In this document: one piece after another, positions 1 to 64,000 of the stretch | How the letters are laid out: each line of letters begins with the position of its first letter | Position numbering within the stretch: the stretch's first letter is position 1 | DNA from: an uncultured Bacteroidota bacterium | GTDB lineage: Bacteria > Bacteroidota > Bacteroidia > Bacteroidales > SZUA-534 | DNA: 64,000 nucleotides | Assembly (NCBI GenBank): GCA_946186925.1 | Contig: CAMHPA010000003.1 | Span: 1-64,000 of the forward strand | Direction of reading: 5' to 3' | Notes under the pieces: generated by a model | The model's input: only the letters and a program-made list of their open reading frames with translations | Told to the model about the DNA's origin: nothing | Database searches by the model: none | Program-made: the position numbers and the translations under genes

Positions 1-1047
1 AATAAAAAGGAAAATAATAATCTGCATTGGAAAACCGACACATTCTCTATTAAAGACCCCGAATTCGGTAATGTATATATTCCACTCTATGCCAGTGGAA
101 AATATGGCGTTCAGATTGTCGATGCAGAAAAGTTCTTAATAAAAATGATAGGGAAAGATGAGACTTTCACAGAATCTAATCTGACAAAACAAGTCAGTGG
201 TGATGTTACATCTAATGTAAAATCGGAGATTGTAAGTTATATGACTTCACATCAGATTGGATTTATGCAACTTCAAGGAGCCTTAATACCATTATCAGAT
301 GAATTAAAGGATAACATCACGTCATTCTGGGAAGAGTACGGCATTAATATGAAATTCTTCCGTATTGAAAATATTGAAATTGATGAATCCACAGAATTCG
401 GAAGAAAGGTACGCGAAGATTTTGCCGAACAAACGAAATATAAACTTAAAGGCCACACTTACCAACAAGAGCGAGCCTTTGATTTTTACGATAAAGCCCT
501 TGATAAAATTGGAGAAATGGGCAATCAGGGTGGAGGCGGGCTTTTAGGTAGTTTAATAGCACTGAATATGATGAACAATATGCAAGGCTCGATGGGGGGC
601 GGATTGATTCAACCGCAATACAATCAACCGTTTGGTGCACAAAGCGGCGTTCAGAATGTTGGTCAACCAGGAGCCGCACCAATGGCCGCACAACAAAACA
701 AACCAAAGACTATCTTCTGCTCAAATTGTTCAAAGAAAAGATTATCGACAGAGCGTTTTTGCCCCAACTGCGGAACGGAATACAATCCTTGTCCGCGTTG
801 TGGGGCCGACAATAGCAAAAATGCCAAAAGATGTGTGAGTTGCGGGGCGCAGTTAGGCAATGCCGATGCAGGTGCAACCGCAAATATTTGCAGTAAATGT
901 GGCACACCATTAGCCGTAGGTGCCGCCTTTTGCAGTGTATGTGGCACACCAGTGGCAACTGTCGACCCGAACGTGTGTCCACGATGCGGTACGCATCTTC
1001 AACCTTCAACAGTTTTTTGTCCAACGTGTGGTTTTAAACGTCAATAA
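1..1047 (+). CDS. SPFH-domain (virion core/YdjI-like) protein with C-terminal zinc ribbons, 5'-truncated by window
   Basis: Frame 1 is open from base 1 (NKKENNNLHWKTDTFSIKDPEFGNVYIPLYASGKYGVQIVDAEKFLIKMIGKDETF...), so the ORF-track start at 145 is internal; C-terminus has 8 CxxC knuckles. Confidence 0.85.
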   Translation, partial: NKKENNNLHWKTDTFSIKDPEFGNVYIPLYASGKYGVQIVDAEKFLIKMIGKDETFTESNLTKQVSGDVTSNVKSEIVSYMTSHQIGFMQLQGALIPLSDELKDNITSFWEEYGINMKFFRIENIEIDESTEFGRKVREDFAEQTKYKLKGHTYQQERAFDFYDKALDKIGEMGNQGGGGLLGSLIALNMMNNMQGSMGGGLIQPQYNQPFGAQSGVQNVGQPGAAPMAAQQNKPKTIFCSNCSKKRLSTERFCPNCGTEYNPCPRCGADNSKNAKRCVSCGAQLGNADAGATANICSKCGTPLAVGAAFCSVCGTPVATVDPNVCPRCGTHLQPSTVFCPTCGFKRQ

Positions 1048-1050
1048 GTT

Positions 1051-1767
1051 ATGAATATGAGAAAATTCTTTGCGGTTTTTGCGGCGCTTTTAGGCGAGGT
1101 GCTGATTATTGCGCTGCTTTTGTTGTTCAGAGGCGATTTGCCAAATAACATTCTGTGGTTGAATGGATTTGTGTGCACACTCGCATATATAACCTTTGTT
1201 TGGATATTGTTTGTGCGATGGGAGCGCAGCAACGACGAGGACGATTCGTGGATAGGTTCGTTGGGAATCAATCTTGTGTCGCTCAATGTGTACTCGATTG
1301 TTGCAATCGTACTTGTACTGTTTATGAATTATTTGCCGTTCATATCGCCAGTAAGCATCAAATACCAATTTCTTATACACGGCATTCTTATCTTCTTCTT
1401 GGTTCTGTTCCAGTATTTCAGTTATTCGGCAGCAGAACAGGTTAAGAATGTTGGCAAGAGCAAGCAACAGCAAACCGAGTATCTCGCAGAAATGAAGAAT
1501 GCCACTCAACGACTGCAAGATACGGCATTCGTTACCGAAGGAGTTGACCATAGCATAAGGAATATGATTGATGGCTTACTGCGAGACGTTCGTTTCGTGT
1601 CACCATTGAGGACTGATGCCGCACACGAAATTGAGAAAAACTATGTTGAAAAAGCCGATGAGGTGATTGCTGCCTTTAATAATTACCAAGCAAACGAGGC
1701 AACAATTGCTAAACAGATTAGTCTGCTTAAACACATATTAGAGAACCGTAAAAAAATGTATAACTAA
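1051..1767 (+). CDS. Membrane protein: about 4 TM helices plus cytosolic helical C-terminal domain
   Basis: ORF starts 3 nt after upstream stop; hydrophobic segments FFAVFAALLGEVLIIALLLLF, NGFVCTLAYITFVWILFV, VYSIVAIVLVLFMNYLPF, FLIHGILIFFLVLFQYF, then a polar helical region. Confidence 0.8.
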   Translation: MNMRKFFAVFAALLGEVLIIALLLLFRGDLPNNILWLNGFVCTLAYITFVWILFVRWERSNDEDDSWIGSLGINLVSLNVYSIVAIVLVLFMNYLPFISPVSIKYQFLIHGILIFFLVLFQYFSYSAAEQVKNVGKSKQQQTEYLAEMKNATQRLQDTAFVTEGVDHSIRNMIDGLLRDVRFVSPLRTDAAHEIEKNYVEKADEVIAAFNNYQANEATIAKQISLLKHILENRKKMYN

Positions 1768-1782
1768 TAAATATTCTGTGAT

Positions 1783-3990
1783 ATGCCAGCAACAGGTAAA
1801 ATTTTTAAAGAGTCGAGTAATATTTATCAAGACGAGGCCAAAATTCTCTTCAACTATTACCAACAAGCCGCAGAGCGCATAGTGGCGGAGGAAGAGAAGA
1901 TTGAAAAGAAAATAGCAGAATTGGAAGAAGACCGTGCTGCGGTGGAGCAGGAACGCTCAGGTTCGTGGAAATGGCTTCTCACAATTATTGCGTTCTTTAT
2001 GTATTGGGTAAAAAAGAGTCAATACACAAAGCAGATTGCGGCAATCGACCAAAAGATTGACGAGGAGAAACTCAAACACCAAAACATATTCCGCGACTAT
2101 AAGGTTACAAAAATGGGCGTTGCCTACGTGCCTGTTGCAGAACAAATTAAGTATGATGACAATAGTTTCATTGTGGATTATTCAGGCAACGTGGCACAAA
2201 GTCAGGTAACGCTGCAAATGTCGCGGCAGAATGATTTGTTGGCAAATGCCATTTCGCAACTGAACTACCTGTCAGAAAATGTGCCAGTAGTTGAGACATC
2301 AAATGAGCCAGAAACAATTGAAACCGACCAATACTCGCTTTCTATTCAGGAAGTCAATCAAGGCGATTACACGGGGCAACTTGACCGTTCGATGCGGACT
2401 ATTGCTTTCTGTATGAATGATATAGAAACTAACTCTGTCAATCTGCCGCTTGTTCACGACAACAGCGAGTATCTGAATTATTTGCAAGAATATGCCACCA
2501 ATACCCTTCCCGACAATGCTACTGTTATTGACGTGTTTGACAAGGAAAGATACGAGCAGAGCGTAAAGAAATTCCAGGAACTCAATAAGTTAAAAGATTC
2601 GTTGTCGTCAGAAACACAGAATTTCGAGGATGTTCTTCAAAAACTTATCACCACTGTAGCAAGGTCGATTCAAACAATATCATCGTTGAAATTGGCATCG
2701 ACCGATAAAATGGTTAACAGGTCTAACAGTTTGTTGTTCAAATTATTAAAGTCGCCATACAATCATTATTCGCCGATTCTTGAGGCTGAAGAGATTCAAC
2801 GAATCAAGAATGAAAGATTCGACTATTCTGATTCGGTTCAAGGTTACGAACCGTTTACCCTTCGTGACAGTTCGCGGGTTCGATACAATTTGCTCTCGGG
2901 TACGTGGGTGGCTGAAGACGGAAGTAATACGATTGTTCCATTTGGTGTTCACCAGATATATGAGGAGATTGTCGCACCAGTAGTTCGTAATCTTATGGGC
3001 GAGAACCGCATTGAGCGTTTAAAAATATACAATCAGATTCACGACCAGAAAGTAAGTTATGTGAACAAATGGCATCAAGATGTTGATGCTTTCTACCGTT
3101 CGAGCCAAGAGCAAAGCGCCGACATTATCAACAATATGCAAAGAACGTTGAGCGAATATGTTGAGGCTTTCAACACACTAACTCAATTGAAAAAGACCGA
3201 AGATACGATGAAGCGCGAAGGCGGTTTGGATTCGGCGATTGTGCAAGAAGCCGACAATTCAGTAGAAACCGCGGCATCGTTTGAATTGCAAGCATCGGAG
3301 TTCCAGGCTGTTCAGGACGATTTCAACGATTTTATGGACCGATTGCAAGAGGATATTGAAAACCGCGCCACTGAATTTGGTCACGTTGAGTATTTCGATG
3401 CTAAACTGCAAGACGGATACTCGAACAAAGTGGCCGTTGCATCGAATGAGGTATCGCAACTTGATGAGAGGCGCAAACCGCTTGCATCAATCAACCCGTT
3501 GCTTGCCAAAGACACGGAACTGCCGCCGAAGCCGAATGTTGAGGAAGCGACATTCGATGATTTGTCGCTGAATTTGACTGCGTTAGCAGATAATGCTCTT
3601 CAGGATTTGAATGATATGTTTATCGTTGGTGCGCCAGAAAACAAAGAACCTGACGATAACAGCACTGATGAAACAAAAGATGGCGGCAGTGCGGAAAATG
3701 CCGAAAACGCCACCGCAAACGAAAATCAGGAAGATGTTGATAGTGCCGAAGAAGCACCAGAGGGTGAGGTATTCAATTTTATTGAGGAATCTGATGACAA
3801 TGTTCAGGAAGAATCGACTGATGCAGCAGATGATGCACAAGAAGAACCAACTGATGATGCTGATGAGACACAGGAAGAAACGGATAAACCAATAGAATTA
3901 GATTCGGAGAAAAAACAAAGTGTGCAAAATTTAATGGACACTCTGATTGAAGAAAAGAAAAAGGAAGAAAAACGTAAGCGTAAGAAATAA
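1783..3990 (+). CDS. Large coiled-coil protein with one hydrophobic segment, acidic low-complexity tail and basic C-terminus
   Basis: 735-aa ORF in operon; WKWLLTIIAFFMYWVKK; tail DDAQEEPTDDADETQEETDK...EEKKKEEKRKRKK. Confidence 0.8.
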   Translation: MPATGKIFKESSNIYQDEAKILFNYYQQAAERIVAEEEKIEKKIAELEEDRAAVEQERSGSWKWLLTIIAFFMYWVKKSQYTKQIAAIDQKIDEEKLKHQNIFRDYKVTKMGVAYVPVAEQIKYDDNSFIVDYSGNVAQSQVTLQMSRQNDLLANAISQLNYLSENVPVVETSNEPETIETDQYSLSIQEVNQGDYTGQLDRSMRTIAFCMNDIETNSVNLPLVHDNSEYLNYLQEYATNTLPDNATVIDVFDKERYEQSVKKFQELNKLKDSLSSETQNFEDVLQKLITTVARSIQTISSLKLASTDKMVNRSNSLLFKLLKSPYNHYSPILEAEEIQRIKNERFDYSDSVQGYEPFTLRDSSRVRYNLLSGTWVAEDGSNTIVPFGVHQIYEEIVAPVVRNLMGENRIERLKIYNQIHDQKVSYVNKWHQDVDAFYRSSQEQSADIINNMQRTLSEYVEAFNTLTQLKKTEDTMKREGGLDSAIVQEADNSVETAASFELQASEFQAVQDDFNDFMDRLQEDIENRATEFGHVEYFDAKLQDGYSNKVAVASNEVSQLDERRKPLASINPLLAKDTELPPKPNVEEATFDDLSLNLTALADNALQDLNDMFIVGAPENKEPDDNSTDETKDGGSAENAENATANENQEDVDSAEEAPEGEVFNFIEESDDNVQEESTDAADDAQEEPTDDADETQEETDKPIELDSEKKQSVQNLMDTLIEEKKKEEKRKRKK

Positions 3991-4022
3991 ATTCCGATTG
4001 ACTAACAGTTAAATAAGAAATT

Positions 4023-4937
4023 ATGTCTACAACACATACAATAGATTGCGTGGTTGATACCCAGCCGATGGCGGATAGTATCGAAACCGTTTCAAAACAC
4101 GTCAAAACTACCACGGCGGCGGTTGTTACTTTCCAATCGGCTGTTATAAAGGCGGAAAAAGAAGGCGCCGACCACGTGTGCAAGAACGTGAACTTGGGAT
4201 TTTTTACGCTGATGCATTCACAAATCTCGCAGAAAATTGCCGCCCACCAAAGCCGCGTCGATTCGCTATTGATGGAACTTGTCGCACAAAAGAAAAGGCT
4301 TGTCGCTGTAAAGACGGCAATGGAGCACAACTACGAAATGATTGTCGCTCGCTATTTGCGCATTATTACAGGTTTGAACAAAGCGTTGAAACAACGTGTA
4401 ATGGAACTCGACCGACCGATATTCAATTTTGCCACACGCGATGTGGCTTGCAATTTCGGTCGTAATCAGCATTTGGCGGCTACTGTGCCAGTATGTCAAG
4501 CCGAAAACATTACTGCAAGTCAGCAAATTGCAATGTCGAATATGAAATACAACAGCACAAAAGTCATCGATTCGACCAAGGATTTTTTGCGGCAGATGAA
4601 TGAACAGAAAATAATATCTGAAAAGATATTGCTTCGTAGTATCAAAAGTTCGGAAGGGGTTGAACATCTGCCAGTTGCAATTATGGAATCACAAATTGAC
4701 AACCGAGGGAATACGGCATACGAAGCATTTGTTCCTGAAAATACTACAAGTCAAAATGTCAAAGAAATAAACAGCAGGATTTACGAAATGGCATCGAATC
4801 TTAATTGGGTTGATAATGGCACAAATGACATTGTGCGTCAGGAGTTTTCAAAACTTGTTGCCGCAAGCGAGACTTCCGACAGAGTGCGTGAGATGACAAG
4901 TTCCTTGTTCGAAAACTCGCAAATGCAAACTCTCTAA
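4023..4937 (+). CDS. Coiled-coil protein, paralogue of next gene
   Basis: 304-aa ORF; shares LMxLxxQKKRLVAxKxxxExxY...IIxxLNKxLxxRVxxxDxPIF with the downstream ORF. Confidence 0.8.
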   Translation: MSTTHTIDCVVDTQPMADSIETVSKHVKTTTAAVVTFQSAVIKAEKEGADHVCKNVNLGFFTLMHSQISQKIAAHQSRVDSLLMELVAQKKRLVAVKTAMEHNYEMIVARYLRIITGLNKALKQRVMELDRPIFNFATRDVACNFGRNQHLAATVPVCQAENITASQQIAMSNMKYNSTKVIDSTKDFLRQMNEQKIISEKILLRSIKSSEGVEHLPVAIMESQIDNRGNTAYEAFVPENTTSQNVKEINSRIYEMASNLNWVDNGTNDIVRQEFSKLVAASETSDRVREMTSSLFENSQMQTL

Positions 4938-4947
4938 TTGTACGGCT

Positions 4948-6156
4948 ATGAGTTACACAGAACAATTTGAGAAAAACATCAATATTCCACTGAATGTTGA
5001 GGTTGAAGAACCTTTGGTAAGGATAAAGAACAGGATTGTGCTTCGTGGAGGTTCATTCTTTGTTATGGACAAGAATGGGCATTCAGTTCCTGATACAGAA
5101 TACGACCACGTTGAGGTTGTAGGAACTGACATAAGAGATTTCTTGACGTTAAGGCAAGGCTCTATTAAAATCAATTTCAATGGCGATAAGAACCATATCG
5201 ACATTGGATATGACGGAGAATCTGACAATCACGATCTTTCTCACGACGAAACCGTTGAGGTAAACATCGATGTTGACACCGACCCTTTCGATGAAAGTGT
5301 GACGGGGTGCAACAATAATATAAACTTGCTGACAGGCAGTGTTGCCGCCACCGAAGCCGCGCAAGTGGCATCGATAAACGAAAGTTCAAAGCAGATTGCA
5401 TCAACCATAATCACGGGATTTTTCAAAAATGTGCAGTCCGAAATCAGCACCAAAATCCTTGAATTGAGCCAGCGAGTTGAGTCAAGACTGATGCATCTGA
5501 ACGAGCAGAAAAAACGGCTGGTTGCATTGAAAGAGCAATTAGAGAATGACTATCAACGCAAAAAATCGAATTATACAAAAATAATCACCGACCTTAACAA
5601 GGAACTTGAAAACCGCGTGAAAGCGATTGACGAGCCAATATTCAAAATGTCGGCCTTGGTTGACAATTCGAGCAAACGAATGCTTGATACAGGCTCAGCA
5701 GAAGTATCGTCAATCGTTGCCAGTGAAAACTCTGTCCTGACTTCACAAATACTTGCGGCAAGTACCAAAAAGAGAGCGCAACGAACAATGACACAAGCGC
5801 TCGATTTTCTGTCGATTCAAAAACAAACCGATAAAGCGATTAAATTAGGTTCTATAACAAGTGTCAAAGCAGGTGATTATGAATATTATCTGCCTGTGTG
5901 CTACTTTGAAACGACCGACAAAGGAAACATTGTCAATCAGTTGTGCGCATACGATAAAAAACAGTTGCCAGAGCAGGTGGTGAAAGGGATTGCAGATAAT
6001 GTTTTTTTAACGAACAACACTCAGGCACACAGCGATTTAGAACAAGAAAACGTAAAGAAATTCTTCAATGCTATAATGCAAAACGCATACAACAACTCAA
6101 ATAGCGAGCATAACTTACGCGTAACTAATACTATCAGCAAACTTTTTATTGGATAA
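4948..6156 (+). CDS. Coiled-coil protein with extra N-terminal beta-rich/acidic domain, paralogue of previous gene
   Basis: 402-aa ORF; shared core LMHLNEQKKRLVALKEQLENDYQRKKSNYTKIITDLNKELENRVKAIDEPIF. Confidence 0.8.
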   Translation: MSYTEQFEKNINIPLNVEVEEPLVRIKNRIVLRGGSFFVMDKNGHSVPDTEYDHVEVVGTDIRDFLTLRQGSIKINFNGDKNHIDIGYDGESDNHDLSHDETVEVNIDVDTDPFDESVTGCNNNINLLTGSVAATEAAQVASINESSKQIASTIITGFFKNVQSEISTKILELSQRVESRLMHLNEQKKRLVALKEQLENDYQRKKSNYTKIITDLNKELENRVKAIDEPIFKMSALVDNSSKRMLDTGSAEVSSIVASENSVLTSQILAASTKKRAQRTMTQALDFLSIQKQTDKAIKLGSITSVKAGDYEYYLPVCYFETTDKGNIVNQLCAYDKKQLPEQVVKGIADNVFLTNNTQAHSDLEQENVKKFFNAIMQNAYNNSNSEHNLRVTNTISKLFIG

Positions 6157-6160
6157 CACT

Positions 6161-7129
6161 ATGGACGGGCTAAAAGAAATAAGAGTAAATGGGAACGACC
6201 TTAAACTTAACGGAAACCTTGTTAAAAGCGGAATACTTCCCGAAAAGATTACTGAACTGTCGCGAACAGTAACCATTCAGAAAGACACCATTGTTGAAGG
6301 TGCCGTATATGCCAGCAAAATCACTGTCGAAAGTGGTAATGTTGAGATAAAAGGCGCGGTTTTCGCCCAACAGGAAATATATGTCAATTCGGGCGCAGAA
6401 GGAACTGTAAGTTTCTTGAAATCAGTAGCGTCTGCCAAAAGCATTACGACAAGGGCAATGAATGCCGATGTGTCGTTCTGTTCTGATGTTAACGCAAAAG
6501 AAGTGACGTTAACAAATGCGTTTGTGGCGGGCAGCGTTTATGCCGACGATGTTGTTTTAGACAATTGTGTAGTAATCGGCGGTGTTTTTGCAACCAATAC
6601 AATTGAGTTGAAAGACAGTATTATAGGAACATTCAACGCACCGACAGTTAATTCAAGCGGAGTTGTTCAACTTCTGTTGCCAACAGCGTTTTCTCAAGAA
6701 CGGATGGTTACAGCCCCAGACACTAAATTCTACAACCTTTCGCTTGCCGACCTTGGCGGTTTGTTCAAAGGAAACCAACAGGCACCAGAATCGGGTAGAA
6801 TACCAATGAACATTGACGCTGATAACGTAAAGACAAGCCTGACCGATGAAAACACACAGAAATCCTATTATTCGTATACGGTTGTAGGTAAAGTTTTGGC
6901 GGCAGATATGCTTGATGTTGACAAATTCCAAAACCATTTTTTGCTGACTGCCGCAGCCCTGGGTCCGCAATTGCTTAAAGCCTACGACCTTGGCCCATCA
7001 GCCGATGGAACAACTAAATTGCTTACTTACGACAACATACGGGCGTTTTTCTTCGCAATTCTTCGTGGGCAGATTGAGATACAGGAAATATCAGGTTCGT
7101 TCTCGATGGGCGAATTGTTAAGAGATTAG
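6161..7129 (+). CDS. Bactofilin-like (polymer-forming cytoskeletal) beta-helix protein
   Basis: VEGAVYASKITVESGNVEIKGAVFAQQEIYVNSG...VTLTNAFVAGSVYADDVVLDNCVVIGGVFATNTIELKDSIIGTF pattern. Track start 6149 is TTG; ATG at 6161 preferred. Confidence 0.7.
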   Translation: MDGLKEIRVNGNDLKLNGNLVKSGILPEKITELSRTVTIQKDTIVEGAVYASKITVESGNVEIKGAVFAQQEIYVNSGAEGTVSFLKSVASAKSITTRAMNADVSFCSDVNAKEVTLTNAFVAGSVYADDVVLDNCVVIGGVFATNTIELKDSIIGTFNAPTVNSSGVVQLLLPTAFSQERMVTAPDTKFYNLSLADLGGLFKGNQQAPESGRIPMNIDADNVKTSLTDENTQKSYYSYTVVGKVLAADMLDVDKFQNHFLLTAAALGPQLLKAYDLGPSADGTTKLLTYDNIRAFFFAILRGQIEIQEISGSFSMGELLRD

Positions 7130-7132
7130 TAT

Positions 7133-7540
7133 ATGAACCAAAACAAACAATGTCCGTATTGCGGCGAGGAAATTGACAGCAACGCTGTGGTTTGCCCAAT
7201 TTGCGGCGAGCAACTTGAATCCGAAGAAATTGCCGTCGAAAAAAAAGTTTGCCCGTTTTGCGGTGAAGAAATCGACAGCAACGCTGATGTTTGCCCATAT
7301 TGTGGAGAGAGACTTGATGATACTCGAACACAAGAGAGTGAGGATGTTACTGAATCCCCAATTGCTAATGAAGATGAAACTCAATTGATAGATTCAAACA
7401 TCGATACACAACAAGTAGTGGAAAACTCATCGGTTGAAAACGAAATGGTTGCAAGCGAAGCAAGTTCGTCAAAATGGTTCAACGATGCCGATGAGATAAA
7501 CGCAGCAATCACATTAATCCGCTCGTTTCCACGTAATTGA
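7133..7540 (+). CDS. Tandem double zinc-ribbon protein with disordered tail
   Basis: Two CPYCGEEIDSNA-V-CPxCGE-L units, four CxxC, 99 nt apart. Confidence 0.85.
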   Translation: MNQNKQCPYCGEEIDSNAVVCPICGEQLESEEIAVEKKVCPFCGEEIDSNADVCPYCGERLDDTRTQESEDVTESPIANEDETQLIDSNIDTQQVVENSSVENEMVASEASSSKWFNDADEINAAITLIRSFPRN

Positions 7541-7556
7541 TGAATAAAAGAGAGTT

Positions 7557-8861
7557 ATGAGCAAAACGAAGATATGTCCATATTGCGGCAATGAGATTCT
7601 TGCAGTAGCAAAAAAGTGTAAGTTCTGTAAGCAGTGGTTGCCTGAAGAAAACATTGTCAGCGATAATAATTCAAATGACGATGCACAAACTAATGGGGGT
7701 ATACAAAATAATTCAATTGACACAGGGAATATAAAAGACGACCCATATTATGACCTTTTTGTTGAAATGAACAAAGAAATTCAAAACAAAAAGGCAAAAA
7801 AAGGGTTGGGAATAGCACTATGCGTAATGGCGTTAGTGGCCGTTGTTGGGTTGGTAATTATGCTTGTGACGAAAGATTCTGGAACAAACAGCAGCAATAA
7901 AATGGAACAATCCGTTAAGACCATTACAACAAACGATATTGCCATAGAATTAGCAAAAAAGTGGGATGACGCTCATACATCGAAAAAAGCCGAAGACTTT
8001 ACCAACATTTACGCGCCACAAGTGAAATATTACCAACAAACCTATACCCCTGAAATGATTGCTAAATCGAAGCGTGACTTGTTCGCCCAAACGCCAGGAT
8101 TTATGCAAATGCTATCCGATTATGAGGTTACAACAGTTGATAAAAACACGTTGAAAGTCCATTTCAATAAACGTGTTTGGATATCAGCAAAGGAGAATCC
8201 AGAGAATTACCCTTCATATTTAGTTATCAAAAAGATAAACGGCATTTGGTTGATTGTTGAGGAAAGCGACGAAGTTACCGATGCAAATTTGGCAAAAAAG
8301 AAGGAAGCGGTTTCCGCTGGCGAGGAACTTGTATATTCGGTAGCCGACGATGGTTATGTGAATGTACGGCAGTTCCCCGATTCTGAATCTGACGTGGTTG
8401 GTGTGCTTGCAACCAATCGTGATGGAGCAAAACTGATAAGCAATCAAGGCGCGTGGTGGAAGGTTCGCATTGACAGTGTGGTGGGTTATGTTAGCAATGA
8501 GTATGTCAAGTTGAGCAACACCCCGATCAAAATAAGCGGGTTGCCTAAGGTTTACTATGTTGTTTTGGGAAGTTACGGCTCATTGGACAGTGCACTGACG
8601 TATAATTATCAGCGCCCCGATGGAATGGAGTGCTGGATATATAAATGTACGGCAAAGGGTAAGACGGTCTATCGTTTGTGCGATGGTTGCTTCTCTACTC
8701 TGCAGAAGGCTCAGTCTGCAATAAATGATTGGAGTTCAGGTTTGTACGGATATTTGTTTGCTGATGCGTGGATATGGAAAAATGACGGTCTTGGCAATTG
8801 TGTTTTCTGTCCAGTAAATTATGAGACGGAAAGAACTAAGCCACCGTTAATGCCAGAATAG
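7557..8861 (+). CDS. Zinc-ribbon / TM / NTF2-like / SH3b / SPOR-like multidomain protein
   Basis: N-term KICPYCGNEILAVAKKCKFCKQWL; TM GLGIALCVMALVAVVGLVIML; SH3b-like VNVRQFPDSESDVVGVL...WWKVRIDSVVGYVSNEYVKL; C-term YYVVLGSYGSLDSAL...YRLCDGCFSTLQKAQSAI. Confidence 0.8.
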   Translation: MSKTKICPYCGNEILAVAKKCKFCKQWLPEENIVSDNNSNDDAQTNGGIQNNSIDTGNIKDDPYYDLFVEMNKEIQNKKAKKGLGIALCVMALVAVVGLVIMLVTKDSGTNSSNKMEQSVKTITTNDIAIELAKKWDDAHTSKKAEDFTNIYAPQVKYYQQTYTPEMIAKSKRDLFAQTPGFMQMLSDYEVTTVDKNTLKVHFNKRVWISAKENPENYPSYLVIKKINGIWLIVEESDEVTDANLAKKKEAVSAGEELVYSVADDGYVNVRQFPDSESDVVGVLATNRDGAKLISNQGAWWKVRIDSVVGYVSNEYVKLSNTPIKISGLPKVYYVVLGSYGSLDSALTYNYQRPDGMECWIYKCTAKGKTVYRLCDGCFSTLQKAQSAINDWSSGLYGYLFADAWIWKNDGLGNCVFCPVNYETERTKPPLMPE

Positions 8862-8885
8862 AAAACTTTATTCGGCAAACTCACA

Positions 8886-8915
8886 AATTAAGGCTGTTTT
8901 TTGGCAGCCTTAATT
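8886..8915 (+). terminator. Terminator-like hairpin after the 1-8861 operon
   Basis: Perfect 11-bp stem AATTAAGGCTG/CAGCCTTAATT with loop TTTTTTGG. Confidence 0.7.
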
Positions 8916-9023
8916 GTTTATAATCAACGCTACAAAACATAAGAGAAGAGTTAATGTCGGAAATAGCATTGTCGCACGTAAGTTCATAATTAGTTATAAG
9001 GGAATAGTGACAATGCTTTTTTA

Positions 9024-9031
9024 TATATTTG
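9024..9031 (+). promoter_or_regulatory. Bacteroidota -7 promoter element TATATTTG
   Basis: Matches TAnnTTTG 26 nt before the 9058 ATG; no clear -33 box. Confidence 0.45.
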
Positions 9032-9057
9032 TACGTCAATTATAAATAGGTACGATT

Positions 9058-9270
9058 ATGAGTTTCGATGTTCTTGAAAAAACCTATAATACACTGACCG
9101 AACAGCAGCAGTTAATGGTTTACGATTTGGCACTTTCGCTATCAAAACTCAATATGGCGCCCAAAAACGAGCCGACGTCGAAGCGCGTGTTCGGCAAGTT
9201 CTCAAAAACTGCAAAAGCGCATTTTTCCGATAATTGGGAAATGTCAGAAGAAGAAATGTGCGGTTTATGA
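9058..9270 (+). CDS. Small DUF2281/antitoxin-like protein (70 aa)
   Basis: Short ORF with promoter-like element upstream; C-term FGKFSKTAKAHFSDNWEMSEEEMCGL resembles small antitoxin-like families; no toxin partner adjacent. Confidence 0.5.
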   Translation: MSFDVLEKTYNTLTEQQQLMVYDLALSLSKLNMAPKNEPTSKRVFGKFSKTAKAHFSDNWEMSEEEMCGL

Positions 9271-9337
9271 AATTCCCGCTTTCCTATTATAAGTCTAAAT
9301 TTCTAAACTCTAATCTCTTACCTTTCGCCCTATAACA

Positions 9338-10054
9338 ATGAACTGCATAATAGTTGACGATGAGCCCCTTGCCCGCGAGGCGATAGAGATTCTGCTTGAG
9401 TCGGCACCCGAACTGACGCTTGTGGGAACGTTCGGCAGCGCATTGGCGGCGCAGCGTTTCCTGTCGCAGACGCAGGTTGATTTAGCCTTTCTCGACATTC
9501 AGATGCCAGGCCTGACGGGCATTGAGTTCGCCCGCACCATTTCGCCGCAGACGCTTGTCATTTTCACCACCGCCTATTCCGAATACGCCATTGACAGTTA
9601 CGAGGTTGATGCAGTCGATTTTCTTGTGAAACCCGTTGAAAAAGAGCGTTTTCTGAAGGCTGTCGATAAGGCTGTCAGTTACTTCAAACTGCTCACGCAG
9701 GGCGACAAGCAGAATATTGAGCCAGGTGCCGACGATTACTTTTTCGTCAAGTCGGACCGCAAGTACTGTAAGGTCTGCTTTGCCGACATTATGTTTGTCG
9801 AAGGCCTGAAGGATTACGTGGTGCTTCAGCTTGAAAATCAAAAGATTATCACCCGAATGAACCTTAAAGGCATATCAGCCTTGCTGCCGCCGTCGCTGTT
9901 TATGCGCGTCAGCAAGTCGTACATTGTCAACACCACCCATATCGATGCCTTCGACAACAACGACATTTACATTGGCCCGCACGAAATAGCTATCGGCGAG
10001 AGTTTCAGAGACGAGTTTTTTGATGCGTTTGTGAAGGGAAAGCGTGGAGTGTAG
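9338..10054 (+). CDS. LytTR-family response regulator
   Basis: Receiver (IVDDEPLAREAIEILL..DLAFLDIQMPGLTGIEF..TAYSEYAIDSYEVDAVDFLVKPV) plus LytTR domain (FFVKSDRKYCKVCFADIMFVEGLKDYVVL...RVSKSYIVN). Confidence 0.95.
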   Translation: MNCIIVDDEPLAREAIEILLESAPELTLVGTFGSALAAQRFLSQTQVDLAFLDIQMPGLTGIEFARTISPQTLVIFTTAYSEYAIDSYEVDAVDFLVKPVEKERFLKAVDKAVSYFKLLTQGDKQNIEPGADDYFFVKSDRKYCKVCFADIMFVEGLKDYVVLQLENQKIITRMNLKGISALLPPSLFMRVSKSYIVNTTHIDAFDNNDIYIGPHEIAIGESFRDEFFDAFVKGKRGV

Positions 10055-10095
10055 GGTGAATCGGCGTTACATAATCGTTGTATAATAACAAATCA

Positions 10096-10128
10096 TTTGT
10101 ACGCCGTTTTGAATTCTGCGTATATTTG
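10096..10128 (+). promoter_or_regulatory. Promoter TTTG-N21-TATATTTG
   Basis: -33 TTTG (10096-10099), -7 TATATTTG (10121-10128). Confidence 0.6.
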
Positions 10129-10150
10129 CATGACATTCAAATTCATAAAG

Positions 10151-10843
10151 ATGAAAGAGCATATTAATTCATTCGTGTTAGGTGCCAGCATTGTGTTTGG
10201 CTGCTATTTACTTTATTGTGGTATAGATAATTATGCTCATAAAGACCGTTTTGTCTCGGTGAAGGGTTTGGCAGAGCGCGAGGTTCTGGCCGACAGGGTT
10301 GTTTGGCCATTGTCGTTCAATGAGGTTGGCAACAATATGAACCAGCTTTACGAACTGATTGATACCAAACAACGCACCATTGTCAACTTTTTGAAAGAAA
10401 ACGGAATAAAAGACGAGGAGATCACCGTTTCGGCTCCGTCGGTGCTCGACCGTCTGGCGCAACAATGGACGCAGGACAACATACGTGAGCGTTATCAGAC
10501 AAGCTGCACCATAACGGTCATTTCGTCGGATGTGCCAAAAATTATGTCGATTATGAAGATGCAGCAGGAGTTGCTGAAAAAAGGTGTGGCTATTGGCGGA
10601 AATTCATACGAGAATCAGACTGAATATCAGTATACTAACCTGAATTCGCTTAAGCCCGAAATGATTGAGGAGGCAACACGCAACGCCCGTCAGGTGGCGG
10701 AAAAATTCGCGCAGGACGCCGATTGCGATTTGGGCAGCATTAAAAACGCCTCGCAAGGTCAATTCTCTATCAATGAAGAATATACAACTCCGCACATTAA
10801 AAAAATCCGTGTGGTGACAACAATCGATTACTATCTTAAATAA
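10151..10843 (+). CDS. SIMPL (DUF541) domain protein
   Basis: N-terminal TM and FVSVKGLAEREVLADRVVWPLSF... SIMPL pattern. Start moved from 10097 to 10151 because the promoter lies inside the longer ORF. Confidence 0.85.
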   Translation: MKEHINSFVLGASIVFGCYLLYCGIDNYAHKDRFVSVKGLAEREVLADRVVWPLSFNEVGNNMNQLYELIDTKQRTIVNFLKENGIKDEEITVSAPSVLDRLAQQWTQDNIRERYQTSCTITVISSDVPKIMSIMKMQQELLKKGVAIGGNSYENQTEYQYTNLNSLKPEMIEEATRNARQVAEKFAQDADCDLGSIKNASQGQFSINEEYTTPHIKKIRVVTTIDYYLK

Positions 10844-10913
10844 CGTAAACGCTGACACTAACGATTTAAACCGTTAAACTTTTAAATCTTTAAATAACTA
10901 AAAACTTAAAACA

Positions 10914-11729
10914 ATGAAAATCAAAAGCATGGCATTAATTGCAACAACGCTGGCAGCTGCGGTTGCCTGCACCTCGGCACCCAAAAAAGCCGAACCGGCA
11001 CAACCTAAAGTATTGGTTGTCTATTACTCGCAAAGCAACACCACACGCACAGTTGCACAGGAAATCCAAAAACAACTGAATTGCGATATTGCTGAAATTG
11101 AGTGTGTTGAACCATACACTGGCGATTTCGGCCAGGTCATTCAACGCTGGCAGAAAGAGCAGCAGGAAGGCACTCTGCCTGAAATCAAACCGCTTGCAAA
11201 AAACATTAGCGACTACGATGTAATCTTTCTTGGCTACCCAATTTGGGGCGGAACCTACGCTATTCCGGTTGCCACGTTCCTGAAAAACACCGACTTTGGC
11301 GGCAAGAAACTTGTTCCGTTCTGCACCTTTGGCAGCGGCGGACTAAATACCAGCGTTGCAGCGTTGCAGCAGAGCGCCCAAAATGCTCAAATCCAGGAGG
11401 GTTATGGTGTTCGCCAGGCTCGTGTTGCCGCAGCTCCGGCCGAGGTTGAGCAGTTCCTTATCAAACTTGGCCTGAAGGAAGGCGTAGTTGAACAACTGCC
11501 GGAATTCTCTGAGCAGAAAGAAGTTACCGACAGCGAGAAGGAAATCTTCAATCAGGCTTGCAGCAGCTACCAAATGCCGCTCGGCACCCCTGTAACAGTC
11601 GGCTCACGCGCGATAAAAGGCGGCACCGAATACCTTTACACTGTTGAAGGAATGGGTGGGGCAAAGTCGCAGATTTACGTTTTGGCAAAAGAAAACGAGC
11701 AGCCGGAATTCACGCAGGTTGTAAGATAA
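10914..11729 (+). CDS. Flavodoxin-like lipoprotein
   Basis: Lipoprotein signal MALIATTLAAAVACTS; VLVVYYSQSNTTRTVAQEIQ flavodoxin motif; FLGYPIWGGTYAIPVATFL. Confidence 0.9.
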   Translation: MKIKSMALIATTLAAAVACTSAPKKAEPAQPKVLVVYYSQSNTTRTVAQEIQKQLNCDIAEIECVEPYTGDFGQVIQRWQKEQQEGTLPEIKPLAKNISDYDVIFLGYPIWGGTYAIPVATFLKNTDFGGKKLVPFCTFGSGGLNTSVAALQQSAQNAQIQEGYGVRQARVAAAPAEVEQFLIKLGLKEGVVEQLPEFSEQKEVTDSEKEIFNQACSSYQMPLGTPVTVGSRAIKGGTEYLYTVEGMGGAKSQIYVLAKENEQPEFTQVVR

Positions 11730-11758
11730 AACGAGCTGGCATAGCCGGTTTTTAAAAG

Positions 11759-11797
11759 CAAAATCCACGGAGAACAATGTTTTTCCGTGGATTTTTT
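11759..11797 (+). terminator. Rho-independent terminator
   Basis: AAATCCACGG...CCGTGGATTTTTT hairpin with T-tract between convergent genes. Confidence 0.85.
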
Positions 11798-11832
11798 GTT
11801 GTCACACACGTAGTTGCTACGGAAGTACAATC

Positions 11833-12780
11833 CTATTTAATTTCTTCATTTTCAGTATTCTTTGCTGATAGCGCCTTGGCCCAAAGCGCGCCGGCAATGT
11901 TGTGCCAGACACTGAATACGGCGCCCGGCACGGCGGCCATTGGCATTGTGGCAAAATGCGTCTGCGCAAGCGTGCAAGCCAGTCCAGAATTCTGCATTCC
12001 AACTTCAACCGACACGGCCGTGCTTTTCCGGCTGCTCATCTTGAATGCCCGCGCAAGCAGCAATCCGAGCGCGAATCCGCAAACATTATGCAGTGCAACA
12101 GCCACGATGATTGTCAGCCCGACACTCAGCAGCTGGGCTGAATTGGCAGACACCACCGAACCCACAATCAAAACAATGACGATTGAAGAAACGGCTGGCA
12201 GATAAGCTGTTACGGTTTTAGTGGCTTCCGCGAAAAAGCGTTTGATGACAAGGCCGACGCTTATCGGAAGAATTATCACTTTGACTATCGACCAGAACAT
12301 ACTGAGTACATCGACATTGACGCTTGCACCAACCAGCAGCCACGTGAGCAACGGCGTTAGAAATGGAGCCAAAATGGTTGATACACAAGTCATTCCTACC
12401 GATAAGGCCAAATCGCCTTTGGCAAGGTAGGTGATGACGTTCGATGCTGTTCCGCCGGGGCAGCAGCCTACAAGTACCAGTCCCACAGCAAGTTCGTCGG
12501 GCAGGCGAAATATCCGAGCAAGCGCCAGAGCGAGCAGCGGCATAATGCCGAACTGAGCCAGGCAGCCGATGCCGACATCTTTCGGGCGGCTGAACACCAC
12601 TTTGAAATCGGATAGATTGAGCGACAACCCCATTCCGAACATCACAACGCCCAAGAGGTAGTTTATTGAGCTGGTTTTCACCCAGTTGAATGTCGCGGGG
12701 ACAAACAGTGCGACTATGGCCGCCAATAAAACCAAGGCTGCCATATATTTGGCTATGAATGTACTGATTTTCAGAAGCAT
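11833..12780 (-). CDS. Bile acid:sodium symporter (BASS/SBF) family transporter
   Basis: Multi-TM; GCCPGGTASNVITYLAKGDLALSV motif. Confidence 0.92.
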   Translation of the reverse strand: MLLKISTFIAKYMAALVLLAAIVALFVPATFNWVKTSSINYLLGVVMFGMGLSLNLSDFKVVFSRPKDVGIGCLAQFGIMPLLALALARIFRLPDELAVGLVLVGCCPGGTASNVITYLAKGDLALSVGMTCVSTILAPFLTPLLTWLLVGASVNVDVLSMFWSIVKVIILPISVGLVIKRFFAEATKTVTAYLPAVSSIVIVLIVGSVVSANSAQLLSVGLTIIVAVALHNVCGFALGLLLARAFKMSSRKSTAVSVEVGMQNSGLACTLAQTHFATMPMAAVPGAVFSVWHNIAGALWAKALSAKNTENEEIK

Positions 12781-12805
12781 AACTATTCTTGTAACGGTTG
12801 GCCGA

Positions 12806-14164
12806 TTACCACGTTTTCGACATATTCATTATGAACCACATCAGGCACGAGCCAAGGTGCCCGCTGCCTAACTTGGTGATTGTCAGATTTGTTTTGTCGG
12901 GGAAAGCGCTTGCTATTGCTTCGGCATTGGCAAGAGGCACAACGTCATCGGAGCTGTCGTGCGAGAGGTAGATTGGGTGCACGGGAGCCCAGTCTTTTGT
13001 CAAATCGTTGTTGTCGAGGCATTTGAACAGCGCTTTGTGCATCTCGCTGTCGCGGTTGAGGGCGTCGGTGCTCAAAATGTCGGAGAGCGAAACGCCGCTG
13101 CTGTCGTGGTTGTATCTTGTGGCAAACTCATTGCTTATGGCATAGGTGTCGAACTTCTTGCTGGCAATCATTTCGTCGATTTTCGGTTTGAGGTTCGTCA
13201 CGTAGTCGTCGCTGTAGAAATCGTCTTCGGTCCATTGGCCGAGAATGTCGGGGTAGGCGGCAAACATCGCCTTGAGCGTTAACGGAATGGCGCACGGAAG
13301 AGTGAGTTTGTCCTGCTCAAAATACTTTTCGAATGTGATGGTGGGGCTGTATGGTCCGGCGCAGCAGAACGAGTATGCGAAATGCCACGCATCGGCAAAA
13401 TCGGGGTGGGTGTCAATCCACTTGTGGACGGCCAAAGCGTTGCCCGCTCCCTGCGATGCGCCAATAACGCAGAGTTTGAAATTGTCGGCAAGGTTGGCCT
13501 TTGTGCTTTGCGCGAAAACCTTGTATCCGGCCGTCAGAGCGTCGATGCAGTTCTGGGCGCAGAGGTTGTGGTTGACGTATGGCTGCACGCGGTCTTTAGT
13601 CGCGCCAAAGCCGATGTAGTCGGGCATTATGAGCAGATTGTTGCGGCAAAGGAAAAGCGCCTCGTAAGAGATTGTCATTGTGGGACATTCGGCGTTTTTT
13701 GTGATGGTGTAGTGCGGGCAGAGCAATATGTTTTGCGGATTCAAATCTTTGCCGTCGATGTAGCCCCAGTAGGCGCGGGCCGAGAGTTTGATGTCCTGTC
13801 CCGATTCATCGACGCTCCAGTAGTTGAAGCTCACACTGCGCCACATCAGTTCGGAGCCTTTGGCGCCAACTTCAGTGGCAATCTTGTCGGAATAATCTTG
13901 CAATTGGCTCTTGTACAGGCTGATAGCTATCTGTTTCTGCGCGTCGCTGAAAGATGTTGCCGCATTGGCGGCCACCATAACGAAATGTCCGCTGCTGAAG
14001 ACGGTGTCGGAAACCACCTCAAAAATAATGTCTTCCACCTGCTTGTCGAGCGCAATTTCTTTTTTCTCGGGCTCGTCGTCATCCTTTGAGCACGAAACAA
14101 CAAACAATCCCGCCACGGCGAATAATGCCAACAGCGGCAAATGCTTGAAAATGTTCATCTTCAT
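12806..14164 (-). CDS. Alpha/beta-hydrolase (secreted lipase-like) lipoprotein
   Basis: Lipoprotein signal VVSCSKDDDE; GASQG nucleophile elbow; PIYLSHDSSDDVVPLANAEAI..SGHLG catalytic region. Confidence 0.85.
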   Translation of the reverse strand: MKMNIFKHLPLLALFAVAGLFVVSCSKDDDEPEKKEIALDKQVEDIIFEVVSDTVFSSGHFVMVAANAATSFSDAQKQIAISLYKSQLQDYSDKIATEVGAKGSELMWRSVSFNYWSVDESGQDIKLSARAYWGYIDGKDLNPQNILLCPHYTITKNAECPTMTISYEALFLCRNNLLIMPDYIGFGATKDRVQPYVNHNLCAQNCIDALTAGYKVFAQSTKANLADNFKLCVIGASQGAGNALAVHKWIDTHPDFADAWHFAYSFCCAGPYSPTITFEKYFEQDKLTLPCAIPLTLKAMFAAYPDILGQWTEDDFYSDDYVTNLKPKIDEMIASKKFDTYAISNEFATRYNHDSSGVSLSDILSTDALNRDSEMHKALFKCLDNNDLTKDWAPVHPIYLSHDSSDDVVPLANAEAIASAFPDKTNLTITKLGSGHLGSCLMWFIMNMSKTW

Positions 14165-14179
14165 AGCTTCAATTCTGTT

Positions 14180-14770
14180 TTACAAATCGTCGTAAATGTT
14201 TTGCTGGTGCAAGTTGTTGTTGACGTTGTCAATGTAGGTCATAATTAGGAATCCGCCGCCGCAGTCTGATGCAATCCAAGCACCGTTCAGCAAAACATTA
14301 CCGCGACCGGTGTCGAAAACGCAGCCATACGGGAAATCGAGAGTTTCCTTAACGTTGGCAATCAATTTGTAAAATGCTGTAATAAAGTCATCTTCTTTTG
14401 TCGATTGAGTGCGTTCTACTTGTGGGTTCAGCGGTGCGCCATATTTTTCGGTCAGTGCGGCTTGCAGTTTCTTATATTCCGCATACATCAACAGATTTTG
14501 TTCCTGGCACATCGGAATCTTCACTTTTACGCCATAAACGTTGTCGGTCTGCGCCGATGTGAGCAATGTAACCTCGCAGTCGTTGTAGCCGGCGAAGGTG
14601 CCGATTAGAGTGTCGGATTTGCTAATTTGCTGAAATCCTTTCTGTTTCAGTTGGTTGATCAAAGCGCTTGATTTGCCGTCGATGGGCACGCCTTTGAAAG
14701 TTTGATGATTTTGTGCTGTTGCCGTAAGGCTGATTGCTGCCAACAGGCAGATTGTGAGTAAGTGTTTCAT
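14180..14770 (-). CDS. Secreted hypothetical protein
   Basis: Signal peptide MKHLLTICLLAAISLTATAQ; 196 aa. Confidence 0.75.
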   Translation of the reverse strand: MKHLLTICLLAAISLTATAQNHQTFKGVPIDGKSSALINQLKQKGFQQISKSDTLIGTFAGYNDCEVTLLTSAQTDNVYGVKVKIPMCQEQNLLMYAEYKKLQAALTEKYGAPLNPQVERTQSTKEDDFITAFYKLIANVKETLDFPYGCVFDTGRGNVLLNGAWIASDCGGGFLIMTYIDNVNNNLHQQNIYDDL

Positions 14771-14879
14771 ATTGATTTAGTTTAAAAATTGATGCGTGAA
14801 AGTACAAAAAAACATCAACGTTGTTGCCTGCCGCCTGAAATATCATCGCGAAAGCGCACTTATGAGCGTCATTTGCAAA

Positions 14880-16712
14880 TCAATCTTGCTTATAGAACAT
14901 ATTGAGCTTGTTGATGGCAGCGTTCAGCTCGACTGCGTTCAACTTGAAGTTTTTCAGCGGGTTGAGTGTGCTGTCGCAGATGTCGAGCATACCCGATGGT
15001 TTCTTTTCAACAATGGTGTTATGGTCGATGATGAAGGCGTAGTTGAGGTTGTCGCCCACCACGTGCCAGTTGCGGAAGGTGGTGTCGGCGAGAGGAAGGC
15101 CCATACTGTAGTCGGTGGTTGGGTTTTGCACGCCAAGCACATCGTGGAGCAGCGTTGTGGAGATGTCGTAGTGGGTGGTGCGGTGGCTGAAGGTTGCCGC
15201 ACTGTCCTGCGGACGGCTCACAATCAGCGGCACGTGGATTTGCGGGCCGGTGTAGTTGCTGCCGTGTCCCCAATAGTTTTTGTGGTTCTCGTTGAATTCC
15301 TGCCCGTGGTCGCCGGTGATAATCAAATAGGTGTTGCTGAGCAAGTTGCGCTTGTCGAGCTCGTCCAAAACCATTCCAACCAGCGAATCGACGTAGCTGA
15401 CGCAGTTGAGGTAGAGATTCCAGAACGGGGTGGGGTCCATCTGATTGTTAAGTCGCATATATTCAGGGTGGTCCCACGTTGTCGGGTATTTCTGCGGCAG
15501 ATGTTTCGGGTAGGTCATACCGTGGGCAAGGTCGTAGAAGATGAATGCGAAGAACGGGTTGTCGTTGCTCACGGTGTCGGCAAAATCAATGAACTGCTCG
15601 GTGATGCGGCAGTCGCGTTTGTAAACGCTGTCGCCTTCGGTTTCTGTTTGTATGCCGGGCACTTTGCGGAACATCAGCTTGTTGAAGTTGGGGTTGTTGA
15701 GCGTGGCGCTTGCATACGCTTTTATCTGATAGCCGGCGTTTTGCAGCTCGTCCATCAGCACCGGCGTTGTGCCCGAAACGTCAAAATCGCGCCAGTAGTA
15801 CGACGATGCGCCGTAGAACATTCCGAAAATACTGCCGCGTGTGCCGTTGCTGCTGCTCAAATGGTTGGTAAACAGCTCGCAACTGTCGGCAAAACGGCTC
15901 ACGTTTGGCATCACATCGGGGTTGAGTGTGCGATAGTTCCACGAGTCGATGGCCAGGATTATGATGTTTGGCAGACTGTCGGGTGTGTTGGCAACTATCT
16001 GATTCCGTGGATATTGTAATTCCGACTGATGTCCAAAATCAACTTTCAGCAAATCGCCTTGCTCCACCACGCCAATGCGAATCATAAAACGTGTGGCCGT
16101 CATCGGGAAGTAGTAGGGCAGGTAGGCGGCGCTTTTCACCACCGACTGCCGCTGGGCCACGGCCGCGTAGGCGTGTGTGGCGTTCGAGAAAAGCAGCGTC
16201 GACAGAAAAACAACAAGCGCCGGCACCCAATAGAAACATTGCCGCAAACCATAGAGCCGCGCCGTTCCAATCTTTGCCAAAATATTGACAATCAGCATTG
16301 CCGCAAATGCTGCAAAATTGCGCGCGTATATCGAGCCATCGAACTGAAAAATCTCGCTGCCGCCCTCGCCGAAAAAGAGCGAAAGCATCATTCCGTTGAG
16401 GTGCTGACGGTAGAGCGCGAAAATGTTTCCGCTGACGTAAAGCAATGCGTTTATGAAAGTTACGAAGAAAACGTGGACGCCGCCGGCTATTTTCTCATTT
16501 TTTGTGGAGGCCAGAGTCAGGGCGAAAAGCAGGTATGGCACCGCCGCAAAAATGGCCGCGTGCGACACGGCCGCGGTCAGGTAGAACGCCCAGCCCAGGC
16601 CGTCCATATTTTCAGCCATTGGGCTGCCAACCATATACGATACAAACTGCGCCGCGAAAAAAATGGCGCTGAAAATGTAGAAAACAAATCCGCGTTTCAG
16701 TCCGTCCTTCAT
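14880..16712 (-). CDS. DUF3413/YejM(PbgA)-like membrane sulfatase-fold protein
   Basis: N-terminal TM bundle plus NIIILAIDSWNYRTLNPDVMPNVSRFADS...SSSNGTRGSIFGMFYG...TGDHGQEFNENHKNYWGHGSNYT. Likely start MKDGLKRG at 16712. Confidence 0.88.
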   Translation of the reverse strand: MKDGLKRGFVFYIFSAIFFAAQFVSYMVGSPMAENMDGLGWAFYLTAAVSHAAIFAAVPYLLFALTLASTKNEKIAGGVHVFFVTFINALLYVSGNIFALYRQHLNGMMLSLFFGEGGSEIFQFDGSIYARNFAAFAAMLIVNILAKIGTARLYGLRQCFYWVPALVVFLSTLLFSNATHAYAAVAQRQSVVKSAAYLPYYFPMTATRFMIRIGVVEQGDLLKVDFGHQSELQYPRNQIVANTPDSLPNIIILAIDSWNYRTLNPDVMPNVSRFADSCELFTNHLSSSNGTRGSIFGMFYGASSYYWRDFDVSGTTPVLMDELQNAGYQIKAYASATLNNPNFNKLMFRKVPGIQTETEGDSVYKRDCRITEQFIDFADTVSNDNPFFAFIFYDLAHGMTYPKHLPQKYPTTWDHPEYMRLNNQMDPTPFWNLYLNCVSYVDSLVGMVLDELDKRNLLSNTYLIITGDHGQEFNENHKNYWGHGSNYTGPQIHVPLIVSRPQDSAATFSHRTTHYDISTTLLHDVLGVQNPTTDYSMGLPLADTTFRNWHVVGDNLNYAFIIDHNTIVEKKPSGMLDICDSTLNPLKNFKLNAVELNAAINKLNMFYKQD

Positions 16713-16733
16713 CGCAATCAGTGGCAAAAAAGT

Positions 16734-18557
16734 TTACGCAAATGTCTGAATATCGTGCAGTTTCTTGTATTGGCCGCCCAGAGCCATCAGTTCGGAGTGG
16801 GTGCCGCGCTCAATAATCTCGCCGTCTTGCAGAACGCAAATCAGGTCGGCGTTCACAACCGTCGAGAGCCTGTGGGCGATGACGATTGACGTGCGGTTTT
16901 CCATCAGGCGGAAGAGTGCGTCCTGAACCAGTTTTTCCGACTCGGTGTCGAGCGCCGAAGTGGCTTCGTCCAAAATCATAATCGGCGGGTTGGCCAGGAT
17001 GGCGCGCGCAATGCTGATGCGCTGCCGCTGACCGCCCGAGAGCTTGCCGCCGCGGTCGCCCACGGTGCTTTGGTAGCCGTCGGGCGTCTCCATAATAAAA
17101 TCGTGCGCGTTGGCGATTTTTGCGGCTTCAATCACCTGTTCCATCGTGGCGTGCTCAACGCCAAAGGCGATGTTGTTGAAAATGGTGTCGTTGAACAGGA
17201 AACTCTCTTGCCCAACGATGCCCATCAATCGCCGTAAGTCGACGATTTTCAAGTCTTTGATGTTGGTGCCGTCAACGTAGATTCCGCCGCCCACCACATC
17301 GTAGAATCGCGGCAGAAGGTCAACCATTGTTGATTTGCCCGAGCCCGACTGCCCAACGAGCGCAACCGTCTGGCCTTTCTTGATAGTCAGGTTTATGTCT
17401 TTCAGAACCAGTTCGTTAACATATTTGAACGATACGTTGCGGTACTCAATGTCGCTGTCGAATTTGGCTATCGGTTTCGGGTTCTCGCTGTCGCGGATGG
17501 CGATTTCGGCATTCAGCAGAGCGTCAATGCGGTCGCTCGAAGCAAGACCTTTCTGAATGCCGTACCAAGCATCGATGAGTTGCTTTGCCGGTGAAATCAT
17601 CTGTGAGAAAATTACCAGATAACCAATGAGTTGTGAGCTTGACAAGGTGCTGTCGCCGCTCAACACAAGGCTGCCGCCAAACCACAGAACAATAATCAGA
17701 ATGAGCGAGCCAAGAAACTCGCTGATTGGGCCGGCAAGGTCGCGGCGGCGCATCATCCGCTTCGATTCGTAGATAAACTGCCGGTTCTCTTCGCGGAAGC
17801 TGCCGTAAACTTTGTCGTGCGCGTTGAACGACTTGATGATTCGCAAACCGCCCAAAGTCTCTTCAATCAGCGACATAAGGCTGCCCAACTTGCTCTGAAC
17901 CACAGTGGATTTTTTGCGCAGCGAGCTGCCTATCCGGCCAACAATTCCACCCGAAATCGGCAGCATAATCAGCACGAAAATGGTGAGTTTGGGGCTCATA
18001 TAAACGAGCAGCACCATCGATGCAATCAGCGTTATCGGGTCTTTGAAAATCACGTCGAACGAGCGCAGAACCGAAGTTTCAACTTCGTTCACATCGTTGG
18101 TCATTCGCGACATCACATCGCCCTTGTGCTCATCGGAATAGAACCCGAGCGATAGACGTGTAATCTTGTTATACAGTGAGTTACGCAGGTCGCGGATGAT
18201 GCCGTAGCGGATGTTTATCATCGCCAGTTTCGATGTGTACCAGAATCCGGTTTTCAGGAAAATGGCCGCCATAATAAACGCCGACAGATAGAGCAGCGCC
18301 GTTGACTTGCCGTAGGTGTTTATCACATTGACTAAGTGATAGTTGAATATGTTTATAACCGACTCGCCGGTCCAGTCGAACTCAACAAGCTCGGGCGTCT
18401 CGATTGTCTGGTCGAACAGCACATTCAGAAACGGAATAACCATTGTAAATGAGCACAATCCGGCTATGGCCGATATGCCGACAAACAGAAAATTCAATAT
18501 GGCTTGCCCTGTGTATTTCGGAAAAACATATTGCAGTATTCGCTTTAGTCCTTTCAT
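16734..18557 (-). CDS. MsbA-like ABC exporter (TM + ATPase)
   Basis: Walker A GQSGSGKST, signature LSGGQRQRISIARAIL, Walker B IMILDEATSALD. Confidence 0.93.
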   Translation of the reverse strand: MKGLKRILQYVFPKYTGQAILNFLFVGISAIAGLCSFTMVIPFLNVLFDQTIETPELVEFDWTGESVINIFNYHLVNVINTYGKSTALLYLSAFIMAAIFLKTGFWYTSKLAMINIRYGIIRDLRNSLYNKITRLSLGFYSDEHKGDVMSRMTNDVNEVETSVLRSFDVIFKDPITLIASMVLLVYMSPKLTIFVLIMLPISGGIVGRIGSSLRKKSTVVQSKLGSLMSLIEETLGGLRIIKSFNAHDKVYGSFREENRQFIYESKRMMRRRDLAGPISEFLGSLILIIVLWFGGSLVLSGDSTLSSSQLIGYLVIFSQMISPAKQLIDAWYGIQKGLASSDRIDALLNAEIAIRDSENPKPIAKFDSDIEYRNVSFKYVNELVLKDINLTIKKGQTVALVGQSGSGKSTMVDLLPRFYDVVGGGIYVDGTNIKDLKIVDLRRLMGIVGQESFLFNDTIFNNIAFGVEHATMEQVIEAAKIANAHDFIMETPDGYQSTVGDRGGKLSGGQRQRISIARAILANPPIMILDEATSALDTESEKLVQDALFRLMENRTSIVIAHRLSTVVNADLICVLQDGEIIERGTHSELMALGGQYKKLHDIQTFA

Positions 18558-18567
18558 TATCAGCTTT

Positions 18568-19917
18568 TTAGAAATAAATACCAGTGTAGTTGTGCGGTGT
18601 AATCTTCATCATTTCTTCTTTCACCGAGTCGCTAACGTTCAGTGTCTGAATGAATTCGTGAATCGATTGCTCGGTAACCTTCGAGTTGGTGCGCGTCAGT
18701 TCCTTGAGCGTCTCGTAGGGTTTCGGGTAGCCCTCGCGGCGCAGAATGGTTTGCAGGGCTTCGGCAACCACGCTCCAGTTGGCTTCAAGGTCGCTCTTCA
18801 GTTTGTCTTCGTTAAGTATCAGTTTTCCAAGGCCTTTCTGCAGCGATTTGAGTGCGATGACAGTGTGGCCGAGCGGTACGCCGATGTTGCGCAGAACGGT
18901 CGAGTCGGTCAGGTCGCGCTGCATACGCGAGATGGGCAGTTTGGCCGAGAAGTGCTCAAACACAGCGTTTGCCACGCCCAGGTTGCCTTCGGCGTTCTCA
19001 AAATCGATTGGGTTCACCTTGTGCGGCATTGCCGACGAGCCAACTTCGCCCGCCTTGATTTTCTGCTTGAAATACTCCATCGAGATGTATGTCCAGATGT
19101 CGCGGCAAAGGTCGATGAGTATGGTGTTGATGCGTTTGAAGTTGTCGAAGATGGCGCCAAGGTCATCGTAATGAGCAATTTGCGTGGTTGTTTGCAAGCG
19201 CTCCAGATGCAGAATGTTGCCCACGAAATTGTTGGCGAACTCAACCCAGTCAATCTCGGGATAGGCCACCATATGGGCGTTGAAGCCGCCTGTGGCGCCG
19301 CCGAATTTTGCCGAGCACGGAATGCTCTTGAGCAGTTCCAACTGCTTGTTGAGCCGCTCGACAAACACCATCAACTCTTTGCCAAGTCGCGTCGGTGAAG
19401 CGGGCTGACCGTGAGTGTGCGCCAGCATTGCCACGTGCTTCCACTGCTCGGCCATATCGGCCAATGTGTTGATAATCTGCTCGATGAGCGGATAGTAGAC
19501 ATCTTTTATCGCGTCGCGCAGCGAGTAGGGGATAGCCGTGTTGTTGATGTCCTGCGATGTCAGACCGAAATGGATAAACTCCTTGTAATCAGCCAATCCC
19601 AACACGTCGAACTTCTCTTTCAGGAAATACTCAACCGCCTTCACATCGTGGTTGGTGGTCTTCTCTATCTCTTTGATACGCAGCGCATCATCGAACGAAA
19701 AGTCGTTGTAGATTTTGCGGATTTTGTCGAAGCAGTTTTTGTCAACGCCCGCCAAATTCTTGAGCGGAATGTTGCAAAGTGCTATAAAATACTCACATTC
19801 AACCAAAACGCGGTAGCGGATGAGTCCGAATTCCGAGAAATAGTTGTCGAGCGATTCGGTTTTTGAGCGATAGCGGCCGTCAATGGGGCTTATTGCTGTC
19901 AATTCGTTGAGTTCCAT
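18568..19917 (-). CDS. purB: Adenylosuccinate lyase
   Basis: MELNELTAISPIDGRYRSKTESL; AGEVGSSAMPHKVNPIDFENAEGN signature. Confidence 0.97.
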   Translation of the reverse strand: MELNELTAISPIDGRYRSKTESLDNYFSEFGLIRYRVLVECEYFIALCNIPLKNLAGVDKNCFDKIRKIYNDFSFDDALRIKEIEKTTNHDVKAVEYFLKEKFDVLGLADYKEFIHFGLTSQDINNTAIPYSLRDAIKDVYYPLIEQIINTLADMAEQWKHVAMLAHTHGQPASPTRLGKELMVFVERLNKQLELLKSIPCSAKFGGATGGFNAHMVAYPEIDWVEFANNFVGNILHLERLQTTTQIAHYDDLGAIFDNFKRINTILIDLCRDIWTYISMEYFKQKIKAGEVGSSAMPHKVNPIDFENAEGNLGVANAVFEHFSAKLPISRMQRDLTDSTVLRNIGVPLGHTVIALKSLQKGLGKLILNEDKLKSDLEANWSVVAEALQTILRREGYPKPYETLKELTRTNSKVTEQSIHEFIQTLNVSDSVKEEMMKITPHNYTGIYF

Positions 19918-19987
19918 ATCTTTATATAAGTTTTAAGTTCTGAAGTTATAAGTTTCAAGTTATAAGTTTGTTTATAAATTTAGAAAC

Positions 19988-20021
19988 AACATAGAGACGC
20001 AACACATTGCGTCTCTATGTT
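19988..20021. repeat. Perfect 14-bp palindrome AACATAGAGACGCA/TGCGTCTCTATGTT
   Basis: Stem 19988-20001 / 20008-20021, 6-nt loop, intergenic fabD-purB. Confidence 0.85.
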
Positions 20022-20081
20022 ATAAAATCGGCTCAATATTAATACTAATAATCCTAATTCCTAACTCCAAAATCCTAAATT

Positions 20082-20966
20082 TTAAAGTTCGTTTTGTGCT
20101 GCAGTGGCCGTAATGTCGCGGTTGATTTTGCGCATAAGTCCTTGAAGAACAGCGCCAGGACCAACTTCAACAATCTCAGTCAGGCCGTTGGCAATCATAT
20201 TCTGCATTGTCTGCGTCCAACGCACCGGCGACGTGAGCTGAGCCACAAGGTTTTTCTTTATTTCAGCCGGGTCGGTGACGGGGCTTGCTGTAACGTTTTG
20301 ATAAACAGGACAAACAGGTGCCGAGAACGATACTTCGTTGATGGCTTTCTCGAGTTCGGCGCGGGCCGGTTCCATCATTGGTGAGTGGAAACCGCCGCTC
20401 ACCGACAACTTCAACGCGCGTTTGGCGCCCATCTCGGAGAATCGGGCAATGGCCTTGTCGATGCCTTCGTTGGTGCCCGAAATAACCAATTGTCCGGGGC
20501 AGTTGTAGTTGGCCGGAACAATGCCGTCGATTTCAGAGCAAACTTGCTCAATAACAGCATCTTCCATACCAATAATAGCTGCCATTGTCGATGGATTCAG
20601 CTCGCAAGCCTTCTGCATTGCCTGAGCACGTTTCGAAACCAATGTCAGACCATCGTCGAACGACAGAGCGCCGGCAGCCACCAAAGCAGAGAATTCGCCA
20701 AGTGAGTGGCCTGCGGTCATATCGGGTTTAAACTTGTCGCCCAGCACTTTAGCCATTATCACCGAGTGCAAGAAAACGGCAGGTTGCGTTACTTTTGTCT
20801 GTTTCAAATCGTCGTCGGTGCCGCTGAACATCAGGCTTGTAATGTCGAAGCCGAGAATCTTGTTTGCGCGGTCGAAAAGTTCTTTGGCCAAAGCCGAATT
20901 GTCGTACAGGTCCTTGCCCATACCCACAAATTGCGACCCCTGTCCGGGGAATACAAATGCTTTCAT
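20082..20966 (-). CDS. fabD: Malonyl-CoA:ACP transacylase
   Basis: FVFPGQGSQFVGMGKDLY; TAGHSLGEFSALVAAGAL. Confidence 0.97.
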   Translation of the reverse strand: MKAFVFPGQGSQFVGMGKDLYDNSALAKELFDRANKILGFDITSLMFSGTDDDLKQTKVTQPAVFLHSVIMAKVLGDKFKPDMTAGHSLGEFSALVAAGALSFDDGLTLVSKRAQAMQKACELNPSTMAAIIGMEDAVIEQVCSEIDGIVPANYNCPGQLVISGTNEGIDKAIARFSEMGAKRALKLSVSGGFHSPMMEPARAELEKAINEVSFSAPVCPVYQNVTASPVTDPAEIKKNLVAQLTSPVRWTQTMQNMIANGLTEIVEVGPGAVLQGLMRKINRDITATAAQNEL

Positions 20967-21021
20967 TTCAATGTAATATGTTTAAAATTTCGAAGTTTCA
21001 AATTGAGATTCCAAGCAAACC

Positions 21022-21049
21022 GTAAAGACGTGGCGCGCCGCGTCTCTAC
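21022..21049. repeat. Imperfect palindrome GTAAAGACGTGGCG/CGCCGCGTCTCTAC
   Basis: Intergenic folE-fabD; shares the GCGTCTCTA arm with the 19988 palindrome. Confidence 0.75.
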
Positions 21050-21090
21050 TTATAATCTCGAAACATCGAAACACAATTCTTGTGCCAAAA

Positions 21091-21714
21091 TCAATGAAGT
21101 TTCTTGCCTAAAAGATTTATGAATTCGGCGCGGGTGGCGTTGCTCTTCATAAACAATCCGGTGAAAGCCGACGTGGTGGTGCACGATTCCTGTTTTTCAA
21201 CGCCGCGCATCATCATACACATATGTTGCGCTTCAATCACCACCGCCACGCCAAGCGGGTGCAGCGTCTGCTGAATGCAGTCCTTGATTTGGTTTGTGAG
21301 CCGTTCCTGCACCTGAAGCCGCCGCGAGTAGGCGTCAACCACGCGCGCAATCTTGCTCAAGCCGGTGATGTAGCCGTTCGGAATGTAGGCCACGTGTGCC
21401 TTCCCGAAGAACGGCAGCATATGGTGCTCGCAGAACGAGAACACTTCTATGTCTTTGACAATCACCATCTGCGAGTATTGCTCTTTGAACATCGCGCTTT
21501 GCAGAATTTCTTTTGGATCCTGATAGTAGCCTTGCGTAAGGAACTGCAGCGCCTTTGCTATGCGCTCGGGTGTTTTTTTCAGGCCCTCGCGTTCGGGGTC
21601 TTCGCCCAGATTGGTGATAACTTGCCTGTAAAGGTCGGTCAGCGCCGCGGTTTGCGCGGTGTTGTACTCGTTTTTGCGTCGGTAACTGAAGTCGTCGATT
21701 TCTTCTAAATCCAT
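21091..21714 (-). CDS. folE: GTP cyclohydrolase I
   Basis: [51 protein letters not shown]; likely start MDLEEIDD. Confidence 0.97.
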
Positions 21715-21909
21715 ATCTGTCAACCATTTTGCGGACGTTGGCACGATTGCCTGACTGCCGCTGAAAGTTAGGCCGCAAAGGTAGCCTAAAATTGGAAATA
21801 ACGAAAAATGGTTGAAAGATCAGTGGATGGGAGTTTCCTTAATCTTTTATATTCTCATTCAAGATGTCGCTGGCGGAATAACGGCCAATAGTGGTTGTTA
21901 ACTTTAGTT

Positions 21910-22467
21910 TTAGTTCAATTGAAAATTAATTGGAATGGTGTACAATACTTTTACAGGTCTTCCTTGAATTTTACCCGGTTCCCACTCGGGTATACTCCTC
22001 ACTACTCTCATTGCTTCAGCATCCAAAACCGGGTGAGCGCTTTTGATCAAATTCACGTTTTCTATTTTGCCTTTTTCGTTAATTACAAACTGAACGCAAA
22101 CACTTCCTGTAATACTGCTGTCTTTAGCAGCATTGGGGTATTGGCAATGCTCGGCAAGATATTTTCGCAATGCCAGTTCACGTTCAGGCAATTTATCATA
22201 TTCGTCAACTATAGTAGATTTATACACAGTGTCAATTGTGTTGGTTTCAAGGTTGGGCAACAGCATCATAGTATAAGGAATATCGTCAATATATATTGTA
22301 TCTACGGGATTGTTTCCCGCATTTAGTGTAGGAAACATAGTGCAGTCTGAAATAAGTTCTTGGTCTTGAGCATAGCTTGTTGTGTAATTTGCAATAAATG
22401 CAATTATTAGAATTGTTTTGAATGTAAGTCTCGTGTTCATATTTGTAAGAGAATAATTATGAGTCAA
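21910..22467 (-). CDS. TonB C-terminal-domain energy transducer
   Basis: LAEHCQYPNAAKDSSITGSVCVQFVINEKGKIENVNLIKSAHPVLDAEAMRVVRSIPEWEPGKIQGRPVKVLYTIPINF. Confidence 0.88.
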   Translation of the reverse strand: MTHNYSLTNMNTRLTFKTILIIAFIANYTTSYAQDQELISDCTMFPTLNAGNNPVDTIYIDDIPYTMMLLPNLETNTIDTVYKSTIVDEYDKLPERELALRKYLAEHCQYPNAAKDSSITGSVCVQFVINEKGKIENVNLIKSAHPVLDAEAMRVVRSIPEWEPGKIQGRPVKVLYTIPINFQLN

Positions 22468-22554
22468 AACTAATAAAATAACAAAAGGGATATCCTTGTT
22501 TTATACATTTTCAATGTTGCATTATGAGTGTTCTGTTAAGTCTGAACTTTGAAT

Positions 22555-22762
22555 CGCCCCAAAGGGGCAAAACAATATAGCCCAAGGCAAGCGAAGCGGC
22601 GCCTTGGGAAAAGAAGCGATCATTGAATGGCGCCCTGTAAGGGCAAAAGTTTTGTTTTCTTGGGGCAATAGGAGTCTTTTGCCCTTTCAGGGCGATGCCG
22701 GCATTGCACTTATACCCAAGGCGTTGCCTTGGGCTATGCGCTTTAGCCCTTTCAGGGCGATG
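22555..22762. repeat. Cluster of REP-like palindromes
   Basis: GCCCCAAAGGGGC; GCCCAAGGC..GCCTTGGG; GCCCTGTAAGGGC; GCCCTTTCAGGGCGATG twice (22681, 22746); CCCAAGGCGTTGCCTTGGGCTATG. Confidence 0.8.
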
Positions 22763-22922
22763 AATTGCAGATTTAAATCACATTGCACTGACATTCAGGG
22801 TATTGCCAACCTTGGGCGATTTGTATATTTGGCAATGAACGAACCTTTTGAGTATAATCTATAATTAATCACGAACCTAAGGCACCCAGCATTTTTTGCA
22901 ACCAAGTTGCACCAAAAACCGT

Positions 22923-22930
22923 TACCTTTG
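22923..22930 (+). promoter_or_regulatory. -7 promoter element TACCTTTG
   Basis: Matches TAnnTTTG, about 148 nt upstream of TonB receptor ATG. Confidence 0.5.
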
Positions 22931-23077
22931 CACCCCGAAAAAATATCACGGAATAAACCTATGACACACAATCTATTGTGATTTTTTATCGAAAAAAAAC
23001 GAAAAAATGCGCGACCAACTGCAACCTTTTGATGTTTTCCGCATCATTAGAGCGTGAAAAAAAATAAAACTAACAAA

Positions 23078-25426
23078 ATGAAGAAAATTATCTGGCTGTT
23101 GGGCATTTGTGCACTGACAGCAAAAACAACAGTGGCGCAACAACTTGCGGTGGCTATTCCACAAGGAAAACACACGGTTAGCGGTACGGTGTCGGACGCG
23201 TCAACGGGCGAGGAACTGATTGGCGCTACAGTTTACATTAAAGAGTTGGGCGCAGGAACCATCACCAACACTTACGGCTTCTACAGCCTGACGGTGGCCG
23301 ATGGCGACTACGAACTGGTGGCGCAGTTTATGGGCTACACGCCAGTGAAGAAGAAAATCAGCCTGACGCAGAACATCAAGGTGAATTTCAGTCTTGAAAC
23401 TGCCACAACCGAAATTGCTCAGGTTGATGTGAAAGGAGAGAAGCTCAACAAGAATCTGGTGAAGCCCGATATGGGAATGGAAAAACTGCAGATTGCCACC
23501 ATCAAGAGCATTCCCGCGCTGTTCGGCGAGACCGATGTTATTAAGAGCATTCAGTTTCTGCCTGGCGTCGGCACTTCGGGCGAAGGATTTATCGGCTACA
23601 ACGTGCGCGGCGGCGGCACGGGGCAGAATATGATGCTGCTCGACGAAGCCACTGTTTACAATGCCGCCCACCTGTTCGGAATTTTTTCGGTGTTCAACAA
23701 CGATGCCTTGAAAGACGTGAAATTCTACAAGGGCGGAATGCCGGCAGAGTACGGCGGCCGCCTGTCGTCGCTGCTCGACGTGCGAATGAAGGAGGGCAGC
23801 CCGCAGAAATTCGGCGTGAACGGCGGCATTGGCCTGCTGTCGAGCCGTCTGACCATTGACGGCCCGATTATAAAAGACCGCTGCTCGTTCATTGTGTCGG
23901 GGCGCCGCTCGTATATGGATATTTTCTTCCCGCTCTACCGCGACCAGATTCCCGACGACACCAAGCTTTACTTCTACGATATGAACGCCAAAGTCAACTT
24001 CAAGGTGAACGACAACAACCGCCTGTTTGCCTCGGGTTATTTTGGCCGCGATGTGATGAACTACGCCGGCGCGATGCAGATTGACTACGGAAACCGCACT
24101 CTCACAACGCGTTACAACCATTTGTTCAACGACCGTCTGTTCTCGAACCTGTCGGTCATCTATTCGCACTTTATGTACGGATTGGAGGAGAGCGACACCC
24201 GCTGGGAATCGTCAATTCGCGACTGGAACATCAAGGGCGACCTGACATTCTTTGCCAACCCCAAGAGCACCATCAAGGGCGGTTTCCAATCAACCTACCA
24301 CAAGTTCACGCCGTTCATTGTGAAGGCTGGCGCCAACAGCCCCAACTATATGAAGAATGTGTCGGAATACAACAAGTCGCTTGAGCACGCAGTCTATGTG
24401 TCGAACGAGGCTAAAATCGGCGGACTTATCGATGTTGACTATGGCGTTCGCCTGTCGATGCTGCAGAACATTGGCAAAGCCGATGTGGTGAACCTCGACG
24501 AGAATTACAACATTGTTGACACAACACACTATGGCAAAGGCGTTTTCAACACGTATAAGGGATTTGAGCCGCGCTTTTCGCTCAATATCCGCTTGACGGA
24601 CCACAACAGCATCAAGGCCAACTTCCAGCAGACCTACCAGTATGTGCACCTGGCCAGCAACACAATGTCGCCGCTGCCCATCGACTCGTGGTTTGCCAGC
24701 AACCCCAACGTGAAACCTGAAAAATGCCGGATGGTGTCGCTGGGCTATTTTCATAATTTCCAGCAAGATGCGTACGCTTTTTCGGCCGAGACCTATTATA
24801 AGAAAATGTACGATGTGGTCGATTTCAAAGACCACGCCGATATGTTTGTCAGCGACGACATTGCCTCGCAAATCCGCACTGGCCAGGGCTATTCGTATGG
24901 TCTTGAGCTGATGCTGAAGAAGCAGGAAGGCCGATTCACGGGCTGGATTAGCTACACCTATTCGCGCACCTTCACCAAGGTTGCGACAATCAACAACGAC
25001 GAGTATTACCCGTCGAACTACGACAAACCGCACGACCTGTCGGTGGTGGCAACCTACGATGTGCTGCCGCGTCTGCACCTGTCGCTCAACTGGGTTTACT
25101 CAACTGGCGCGCCGCGTACCTTGCCCACGGGGCGTTTCGAGTACAACGGCGTGATTGCCCCTGTTTACGCCGAGCGCAACAAACTGCGCCTGCCCGACTT
25201 CCACCGTTTGGACCTTTCGGCCACCTTCGACCTGAAAACCGTCGAGCGCAAAGGCCGCCCCTGGCTCGAGCAGAACCTGAATCTGTCAATCTACAACGTT
25301 TACAACCGCCACAATGCGGCAAGCATAATGTTTGAGCAGGACGAGCACGACCCGTCGGTGATGACCGCTGAAAAACTCTATATGTTCAGCATTTTCCCTT
25401 CGGTTACCTATAACTTCAAATTCTAA
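23078..25426 (+). CDS. TonB-dependent receptor with N-terminal carboxypeptidase-D-like domain
   Basis: VSGTVSDASTGEELIGATVYIKELGAGTITNTYGFYSLTV; plug GFIGYNVRGGGTGQNMMLLDEATVYNAAHLFGIFSVFNNDALKDVKFYKGGMPAEYGGRLSSLLDV. ATG 23078 preferred over GTG 23054. Confidence 0.95.
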   Translation: MKKIIWLLGICALTAKTTVAQQLAVAIPQGKHTVSGTVSDASTGEELIGATVYIKELGAGTITNTYGFYSLTVADGDYELVAQFMGYTPVKKKISLTQNIKVNFSLETATTEIAQVDVKGEKLNKNLVKPDMGMEKLQIATIKSIPALFGETDVIKSIQFLPGVGTSGEGFIGYNVRGGGTGQNMMLLDEATVYNAAHLFGIFSVFNNDALKDVKFYKGGMPAEYGGRLSSLLDVRMKEGSPQKFGVNGGIGLLSSRLTIDGPIIKDRCSFIVSGRRSYMDIFFPLYRDQIPDDTKLYFYDMNAKVNFKVNDNNRLFASGYFGRDVMNYAGAMQIDYGNRTLTTRYNHLFNDRLFSNLSVIYSHFMYGLEESDTRWESSIRDWNIKGDLTFFANPKSTIKGGFQSTYHKFTPFIVKAGANSPNYMKNVSEYNKSLEHAVYVSNEAKIGGLIDVDYGVRLSMLQNIGKADVVNLDENYNIVDTTHYGKGVFNTYKGFEPRFSLNIRLTDHNSIKANFQQTYQYVHLASNTMSPLPIDSWFASNPNVKPEKCRMVSLGYFHNFQQDAYAFSAETYYKKMYDVVDFKDHADMFVSDDIASQIRTGQGYSYGLELMLKKQEGRFTGWISYTYSRTFTKVATINNDEYYPSNYDKPHDLSVVATYDVLPRLHLSLNWVYSTGAPRTLPTGRFEYNGVIAPVYAERNKLRLPDFHRLDLSATFDLKTVERKGRPWLEQNLNLSIYNVYNRHNAASIMFEQDEHDPSVMTAEKLYMFSIFPSVTYNFKF

Positions 25427-25432
25427 ACTGCG

Positions 25433-26338
25433 ATGAAACATAATATATTGACAATAGGCATTTTAAGTGCGATTTTTGGCACTGCCTGCACCGAAAAAAT
25501 CGACATTGAATTGAACGAAGGCGAGAACAACCGCCTTGTGGTTGAAGGCTACATTTCGACCGACACAATGCAGCACAGCGTCCGCCTGACGCGCTCAACG
25601 TCGTACTTCTACAACCAGCCCGCCACACCCGAAAAAGACGCCATTGTCACCATTAGTGACAGCGAGGGCAACGTTTTCCCGCTCACCTACGACGACAGCA
25701 CTGGCAACTACCTGACCGCACCTGATGTTTACGGCGTGCCAGGCCGATTCTACACTTTGAACATTAAACTGAAGGATGGCGAAGAGTATGAGGCTGTTGA
25801 CGAACTGATTGCGCCAAATACCTTTGACACAGTGTATTACGAGTACACCAACCTGCAATATGGTGTTGATATAGGCTCGTACTACTATTGGTTCTACACC
25901 ACCTTCACCGAGAAGCCATATTTCGATGATAAGTATTTGATTTACTACTATTTCAACGATACATTGTGGAACCCGACGTTCGATGATATTCTGTATGCCA
26001 GCACCGCCAGTTATATGGATGGTTGCGGACACTTTGAGGATGTGCTTTTCTGCGCTCACGACGAGGATTCCATTCCGCACAACCCGCACGTCCGCTGCGA
26101 TTTGGTGACTATCAGCATTGGCTATTATAACTTTGTGAGCCAACTGTCGGGCGAGACTTCGGGAATGGGGCTTTTTCAAGGCCCGCCAGCCAATGTCTGC
26201 ACCAACATTATCAACAAAGACAAGGACAAACCCAATGGTCTGGGCTACTTCTCGGCCCGTTCGTACGACAGGTATGATTTTGATATTGTGAACGATAAGA
26301 AGGACGGCAAGCCGATGACTGAACGAGAGAAGGATTGA
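25433..26338 (+). CDS. DUF4249-family lipoprotein (copy 1)
   Basis: MKHNILTIGILSAIFGTACTEKIDIELNEGENNRLVVEGYIS; follows TonB receptor by 6 nt. Confidence 0.88.
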   Translation: MKHNILTIGILSAIFGTACTEKIDIELNEGENNRLVVEGYISTDTMQHSVRLTRSTSYFYNQPATPEKDAIVTISDSEGNVFPLTYDDSTGNYLTAPDVYGVPGRFYTLNIKLKDGEEYEAVDELIAPNTFDTVYYEYTNLQYGVDIGSYYYWFYTTFTEKPYFDDKYLIYYYFNDTLWNPTFDDILYASTASYMDGCGHFEDVLFCAHDEDSIPHNPHVRCDLVTISIGYYNFVSQLSGETSGMGLFQGPPANVCTNIINKDKDKPNGLGYFSARSYDRYDFDIVNDKKDGKPMTEREKD

Positions 26339-26418
26339 ATGAGAGAAGGATTGAAGGATTGAATAAATAATTGAATAATTGGTGAAACCGATGATAATTG
26401 GTTATTAATTTGAACGAC

Positions 26419-26446
26419 GCAAGGCCGTAGTTAACTGCGGCTTTGC
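26419..26446 (+). terminator. Terminator-like hairpin
   Basis: GCAAGGCCGTAG TTAA CTGCGGCTTTGC, 12-bp stem with two G.T wobbles, then T-rich. Confidence 0.6.
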
Positions 26447-26520
26447 TATTTTTGATTTTTGATTTTAAACTTTAAAACCCTTCTAAACTCTTTCCTCTCA
26501 ACTCTAACCTTTCAACAACA

Positions 26521-27378
26521 ATGAAACATAACATACTCACAATCGGCATTTTATCTCTCACTTTCGCCACAGCCTGCACCGAAGGAATCGACATTGATTT
26601 GAACGAAGGCGACAACAACCGCCTGGTGGTTGCTGGTGAGATTACCAACGAGCCAGGCCCCTACAGCGTGCGGCTCACACGTTCCACTTCCTATTTCTAC
26701 AACCAGCCCGCACCAGCCGAGTTGGGCGCCAAGGTGACAATTTCCGACGGCGTGCAGACCCTTGTCCTGACCGATGACGACAACGACGGCACCTATTGGA
26801 CCGATTCTTCGGCTCGCGGCGTGCCTGGCCGCACCTATACGCTCGACATAGAGTTGACCAACGGCGAGACCTACACCGCCGTGGACCATATGCCTATCCC
26901 GAACCGCTTCGACACAATTTATTACGAGTACGTCAACGAGGAATACGGCCTGACTTTGCCCCAATACCACTATTTCTTCTACGCTTCGTTCACCGAGCAG
27001 AAGGGCGTCGATGATTGCTATATGTTTTACGTCTATTTCAACGACTCGTGCTATAACTCTAATTTCGAGGATGTTAAATGGGCATATGCCGGCAGCATTT
27101 ACGACGGGTGCGGTGTTTTTGAGAATATTCAGATATGCGATGCCAACGAGGATTCAATCCCCAAAAAGCCCGAAGCCCGCTTCGATTTGTTTTCAATCAG
27201 CCCCGAATACCGCCAATTTATTAAAGATATGAGCGATGAGACTTTTGGCAACGCCACAATCCTGCAAGGCCCGCCAGCCAACATTTACACCAATGTCAGC
27301 AACGGCGCGCTCGGATTCTTCAGCGCCAAATCAACCACCGAGCCGTATCGGTTGAAGTTGGAACCGAAGAAAGAATGA
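26521..27378 (+). CDS. DUF4249-family lipoprotein (copy 2)
   Basis: MKHNILTIGILSLTFATACTEGIDIDLNEGDNNRLVVAGEI; paralogue of 25433. Confidence 0.88.
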   Translation: MKHNILTIGILSLTFATACTEGIDIDLNEGDNNRLVVAGEITNEPGPYSVRLTRSTSYFYNQPAPAELGAKVTISDGVQTLVLTDDDNDGTYWTDSSARGVPGRTYTLDIELTNGETYTAVDHMPIPNRFDTIYYEYVNEEYGLTLPQYHYFFYASFTEQKGVDDCYMFYVYFNDSCYNSNFEDVKWAYAGSIYDGCGVFENIQICDANEDSIPKKPEARFDLFSISPEYRQFIKDMSDETFGNATILQGPPANIYTNVSNGALGFFSAKSTTEPYRLKLEPKKE

Positions 27379-27503
27379 GGGAAAGAGAAGGTTAAACCGC
27401 GAGCATTTCAACCCATTAAACTTTAAACACTAAACTTTAAACTTAAAACCTAACCTCTTCCCACTTCCCCCTTCTCCTTTAATCGATTCACCGCCAAAAT
27501 TCC

Positions 27504-27511
27504 TATCTTTG
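27504..27511 (+). promoter_or_regulatory. -7 promoter element TATCTTTG
   Basis: Matches TAnnTTTG upstream of rlmB ATG 27532. Confidence 0.5.
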
Positions 27512-27531
27512 CGGCGCAAAAACGTAACACA

Positions 27532-28284
27532 ATGGATAACAACCAGAACCGCCACACCGACGATTACATTTTCGGAATCCGCGCCATAATTGAGGCTATC
27601 AGATTTGGCAAGCAGGTCGATAAAATTTTGATGAAGATTGGCCAGAACAACGAACTGACACAGGAACTTACGGAACTCATTCGCGAGAATCACATTCCGG
27701 TTCAACGCGTGCCCATTGAGCGCCTCGACCGCATTACCCGCAAAAACCACCAGGGAGTCATAGCGTTGATGTCGCCGATTGCTTTTTGCCAGATTGAAGA
27801 TGTTGTGGCTCAGGTGTTTGACGAGGGAAGGATGCCGTTTGTGGTTGCGCTCGACGGTGTTACCGATGTCCGCAATTTCGGTGCCATTGTGCGCTCGGCG
27901 GAGTGCGCCGGAGTTGATGCCATTGTGGTGCCCGAAAAGGGTGCGTCGCGCATTGGCCCCGATGCCGTCAAAACCTCGGCCGGAGCCTTGCACAAAGTTC
28001 CAATCTGTCGCACCTCGTCGATGAAAAAAACTCTGCAAACCCTTATGGATTCAGGCCTCACCATTTGCGGTGCCACCGAAAAAACCGAGAATCTCTATTA
28101 TAATCAGAACCTTACGGGGCCGCTTTGCCTTGTGATGGGAGCGGAGGACACCGGCTTGAGCGACGATGTGATGCGCCTTTGCGAGCCGTTGGTTAAAATT
28201 CCGATTCTTGGCAGCATTGAATCGCTTAACGTGTCAGCCGCCGCCGCCGTTTTGATGTATGAGGTTGTGCGTCAGCGCAGTTGA
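27532..28284 (+). CDS. rlmB: 23S rRNA (guanosine-2'-O-)-methyltransferase, SpoU family
   Basis: FGIRAIIEAIRFGKQVDKIL; VALDGVTDVRNFGAIVRSAECAGVDAIVVP; VMGAEDTGLSDDVMRLCEPLVKIPILGSIESLNVSAAAAVLMYEV. Confidence 0.95.
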   Translation: MDNNQNRHTDDYIFGIRAIIEAIRFGKQVDKILMKIGQNNELTQELTELIRENHIPVQRVPIERLDRITRKNHQGVIALMSPIAFCQIEDVVAQVFDEGRMPFVVALDGVTDVRNFGAIVRSAECAGVDAIVVPEKGASRIGPDAVKTSAGALHKVPICRTSSMKKTLQTLMDSGLTICGATEKTENLYYNQNLTGPLCLVMGAEDTGLSDDVMRLCEPLVKIPILGSIESLNVSAAAAVLMYEVVRQRS

Positions 28285-29426
28285 GGTTTCTTTGTCACAA
28301 CCAACCTCACCAGCGAGGCCGCCACAAGCGGATAGAAGCACAAATTGAAACTCTGCGGAAGCAGAAAGCCGAAAATCATTATGCTGTTTCCTGCTATCAG
28401 GATGATTCGCAGCCATTTATGCCATTGTTTTTCGGCGTTTCCGATGGTGAAAATATAGACCAGAAACAGTGGTGACGCCCACAGCATATTGAGGTTGCCC
28501 ACGGTGGCGCCGTGGTCGGTGGCGAACCAGAGAAGTGTTATCAGGAGCCCCAATAGTCCGATGATGCCGAAATATATGCGGTCGAAAATCACGAGCGCGG
28601 TTGCCGGCAAACGGAATGTCAGAATAACAACTGCAATCAGCAACAGACTGAAAATCAGTATTGGCGACAAGAACCAAGGCGTTTGGTCGTACTTGATTTT
28701 CGATTCAACCAGTAGACGCGTGTCGCTCACAAGAGGCAATGTGTCTATCTGACATTCAGCAAGATAATCGTGCAGTTTGTCGGGAATGAACGACTGCTGG
28801 CGGTTCGATGCGCGGCGGTCGGTGATGGAGCCCAGCACAAGGTCGATGCCGGCTTTTGTCCACTGGCTGCCAGCAAGATACGGATGGATGCAGTCGCGCA
28901 TTGTTGGCAGATGAACGGTGTCGGTGCCAATGTATGTGAGCGAGTCGCCAAACGCGCGGTAGAGCATATCGAGCACCCGTGTGGCGCAGTTATCGAAAAA
29001 GAAATCGTACTGATAATCACAGTTTTCAGGCAGACTGTTCTCCTCAAGCATTTCGTAGAGGTGCTGCCGCTGGGCGAGCGTCAGATTCAACCGTTGCGCC
29101 ACAACTTGCCGGCCTCGGCGTTCGTAGGTGTAGACAAACTCGCTGAAACTCTCGGTTGAAAGTTGGTAAAGCAACTTTCCGGCGCAGAATTTGATGTAGA
29201 AATGCGGTGTGTTGAAACTGAAAGTGCCGTAGTTGAACACCTCGCGCAGGTTCCGCTCCGGGTCGATGACGCCGATGGCCGTGTGTCCGAACTGCGAGTA
29301 GAGTTGGTTGCCTGGCGCGCACGTGTAAACCTCAATGTACGACTGCTCGCTCAACTGCACGGGTTGCGCTGCTGCAATCGTCATTGAGAGTGTTGCTATA
29401 ATGCTGATTATTAAGATTTTTCTCAT
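28272..29426 (-). CDS. DUF4105-family membrane protein
   Basis: YTCAPGNQLYSQFGHTAIGVIDPERNLREVFNYGTF...DFFFDNCATRVLD plus C-terminal TMs; convergent 13-bp overlap with rlmB. Confidence 0.88.
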   Translation of the reverse strand: MRKILIISIIATLSMTIAAAQPVQLSEQSYIEVYTCAPGNQLYSQFGHTAIGVIDPERNLREVFNYGTFSFNTPHFYIKFCAGKLLYQLSTESFSEFVYTYERRGRQVVAQRLNLTLAQRQHLYEMLEENSLPENCDYQYDFFFDNCATRVLDMLYRAFGDSLTYIGTDTVHLPTMRDCIHPYLAGSQWTKAGIDLVLGSITDRRASNRQQSFIPDKLHDYLAECQIDTLPLVSDTRLLVESKIKYDQTPWFLSPILIFSLLLIAVVILTFRLPATALVIFDRIYFGIIGLLGLLITLLWFATDHGATVGNLNMLWASPLFLVYIFTIGNAEKQWHKWLRIILIAGNSIMIFGFLLPQSFNLCFYPLVAASLVRLVVTKKPQLR

Positions 29427-29564
29427 TGCTGTTTAATCGTTTAATCGGTGAACTGGTGAATTGTTTAATCGGTGAATCGTCTAAAAGGTGAGTCGCTTCG
29501 CTGTTTAGAGAACTAATCATTCTCAACTTCTAAACTTTCTCTTTTCAATCCTAATTTCTAACTC

Positions 29565-30185
29565 CTAATTTCTAACTCCTAACTGTTTAATCACTTCCGG
29601 TATCGATGAGAAACTGTCTTTCAGCAGATTATCGACGTCGGATGGTGCCACCCAGACGGCTTGCGTGATGTCTTCCTCGGTTTGCGGCGTCAGTTCGGGC
29701 GTGCCGGAGCAGCGCATTAAGTACCAATCGGTTGACTTCAGAATCGGCTGGCTGCCAATGTAATACGTGTGATAGGTGGTGCAGATTGCGCGCTCAATTT
29801 CCAAGCCGCCCACACCGCACTCTTCCGTCACTTCGCGCACAGCGCACTCACGGCTCTGCTCGCCTGGCTCAATGTGGCCTTTGGGAATGTCCCACTTGCC
29901 TTGCCGCCTGATAAACAGATAGTTGCCGCTATCGTTGACAACCAAACCGCCAGCCGCACGCCGCACTTCGAACAGCGAACAAAAATCGGCCCAGCACTGT
30001 TCTTTATTATCGCATAAAATTCTGATATGGTGATTGTTGCACTTCTCGACGTATCCGAAAAGAAAATCCTTCAGCGCTTCCACGCCCGAATATTTGTAGA
30101 TTATTGTAGTTTTGCGATGCAATTCGGGGCTGTCGGTGAAAACCAGCACGTTTCCGAAAAAGAAAACTTTATATTTTTGAGACAT
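29565..30185 (-). CDS. NUDIX hydrolase
   Basis: Nudix box GHIEPGEQSRECAVREVTEECG. Confidence 0.93.
   Translation of the reverse strand: MSQKYKVFFFGNVLVFTDSPELHRKTTIIYKYSGVEALKDFLFGYVEKCNNHHIRILCDNKEQCWADFCSLFEVRRAAGGLVVNDSGNYLFIRRQGKWDIPKGHIEPGEQSRECAVREVTEECGVGGLEIERAICTTYHTYYIGSQPILKSTDWYLMRCSGTPELTPQTEEDITQAVWVAPSDVDNLLKDSFSSIPEVIKQLGVRN
30151..30179 (+). promoter_or_regulatory. Candidate pyrE promoter TTTC-N18-TATTTTTG inside NUDIX 5' codons
   Basis: -7 element TATTTTTG at 30172-30179, 7 nt before pyrE ATG; weak -33. Confidence 0.5.
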
Positions 30186-30186
30186 T

Positions 30187-30828
30187 ATGGAATCAATAAA
30201 TCAAATTCAACAAAAAGTTGCTTCTTATTTACTGCAAATTAAAGCAATTAAACTGTCTCCGTCAACACCGTTCACGTGGGCTTCGGGGCTGAAATCGCCA
30301 ATTTATTGCGACAACCGTGCAACGCTGTCGTACCCTGAGGTGCGCGGCTATATCCGCGACTCGTTTGCCGCGCTTATCCGTCAGAAATATCCTGATGTTG
30401 AGGTTATTGCGGGCGTGGCCACAGGTGCAATCGCTCACGGAGTATTGGTTGCCGAGGCTATGGGGTTGCCGTTTGTGTATGTGCGCAGCGACGCCAAGAC
30501 TCACGGAATGTGCAACCGCGTTGAGGGCAATCTGCAGGCGGGCCAGAAGGTTGTGGTTGTAGAGGATTTGGTATCGACAGGCGGAAGCAGCCTCGCTGCC
30601 GTTGAGGCTCTGCGTGCCGCCGGCGCCGATGTTCTGGGCCTTTACGCCATTTTCACCTACGGATTCAAACGTGCCGTTGATGCCTTTGCCGGCGCCAACT
30701 GCAACCTCGACACCCTGAGCAACTACGACGCACTGCTTGAGCACGCTCTCGAAATCGGCTACATTGCCGACGACCAGCTCGAAGCGCTGAAAAAATGGCG
30801 CCACGCACCTGAAGAGTGGGGAAAGTAA
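30187..30828 (+). CDS. pyrE: Orotate phosphoribosyltransferase
   Basis: KLSPSTPFTWASGLKSPIYCDNR; VVVVEDLVSTGGSSLAAVEALRAAG PRPP loop. Confidence 0.97.
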   Translation: MESINQIQQKVASYLLQIKAIKLSPSTPFTWASGLKSPIYCDNRATLSYPEVRGYIRDSFAALIRQKYPDVEVIAGVATGAIAHGVLVAEAMGLPFVYVRSDAKTHGMCNRVEGNLQAGQKVVVVEDLVSTGGSSLAAVEALRAAGADVLGLYAIFTYGFKRAVDAFAGANCNLDTLSNYDALLEHALEIGYIADDQLEALKKWRHAPEEWGK

Positions 30829-30887
30829 AAGGCGTGGGTTGACACCATGTTATTAGGTGATTTTAAGAGTAACCACTAAACCAATTT

Positions 30888-30917
30888 AGCCGCAGATTTT
30901 TCTGCGGTTTTTTTTTG
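30888..30917 (+). terminator. Rho-independent terminator after pyrE
   Basis: CCGCAGA..TCTGCGG followed by T9. Confidence 0.85.
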
Positions 30918-31182
30918 CGTTCAAAAGTCGCAGTAAGCTGACGTGCCCGACGTTAGTATTCTTTTTTATGCCGAATCGCATAATTGCTTGTGTCACCTTT
31001 GTGCAAAAAAGTCTTGGTGAAATTGTGTGTGTATCAGTGAGATGGCTGATGGTTGACACCTAATTGCACAATAGACATACAAGTGGTGAATTTTGTCACA
31101 CTTTTCCATCCGATTGTCAAAAAATGTAGAATCAATCTTGTTTATGGAACGTATACAAAAGGGCAAAAACACTTTATATAGG

Positions 31183-31190
31183 TATTTTTG
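31183..31190 (+). promoter_or_regulatory. -7 promoter element TATTTTTG of giant gene 1
   Basis: TAnnTTTG match 30 nt before ATG 31221. Confidence 0.5.
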
Positions 31191-31220
31191 TGGGTTAGAA
31201 ATGTAAAGGAAGAATTGACT

Positions 31221-34200
31221 ATGAAAAGAATGGCATTGAATTTCGGAGTAATGAGGAAAGCAAGATTGTTTGGTCTTGCGGTTTTGGCGGTTTTGTTGGG
31301 AGCGAATAATGATGTGTGGGGACAGGACATTACACTCAAGTATAATTACAAATCTGTTGCTGATGGCGATTGGGAAACATTGACCACTTGGGCGGATGAA
31401 TGGAATAATAATTTCACTCCCACAGTTGTTCCAGGCAATTCCAATAGTGTGGGACTTTGTGGTGGATTTACTGTAACACTTACATCACCGTCATCTGTTA
31501 AGAGAATGGACATAATGGATGGTAGTACCCTCAATGTTAACGCAAATCTTACGATTAACAGTAATGATGGAAGATTTGTTATAAAAGATGGAACAGTAAA
31601 TGTTGCTGCCGGTTGCACTTTAAGATTGGATAATAATGATAAATGCAGATTGTCTTTAAAGTACAATCCTACTATTAGTGGAGAAGGATTATTAGATATT
31701 GCGGGAAATTTAGGTGAAAACGATGGTACATTAACAACAAACATTAACACTATACTTTCAGGAGACAGTAAGGGTAGAAGCATTATTGTTGATGGAAAAG
31801 AATTTAAAACCACTAGGAACGGCAATATATTTAATAATGTCACTATAAACGAAAATGGATCATTCAATGTTGATAATGGTACTACTATTGCAGGCGCCTT
31901 GTCATTGTATGGCGGTACACTTCAGGTTGCAAGTGGCAAAACTTTAACGGCCACAACCAATCCGGTAAATGTTAGTGGAGATGCAACAATTTCAGGCTCC
32001 GCTTCAGGAACAGCGGCAACATTGGCAGCCAATGTGATAAACTTGGCAACTGATAAAACTTTGACAATTGATGGCATAGTTAATTTAAGTTCATCGGTAA
32101 CGTTCACGGGTTCGGGAAAACTAAAAATCGCCAACGGAGGAACTCTTACAATAGGAGGAACCCCAACCTTGCCCGAGAACATTACAATTGAAAATGGAGG
32201 AACGCTCAATTTAACCGGCGATGTAACTCTGTCGAACAATATTACGATAGAAGACGGTGGTGTGCTTAGTTTGGGTGGAGCGAATGTATATTTTGCCAAC
32301 GAAGATTTGTCCAAAACCGCTAATATAACAGGTGCGGGAACTATAAAATTCTCAAAAAATGGTGACGCTATTGTTCACAGATTCACTAATTGCACTGACG
32401 GAGTGACAGCAACATACCAATATAACAAGTGGGTTACTTACAATAATACTTGTACTCATATTATTCCTGGCTCATATTATAGTCTGACGGTAGATAATAG
32501 CAGTATTTCTTTGTGCGGCAATGTTACGGTGAACAATGAGTTCAAGCCGGCACAAAACATGGCATTTGACTGCGAAGGAGGCGCAAAGACATTTGTTGTT
32601 AAAAATGCCATCACAAACGGCAAGTCGTTAACATTCAACAACGTTAATGTTACATTGGGTAATAGCGAACGCGCAAGTACCATGGGTGTAACGGTTTCGC
32701 AACTCAACACAACCAATGGCGGCACAATCACTCTTGTAGAGGATGTTTTAGTGAATCAAGACGTTACCTTGAACGCTGCTATTGAATTGGAAAACAGCGA
32801 TTTGCATATAGGGGATGGTAAAAAACTCTACTTTGGTGAAAACGCCAATATTACGAGTGAAGGAACTGGAGAACTGTTCTTTAATGGTACATCAACCATT
32901 TACGGACTTACAGATTGCCTTGGAGTTGATGCAACATTTGGCGGAACTGGCAAAACCATTACCTACGATAATACTTGCTCTCGCATACTTGCTGGCACCT
33001 ACACTAATCTTACCACTAACAACAGTGGCACACTAACGTTGTGTGGAAATGTTGTAGTGAACGGAACATATAGATTGAATAGTGACATAATCATTAAAGG
33101 AAAAACTGGGAACGAGACAATAACCCACAATGGTCCTATAACCAACAATAGGAGTCTGACCTTACTGGTTAATGCTTTTGCAAACGGAACAAACAGTTTT
33201 TCAGTAAGCCGGTTCAACATTGGCAAGAACAACACATTCACAATAAACGGAGCCACTACAATAACCAGTAACGTCAATATTGATAGTACGGGTATAATAA
33301 ATGTTGCAGACGAAGCAACACTCACGTTTAATAACAACGCCACCTTCAACAATAGCACTAAAATTAATGTTGCAGACGGAGCAACTCTCACATTTAGTAA
33401 CAGTGCCACTTTCAACGCCAGCACAACTATTAGTGGTAATGGCAATGTATATTTCAATGCGTATGTTAAGGCTTCGGGCACAAAACTTACAACCTACCCA
33501 ACGGTTACTTTGGCTGATGTGGGTAGCAATATGCTAATCGACACCATTGAAGTTAAGGGTGGAACGTTTAACTATAACAGAAGTAACAATGTTAATAATC
33601 AGAGACCTATTCGCAGTTTGATTGTTGATGGCGGAACATTTGCTCTGAATATACCAAATTGGGCAAGTATGAATCTGACTGGGGCCGCCATTCTTAAATC
33701 GGGTACTTTGCAAATGGCCACTGGCAAAACCTTGAAACTCACCAATACGGATTGTGACACGCTGAAAGTTACCGGTACTGCCACAATTGATGGCAATGGA
33801 GTGATAGATGCGGTGGTGGCTGTGTATGCTAATGGCAATCTTACAATTGCCGAAAATATGACAATCCGCCAACTTGTGGTGGCAGAAGACAACGCTACAG
33901 TCAATGTGGCCAAAGATAAAACATTGACTCTCAACTCTCCATTGCAAGTAAACGGCAACGCAACCTTGAACACCGAAGCCGATTCCGAAACAAACATAAT
34001 ATTCGCTGATGGTCAGGAACGGATAAGTGTGCTGTCGGGCAAAACGCTTACCATTGGTAGCGGCAACATAAACATTTCCAACGCAATCATAACACTCGAT
34101 GGAGCATTGAACATAGAAAGCGCAGGCAGTCTTACGGTTGAGGCCACAAATGTGAACTTCACAAGGCTGTCGAGCCTTGACGGAGCAGGTGCAATGAATC

Positions 34201-37200
34201 TTACCAATTCGTCTCCAATCATTGGCTCGCTCACAACGTGCCTTGGCGGTAACGTGGTATTTGAGGAAAACTCTACCGTGACGTATGACGAAATGTGTAC
34301 GCGTATCATACCGTCAACATATTACAATTTAGTATTGAACACCGGTGTGGGGAAAAACATAACCTTATGTGATTTGGTAGAAGTAAGCAACGACCTGACT
34401 TGGAACAACGGCCGCATAGTGCTGAATGGAAATGAATTGAAATTGCATGGGGCCTACAGCGTAGGAGGCACTCCTGGTCTCGACCACATGGTGGTAGCCG
34501 ACGAAAATGGCAAACTCACATATACCGGCCTCACTGGCGACAATAATCTGTCATTCCCTGTAGGTTCATACAATAGCATATCGAAAACTTATATGTATGC
34601 CCCTGTTGACATTAGCGGAATAACTGCTGCTGCCGAATATTCTGTAAGTGTTGCAACCGTAGGTTCTGCAGTATCGGGTTTGTCAACCGACCTTAAGCGC
34701 TATTGGAATATAGAAACCACAGGTGCGCTTGGCGATGGCGGAACACTGACATTGCATTACGACTCAGCCGATGATGGTTTCAGTTATGGCTCAACTCTCA
34801 ATGATGAAGGCGTAGGCTACTGGAAGGCTTACAATGGAAGTTACGCTCTCGATGTGGTTAGTCCGTATGGTGGGCGTATAATAACAATAACTGCTGCTAA
34901 AATAAATGAAATAGACGGCTGCAGCATAAGCGGTACTTGGACGGCTGCTGAATCAACTAAAGTAGCAACATTGTACGCTCACTATACAGGAAGTTGGGAC
35001 AATCCTGATATTTGGACAACCGACCCGACGGGCAAAACTCATGTGAATCCAAACAATAAATATCCAAACAAATCATTTGATGCGGTTATATTGAGCCCGT
35101 ACACAGTCAGAAAACCCGATACCGAATCCAAACCATTTTCGGCTCGCACAGTGCAGATAGCCCTGGGCGCGACAATCGATGCCGGCACTCGCAGCCCCGA
35201 TTTCACCAATGTTTACGGACAAGGCACATTGCGTATCGATGGCGATTTCCCGACGGAAGGCAATTACAAAGAGTTCATGTCGAAGAACGGCGGCACAACC
35301 GAGTTCTACGGGCCACATCCGACCAATACTATTACTCAATATGAATATAACAATCTGGTACTCAATTATACAGGCTCGTCGGAAAGTACTTTGCCCGCCG
35401 ACAAACAGTTGCTTAACATAAACGGCAACCTGACACTGACACATGGTTCGCTGCACTTCAGCGCAAACGGACAAGCAATTCATGTGGGCGGCAACATTAA
35501 CATAGCAGAAGGCTGTGGTATTTATATTTACGAGGGCGGCGGCCATCACACCGACACATTGCAAGTTGGCGGCAGCCTTATAAACCATGGCACAATAAGA
35601 ATGACGCATCGCGTTGCCGCCAGTTATAACAACGCAATGGCTAAAAGCGACGAGGGCGATGCCGGCCGGGGCATTATCCGCTTTACAGGCGAGGAAGATG
35701 CACGCTTTGAGTGCTATGGCGAGACCCGTCTTGCACAACTCTTTCTAACCAAAGGAACCGACCACAATTCACGTCTGACGGTTTATTCCGATAGTTACGA
35801 CCATTTCAGCCTTTTAGGCAAGGCTAAAGATAGTTATCTCAACAAGGATTTCTCGACAAATATGTATGATATAACCAAATATACCAAACCAATAGGCTTG
35901 TGGTGCGGCACACTTGAACTAACGGGTAAGATACGCATACTTTCGCTGTCAGAAGGTGATAATAAAGAAGAAGACGGAATGATGTTCTTTATTCCGAGCA
36001 CAGCAGGAATGCATATTAACGGCCACGATGTGGAAGTATATGTAAGAACAGATGATGGTAAGGCAAAAGAAAGTTGGGCAAACTTCATATCATCTGGACA
36101 TTTCCGTATTGACGATGGAAAATTTGACACGCGGGCTGGTTCGGGTATGTCGTTTCGCGGAACAGCGTTTATGGAAATAAAGGGAGGAACAGTGCGTTGC
36201 GCGCAATTCCGCCCCGAAAAATCAGTATCCAATGGTATAGTTACTTATATACAATCAGGCGGAAAGGTGATTGTAGACGGACAGGGCGGTTTTGATGCTC
36301 CAATGCCGGCCTTCTATATGCCTTTCAGTGCCAATACATTTATTATGACTGGCGGAACCATCGAAGTGAGCAATTCTGGACGCAGCGGTAATTCATCAGG
36401 TTCTTCTTCCAAGGGCGGAGCCTTTGTTGTAGGATGCAACCCTTCGACAAGTAGTATTACAGGTGGCGAGATTATAGTGAACACTGGTCGTGTGTCAACA
36501 GGTAACAATCCTTGCAACAGCGATTACCTTATATCGTGCGCCATTCCGCTTTGGAATCTGACACTACGCAATGACCGTTTGTATTACAACAATAGTAATG
36601 TGGCTTATTCGTACACAGGACACAAACTAAGCGACCACGTTGGTAATGTGCAGAAAACGGATGTTAGTTTCACTTGCGCTACCGAAATCAAAAACGATTT
36701 GAGAATATGCGAAAATGTTTTGTTCAAAACAGATGGTAAATCGCTAACCATTGGCGGAAACCTTATAATTGAAGAGGGCGCTACTGTTGAGACTGGCGAT
36801 AACGAGATAATATTCAACGGCGGCCGTCTGCAGCGGCTTACCAACAACGGCTCTGTGAGCAGCACCGGTGGTGCAGGCTTCTACAGCCTTACGGTAAACA
36901 GCGGTACTCAACTGAAACCAGTACAGAACACAACGCTTTACGGCACACTCACTCTGCACGATGGAGCCGAATTGGTTGACGGTGTGTCAAACATAGTCTA
37001 TACAATCTACGGCAATGCCAATATTAGCGGTGCACACAAGGCTTCGGCATTCAACGGCAGCATTCTCTTTGCCGGCAATGGCAGCCAGACAATAGCGGGT
37101 TCCGGCAACGGACTGCTCAACAATGTCAACGTTAACAAATCGGGCGGCACGCTGCAACTCACAGCACCACGCCTTACTATCACCGGCGACCTGCGCCTGT

Positions 37201-40200
37201 TGAGCAATATTCGCTTCGACATTGGCAATAATAATCTCAACCTTGCCAACACTGCCAACATTTACACTGATGCATACACTGCCACAGCCTTCACTGCCGA
37301 CCGTATGATTATGACCAGTGGAGGCGCTTCGGCCGAAGGTTTGACACGGCAATACAGCAGTGCACGGAAAAGTATGTTGTTCCCGATAGGTTTGAACCAT
37401 GGCGGCACCTATTATTATCTGCCAGCCGAAATCAGTTATATGGAAGCAACAACTTTCGGAAGTGTGACAACCCGCGTGATTGACGGCGCACACCCGTTCA
37501 GCGATGCCGGCAACTCACTGCAATGCTACTGGATAACTGATGAGCAGGGTTTTGCAGGAGTCAACAATATCACTCAAAATTACTGGTACGCCACCACAGG
37601 GCTTGTTATGGGTACTCTTAGTAACTATGTACCGGCCCGCTACCACGCGGCAGAGTGGGCAACCGAAGGCACTGCCGGTGTGCACAAATCAGATGATGCA
37701 CGCTATTTCACTTTCGGCGGTGCTGAGTCGGCTTCAGGCCACTACACTTGCGGCGACAAGTCGGAATCAGCCTTTGCCGAGATTATGCATCTCTATTCGT
37801 CGAATCTTGCCAACGGCACCAACTGGGACAGCCCGCTGAGTTGGACAACCACCAAAGTAGGTGATGCTCCGACATTCGAAAACGCATCTATTACCTATAA
37901 ATATAATAGTGCAGACGGAGTGTTCCAGGCAGTTGACGCAAACGGCGACTTTGTCCCCGATGGTGCGACAATGGATTTGGCGGGTGCAGCCAATTATCTT
38001 GTTCCGACAGCCACAACAGCAGTAACCATTGGTTCGGGAGAGCACAACCACACCATTGTGATGAATGCCGACGGTCAGGGTTGCGCAAGCCTTACTTTGG
38101 CCGATGGTTCAACACTCGATATGGGCGCTACTGTCGACCACAATTTCCCGCTTGTCGATGTCGAGACATACGGTGCGGGCAAGTTGGTTATTGGTTCTGC
38201 CTACTTCCCAAGTGGCGACTTTGTGAAATTCCTTGGCTCAAACGGTGGTACGGTTGAGTACCAAAACAACAGCGGTGCTGCATTTGCAATGCCAACCATT
38301 AGCACCTGCCGCAATCTTGTCATCAGCGGTGCGGATGCCGTGGAACTGCCCAATGCCGACATTCATATTTACGACAGCCTGATGGTGAATGGGCAAGCGC
38401 AAATACTGGGTAGCACATCGCGTAACATTACTATTGACGGAAATCTCAATATTATATCCGGCCAAATGCTTATCAACTGCTCGACATCGCAAGCAATGGT
38501 TATAGGTGGCGATGTCAAGGTGGCAGAGGGCGCTGCGTTCGCTACTGGCGCTGATGGTGCTGATAATTTGGATCACAACATACAGATAGGCGGAAGTCTT
38601 GAAGCCAATGGCCAATTCCAACAATACAAAGGCGACAAGAGAAACCGTATCCTTCTGACATTTGTTGGTACCAACACGGCATACATTAAAGGTTCGGCCA
38701 AAATCACAGTCTGCACCATAACTTGCGACAAGGGTAGCGATATGTCATCATACCTGATTATTCAAAACAAAGAACTGAATTCTATCAGTAATAAAGATTT
38801 GCTGAACCTTAAGAACGGTACTTGTCAAATAGACATAGGTGACGGTAACACAATCAATCTTTCGACTCAAAGAAATGTTACAGTAGAGTCAACGGCTCGA
38901 TTGTCGATAAAATCAGGTACTTCGATAATTGGTTTTCATCCAAGTACTTATCATTTAATTCTGAATGGAGCGCTGGAAGTACTGGGAGGTAAACTTTATA
39001 TTGGCAAAAGCGAATCAGATTACAACCGATATGCATCCATCAAATACTCGCCGGCGGGCTTGCCATCAATAACCGTCAGCGGCGGCCAACTGATTGTGAA
39101 TGGTGCTATTCGCCGTCAGGACAAGCAGACGCTCGGCTCGCTCATCTACAACCAAACAGGCGGAGAGGTTATTGTGAAAGGCAAAAACAGAAAAGGTGAG
39201 AACAGCACGGACAACGACAATATGAACATCGGATTGTTCGAGGTGCTCAACACCGGTGAGTTCAACCTTTCGGGCGGAACATTGAATGTTTGTGCGGTTG
39301 ACTTTGTAAATGGTGCGAGCGGCACCGCTGCAGGCGACATATTCATTTGTCCTGCCAAATCGAGCAACAGCGGTGGCCAAATTGTTGTGGGCGACGGTTC
39401 AACCGTAACCGAACAGAAACTGATTACTAATGTCAGCATCAACAGTCTGAGAATTATGCCGCATGCAACACTTGGTGTGTACACCTATCCGATTGAGGCA
39501 AAGGATATTACTATTGAAGACTTTGGCGATTTGCAGTTGCGCGGTCATGCGCTAACCATTCGTCACGGGTTGTATAACAACAATGTGGGTGAAGTGGGTG
39601 ACGAAAACAAAGGTTTTGAAGTTGGCGACGCCAACCATACCACATACTTTACGGGCAGCAACATGGAGTACAAGGGCGCGAGCGGCAACCGCACATGCTT
39701 TGCCAACTTGCAGATTACCGGCTCAATGCAACTTGTGGGCAGCAATTCCGACATTCAAGTCAACAAGAAACTAACGCTCACTTCGAACACTGTAACCGAT
39801 AATGGTAACACCATAACCTTGATTGGCGACATTGAGAACAATGGTAAATTTGTAAGCAATGCTGAAACTGGAGGTATAAAATTCTTAGGAGAAGGAGCAT
39901 CTCAATACATTCGCGGCCGCGGTTTTGGCGAGTTTGGCTCGGTAACAGTGGCCAACCCCATGCGAGTTATTTTGAACACCAATGTTACCATAAACAAAAA
40001 ACTGACACTCGACGGTTTGTTGTATATCAACAATAGTCTGCTCACATTGGGCAAAAACGCAACGGTTGAGGCAGCCGGCAGTAGCCGCTTGGATGAAAAC
40101 CGAATGATACTTCTGAACGGAGCGCAGGATGACTATGGTGTTCGCAAGATACTTCCGGCAATACCGTCCGGCAGCAGTACCGAAATTCTTATTCCTATAG

Positions 40201-43200
40201 GTATCGATGGCAATTACACACCAGCCAAGTACATATTTGAAGAGAACAAGGTGGCAGGAGCGTCGATAACGGTGAAAACCATTAACTATCTGAACCGAAA
40301 CCTTGCCCAAACACCGCCGTCATTCTATTTGGATTATTATTGGTGTGTCAGCACCGCCGGCTTTAACGAAGAAAATGACGAGAATGGCGACACAAACGGC
40401 AATTTCAAAGTAACGCAGGAATACCTGTACACTGAAGCACTTATGGTGGATAAGCATACGCATGAAACATCAGAAGCAGATATGTTGCCTGAATATCAGC
40501 GTACTTTGAAAAAGAATTCATGGATATCTTTATCTAGTGATTCTTATGTTGATGCCGGAACCCACACAATAACTTTCGGACAGATGGGACACCTTGACGG
40601 AGAATATACAGCAGGTGTTGTTGAAACAGGCAAACGATATACGGAACTGCCGTATCTCTACTCGCTTAAAAGTAGTACGTGGGATGACCTGACAATGTGG
40701 GGAATAACAGAGGATGGGTGTCCTAATGATAGTCCTTTCTGTGTGGACGGACACTATGCTTTTGTGCCCGACGGTAACCCGATAATCATTCAGAACGGTC
40801 ATACAGTTGAGGTTGTTGCTGATGGAACGCATGCTTATTCTTTGGAATTTGCAGGCTTGGAAAGCACACTTAATGTGGCCGAAACATTCGGCAACGATTT
40901 CGGCCGTATCTATGGTGTCGGAAGGATACAAATGGAGGCCACTCTTGAGCGTCCGTTCATGTTCCCTGCAGGCGACTTCGCCAATTTCATGGCAGACCCG
41001 AGGAGCGTTGTGATATTCGACAGTAAAAATCGTGATGGTATTATGGCCAAAACACCTGGCACATCGTCGCAGCCATTGCAGAATGTTATTATAAAAGGCT
41101 CGTACAAAACCAAGATTATGGCAAGTGACGCATGGGTAATCAACGGAAATTTAACGTTGGAAGATGGTGCCACACTGGATAACACTGGTTACAATACACC
41201 AATCAGAATTGGTGGCAACTGGGTTGACACAACAGGTTCGGCAGGGTTCCTGCCAGGAACTTCGACTGTTGAGTTCAATGGCGACTCAACTCAGCGCATT
41301 CTGATAAAACGCGCCGAAAATGCCGTGTTCTACGGGCTGGCGATAAACAACAGCGGAGCGGCTGGCAGCGACAGCGTTATTGTTGGCCTAAATACAAAAG
41401 ACGGTTACAAATCGTTCAGAATAACCAAAAACCTGAACCTGGTTGACGGCTATCTGATTGTCGATACCACACTGCATGCCCCCGTGCTCGCAAGTTCGGC
41501 CAGTGTTTCTGGTGCTTCGGCGGCATCGTTTGTCAGTGGCCCGATAGGTAGAGAAATGACGGCTGGTGGTTCTTTCAAATTCCCTGTAGGCCGCAATGGA
41601 CGATATGCCGAAACACCACTCAGCGGCGTCAGCGAAACAGGTATTTGGATGGTCGATTATGTTGATAGTCTGTATAGCGAGTACAACGACGACGACATGC
41701 CAGTTCAGCAGGTGAGCAACGAATATTGGCGTATGTATGCGCCTAGTGCCAGTGCCACGGCAAAAATCGGGCTTCGCTACGACAGCCAGACTTTGCCTTC
41801 TGTCAATAAGAACAATGTCAAACAGTTGGCAAAACTTACCGTTGTTGACCACCCTGACGACATTTGGAACCAACTTGAAAGCACACGCACAAATTCTACG
41901 CTAACCACCGTTACGGCGCAAGTGGCTCAAGGCTACGATAATGTTTATTCTATCGGCTACATTGGCACCACAGCCCGTTTCGACGAGAGTGCCGAAATCA
42001 GTTATCAGATTTGCGACAATGGAGGAAAAGCGCAGATACCAATTTTGTTCACAGGTACGCCCGATTACAATCTTACTTATAAGGTTTCGTATGACGGAAG
42101 TGAGGTTAGTCGCAAGAGCGTGACCTTCAGCGGCGATGGCAATCTGACCATTGCAGCAGCCGATTTGGGCTTCCGCAGCACAACAACGCCTTACATTGTT
42201 GAACTTGTATCGTTGACCGATGCCAGTGGCGAAGGCTCAATAACTTGCCGCAAAAATGGCGCGGGTGTCGATGTTGACAGGATTGAAGTGTATATCTACT
42301 ACAACGCTCTGCCCGAAATCAGCGGAGATGACGAGGTAGGCCGTGGCGATATGCGTGAATATGCGGTTGTGCCGTATGCGGGCGCGGTTGCTCCATACGC
42401 CGACTCGGCCTACTTGTGGACAGGCTCGGGTGTTTCAGCAGTTATTGACCCTAATGATGAAAAAGAAACCAATGTAACCTTCAATGAAAATGGCAGTTAC
42501 ACACTTAACGCGCAGGTTACTTATAAGTATTCAAACGGATTGAGTTGTACCAACAAGCGTGATTTTGATATAAGCGTTTTGCCTGAACCGACACCGCATA
42601 TTGTGGCGGCTTACGGACTCAATGCCTGCACAGGAGCAGAAACAGGCAGAACCTATACATACTCAACAACAGCAGTTCCAAACCATAGTTACGAATGGAC
42701 GGCCACCAATGGTGAAATAAAATCGGGTATTAATAGTAATGTTTGCGTGGTGGAATGGTTCGTTGGCGAAACCGAAGGCACAATTGAAGTAAAAGAGTGG
42801 ATTACTACGAATTCGGAAATCAGCGGTACGGATACGAAAAATGTTACGCTCTATCCTGTTCCGTCACTTAGCGATGTAACCATTGAAATGCCAGTTGAAG
42901 TTTGCTACGGCACAGGCGCCGACATTACAATCCGCGCTAAAGACGGTTATAGTTTCAAGGTTTACGATAATGACAACAATGCTGCTCTCAGTGGTGACAT
43001 ATCGAGCGGAGACGAACCATTCTCGTTGTCAACCACTTCGTTTACTAAAGAACAAAGTATTTACCTTGTAGTTAAGAACGATGGTTGCAGCAAGCAGACA
43101 GACCCCCAAACAGTCGGTGTTGAGTTGGCCCCCGATTTAAAACTTGAAGAGATTCCTGCTTTGTATATTGGAAAATCAGCGGTGTTTGGCTATACTAACC

Positions 43201-44972
43201 AAAACACGCTCACATCAATGAGTTATAGTTTTAACTACGACGATGGCACTGTTATTGGAGCAACGACATTGTCAAGTCCTATAGAAATCAATGTACCGGT
43301 AACACTTGAAAATTTGAAGGGTGTATTGCATGTTACATCTAACGAAGGAGATTTGAGTTGCTCTGCCGATTATGTTATAAATAAACCTGTATCGCAAGAG
43401 TACTTGTGGAAAGGTCTTGATTCTAATTGGGACGTGGCCACAAACTGGTGGCCAGACGCAGTGCCGACAGAAGCAAAATCTGCTCATATAAGCGTTGACG
43501 GAAAACGGAACGCCTGGCCAACGGTCTCAGCCTCAGCAAGTGTTAATACTCTGACAATTGAGAGTGAAGCAATTGTGAATGTTGCAGAAAACCAAACTCT
43601 TACCATCAATGGCGATGTTGATTGCGCAGGCGAATTTACAGGTAGCGGTACAGTGGCCTTCACCGGCAGCGAACACAATGTTTCAGGTTCTTCGATATCT
43701 TTTACCAACCTGACCAACAACGGAACTGTTACGGCAGCCAATGGTATCTCGGTTAACGGCACTCTCAACAACTTGGGCCACTTTGTTGGCGATGGAATTG
43801 TCAGCATGTCGTCGGGTGCGACACTAGAAGGTAACGGTTCGTTCAGGAACATTACCTTCAACAATGCAGTTGTGGTTAAGGGCAAACCAACCATCAATAA
43901 AGAAATGACGATGAACGGAGTTGTTACTGCCGAAGATCAGATAAATATTGGTCCTGAAGGCTCAATGAAGGGCAGCGGTTGGGTTGATGGCGCTGTTTAT
44001 AAGAGATGGGGCGATTCCGATAAGTTATTGTTCAAATTCGTGGTTGGCAGCAGCGACCATGCAGCACCAGTTGGAGTTACACCAACAGCAAATGGCGCGG
44101 AGTTCACAGCAAATTACACGTTTACTGGTGGAGCCGACCCGATAACTGAAGGCGAGATTGATGGCATGACGCGCGTCAGCGCCATGGAGTCATGGGATAT
44201 CAAGGGCTCAACATCCAGCCGCATAACGCTTTACATATCGGAGTTCAGTGGTGTCACCGAAAAAAACGGAAGCGTTTCGCCTGGGTTGGTTGTTGCGCAC
44301 GAGAAGAGCACTGGTGTTTGGGAAAAACTTGATGCTACTGTATCTGGCAAGTCAATAACCACCAGTGACCCGGTTTCATCGTATAGCGCGTTCACATTCG
44401 GAACAACAAATGCGGACGAATCTATTCATCCGCTCCCCGTCACATTCGCAGCCTTTACCGGTCGCCAAGATGGCAACAGCGTTGTGCTCGAGTGGACAAC
44501 CCTTTCGGAGAAAGACAACGACTACTTCGAGATTGAGCGCTCAGTTGACGGTGTCAATTATGTGACAATCGGATTTGTTGATGGCGCTGGCAATTCGGCA
44601 TGCCGCATCGATTACAACTTTGCCGACAACGCGCCAGAGAGCGGCTACGCTTACTATCGTCTGTCGCAGGTTGATTTTGATGGCACACGCGAGTATGCCG
44701 ACAGGATTGTGACTGTTTACTACACCAGCGGCAAACTTGGAAAACTGGTTGTGGTACCGAACCCGACAAACGGTTTGTTCCGCGTCAGTGCTTCGGGCTC
44801 AATGGCTGGTGGCAGAATCGAGTTGCTGTCGCAGTCAGGCACGGTAATCCGCATCATCAACATCAGCAGTTTCGATGCCACTGTCGACATCAGCGATTTG
44901 CCAAGCGGGATTTACGTTCTGCGGTTTGTGACCGACACAAACATTCTGCAGCAGAAAGTTGTGAAATACTAA
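31221..44972 (+). CDS. Giant T9SS-secreted modular beta-helix surface protein 1 (4583 aa)
   Basis: Uninterrupted ORF; signal peptide MKRMALNFGVMRKARLFGLAVLAVLLGANNDVWGQ; repeated W..W / beta-helix modules; Ig/PKD-like region; C-terminal VVPNPTNGLFRV...DISDLPSGIYVLRFVTDTNILQQKVVKY type-A sorting domain. Confidence 0.93.
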   Translation: MKRMALNFGVMRKARLFGLAVLAVLLGANNDVWGQDITLKYNYKSVADGDWETLTTWADEWNNNFTPTVVPGNSNSVGLCGGFTVTLTSPSSVKRMDIMDGSTLNVNANLTINSNDGRFVIKDGTVNVAAGCTLRLDNNDKCRLSLKYNPTISGEGLLDIAGNLGENDGTLTTNINTILSGDSKGRSIIVDGKEFKTTRNGNIFNNVTINENGSFNVDNGTTIAGALSLYGGTLQVASGKTLTATTNPVNVSGDATISGSASGTAATLAANVINLATDKTLTIDGIVNLSSSVTFTGSGKLKIANGGTLTIGGTPTLPENITIENGGTLNLTGDVTLSNNITIEDGGVLSLGGANVYFANEDLSKTANITGAGTIKFSKNGDAIVHRFTNCTDGVTATYQYNKWVTYNNTCTHIIPGSYYSLTVDNSSISLCGNVTVNNEFKPAQNMAFDCEGGAKTFVVKNAITNGKSLTFNNVNVTLGNSERASTMGVTVSQLNTTNGGTITLVEDVLVNQDVTLNAAIELENSDLHIGDGKKLYFGENANITSEGTGELFFNGTSTIYGLTDCLGVDATFGGTGKTITYDNTCSRILAGTYTNLTTNNSGTLTLCGNVVVNGTYRLNSDIIIKGKTGNETITHNGPITNNRSLTLLVNAFANGTNSFSVSRFNIGKNNTFTINGATTITSNVNIDSTGIINVADEATLTFNNNATFNNSTKINVADGATLTFSNSATFNASTTISGNGNVYFNAYVKASGTKLTTYPTVTLADVGSNMLIDTIEVKGGTFNYNRSNNVNNQRPIRSLIVDGGTFALNIPNWASMNLTGAAILKSGTLQMATGKTLKLTNTDCDTLKVTGTATIDGNGVIDAVVAVYANGNLTIAENMTIRQLVVAEDNATVNVAKDKTLTLNSPLQVNGNATLNTEADSETNIIFADGQERISVLSGKTLTIGSGNINISNAIITLDGALNIESAGSLTVEATNVNFTRLSSLDGAGAMNLTNSSPIIGSLTTCLGGNVVFEENSTVTYDEMCTRIIPSTYYNLVLNTGVGKNITLCDLVEVSNDLTWNNGRIVLNGNELKLHGAYSVGGTPGLDHMVVADENGKLTYTGLTGDNNLSFPVGSYNSISKTYMYAPVDISGITAAAEYSVSVATVGSAVSGLSTDLKRYWNIETTGALGDGGTLTLHYDSADDGFSYGSTLNDEGVGYWKAYNGSYALDVVSPYGGRIITITAAKINEIDGCSISGTWTAAESTKVATLYAHYTGSWDNPDIWTTDPTGKTHVNPNNKYPNKSFDAVILSPYTVRKPDTESKPFSARTVQIALGATIDAGTRSPDFTNVYGQGTLRIDGDFPTEGNYKEFMSKNGGTTEFYGPHPTNTITQYEYNNLVLNYTGSSESTLPADKQLLNINGNLTLTHGSLHFSANGQAIHVGGNINIAEGCGIYIYEGGGHHTDTLQVGGSLINHGTIRMTHRVAASYNNAMAKSDEGDAGRGIIRFTGEEDARFECYGETRLAQLFLTKGTDHNSRLTVYSDSYDHFSLLGKAKDSYLNKDFSTNMYDITKYTKPIGLWCGTLELTGKIRILSLSEGDNKEEDGMMFFIPSTAGMHINGHDVEVYVRTDDGKAKESWANFISSGHFRIDDGKFDTRAGSGMSFRGTAFMEIKGGTVRCAQFRPEKSVSNGIVTYIQSGGKVIVDGQGGFDAPMPAFYMPFSANTFIMTGGTIEVSNSGRSGNSSGSSSKGGAFVVGCNPSTSSITGGEIIVNTGRVSTGNNPCNSDYLISCAIPLWNLTLRNDRLYYNNSNVAYSYTGHKLSDHVGNVQKTDVSFTCATEIKNDLRICENVLFKTDGKSLTIGGNLIIEEGATVETGDNEIIFNGGRLQRLTNNGSVSSTGGAGFYSLTVNSGTQLKPVQNTTLYGTLTLHDGAELVDGVSNIVYTIYGNANISGAHKASAFNGSILFAGNGSQTIAGSGNGLLNNVNVNKSGGTLQLTAPRLTITGDLRLLSNIRFDIGNNNLNLANTANIYTDAYTATAFTADRMIMTSGGASAEGLTRQYSSARKSMLFPIGLNHGGTYYYLPAEISYMEATTFGSVTTRVIDGAHPFSDAGNSLQCYWITDEQGFAGVNNITQNYWYATTGLVMGTLSNYVPARYHAAEWATEGTAGVHKSDDARYFTFGGAESASGHYTCGDKSESAFAEIMHLYSSNLANGTNWDSPLSWTTTKVGDAPTFENASITYKYNSADGVFQAVDANGDFVPDGATMDLAGAANYLVPTATTAVTIGSGEHNHTIVMNADGQGCASLTLADGSTLDMGATVDHNFPLVDVETYGAGKLVIGSAYFPSGDFVKFLGSNGGTVEYQNNSGAAFAMPTISTCRNLVISGADAVELPNADIHIYDSLMVNGQAQILGSTSRNITIDGNLNIISGQMLINCSTSQAMVIGGDVKVAEGAAFATGADGADNLDHNIQIGGSLEANGQFQQYKGDKRNRILLTFVGTNTAYIKGSAKITVCTITCDKGSDMSSYLIIQNKELNSISNKDLLNLKNGTCQIDIGDGNTINLSTQRNVTVESTARLSIKSGTSIIGFHPSTYHLILNGALEVLGGKLYIGKSESDYNRYASIKYSPAGLPSITVSGGQLIVNGAIRRQDKQTLGSLIYNQTGGEVIVKGKNRKGENSTDNDNMNIGLFEVLNTGEFNLSGGTLNVCAVDFVNGASGTAAGDIFICPAKSSNSGGQIVVGDGSTVTEQKLITNVSINSLRIMPHATLGVYTYPIEAKDITIEDFGDLQLRGHALTIRHGLYNNNVGEVGDENKGFEVGDANHTTYFTGSNMEYKGASGNRTCFANLQITGSMQLVGSNSDIQVNKKLTLTSNTVTDNGNTITLIGDIENNGKFVSNAETGGIKFLGEGASQYIRGRGFGEFGSVTVANPMRVILNTNVTINKKLTLDGLLYINNSLLTLGKNATVEAAGSSRLDENRMILLNGAQDDYGVRKILPAIPSGSSTEILIPIGIDGNYTPAKYIFEENKVAGASITVKTINYLNRNLAQTPPSFYLDYYWCVSTAGFNEENDENGDTNGNFKVTQEYLYTEALMVDKHTHETSEADMLPEYQRTLKKNSWISLSSDSYVDAGTHTITFGQMGHLDGEYTAGVVETGKRYTELPYLYSLKSSTWDDLTMWGITEDGCPNDSPFCVDGHYAFVPDGNPIIIQNGHTVEVVADGTHAYSLEFAGLESTLNVAETFGNDFGRIYGVGRIQMEATLERPFMFPAGDFANFMADPRSVVIFDSKNRDGIMAKTPGTSSQPLQNVIIKGSYKTKIMASDAWVINGNLTLEDGATLDNTGYNTPIRIGGNWVDTTGSAGFLPGTSTVEFNGDSTQRILIKRAENAVFYGLAINNSGAAGSDSVIVGLNTKDGYKSFRITKNLNLVDGYLIVDTTLHAPVLASSASVSGASAASFVSGPIGREMTAGGSFKFPVGRNGRYAETPLSGVSETGIWMVDYVDSLYSEYNDDDMPVQQVSNEYWRMYAPSASATAKIGLRYDSQTLPSVNKNNVKQLAKLTVVDHPDDIWNQLESTRTNSTLTTVTAQVAQGYDNVYSIGYIGTTARFDESAEISYQICDNGGKAQIPILFTGTPDYNLTYKVSYDGSEVSRKSVTFSGDGNLTIAAADLGFRSTTTPYIVELVSLTDASGEGSITCRKNGAGVDVDRIEVYIYYNALPEISGDDEVGRGDMREYAVVPYAGAVAPYADSAYLWTGSGVSAVIDPNDEKETNVTFNENGSYTLNAQVTYKYSNGLSCTNKRDFDISVLPEPTPHIVAAYGLNACTGAETGRTYTYSTTAVPNHSYEWTATNGEIKSGINSNVCVVEWFVGETEGTIEVKEWITTNSEISGTDTKNVTLYPVPSLSDVTIEMPVEVCYGTGADITIRAKDGYSFKVYDNDNNAALSGDISSGDEPFSLSTTSFTKEQSIYLVVKNDGCSKQTDPQTVGVELAPDLKLEEIPALYIGKSAVFGYTNQNTLTSMSYSFNYDDGTVIGATTLSSPIEINVPVTLENLKGVLHVTSNEGDLSCSADYVINKPVSQEYLWKGLDSNWDVATNWWPDAVPTEAKSAHISVDGKRNAWPTVSASASVNTLTIESEAIVNVAENQTLTINGDVDCAGEFTGSGTVAFTGSEHNVSGSSISFTNLTNNGTVTAANGISVNGTLNNLGHFVGDGIVSMSSGATLEGNGSFRNITFNNAVVVKGKPTINKEMTMNGVVTAEDQINIGPEGSMKGSGWVDGAVYKRWGDSDKLLFKFVVGSSDHAAPVGVTPTANGAEFTANYTFTGGADPITEGEIDGMTRVSAMESWDIKGSTSSRITLYISEFSGVTEKNGSVSPGLVVAHEKSTGVWEKLDATVSGKSITTSDPVSSYSAFTFGTTNADESIHPLPVTFAAFTGRQDGNSVVLEWTTLSEKDNDYFEIERSVDGVNYVTIGFVDGAGNSACRIDYNFADNAPESGYAYYRLSQVDFDGTREYADRIVTVYYTSGKLGKLVVVPNPTNGLFRVSASGSMAGGRIELLSQSGTVIRIINISSFDATVDISDLPSGIYVLRFVTDTNILQQKVVKY
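33297..33428 (+). repeat. 66-bp (22-aa) tandem repeat in giant gene 1
   Basis: INVADEATLTFNNNATFNNSTK / INVADGATLTFSNSATFNASTT. Confidence 0.9.
44740..44969 (+). other. T9SS type-A C-terminal sorting domain (giant 1)
   Basis: VVPNPTNGLFRVSASGSMAGGRIELLSQSG...DLPSGIYVLRFV...QQKVVKY. Confidence 0.9.
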
Positions 44973-44994
44973 AACCTACAGCAGTCAGGAATAA

Positions 44995-45030
44995 CGAAAG
45001 CCGAATCAGCAATGGTTCGGCTTTCGTGTT
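44995..45030 (+). terminator. Terminator hairpin of giant gene 1
   Basis: CGAAAGCCGAA TCAGCAATGG TTCGGCTTTCG then TGTTTT. Confidence 0.8.
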
Positions 45031-45316
45031 TTGTTGAATTTGATGCGTAGGTAAACCAACGCCAATCATTATCAATGATGGTGTTGGCATTGCTTTTTGC
45101 GCTGAAAGTAACAGTTGTCAGCGCTGATTTAATGCATAATATGGTGCAATTCAGCCATAATGGTGTTTGATTAGCACACCAAAAACGACCTTTTATCCCG
45201 CTTTTTAGTTTAATAATCAAAAAAATGAGAAACAAAAGCACATATAATTCGTATTAAAAATCTGCGGGAAAATTTGTTCAGTAATTTTATGGGTTAAAAT
45301 TGAGGAGGGCTGGATT

Positions 45317-48300
45317 ATGAAACGTTTAGCATTGAATTTCGGAACAGCGGCAAAAGCCAGATTGTTGGGCCTTGCAGTTTTGTCTATCATATTTGGTAGT
45401 AGTGAATTGGCTTGGGGGCAAAAGAATTCTACATTTACATCAAAAAGCGATGGGTCTTGGGACACCCCTGCTATTTGGACACAATCAGTTTCTGGTCTTT
45501 TCCCTGGAAAATATATTTATGACAATGGCCAATATGGTAAATATGGAAGTGGTGTTGTAACTATTTCTCATAAAGTAACCATGAATGATATGAGCAGTTA
45601 TATTGGCAGCCGAACAAAAGCAAACTCATTGTATTCAAACATTTTTGATATTCAAAAGTTAACATTAAATGCCGGTGCGGAATTGATATTAAATAATGAC
45701 CTTTATATAAATGCTAGTGGACAAAATGATTGTTACAATTATAATGGAGGGTCATTAACAATTAATGAAGGATATAAATTACGAGTTGAAAAAAACTTTA
45801 TTTTAAATGCTGATCAGATTATTGATGGTGGGGGAACTCTTGAAATTGGACGTGCGGCAAATGGGAAAAACCATACATTGACGGCTAATGTTAATATAGA
45901 CATCAATATTGGCGACGATAATAGTCATAATAGTACAATAACTAATTTAAACCTTACTGCTAATAAAAATGTTACAATTAACCGAAATAATAACGTTTCA
46001 TTTAAAACTTTAATAATAAACTCTGGAGGAAGTTATAAGACAAATTATAACTCATCTAGCAATTCTCTAACCATGAATGGTGGCACATTAGAAATTGCCA
46101 GTAATGCCACATTGACAATCACCAACACTAGAAATCAAAGACAACCTCTTTATATTAACGATGATGCAACAATTATTGGCAATGGTACACTTGATGCCTC
46201 AGCAATAATTGTTGCACCTGGCAAAACTTTACACATTAATGGTGATATCAAATTAAATCAAAATATTACACTTGATGGCAACATCGCTGTTGCTGAGGGT
46301 AATACTTTAACAATCAGCGGCAGTCAAATAACCTTTACTGGGAATTCCCACTTTGGTGACAGCAATGGAATTATAGAATTTACCAACGACAACGTTTCAA
46401 TTCGCAGCGTTACGACATGTGTTGGAGGAAACTTTAAAAGTTTGAAAACAGTCACCTACGCTAAATCTTGCACATATATGTTGCCAGGATTGTTTAACAA
46501 CATTACTGTCAATACCGATCCAGGTAAAAACATTACGCTTTGCGGTGATGTTACGGCTTCTGGCACGCTCGCTTGGACTAACAAATCGCGGATAATACTT
46601 GACGGACACACAATGGATGTGGCTCTAATCACTTCCGGACAAGCGTTTGGCGATAACCACTTGTTTGTTGCAGGTACAGAGGGAAGCATCTTGAAATATA
46701 CAACAAATACAACAAGTGATGGCATCCTGACATTACCTATTGGCACATACAATAGCAACACAAAAAAATATGAGTACAGTCCAGTCATATTAGTGAGTGG
46801 AATAACTCGGCAAGCAGGTTCGTTTATTACCGTGCAAGTAGCCGACACGGCATATTCAGGCAAATCAACCGACCTTGAGCGCTGTTGGGAAATCAACGCT
46901 ACTGGAGTATCGCTCTCAAGTGCAAAAATAGAATTAACTTATGCTGTCGATGATGACGGATTAGGCTATGCCGCTGATGATATGCTTTGTGTTTACCACG
47001 ATGGAATACGAGTTGCTACTGGTGCAACCATAAACGGTGGCAGTCACATAATAACAGTGGATAATCCATCAAGCATTTCTGGCATTTGGACAGCCGCCGA
47101 ACCCGCCGAAATAATAACCCTATACTCACATCGCAGCGGAGATTGGGGCGATGCCACAATGTGGACCACCGACCCGACTGGCAAAACCGAAGTCGGACAA
47201 GCAGTGCCTGACAACTCATATAATGTTGTGATACTTAATGGTCACACTGTTGAAGCAAGCGGAGCAACAATGAATGCTCGCTCTGTTAAGATAAGCGCTG
47301 GTGCAACGTTAAATATGGGAAACAAAGCACAAGATCATAGATTAAAAAATGTGTATGGGCAAGGTATGTTGCGCATTGAGGGCGATTTTCCAACTAGCGG
47401 CAACTATAAATTGTTTGTGTCGCCTGATGGTGGAACAACGGAGTTTTATGGCAACCACACTAGCAACGATATACCAAACCAGTATGAATATAATAACCTT
47501 ATATTCGATTACGAAACGAATGTTACTCGCACCATAACCAAAAACTTGAAAATAAACGGCAACCTTACGCTGAAAAAAGGCTCGCTGAAATATACAAAAA
47601 CAAATCAGTCGATAACTGTAGGCGGTGACATTAAGATTGAGAGCGATGGCGGTATATATATATACGAGAGCGGTGGCGACAAAAGCCATGCCGACACATT
47701 GGTTGTGGGCGGCAACTTTGAGAACCATGGCGAAGTGCTGATGACAAAGCGCACAATTGACACGTATAGAACTTCGGGTGAGCCGCAGCAGAATGAAGGC
47801 GATAAAGGCCGTGGTGTTATTCGCTTTGTTGGCGAGCACAATGTCAATTTCTATTGTTACGGTACCACCAACTTAAGCCAGTTGATTGTTGACAAAGGAA
47901 CCGATGACACCTACCGCGTAACCTTATTTTCAAGTGCGGAAAACAATTTCGGACTTTTGGGCAAAGCCACAGATTTCTATACGGATTATGGTGATAATAC
48001 TCCAGACAACCCGGTTGCCATATACAAGCCGCTATGGTTGAAAAACGGTACTTTGGAACTCACAGGCAATTTGCACATATACTCATTGTCGGAAGGAGGA
48101 AATGACAACTTCTTTATTCCGCTTAACGGATGCTTGCATCTGAATGGCAGCAACGTTATAGTTGATGCTTGCCGAATTGCGAGTAGCAACGCTTGTCTTA
48201 TGCCTGCCGGAAAATTGATTATCGATGCAGGAACCTTTGACTGCAGCAAAAGTGCGGGAGCCGTATTTCGTAATACATCAGAAATTTACATTAACGGCGG

Positions 48301-51300
48301 CAAACTGAAAGGTTCGCAATTCCGCCCATCGCAATATGTCAGCAGCGGTAAAACCACATTTGTTCAAACCGGAGGTGAGGTGATATTTGATGGAAGTGGC
48401 GAATATAAAAACGGATACGCGACTTTCTATATGCCGTTCGATACTTATACTTTTAAGATGACAGGTGGAACGCTCACTATATCTGGTGCCATGAACAATA
48501 ATAACGAGGGTGACGGTGATGCGTTTGCTGTCAACTGCAACCCCGAGAACAGCAAGATAACAGGTGGTGAGATTATAATCATTAACAAACAATTCCAGAA
48601 GAAGAGCCACGGCATATCTTGCAGCATTCCACTATATAACTTGACATTATTGAATCCCAACAATTTGGCAAGTAGTACTGATAACTATAATTTTATATTC
48701 AAGGACTACAACGGAACTGTGAACAGAGGCAATACTCATATAACAATACCGATGGCGGAAATTCAGATTCTGAACAACCTGACAATCGGTGACAATGTAA
48801 CATTCAATGCCGATGGTAGGAATGTGCTTATTGGCGGCAACCTGACAATTGCCCCAACCGCAAAGGTATATTTGGGAAATAACGAGGTGAAATTTAACGG
48901 CGACGGCTCGCATATTCAGCAGTTTACCTCCACGACTACCGATAAGGTTAGAAATGTAAACAATGCTATAGGCTACAACAATCTCACGATAGCGGATGGC
49001 GCCGATGTGCAGATAAACAGTGACATAATAGTAAATGGCTTGTTCACCTTGGGTGATGGAGCAATCATGCGCGATGGTGCTGCGAATACTTACACAATAA
49101 GGAAAAATGCCGAAATAAGCGGCACACATTTGAAACCCGCTTCAGGTGCTGGCAAAATATTGTTTAACGGTGAGACTCCTACCATAACCGGCAACGGGCA
49201 TGGCTCGCTCAACAATGTGAATGTGCAACTTGCCAGTGGTGTTTTGCAAATAGATGCGCCAAATCTTACCATAACTGGTGATTTGCGTCTGCTCAACAGC
49301 ACCGCCAACAACTCAGGACGCGTGTTTGTGATGGGAACCAGCAAACTGACATTCGACAGCGGTGCGAACATATTCACCGATGAAGCCAATGGCAGGGATT
49401 ATGGTGAAGACAAGTATATATACACCAGTAATTTGGCTTCAAGCGGAGGTGTGGCCAGAGTGTACAGTGAAGATTCAAAAACATTCACTTTCCCAATCGG
49501 AACGCGAAGCGGAAATACTTTCTATTATACGCCCGCAACAATAACCTATAGAGAGGCTGCCGAGTATGGTGAGGTCACAATACGCCCGGTGAAAAGTGCT
49601 CACCCTTTAATGGGGAATACATTAGATGCATTGGAATACTATTGGGCGACAACAGAAACGGGTTTCAGCGGAGTACGCTCCAACGATGTTAACCAAGTAT
49701 ATGTTTTTGGAAACTACAACTTTGTTAAGGGAGTCACAACGACCTACGTGCCGGCACGTTATTACAATGCCGAATGGCAGAAAGGCACAACGTCTGGTAT
49801 GAGACCGACTCAGAACGCATTTGAGATGACCACCGGGTCGGCCAATGGCGATTACACTTGCGGTAATCCTGAAAATTCGTTTATCGACATTGTTAAGATG
49901 TACTCGTCAAATTGGGTAACCAGCCATGGCAACCAAGGCGGATGGTCAGACCCTCTCAGCTGGTCGGCCGATTCTGTTAATGGCGCTCCTAGTTTCCACA
50001 TTGGCGAGACATACTACAGATACAATGAATCGGCAAGCGAATTCCAACCATTTGATTTAGCGGCTGATGATTTTACTACCGGGGCGGCAATTTCTCCAAC
50101 TGCCGCACCAATACCTACAGCCACAACGGCAGTGTATATTGGCTCGGCCAATCACCCGCATACCATAACTATGAGTTATAACGGCCAAGCCTGCGCAAGC
50201 TTGCGCATTGAGCCAGGGGCGACATTGGATTTGGGAGTTTTCACTGGGCATAAATTCTCACTTGTAGTAGTTGACGAGACTGCGGAAGAAGGTGCGGGAA
50301 CGTTGAAAATAAGTTCAACAGGAAATGAAGGCCCTGTTGTATTCGACAATGTGAAAGCTGCTAGTTTCCCGGCTGGTGACTTTGTGAAATTTCTTGGCGA
50401 GCACGGTGGCACAGTTTATTATTATGGTAATAACAGCAATACCTTCTATATTCCTTCTGTATCAGAAAGTGATTTGGCTTTAACCAATTATAACAATTTG
50501 ATAGTAGGAGGAAACACTATCGGGCACAGAGTGCGTACTCCTTTGGACATTGATGTTACAATCTATAAGGATTTGACAGTAGATGGTCACATGCACACAG
50601 CTTATACAAATAAAGGGAGACATACTATAACAATATATGGAAACGTTAATGTAAAGGCCAACAGTGAAATATATACACGTGAAGCGGGTTATAACACACC
50701 TCAGCATTTTGTGATATATGGGGATGTTAATATTGCAACGGGTGGCATATGGCGCACTTCGGGTTATTCCACCACTACGCATAAAATAGACATCTATGGA
50801 AGTCTTAATGCTACAGGTAGATTTAACACATTTTCAACGGATGATACTAGAGGCTCATTTAAAGCAATAACCACATTTATGGGTACAGACACATCTCGTA
50901 TCACTGGCACAGGAGATGTGCACCTCTATACTCTTGTTTGCGATAAGGGCATAGACGCGTCTTCTCTGCTTATTTTACAAAATCCCCACATCACGTCTGA
51001 CCATGATGCCGGAGAGCCATTCCTTACACTAAAACACGGCACATTCCAGGTTGATTTCCCGAGTGATGAAAATGAGATAGTGCTTACCAGTGAGTGTGAT
51101 TTGACTATTGAAACGCCCACTTGCTTATCAGTAAAGTCTGGTACTGTAAATGTTGCCAACAGCAATGCTGATTTTGGTGTGATACTCAATGGCTCAATTG
51201 ATGTGCAAGGCGGCATTCTTAACATTGGTAATGCGGCAAACGACAAGTCAAACAGCATCATATACTCGGCAACCAGCACACCGACCATAACTGTCAGTGG

Positions 51301-54300
51301 CGGCCAAATAAATGTAAATGGCATTGTTCGCCGCACAACAGGTACTCGTTATGGCACGCTATTCTACAGGCAGAGCGGCGGCGAGGTCGTTATAAAAGGC
51401 CGCAACCGAAATGCCACTACCGCTCCTGATGGTAATGCCGCACTTGAAATCATGAACGACGGCTGCGAGTTTACCACAACCGGCGGCAAACTGACATTGC
51501 TGGCAAGCGGAGGAAACGAGACTTTTGGTGACCTTCTTATCCGTCCGACAACAACAAGTTGCACCGGAGGTGAGATTGTCATTAACGGCGGTGCGGAGCA
51601 AAAAATACTATCGGCAGCATCGCTGCACAAAATAACGGTTAAAAACGGCAGCCAACTTGATGTTTATTCACACCCGATAACCGCTGATTCTATAGTTATC
51701 GAAGATAATGCAATATTTAACTCGCGTGGTTTCGATCTGACTATCAGACAGGCGATGGTCAATAGTAATTTATCGTCTGCCAGTGGTATAGACAAAGGCG
51801 GATTCCTGCCAGGAAGCATAACCCAAACCACATACTTTACGGGTACAAACGTGGCGTTTATGGGCGCAAGCGGCAACAAGACCAATTTCGCAAATGTTGA
51901 GATAAATGGCCGGTTCAACCTTGTTGGCAACACCTCGAATATGTTTGTAAACAAGAATCTTGTCCTTGCCAACGGAAAAGTATCTGACAACGGAAGCACT
52001 ATTTATTTGGTTGGTAATCTGGATAACTACGGCACATTTGAGAGTATTGAGGCTACTGGTGGCATCGATTTCTGCGGAGCCGAAACCGAGCAGTACATTA
52101 TTGGTGTTGGAACAGGTTCATTGGGTTCTGTAACCATAGATAACCCGCACAAAGTGTTTATGTATAATGATGTCCGTATCAACAACAAACTGACACTCAA
52201 CGCAATATTGTATGCCGATATTTATCTTCTGACATTGGGCGAAAATGCGACGGTTGCAGGTGATTTAAGTGCCTCAAGTATGATTCTACTGAACGGTGCC
52301 CAAGAGGACAAAGGTGTTAAGAAGATTATTCCATCCGGAACATCAGACTTCACTTTCCCGATAGGTGTCGACGGAAGTTATACTCCCGCCAGATACAATT
52401 TTTCTAAAAACACATCGTCAAAAGAAACCGCAATAACTGTAAAGACCATCAACTATCTGAATAAAAACCTGTCAATAGACCCGGACTGCTATCTGAACTA
52501 TTTCTGGGCAGTAACCACCGACGGCTTTGATGAGGAGAACGATGAAAAGAATGATACTAATCCGTACTTCACAGTAGAACAAACCTACACCTATCCTGAC
52601 GATACCGAGACGCACTTTACCGCAAACGGTTATGAAGAAAGTGAAATGCTGCCCGAATATTTGCGGACTCTCGGTGATTATGAATGGATTGATTTGCGTC
52701 CGGGTGCTGTTGTTGACGCATCAGCCAACACAATAAGTTTTCCACCCTTCGGACATATTGAAGGTGAATATACAGCGGGTGTCACTCATAGTACCATCTA
52801 TACGGCCTTGCCTATTCTATACTCAAAACAAAACGGTCCTTGGCATGAGGAAACAACATGGCAAATTAAAGATGAATTGGGTAATTGGGTGCCATTTACA
52901 GGCACAGTCAAAGAAAACCCTGTGCATATCAGCAGCGGCCATAGAGTAACTGTTGATGCGAACAATACAAAATCGTATTGCTTGTACTTTGACGGCGCAA
53001 GCAGCAAGCTTGATTTGAAACAAACCATTGGCAACGACTTTGGCCGTGTGTATGGTGCTGGAACCCTTATTATGGAGGCAACTTCAACACATGACTATAT
53101 GTTCCCCGCCGGAAACTTTGACAAATTCCTGCTATATCCAGAGAGCGTTGTCGAATTTAGCGGTGATACGTACGGAACTCTTCCTGCAAGTCCGGGTAAC
53201 GCATCACGCCCATTGCCTAATGTAGTGCTTTCAGGCTCAGGCGCAAAAAAACTGCCGGCAGGAACTGCAGAGGTGATAAATGGCTCACTGACAATAGGTG
53301 CCACATCGACACTCGACAACACTGCCAACAATACCAAAATCATTATTAAAGGCGATTGGATCGACAATAATCCAACAACGGGTTTCATTGCAGGAAGTTC
53401 GATAGTTGAGTTTAATGGCGATTCAACCCAGCGCATCAACATAAACAATAATGAAACGGTGTTCCCATATTTGGTTATTAACAGCACTGGAGCAAAAAGC
53501 GATAGCATTATTGTCGGCGATTGCGATCAGAACACACCTATCAACAAAGAATTCAAAGTAAGCAAGGCGCTGACGCTAACCAAAGGACACGTTTACACAA
53601 CGTTCGAAAACTGCCTGGTCCTTTCTGAGCCTACAACTAAGGTCAACGGCGGTAGCGTTGATGCCTTTGTCGATGGCCCGCTAGGTAAGCAATTAAATGT
53701 CTATGGCAACTTCACATTTCCGATAGGCAACGACAAACGATTCGCTTCAACTTATATAAGCGACGCAAGCACTGCCGGTATTTGGAAGGTTGAATATGTT
53801 AATCGCGATCCTGCAACCGATGGGTACTATAGAGAAAAAACATATCTGACAGAACCTATCACTGAGGTAAGCAGCAATGAGTATTGGAACATTTATCCGC
53901 CAACAGCGTCGGCGAAAGCCAACATCAAGTTACGTTACGACAACAAATCGTTCCCGTATATAAACACCACTGCTAAACTGAAGAAACTCACAATGGTAAG
54001 TTTCCCAACAGATGACAAGTGGGTTGAAATTAAAAACGGAGGCGCTTCCGGCAGTGTGTCGTCTGGCACAATTACAACAACAGAAGCACAAACTGTTGAC
54101 AGCAAACATTACACATTCGGTTATTTGGGTACTACTGCCAAGATAGACACCAGGGTTACGGATCATTACTATATCTGCGACGGAAACGAAGAAAACGTCG
54201 TAATACCCGTGGTACTTTCCGGCACGCCAAAATACACATTGCAGTATAGCATTGATGGCGGTGCCCCAATCGCCATCAGCGACATAACCGGCAACACTTG

Positions 54301-57163
54301 CAATATCACTCTGAGCGGAAGCGAATTGGGTGGTTATAAAGACACACCGTACGTAATCAGTCTTGTTAGCGTGAGTGACCCAAGTGGCACTGGTGACGTA
54401 TACAGCGATGTGGCCTACGTAACCGTTTGGTACAATGCAACTCCTGTAATTACTGGCGATGACAGAGTCGGACGTACAGACGCAAGAGAGTATTCTGTCG
54501 CAACATCTACTTTTGATAAGTCATTCTTATGGGAATGGTATTCAGGCAATACAAAAATCACCTCGGGAACTAAATCTGTACAAATATCGCCAAATAACTC
54601 ATTATCTGCCTCAACAACTACAATCACATTTGTTAGCAATCCAATCGTGGGTACTGGTACTGATAATGGCGAATATCGGCTGAAAGTAACAAACACATAC
54701 AATACAGATGCAGGCGGGACATGTTCGGCAAGCAAAACAATGACAGTAACAGTTCAAGAGAAACCTGCACCCAAAATTGTCGGTGACTTGGCTGTATGTG
54801 AAGGCGACTCTAGAACATATTCAACAACGTATGTGTCTGGCCATACTTACACTTGGAATGTTAGTGGTGCAGAATCGTATTCAACTTCAGCTAATGAATG
54901 TACAGTTAAATGGGGAAACAGCGGAACTGGTGAAGTGACAGTAACTGAGAGAAATATAGCTCTCAGCACAACTACAGCCAAAGCAACAGTGTATATAAAT
55001 AAAGCCGCCGTTTTGGGAGAGATTGAAGTGCCAAAAGAGGTCTGCTATAACACACGCGGTCAAGTTTCCATCATAGCATCAAACAGCACGCTGCAATATG
55101 TGGTGTGCGATGCTTCGGATGAAAGTGTGATTTATGGCTCGATTAATGGTGATGGCAGCGACAAAACCATTGATTTGGATGCACTTACAGAGAATACCAC
55201 TGTTATGGTGAAAGCCCAGAACGAAGGTTGTGCCGCTCCTTCGACCAATTATCCAATATCAGTATTTGCCAATCCAGGCTTCGCCGTCGAAGAAATTGAT
55301 GATTTGTATGTTGGCAAACCTGCCGATATAAAGTGGCAACAAACCACAACATCTTTCAGTAAAATCAACTATAAGTTTACCAATATAAGCGGAAGTAATT
55401 CTATTGGAACAACAATGGTTATAGACCCATCAGGAATAAACACTACTACCGTAGATGTTGTCGCTGATGCCGAAGAGATAAGAGGTATACTGACTGTAAC
55501 GGAGACTGATACAAAATTGGAATGCCATGCTGATTATGACATTGTAAAAACAGTATCTCAAGATTACCTGTGGAATGGAGAAACGTCAGAGGATTGGAAT
55601 GAACCTGATAACTGGTGGTCGGGCTCAACACCGACAACTGCCAAAAATGTACGTATATTGGAAGGCGCAACTAACATGCCGGAAGTGTCTGCCGCTGCCA
55701 ACGCCAAAGACATTATTATCGGTAGTGGTGCAAGTGTTACTGTATCGGGCAACACACTGACTGTGGCTGGTAATATAGAGAATGAAGGATCGTTCACTGC
55801 CACGGACGGAACGGTGGCGTTCTCTAGCGGAACACACTCGGTTTCTGGAGCCAACACGTTTGCCAATATCAATAATATTGGTACAGTGAACTTCAGCAAC
55901 ACCAACACAGTAAATGGGGACATTACCAACACAGGAACCATCAATGGCAGCATAAGGCTGGCTGGCAGCAACTCGCAATCAATCAACGGGAAAGGCAATT
56001 ATTCTAATGTCGAGATAGACAATGCAAAAGGCGTTTCTGTCAATGAAGACATAAAAATAGACGGAAATCTTGCTCTCCAAAACGGAACAGTAACAATTGC
56101 CAGTGATAAGGAGATTGTATTCGGAACAGCAGCAAGCACCACTTGCAACGACGCTTCGGCTTCAGCCTATGTTGAAGGATCGATGAAAAAATACGGTAGC
56201 TCTGAGTTCACATTCCCGACAGGACACAATGGTAATCGCGCAAAAGTTGGCATTACTCCAATTGATGCATCTGGTGACACTTATTTCACTGCGAAATACA
56301 ATTCAGTCGCACCTGATGATGCGGAAGAAATACCAGAATCAAAACGCAACAGCGGACTTGAGCGTGTAAGCAGCCTGGAAAGTTGGGATATTTTCGGAAC
56401 GTCAGACAGTAAAATCAAACTTTACTGGGAAAACAAAGACGATGACTATATTACCAACTTAAAAACGTTAGTCGTGGCCCATTACAATAGCATTTTAGGC
56501 AAATGGGAAACTGTAAAATGCGAAGGTTCTGACGGTGATGGCAGTAAAGGTTGGATATTAACCGGAAAAGTATCTTCATATAGCCCATTCACATTTGGCT
56601 CAACCGTAAAAGAGGATAATCCTCTCCCCGTCACCTTCATCGCCTTCACAGGCCGCCAAGATGGCAACAGCGTTGTGCTCGAGTGGGCAACACTTTCGGA
56701 GAAAGACAACGACTACTTCGAGATTGAGCGCTCGGTTGACGGCGTCAACTATGTGACTATCGGATATGTTGATGGTGCGGGAAATTCGACAGGTCGCATC
56801 GATTACAATTTTGCCGACAACGCGCCAGAGGGTGATTACTCTTACTATCGTCTGTCGCAAGTTGATTTCGACGGCACACGCGAGTATGCCGACAAGGTAG
56901 TTGCCGTCTTCTATACGGGCGATGAGACTGGCGGATTGACAGTTGTACCGAACCCAACTGACGGGCGGTTCAGGGTCAGCATAGGTTTCTCAATGGCAGG
57001 CGGAGTTGTCCAGCTGCTCTCGCAGACAGGCAATGTGGTACGCACCGTCAACGTCGACAGCTTCGATGCCACAATCGACATCAGCGACCTGCCGAGCGGC
57101 ATCTACCTACTACGATTTGTATCCGACAGCAAGATATTGCAGCAAAAGGTTGTGAAATATTGA
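45317..57163 (+). CDS. Giant T9SS-secreted modular beta-helix surface protein 2 (3948 aa), paralogue of giant 1
   Basis: Signal peptide MKRLALNFGTAAKARLLGLAVLSIIFGSSELAWGQ; same module series as giant 1; sorting domain ending LPSGIYLLRFVSDSKILQQKVVKY; GAGGAGGG ribosome-binding site upstream. Confidence 0.93.
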   Translation: MKRLALNFGTAAKARLLGLAVLSIIFGSSELAWGQKNSTFTSKSDGSWDTPAIWTQSVSGLFPGKYIYDNGQYGKYGSGVVTISHKVTMNDMSSYIGSRTKANSLYSNIFDIQKLTLNAGAELILNNDLYINASGQNDCYNYNGGSLTINEGYKLRVEKNFILNADQIIDGGGTLEIGRAANGKNHTLTANVNIDINIGDDNSHNSTITNLNLTANKNVTINRNNNVSFKTLIINSGGSYKTNYNSSSNSLTMNGGTLEIASNATLTITNTRNQRQPLYINDDATIIGNGTLDASAIIVAPGKTLHINGDIKLNQNITLDGNIAVAEGNTLTISGSQITFTGNSHFGDSNGIIEFTNDNVSIRSVTTCVGGNFKSLKTVTYAKSCTYMLPGLFNNITVNTDPGKNITLCGDVTASGTLAWTNKSRIILDGHTMDVALITSGQAFGDNHLFVAGTEGSILKYTTNTTSDGILTLPIGTYNSNTKKYEYSPVILVSGITRQAGSFITVQVADTAYSGKSTDLERCWEINATGVSLSSAKIELTYAVDDDGLGYAADDMLCVYHDGIRVATGATINGGSHIITVDNPSSISGIWTAAEPAEIITLYSHRSGDWGDATMWTTDPTGKTEVGQAVPDNSYNVVILNGHTVEASGATMNARSVKISAGATLNMGNKAQDHRLKNVYGQGMLRIEGDFPTSGNYKLFVSPDGGTTEFYGNHTSNDIPNQYEYNNLIFDYETNVTRTITKNLKINGNLTLKKGSLKYTKTNQSITVGGDIKIESDGGIYIYESGGDKSHADTLVVGGNFENHGEVLMTKRTIDTYRTSGEPQQNEGDKGRGVIRFVGEHNVNFYCYGTTNLSQLIVDKGTDDTYRVTLFSSAENNFGLLGKATDFYTDYGDNTPDNPVAIYKPLWLKNGTLELTGNLHIYSLSEGGNDNFFIPLNGCLHLNGSNVIVDACRIASSNACLMPAGKLIIDAGTFDCSKSAGAVFRNTSEIYINGGKLKGSQFRPSQYVSSGKTTFVQTGGEVIFDGSGEYKNGYATFYMPFDTYTFKMTGGTLTISGAMNNNNEGDGDAFAVNCNPENSKITGGEIIIINKQFQKKSHGISCSIPLYNLTLLNPNNLASSTDNYNFIFKDYNGTVNRGNTHITIPMAEIQILNNLTIGDNVTFNADGRNVLIGGNLTIAPTAKVYLGNNEVKFNGDGSHIQQFTSTTTDKVRNVNNAIGYNNLTIADGADVQINSDIIVNGLFTLGDGAIMRDGAANTYTIRKNAEISGTHLKPASGAGKILFNGETPTITGNGHGSLNNVNVQLASGVLQIDAPNLTITGDLRLLNSTANNSGRVFVMGTSKLTFDSGANIFTDEANGRDYGEDKYIYTSNLASSGGVARVYSEDSKTFTFPIGTRSGNTFYYTPATITYREAAEYGEVTIRPVKSAHPLMGNTLDALEYYWATTETGFSGVRSNDVNQVYVFGNYNFVKGVTTTYVPARYYNAEWQKGTTSGMRPTQNAFEMTTGSANGDYTCGNPENSFIDIVKMYSSNWVTSHGNQGGWSDPLSWSADSVNGAPSFHIGETYYRYNESASEFQPFDLAADDFTTGAAISPTAAPIPTATTAVYIGSANHPHTITMSYNGQACASLRIEPGATLDLGVFTGHKFSLVVVDETAEEGAGTLKISSTGNEGPVVFDNVKAASFPAGDFVKFLGEHGGTVYYYGNNSNTFYIPSVSESDLALTNYNNLIVGGNTIGHRVRTPLDIDVTIYKDLTVDGHMHTAYTNKGRHTITIYGNVNVKANSEIYTREAGYNTPQHFVIYGDVNIATGGIWRTSGYSTTTHKIDIYGSLNATGRFNTFSTDDTRGSFKAITTFMGTDTSRITGTGDVHLYTLVCDKGIDASSLLILQNPHITSDHDAGEPFLTLKHGTFQVDFPSDENEIVLTSECDLTIETPTCLSVKSGTVNVANSNADFGVILNGSIDVQGGILNIGNAANDKSNSIIYSATSTPTITVSGGQINVNGIVRRTTGTRYGTLFYRQSGGEVVIKGRNRNATTAPDGNAALEIMNDGCEFTTTGGKLTLLASGGNETFGDLLIRPTTTSCTGGEIVINGGAEQKILSAASLHKITVKNGSQLDVYSHPITADSIVIEDNAIFNSRGFDLTIRQAMVNSNLSSASGIDKGGFLPGSITQTTYFTGTNVAFMGASGNKTNFANVEINGRFNLVGNTSNMFVNKNLVLANGKVSDNGSTIYLVGNLDNYGTFESIEATGGIDFCGAETEQYIIGVGTGSLGSVTIDNPHKVFMYNDVRINNKLTLNAILYADIYLLTLGENATVAGDLSASSMILLNGAQEDKGVKKIIPSGTSDFTFPIGVDGSYTPARYNFSKNTSSKETAITVKTINYLNKNLSIDPDCYLNYFWAVTTDGFDEENDEKNDTNPYFTVEQTYTYPDDTETHFTANGYEESEMLPEYLRTLGDYEWIDLRPGAVVDASANTISFPPFGHIEGEYTAGVTHSTIYTALPILYSKQNGPWHEETTWQIKDELGNWVPFTGTVKENPVHISSGHRVTVDANNTKSYCLYFDGASSKLDLKQTIGNDFGRVYGAGTLIMEATSTHDYMFPAGNFDKFLLYPESVVEFSGDTYGTLPASPGNASRPLPNVVLSGSGAKKLPAGTAEVINGSLTIGATSTLDNTANNTKIIIKGDWIDNNPTTGFIAGSSIVEFNGDSTQRININNNETVFPYLVINSTGAKSDSIIVGDCDQNTPINKEFKVSKALTLTKGHVYTTFENCLVLSEPTTKVNGGSVDAFVDGPLGKQLNVYGNFTFPIGNDKRFASTYISDASTAGIWKVEYVNRDPATDGYYREKTYLTEPITEVSSNEYWNIYPPTASAKANIKLRYDNKSFPYINTTAKLKKLTMVSFPTDDKWVEIKNGGASGSVSSGTITTTEAQTVDSKHYTFGYLGTTAKIDTRVTDHYYICDGNEENVVIPVVLSGTPKYTLQYSIDGGAPIAISDITGNTCNITLSGSELGGYKDTPYVISLVSVSDPSGTGDVYSDVAYVTVWYNATPVITGDDRVGRTDAREYSVATSTFDKSFLWEWYSGNTKITSGTKSVQISPNNSLSASTTTITFVSNPIVGTGTDNGEYRLKVTNTYNTDAGGTCSASKTMTVTVQEKPAPKIVGDLAVCEGDSRTYSTTYVSGHTYTWNVSGAESYSTSANECTVKWGNSGTGEVTVTERNIALSTTTAKATVYINKAAVLGEIEVPKEVCYNTRGQVSIIASNSTLQYVVCDASDESVIYGSINGDGSDKTIDLDALTENTTVMVKAQNEGCAAPSTNYPISVFANPGFAVEEIDDLYVGKPADIKWQQTTTSFSKINYKFTNISGSNSIGTTMVIDPSGINTTTVDVVADAEEIRGILTVTETDTKLECHADYDIVKTVSQDYLWNGETSEDWNEPDNWWSGSTPTTAKNVRILEGATNMPEVSAAANAKDIIIGSGASVTVSGNTLTVAGNIENEGSFTATDGTVAFSSGTHSVSGANTFANINNIGTVNFSNTNTVNGDITNTGTINGSIRLAGSNSQSINGKGNYSNVEIDNAKGVSVNEDIKIDGNLALQNGTVTIASDKEIVFGTAASTTCNDASASAYVEGSMKKYGSSEFTFPTGHNGNRAKVGITPIDASGDTYFTAKYNSVAPDDAEEIPESKRNSGLERVSSLESWDIFGTSDSKIKLYWENKDDDYITNLKTLVVAHYNSILGKWETVKCEGSDGDGSKGWILTGKVSSYSPFTFGSTVKEDNPLPVTFIAFTGRQDGNSVVLEWATLSEKDNDYFEIERSVDGVNYVTIGYVDGAGNSTGRIDYNFADNAPEGDYSYYRLSQVDFDGTREYADKVVAVFYTGDETGGLTVVPNPTDGRFRVSIGFSMAGGVVQLLSQTGNVVRTVNVDSFDATIDISDLPSGIYLLRFVSDSKILQQKVVKY
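56933..57160 (+). other. T9SS type-A C-terminal sorting domain (giant 2)
   Basis: LTVVPNPTDGRFRVSIGFSMAGGVVQLLSQTG...DLPSGIYLLRFV...QQKVVKY. Confidence 0.9.
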
Positions 57164-57201
57164 TTTAGGTTGGCAGTTTGTTGCCAACCGGGCTAAAGCA
57201 A

Positions 57202-57237
57202 GAAGCCGAGTCAGCAATGGCTCGGCTTTCTTTTTTT
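57202..57237 (+). terminator. Rho-independent terminator of giant gene 2
   Basis: AAGCCGAG TCAGCAATGG CTCGGCTT then TCTTTTTTT; loop identical to the giant 1 terminator. Confidence 0.88.
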
Positions 57238-57451
57238 GATTGAAGATATTGCAATATCAATCCAATATCTCTCGCCAAGAAAAATGTTGTCTATAGGTCA
57301 AATTGCAGGCTGGAATCCATTGCAAATACCGATGAACAGAGGGCTTGAGGGGCATTCAAAATTTTGAAAGGCACAATTGATGTTTTCAGTGGCCCAATAG
57401 GTCAAATGTCCGTAGGACATTCATATCGGTAGAATAATGCAAGCCAATAGA

Positions 57452-57488
57452 AACAAAAAAAAAGGATTGCCGAAACCGACAATCCTTT
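57452..57488 (-). terminator. Rho-independent terminator (minus strand)
   Basis: Minus-strand AAAGGATTG..CAATCCTTTTTTTTT. Confidence 0.85.
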
Positions 57489-57507
57489 GATTATATTCAA
57501 GTTAAAT

Positions 57508-58260
57508 TTAAAGCTCGGCCAAACCTGCGTCAACCAGAATACGACCGCAGTACTCGCATACGATGATGCGCTTGCGAGAGCGGATGTCCACTTGGCGCTG
57601 AGGCGGAATCTTGTTGAAGCAGCCACCGCAGGCGTCACGCTGAACGGTAACAACTGCCAAGCCGTTGCGCACGTTGCCGCTGATGCGGTTGAAGGCTGTC
57701 AGGTAGCGGTCCTCAATAAGGCTCTCTATTTCAGCTTTCTTCACGTTCAACTCGTCTTCCTTCTTTTGGGTTTCCGAGATGATGCTGTCAAGCTCATCAC
57801 GTTTCTGTTTCAGGTCGCCTTTGCGCTCGTCGTATTTAGTTTCAGCCGATGCAATAATCTCTTTCTTGTGCTCCATATCGGCGGTGAACTCGCGAATATG
57901 CTTCTCGCTCAACTCGATTTCGAGTGTCTGGAACTCAATCTCCTTCGAGAGTGAATCGTACTCGCGGTTGTTGCGCACGTTGTCCTGCTGCGACTGATAT
58001 TTCTTTATATCTTCCTGGCATTGAGCAATTTTGTGCTTCTCGTTAGAGATGCCTTGCTCATCTTCCTTCACTTCAGCTTTCAGGTTTGTGATACGGGTCT
58101 GCAAGCCGGCCAGTTCGTCTTCAAGGTCTTGGACTTCGAGCGGAAGCTCACCGCGTAAACTCTTGATTTTGTTGATTTCTGTCTGAATCTGTTGCAAATC
58201 GTACAGATTTTTCAGCTTTTGCTCCATCGGAACGTCCACCTTTTGATTTTTGTCATCCAT
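57508..58260 (-). CDS. Coiled-coil protein with C4 zinc-ribbon (DUF164/CT398-like)
   Basis: Long coiled coil; CGGCFNKIPPQRQVDIRSRKRIIVCEYCGRIL. Confidence 0.9.
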   Translation of the reverse strand: MDDKNQKVDVPMEQKLKNLYDLQQIQTEINKIKSLRGELPLEVQDLEDELAGLQTRITNLKAEVKEDEQGISNEKHKIAQCQEDIKKYQSQQDNVRNNREYDSLSKEIEFQTLEIELSEKHIREFTADMEHKKEIIASAETKYDERKGDLKQKRDELDSIISETQKKEDELNVKKAEIESLIEDRYLTAFNRISGNVRNGLAVVTVQRDACGGCFNKIPPQRQVDIRSRKRIIVCEYCGRILVDAGLAEL

Positions 58261-58264
58261 TGCG

Positions 58265-59362
58265 TTATACGTATTTTATTGGATTTGTATTTACCTTCGT
58301 CAATCGGACTGCAAAATTAGAAAATTTTCCAGTAAGTAATTCATAAAAAAGTTCTTTTGTGAATTGCTCGCTCTCATAGTGCCCGATGTCGGCCAAAACA
58401 AAGGGGTAGCGGGCGTCGAAGAACTGGTGGTATTTGATGTCGGCGGTGAGCAGAATGTCGGCTCCGGCTCTCATTGCGTCGCCAATCAGGAAACTGCCGG
58501 CGCCTCCGCACACAGCCACCGTCTGTATTGGCGACTCGGGCAGGCGCGTGTGGCGGATTACTCCGCAGCCGAAAATCTTTTTCACCTTTTGCAGGAATGC
58601 CGCCGCGTCTTCGGGCTCCGGCAGCGTACCGATTATGCCGCTTCCGGCCTGGCCGAAACTGTTGTCGAGCGGGTAGATGTCGAAGGCCGGCTCCTCGTAG
58701 GGGTGCGCGGCCAGCATTGCGCTCACAACCTTTCCCACGGTGTGCGCTGGCGCGATGGTCTCGATGCGCGTCTCGTCTTCGAAATGCATTTTGCCGATTT
58801 CGCCCACAAACGGCTTGCAACCTTTGCTGGCTTTGAACGTGCCCTGGCCCTGCAGGTTGTAGCTGCAGTGGCTGTAGTTGCCGATGTGTCCGGCGCCGGC
58901 ATCGAGCATTGCGTTTCGCACGGCCTCGGCGTGGCTTGTGGGCGCAAAAACCACAATCTTGCGCAGATTGCCGCTCATTGGTGCAAGAATCCTCGTGTCT
59001 GTCAACCCCAGTTTGCTTGCAATTTTGCTGTTGACACCGTTTGCAAGCATATTGTCGAGGTTGGTGTGCGCGGCATAGACCGCAATATCGTTTTTGATGG
59101 CTTTCACAAGCGTGCGCTCGACCGGGCTGTCGCCGCTGAACTTTTTCAAACCACCGAAGACGAACGGATGGTGCGCCACTATCAAATTGTAGCCCAGACC
59201 AATGGCTTCGTCAACCACTTCTTCGGTAACATCGAGGCAGATAAGAGCTCCGGTGGCCTCGGCATCGCGGTTGCCCGCAATCAGCCCGGCGTTGTCGTAC
59301 GATTCCTGCATCGCCAGCGGCGCAACAGACTCGATAAAGCTTGTAATTTCAGATATTTTCAT
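58265..59362 (-). CDS. Nif3-like dinuclear metal centre protein (YqfO type)
   Basis: ESYDNAGLIAGN; GYNLIVAHHPFVFGGLKKF; internal CutA-like insert; LLTADIKYHQFFDA..DIGHYESEQF. Confidence 0.93.
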   Translation of the reverse strand: MKISEITSFIESVAPLAMQESYDNAGLIAGNRDAEATGALICLDVTEEVVDEAIGLGYNLIVAHHPFVFGGLKKFSGDSPVERTLVKAIKNDIAVYAAHTNLDNMLANGVNSKIASKLGLTDTRILAPMSGNLRKIVVFAPTSHAEAVRNAMLDAGAGHIGNYSHCSYNLQGQGTFKASKGCKPFVGEIGKMHFEDETRIETIAPAHTVGKVVSAMLAAHPYEEPAFDIYPLDNSFGQAGSGIIGTLPEPEDAAAFLQKVKKIFGCGVIRHTRLPESPIQTVAVCGGAGSFLIGDAMRAGADILLTADIKYHQFFDARYPFVLADIGHYESEQFTKELFYELLTGKFSNFAVRLTKVNTNPIKYV

Positions 59363-59540
59363 AAACGTTCACGTAGATTAAGTGCGTTAAAAAAGCCTTC
59401 CAGCACAACTTCTGAAAGGCTTTGGCAAGAAATCTTTTCTTCAACTCTCAAATACGGTTTCAATATTATGGATTTTTCCGTTAACGCGCAAGTTTTTTTT
59501 GAGATTTGTTTAAATGCCATTTAATCGTCAATCCAAACGT

Positions 59541-59694
59541 CTAACTCCTAACTTCTAACTCCTAACTTCTAACTTTTAACTTCTGACTTCTAACTTTTAA
59601 CTTCTAACTTTTAACTTCTAACTTTTAACTTCTAACTTTTAACTTCTAAATCCTAACTCCTAATTTCTAACTCCTAATTTCTAACTCCTAAATA
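59541..59694. repeat. 22-unit heptamer array (consensus YTAACTY)
   Basis: 154 nt read exactly as 22 consecutive 7-mers such as CTAACTC/CTAACTT/TTAACTT. Confidence 0.95.
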
Positions 59695-59696
59695 TC

Positions 59697-60521
59697 TTAC
59701 TCTTCCGTCCCCACCAACCACACTTCAAAAATAAGTGTAGCAAACGGCGGAACAGGGCCAACCTGCTGGTCGCCGTAGGCAAGGGGCGAAGGAATGATGA
59801 GCGTTGCGCGGCCGCCTTTTTTCATTCGTGCCACGCCTTCTTCAAGTCCCTGAATCACTTGCATTGAGCCCAAACGGAACTTCAGCGGCTCACGACGGCT
59901 GTACGATGAGTCGAACACGCGGCCGTCGAGAAAACTGGCTTCGTAATGAATGGCCACCATTTTGCCGGGAATGGGTGCGGGGCCTGTACCTTTCTCAGTT
60001 TCAATGTAATAAAGGCCGCTCATTGTTGGCTCGGTGTCGATGTTGTTTTTCTGAAGATACTCGCCGAGCAACTGGTCTTCTTCGCGCTCGCCGGCTATGC
60101 GTGCGGCTTCGCGGTCGCGCTCAAACTCTTCGCGGCTAATCACGTCAACCATTTTAACCGAAACCGTCAGCAAACTGTCGTTAGTCAGCGCCTGGTTGTT
60201 GCCGTAGAAACGCGCTTGCAGGCGGAAGTCGGCGCTGTCGCCTTTGTGCAGCATTAGCAGGCCTTCTTCAACCGACGGCTGCCCGGTCGGTGCCGCCTTC
60301 AGTTGCATTTTGAAAAGCGGTGTCTCGTCAACCGTCTGCCCTTGCTGGTTGCGGCACGTCAGGCGGATGGCCACAATGTCGCCCACGGCGGGTTGTGGCG
60401 CGTCGGGGTTGGCGGCAACAATTTTGTATTCAAGGCCTGTCGGCGAAGTGCTGAATTCGCTCGAACACGACGCAAAAAGTATTGACATTAAAGCAAATGC
60501 GATTATCGATAACTGTTTCAT
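59697..60521 (-). CDS. FKBP-type peptidyl-prolyl isomerase lipoprotein
   Basis: Lipoprotein signal SILFASCSS; GKMVAIHYEASFLDGRVFDSSYSRREPLKFRLGSMQVIQGLEEGVARMKKGGRATLIIPSPLAYG. Confidence 0.93.
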   Translation of the reverse strand: MKQLSIIAFALMSILFASCSSEFSTSPTGLEYKIVAANPDAPQPAVGDIVAIRLTCRNQQGQTVDETPLFKMQLKAAPTGQPSVEEGLLMLHKGDSADFRLQARFYGNNQALTNDSLLTVSVKMVDVISREEFERDREAARIAGEREEDQLLGEYLQKNNIDTEPTMSGLYYIETEKGTGPAPIPGKMVAIHYEASFLDGRVFDSSYSRREPLKFRLGSMQVIQGLEEGVARMKKGGRATLIIPSPLAYGDQQVGPVPPFATLIFEVWLVGTEE

Positions 60522-60625
60522 TGTGTAGATTGTTTGCCCAAAAATAAGCGATTTCAATCAATTATCGCCATTCGTTGTGTGCGGTGAGCCGAAAATCGCC
60601 ATATTTGAATTCAAATTGCTGAAAA

Positions 60626-61576
60626 ATGAAAACAGTTGTTCTCGACGGCTATTGCCTGAACCCTGGCGACCTTGACTGGTCTGTTTTTGAGCCGATTGGC
60701 CCGATTACGGTTTACGACCGCACACCCGCCGCACTCACCGTTGAGCGCTCGAAAGACGCCGACGCGCTGCTCACCAACAAAACGGTCCTGACGGCCGAGA
60801 ATATGTCGCAAATGCCTAATCTTAAATATGTTGGCGTGCTGGCCACAGGCTACAACGTTGTTGATTTACAGTATGCCGCAAGCCGCGGAATTGTGGTTAC
60901 CAACATTCCCGCCTACAGCACCGCGTCGGTGGCGCAAATGGTTTTCGCTCACATACTTAACCTTACCAACTCGGTCGAGCACCACTCGCAACTTGTGCGT
61001 GGCGGCGCCTGGTCGGGCAGCGTCGATTTCTGCTTTTGGGACCGTCCGCAGGTTGAGTTGGCGGGCAAAACCATTGGCCTTGTGGGGCTCGGCAACACGG
61101 GAATGGCCACGGCGCACATTGCTTTGGCTTTCGGAATGAAGGTGATTGCCGTGACAAGCAAGCAGAATTTGCCCGACGGCATTAAAAGTGTGTCGTACAG
61201 CGATTTGTGGGCGCAAAGCGATATTGTGAGCCTGCACTGTCCGCTTTCCGACAACACCCGCCACCTGATAAACGCCGCCGTGCTTGCGCAAATGAAATCG
61301 TCGGCCATACTGATAAACACAGGTCGCGGCCCGCTTGTTGATGAGCGGGCCCTTGCCGACGCTCTCAACCGTGGACGCATTGCCGCCGCAGCCGTCGATG
61401 TGCTATCCACCGAGCCGCCTGCAGCCGACAATCCGCTGCTCACCGCCCGCAACTGCCAAATCACGCCGCACATTGCGTGGGCCACCTTCGAAGCCCGCCA
61501 GCGCCTAATGGACATTGCCGTTGGTAACCTTAAGGCTTTTGCTGATGGCAAGCCGGTGAATGTGGTGAAGGGGTAG
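60626..61576 (+). CDS. D-2-hydroxyacid (glycerate-like) dehydrogenase
   Basis: GKTIGLVGLGNTGMATAHIALAFGMKVIA; CPLSDNTRHLINAAVLAQMKSSAILINTGRGPLVDERALADAL; QITPHIAWAT. Confidence 0.94.
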   Translation: MKTVVLDGYCLNPGDLDWSVFEPIGPITVYDRTPAALTVERSKDADALLTNKTVLTAENMSQMPNLKYVGVLATGYNVVDLQYAASRGIVVTNIPAYSTASVAQMVFAHILNLTNSVEHHSQLVRGGAWSGSVDFCFWDRPQVELAGKTIGLVGLGNTGMATAHIALAFGMKVIAVTSKQNLPDGIKSVSYSDLWAQSDIVSLHCPLSDNTRHLINAAVLAQMKSSAILINTGRGPLVDERALADALNRGRIAAAAVDVLSTEPPAADNPLLTARNCQITPHIAWATFEARQRLMDIAVGNLKAFADGKPVNVVKG

Positions 61577-61582
61577 ATACCA

Positions 61583-61618
61583 AAAACGCCGCACCTTGTA
61601 AAGATGCGGCGTTTGTTT
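61583..61618. terminator. Bidirectional terminator between convergent genes
   Basis: AAACGCCGCA..TGCGGCGTTT hairpin. Confidence 0.8.
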
Positions 61619-61632
61619 TGTGTTTCAGTGTA

Positions 61633-63585
61633 TTATGATTTACGTTTTCTACGTTTTTCCAAATCCGATTTCAGCCATTCGAGCCGCTTGCTCACGAACT
61701 CTTTAATCCACGCCACTTCTTCGCTGTAGGTGCGGTGCGGTGTTTGTGCGCCGCCCAAGCCGAAGCTAGCGTCAAATCCGCCGAACATTGCGGAATCCAT
61801 CCCGGGCATCGGGAAAGGGAACGCGCCAAAACCGCCAGCCGAGTCCATTCCCGGCATCGGGAAGGGGAACGCGCCAAAGCCACCGGCCGAGTCCATACCA
61901 GGCATCGGGAACGGGAAACCGCCGAAGCCACCTGACGAGTCCATTCCGGGCATTGGGAAAGGGAATGCGCCAAAACCGCCGGCCGAATCCATCCCGGGCA
62001 TCGGGAAGGGGAACGCGCCAAAGCCGCCGGCCGAGTCAAATTCCGGCATCGGAAAACCGCCAACACCCATATCTTCAAGGTCTTCCATAGTGAAACTCAT
62101 TGCCGTCGGGTCGCTCAAATCGAACCCCGGATTGGTGTAGTAATTCACCGTGTCGACCGAAACCGAGAGCGCTAGTTGCGCGGCCACAGAGTCGATGTGA
62201 GCCATAATGGTGGACGAATCGGCAATCATCGCATCAATCTTTTTCAGCAGAAGGCCGGTGAATTCGGGGTCGAGCATCATCCGGTCGAACCAGTCGGCTT
62301 TGGCAATGTGGTAGCCTTCGGGTTGGTTGTAGAAAGCCATATCGTTCTCGCCGCCGAAGCCCATCGCCAGTCCGCCCAGACCGCCTTCGTTGCCAAACGG
62401 ATTGCCGCCAAAGGCAAGGTCGAAATCCCAAATCGGGCCCATCCTGATGATGCCGTCCGCCATAATGTGGCAGAAGCAGCTTGTGAACATATTGCCATCG
62501 TAATCCTTGCTTAACTCTTTGATTAGCAGCCAATCAACAAAACTTTCAACGTCGATTAGCGTTTTGTAGCCCGTTTCGGGATTCAGAAAATCGGGGCCGT
62601 AGAGCGTGTTCTCGAAGCGGTCGAGAATCTTTTTCACATCGGCAATCACGTCAGGGTCGCTTTCTTTCTTGCCTTTCAGCGATATGTCCTTAATGTTGAA
62701 GAAGTTACCGGTTTTTGCACCGATAATGTCGCCACGTCCGGCTTTGCGGTCGGCTTCAATCAGATAGTCGCCCGGAACGCGCTCTTTGGTGGTTTTGGCC
62801 TGCTCGCAGAGATAGTAGTTGCCGCAATGAACGCCGTTCAGCACCAGCTCAACGTGCTGTCCGTGTGGCGTCCAGTCGAGATTGGTGTAGTTTTGGCCCA
62901 GATAGTTGGCCAGCTCGTTTCGCATCAGCGACGGGTCGTAGAAATTGGCCAGCAGGCACCAGCGTTTGCCTTTCGGCATCCCCAAAAGGGCGCTTTTCTT
63001 CTTCAGTTTCAGCGCATAAGGCCGTTTCACCTTGACCGACCACGTTGAGTTGCCGCGCCCTTTCACCTGCGCGTCGGGCTGCGTTGTGTGAAAGTCGATT
63101 TGGCCGTTGGCACGATAGATTGTAACCTGTGTGCTGTCCATCCATTCGCGCTTGCTAGTTATTGGTTTTGAGCCCTTTGTGTTGATGCAAACCACCGGCA
63201 GGCCGCTGTTGAACACCATCACCGTGTAGGTGTGGACGGCGTTTTTGGCCACCACTTTGTATTGCACCGGCTCGCTGAAATCAATCAGACTTTTGCCGCT
63301 TGTCTGCAGCGCGTCGTCAACAAAAACTTTGGCTTTCGCCGATGTTGTGAATGTTGGTTTTAGTTTGAAATCAATAAGATACGGAACCAAAATTTTTATT
63401 GTGTCGCTCGATATGGTGGCTTCATAGTCGCTCAGCAGATTTTTATTGTCGGCTCTCAACAAATTGAAAGTCAGTAGCTGATTGTTGTTAGTGTGTTTTT
63501 CGGCGGTCGCGGCCGATGTTGGAAGGCAGCGGCTCACAATGAGCACCGCCACAAGCAGTTTTTGCAATGTCCGTTTATTTTGCAT
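61633..63585 (-). CDS. CotH-like (spore-coat kinase fold) secreted protein with C-terminal repeat insert
   Basis: VKGRGNSTWSVKVKRPYALKLKKKSALLGMPKGKRWCLLANFYDPSLMRNELANYLGQ; YLCEQAKTTKERVPGDYLIEAD; GPIWDFDLAFGG. Confidence 0.9.
   Translation of the reverse strand: MQNKRTLQKLLVAVLIVSRCLPTSAATAEKHTNNNQLLTFNLLRADNKNLLSDYEATISSDTIKILVPYLIDFKLKPTFTTSAKAKVFVDDALQTSGKSLIDFSEPVQYKVVAKNAVHTYTVMVFNSGLPVVCINTKGSKPITSKREWMDSTQVTIYRANGQIDFHTTQPDAQVKGRGNSTWSVKVKRPYALKLKKKSALLGMPKGKRWCLLANFYDPSLMRNELANYLGQNYTNLDWTPHGQHVELVLNGVHCGNYYLCEQAKTTKERVPGDYLIEADRKAGRGDIIGAKTGNFFNIKDISLKGKKESDPDVIADVKKILDRFENTLYGPDFLNPETGYKTLIDVESFVDWLLIKELSKDYDGNMFTSCFCHIMADGIIRMGPIWDFDLAFGGNPFGNEGGLGGLAMGFGGENDMAFYNQPEGYHIAKADWFDRMMLDPEFTGLLLKKIDAMIADSSTIMAHIDSVAAQLALSVSVDTVNYYTNPGFDLSDPTAMSFTMEDLEDMGVGGFPMPEFDSAGGFGAFPFPMPGMDSAGGFGAFPFPMPGMDSSGGFGGFPFPMPGMDSAGGFGAFPFPMPGMDSAGGFGAFPFPMPGMDSAMFGGFDASFGLGGAQTPHRTYSEEVAWIKEFVSKRLEWLKSDLEKRRKRKS
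61796..62035 (-). repeat. 48-bp tandem repeat x5 (FPFPMPGMDSAGGFGA)
   Basis: Five contiguous 48-nt units beginning TCCATNCCNGGCAT on the + strand. Confidence 0.95.
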
Positions 63586-63843
63586 AATTAATTGTTAATT
63601 CGACAATTATAGTTTCAAAATTGACGCTGCAAATGTCGGATTTTTCGTTTCCAAACAAAATTATGTTCGATATTCAACTCAACTTTGCCGCCAATCGGTT
63701 GTTTTCGGTGGAAAATCCGAAAAATGGGCGTTTTTTGTGGATGATTATACTTGTTGCCTGCCTAAATGTCTTTTAATCAGTCTAATATTTTATAATTGAA
63801 AGACATCGGCAAAAGAACAGTTTTTTGCCTATTATTTCAATAA

Positions 63844-64000
63844 TTATCTTTTCGGCGAAAGCGTGATTAGCGGCACCATTATCTCGTCCATACTTATGCC
63901 GCCGTGCTGGAAGGTGTTCCGGTAGTACTGCACATAATAATTATAGTTGTTGGGGTAAGCGAAGAAATCGGTGTTAGTGGCGAAAATGTATGACGTACTG
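63844..64000 (-). CDS. porX: PorX-like response regulator/PglZ-domain protein, C-terminal end only
   Basis: Reverse frame: STSYIFATNTDFFAYPNNYNYYVQYYRNTFQHGGISMDEIMVPLITLSPKR*, typical of the C-terminus of Bacteroidota PorX/PglZ proteins. Confidence 0.7.
   Translation of the reverse strand, partial: STSYIFATNTDFFAYPNNYNYYVQYYRNTFQHGGISMDEIMVPLITLSPKR

Follow-up and report, generated by a model that had tools for sequence, protein, structure and literature searches.

What kind of protein is encoded by two adjacent genes that together take up 25.6 kb, 40% of the DNA analysed here? The window, i.e., the whole stretch of 64,000 nt under study, opens contig C3 of a 3.32-Mb draft genome (98.8% complete). 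The earlier note, made from the letters of the window alone, had described two neighbouring giant T9SS cargo paralogues, here named P1 and P2, and had proposed a giant adhesin or fibrous surface layer. The reality of the two frames, their anatomy, their relatives and their possible function are considered below.

Two giant and anciently separate paralogues

The two frames of 4583 and 3948 aa lie exactly where the earlier note placed them, and no internal stop interrupts either one (Table 1). The length of P1 is counted from an ATG, the mechanical ORF opening at a TTG 33 bases upstream. Frames of this size, encoding proteins of 424-488 kDa, are far beyond chance. An assembly artefact is ruled out by intact giant frames in independent genomes, including single-contig ones. 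The two proteins share 41% identity over 3,857 columns, in support of the claimed paralogy. A recent tandem duplication is also ruled out, as the copies fall in separate old clades (I and II), each of which is found singly in other species.

Export and sorting

Read by eye, both proteins start with signal peptides that match each other as had been claimed, MKRMALNFG...LAVLAVLLGANNDVWGQ in P1 and MKRLALNFG...LAVLSIIFGSSELAWGQ in P2. At the other end, the type A sorting domain (CTD) noted earlier is recognised by TIGR04183 (33.1 bits in P1 and 34.7 in P2, cut-off 23) and by PF18962 (28.3 and 30.6 bits, cut-off 27). About 40 type A CTD matches occur in the genome, which also possesses the genes of the T9SS translocon SprA (contig C17), the PorU sortase (contig C27, 1085.8 bits) and the PorV shuttle (contig C27, 427.9 bits). 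In Porphyromonas gingivalis, PorV acts as the shuttle of type A cargo, which PorU then cleaves and attaches (PMC11205867). If this scheme holds here, the C-terminus would be the anchor and the N-terminus the distal end.

Modular anatomy

Module borders were drawn with profiles built from 17 full-length homologues (Table 1). The profiles of m2 and m3 match each other's segment (1.7e-50 and 9.9e-56), and m4 resembles the beginning of both. The module order of P1 is that of P2 plus a second copy of the N-terminal "tip" module, which accounts for its extra length, and a 66-bp tandem duplication within this tip suggests one route of tip growth. In the homologues of the genus the shaft is near-constant at ~3,350 aa. 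The tip ranges from 349 to 2,172 aa in the alignment, and the other modules are nearly fixed in length.

Table 1. Positions in the window of P1, P2 and their modules.
Feature	Position	Strand	Basis or remark
P1, giant T9SS type A cargo, clade I	31221..44972	+	4583 aa
P1 signal peptide, ~aa 1-35	31221..31325	+	sequence; resembles that of P2
P1 tip module copy 1, aa 40-622	31338..33086	+	tip profile, 4.6e-78
P1 tip module copy 2, aa 684-1248	33270..34964	+	tip profile, 3.4e-110
66-bp tandem duplication in P1 tip copy 2	33296..33424	+	22 codons, about one helix rung
P1 module m2, aa 1250-2185	34968..37775	+	module profile
P1 module m3, aa 2190-3140	37788..40640	+	module profile
P1 module m4, aa 3141-3589	40641..41987	+	module profile
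P1 Ig/PKD-like region, aa 3595-4056	42003..43388	+	profiles, relatives
P1 module m5, aa 4057-4403	43389..44429	+	module profile
P1 terminal cassette, FN3-like + type A CTD	44430..44969	+	TIGR04183 at aa 4512-4582
P2, giant T9SS type A cargo, clade II	45317..57163	+	3948 aa
P2 signal peptide, ~aa 1-35	45317..45421	+	sequence
P2 tip module, aa 36-600	45422..47116	+	length and sequence vary between species
P2 module m2, aa 601-1525	47117..49891	+	G8-like start
P2 module m3, aa 1526-2495	49892..52801	+	module profile
Low-identity block within P2 m3, codons 1561-1880	49997..50956	+	close-orthologue comparison
P2 module m4, aa 2496-2950	52802..54166	+	module profile
P2 Ig/PKD-like region, aa 2951-3412	54167..55552	+	profiles, relatives
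P2 module m5, aa 3413-3768	55553..56620	+	module profile, structure model
P2 terminal cassette, aa 3769-3948, FN3-like + type A CTD	56621..57160	+	TIGR04183 at aa 3877-3947

Searched whole against Pfam and NCBIfam, P1 and P2 yield the CTD only, beside a sub-threshold G8 domain; the sorting tag is the sole part of the giants that the profile libraries name with confidence. The module starts with a W..W motif pointed out earlier turn out to be G8-like: PF10162 scores 21.3 bits on P2, just below its cut-off of 22.9, and matches five of 19 relatives at E 0.01 (best 9.6e-8). The Ig/PKD-like region is likewise borne out by the relatives (PKD_6, 2e-10; Ig_7, 1e-6). No binding domain or ligand of P1 or P2 was identified.

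Predicted fold

AlphaFold returns for m2 a confident, repetitive all-beta model (pLDDT 87, pTM 0.79). In the C-terminal piece, m5 is mostly at a pLDDT of 90 or above, and the interdomain joints are looser (pTM 0.44). The m2 profile has no match among the PDB sequences, and a fold search with the m2 model against the PDB gives nothing significant (best E 0.011). The weak fold matches are mostly beta-helices (Ag43, tailspikes and autotransporter passengers), which, together with the strand periodicity, suggests that m2 is a beta-helix. Assuming this fold, ~3,270 helix residues in rungs of 22 residues would make ~150 rungs, or ~70 nm, to which the Ig region adds.

Distribution and genomic setting

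Relatives of P1 and P2 are carried by all ten congeners searched. The congener loci that were read contain intact giants of 3,600-5,600 aa, except in G010, where the frame runs off the contig end. Across the order, the m2 profile matches 73 of 295 genomes and 55 of 183 genera, two of these genomes (G212 and G231) being single contigs. Among the matches listed, the strong ones lie mostly in open frames of 2,300-5,100 aa. Giants in neighbouring frames of one contig, read by eye from the table of m2-profile matches, are found in no fewer than eight further genomes (G055, G111, G155, G160, G212, G250, G297 and G299), and G004 also carries adjacent giants, making this a recurrent arrangement. The named relatives whose match covers the full length of the query are Salinivirgaceae metagenome genomes, with a best segment at 36-86% identity; the labels of three of these genomes read sheep rumen, water buffalo omasum and yak omasum. 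A homologue is also present in a cultivable relative, Pseudochryseolinea flava (L032). Judged from these relatives, the host is most likely a ruminant-gut Salinivirgaceae. The same genome harbors a third paralogue, P3, of 3639 aa and clade III (L005:2617-13536, minus strand), and a distant giant of 5025 aa (L006:2917-17994, plus strand) whose clear relationship is confined to the region near its C-terminus.

The neighbouring genes examined are of the pyrE, zinc-ribbon protein, NIF3, FKBP, CotH and Lnb types, with pyrE and CdsZ/NIF3 types nearest to the pair on either side. A conserved neighbourhood was rejected: in the congener loci read, the genes flanking the pair have no giants alongside, and CdsZ-NIF3 adjoins other genes. 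As these flanking genes are not shared, the giants occupy different sites in different species. PADLOC reports no defence match, and there is no structured RNA within the window.

Other features of the window include two adjacent, similar ORFs (25433-26338 and 26521-27378) that start with MKHNILTIGIL and have a lipoprotein-like N-terminus. The NIF3-like and FKBP genes are separated by an array of some 22 AACTTCT heptamers (59536-59691), possibly a length-variable spacer or promoter. Repeats of 48 and 144 bp (61796-62069) in the CotH-kinase gene (61633-63585, minus strand) encode PMPGMDSAGGFGAFPF-type repeats.

Mosaic evolution of the giant genes

The tree of the bodies resolves four clades: I (P1 and G002), II (P2, G004b, G001 and G007), III (P3 and relatives) and IV. 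Between orthologues, the dN/dS of the body is ~0.16, denoting purifying selection. DNA identity was profiled per 40-codon window between close orthologues, in data that, at the genus level, are largely metagenome assemblies, on which the mosaicism rests. The body DNA of such orthologues is up to 98-100% identical, whereas the tip and a terminal FN3+sorting cassette of ~180 codons are not. Most of the P2-G004b alignment is at 75-100% identity, but the first 360 codons are at 56-76%, most of codons 1561-1880 at 52-75%, and the end at 67-76%; the terminal cassette of P2 is replaced relative to that of its orthologue. The bodies of G003a and G008a are 95-100% identical nearly throughout; codons 41-600 drop to 44-92% (mostly below 80%), and the end to 63-78%. 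In G001 and G007, most of the body is 100% identical, but the first 240 codons are at 43-58% and codons 1641-1880 at 52-70%.

The tandem paralogues G004a and G004b display the opposite relation, with 43% amino acid identity in the body and 92% DNA identity in the cassette, over 546 bases up to the stop codon; the cassettes are homogenised within this one sister species. AU tests reject a shared cassette clade for P2 and G004b (p 0.013) and for G003a and G008a (p 0.00018), as well as a body clade for G004a and G004b (p 1.7e-6), p-values that are optimistic because the groups were picked after the pattern had been seen. In every pair tested, cassette and body differ in their identity at fourfold-degenerate sites (Fisher p 4e-4 to 6e-12), so protein-sequence conservation alone is not a sufficient explanation. 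In 12 genomes searched, cassette DNA matches giant genes only; in its own genome, there is one further match of 33 bases. Between P1 and P2 the DNA is 79% identical in the cassettes vs ~53% in the body, a weaker signal than in G004.

A reverse mosaic was also observed. Two giants of clade III (L113:1914-12734 and L112:2021-12817) occupy the same site, among neighbour proteins ~99% identical; their DNA is 52-85% identical over most of the body and 90-99% in stretches near the C-terminal end.

Proposed function

P1 and P2 are probably giant non-enzymatic, rod-like surface proteins, and most likely C-terminally anchored adhesins with an exchangeable tip. The signal peptide seen in each sequence would carry the chain over the inner membrane. 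The type A CTD would then route the cargo via the SprA translocon to the PorV shuttle, and PorU, if it acts as in P. gingivalis, would cut off the CTD and join the new C-terminus to surface lipopolysaccharide. The stalk is built of the serial G8-like/beta-helix modules together with m5 and the Ig region; its length is near-constant and may reach tens of nanometres. Anchoring at the C-terminus would leave the N-terminal module as the distal tip, and no other part is as variable in length, module duplication included. This tip may touch a surface, a partner cell or a feed particle. Recombination among the giant genes, visible as mosaicism, would exchange the terminal sorting cassette, a single block of the shaft, and the tips. 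The outer face would thereby be diversified, and the export tags within one genome would, in at least one species, stay alike.

The proposal of a giant adhesin or fibrous surface layer thus fits the anatomy, given the repetitive all-beta modules, the C-terminal anchor and the variable distal end, and adhesion or surface coating would be the most likely role. A fibrous or S-layer-like coat, in which abundant structural proteins are packed alongside one another to form a protective layer, would share the anatomy of an adhesin and agree with the presence of at least two giants per genome. Exchange at the predicted distal end would suit escape from recognition as well as adhesion, the tip then varying under phage, protozoan or immune pressure and not with adhesion targets. 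Tips of 349 to 2,172 aa are, however, ill-suited to a regular lattice, and no S-layer family of Pfam or NCBIfam is matched, leaving both the coat and this source of tip variation with a low, though appreciable, probability. It is quite unlikely that the giants are cryptic polysaccharide-active enzymes, with at least one beta-helix module acting on plant or host glycans in the manner of tailspikes and polysaccharide lyases. Such activities are frequent on beta-helix folds, tailspike glycosidases are among the weak fold matches of m2, and several congeners come from ruminant forestomachs. Searches of Pfam, NCBIfam and the PDB, however, gave no enzyme domain, as the earlier note had anticipated: no enzyme family of Pfam or NCBIfam was found in P1, P2 or their relatives, beta-helix polysaccharide lyase and hydrolase profiles included, and m2 has no PDB match at E 0.001. 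Across the 17 homologues, the only invariant charged residues of m2 are K860 and D1253 (those of m3 are K1877, R2006, R2031, D2072 and D2224). The lack of a family match and the two invariant charged residues in m2 together make an enzyme less likely. A grappling-hook-like device such as GhpA, in which T9SS fibres form hooks that catch prey or partners, is very improbable. GhpA, too, is exported by T9SS and is close to 5,000 aa in size, and the best fold match of the C-terminal region is the GhpA base (9fly, E 1.8e-15, TM 0.15), with further GhpA fragments lower in the list. This match, however, sits among titin, complement and numerous other Ig proteins, with low TM-scores, and so probably reflects generic Ig chains; neither the m2 profile nor that of the C-terminal region finds a GhpA chain among the PDB sequences, and the shaft module m2 is without significant PDB match. 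Membership in the GhpA family, which had a fold match and nothing from sequence, was rejected.

For the mosaic pattern alone, chimeric or cross-contaminated metagenome assemblies are an unlikely source, the giants then evolving as ordinary genes. The genus-level data are of the kind in which such errors could arise, and G001 and G007 (L102:5703-17471 and L103:4593-16415), from two species, are a suspicious case: more than 1,000 codons are 100% identical in DNA vs 88% in the flank on one side, as expected from recent transfer or from cross-contamination of metagenome bins. Against this explanation, G004a and G004b are carried by a single contig, and a collapsed repeat is excluded by the 8% of bases at which the two cassettes differ. 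In addition, the break falls at the same PLPV edge in several species pairs, and the pattern persists at fourfold sites.

Comparison with known systems

SprB, HagA and GhpA are the closest known systems, none of the three being a demonstrated relative by sequence. SprB is a type B CTD cargo with its partner gene SprF alongside. In contrast, P1 and P2 have a type A C-terminus (TIGR04183) and no match to the type B model TIGR04131 in the NCBIfam scan, and no SprF/PorP gene is next to the pair. By description, the likeness lies in a very large T9SS-secreted surface protein, SprB being a cell-surface gliding adhesin of Flavobacterium johnsoniae (PMC11205867); the adhesin role is that of SprB. GhpA of Aureispira, which assembles into heptameric hooks, is a giant T9SS-secreted fibre of ~5,000 aa with Ig-type folds in its C-terminal part, whereas the shaft here is G8-like/beta-helix. 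HagA, Kgp and RgpA of P. gingivalis are mosaic T9SS adhesins diversified via domain rearrangement and allelic exchange (PMC5266723). They share with the giants the type A sorting and repeated modules (adhesin modules in their case), but possess cleaved-adhesin modules and proteinases, as compared to beta-helix modules, no proteinase and sorting-cassette exchange here.

Two further groups offer likenesses of fold or module. The G8-domain proteins (PF10162; e.g., CEMIP, TMEM2 and PKHD1) resemble the module starts, through the profile matches of the relatives and below the cut-off for P2 itself; in contrast to them, the giants are bacterial T9SS cargo with serial modules. The type V autotransporter beta-helix adhesins Ag43 and Fap2 recall m2 by a weak fold resemblance, and the giants by a rod-like display at the outer membrane, as predicted here. 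Their fold matches, however, are non-significant (E 0.012 and 1.3), and the giants use T9SS export, have no translocator barrel and are predicted to be anchored C-terminally via PorU.

No publication describing these giants turned up in the literature that was searched. Giant T9SS surface proteins (SprB, GhpA and HagA) and mosaic T9SS adhesins in P. gingivalis were already known. As far as the searched literature shows, the module family and its breadth in the order would be new, as would the rule of a constant stalk with a variable tip and the exchange of sorting cassettes.

Significance

Tentatively, the giants may form an order-wide system of exchange at two ends, in which a constant stalk bears swappable specificity tips and FN3+sorting cassettes are gene-converted among paralogues, so that the genes serve as recombination platforms for surface diversification. 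The likeness of cassettes within a genome would then perhaps fit the tags of the cargo to the local machinery of PorV and PorU. At 424-488 kDa such proteins are expensive to make; the genus nevertheless retains at least one, under purifying selection between orthologues, and about one in four of the order's sampled genomes has relatives of the modules. Should the tip be the surface that makes contact, its exchange would be a readable record of attachment targets or of escape, and the homogenised sorting cassettes would be a natural test of the coevolution of T9SS sorting domains with their machinery.
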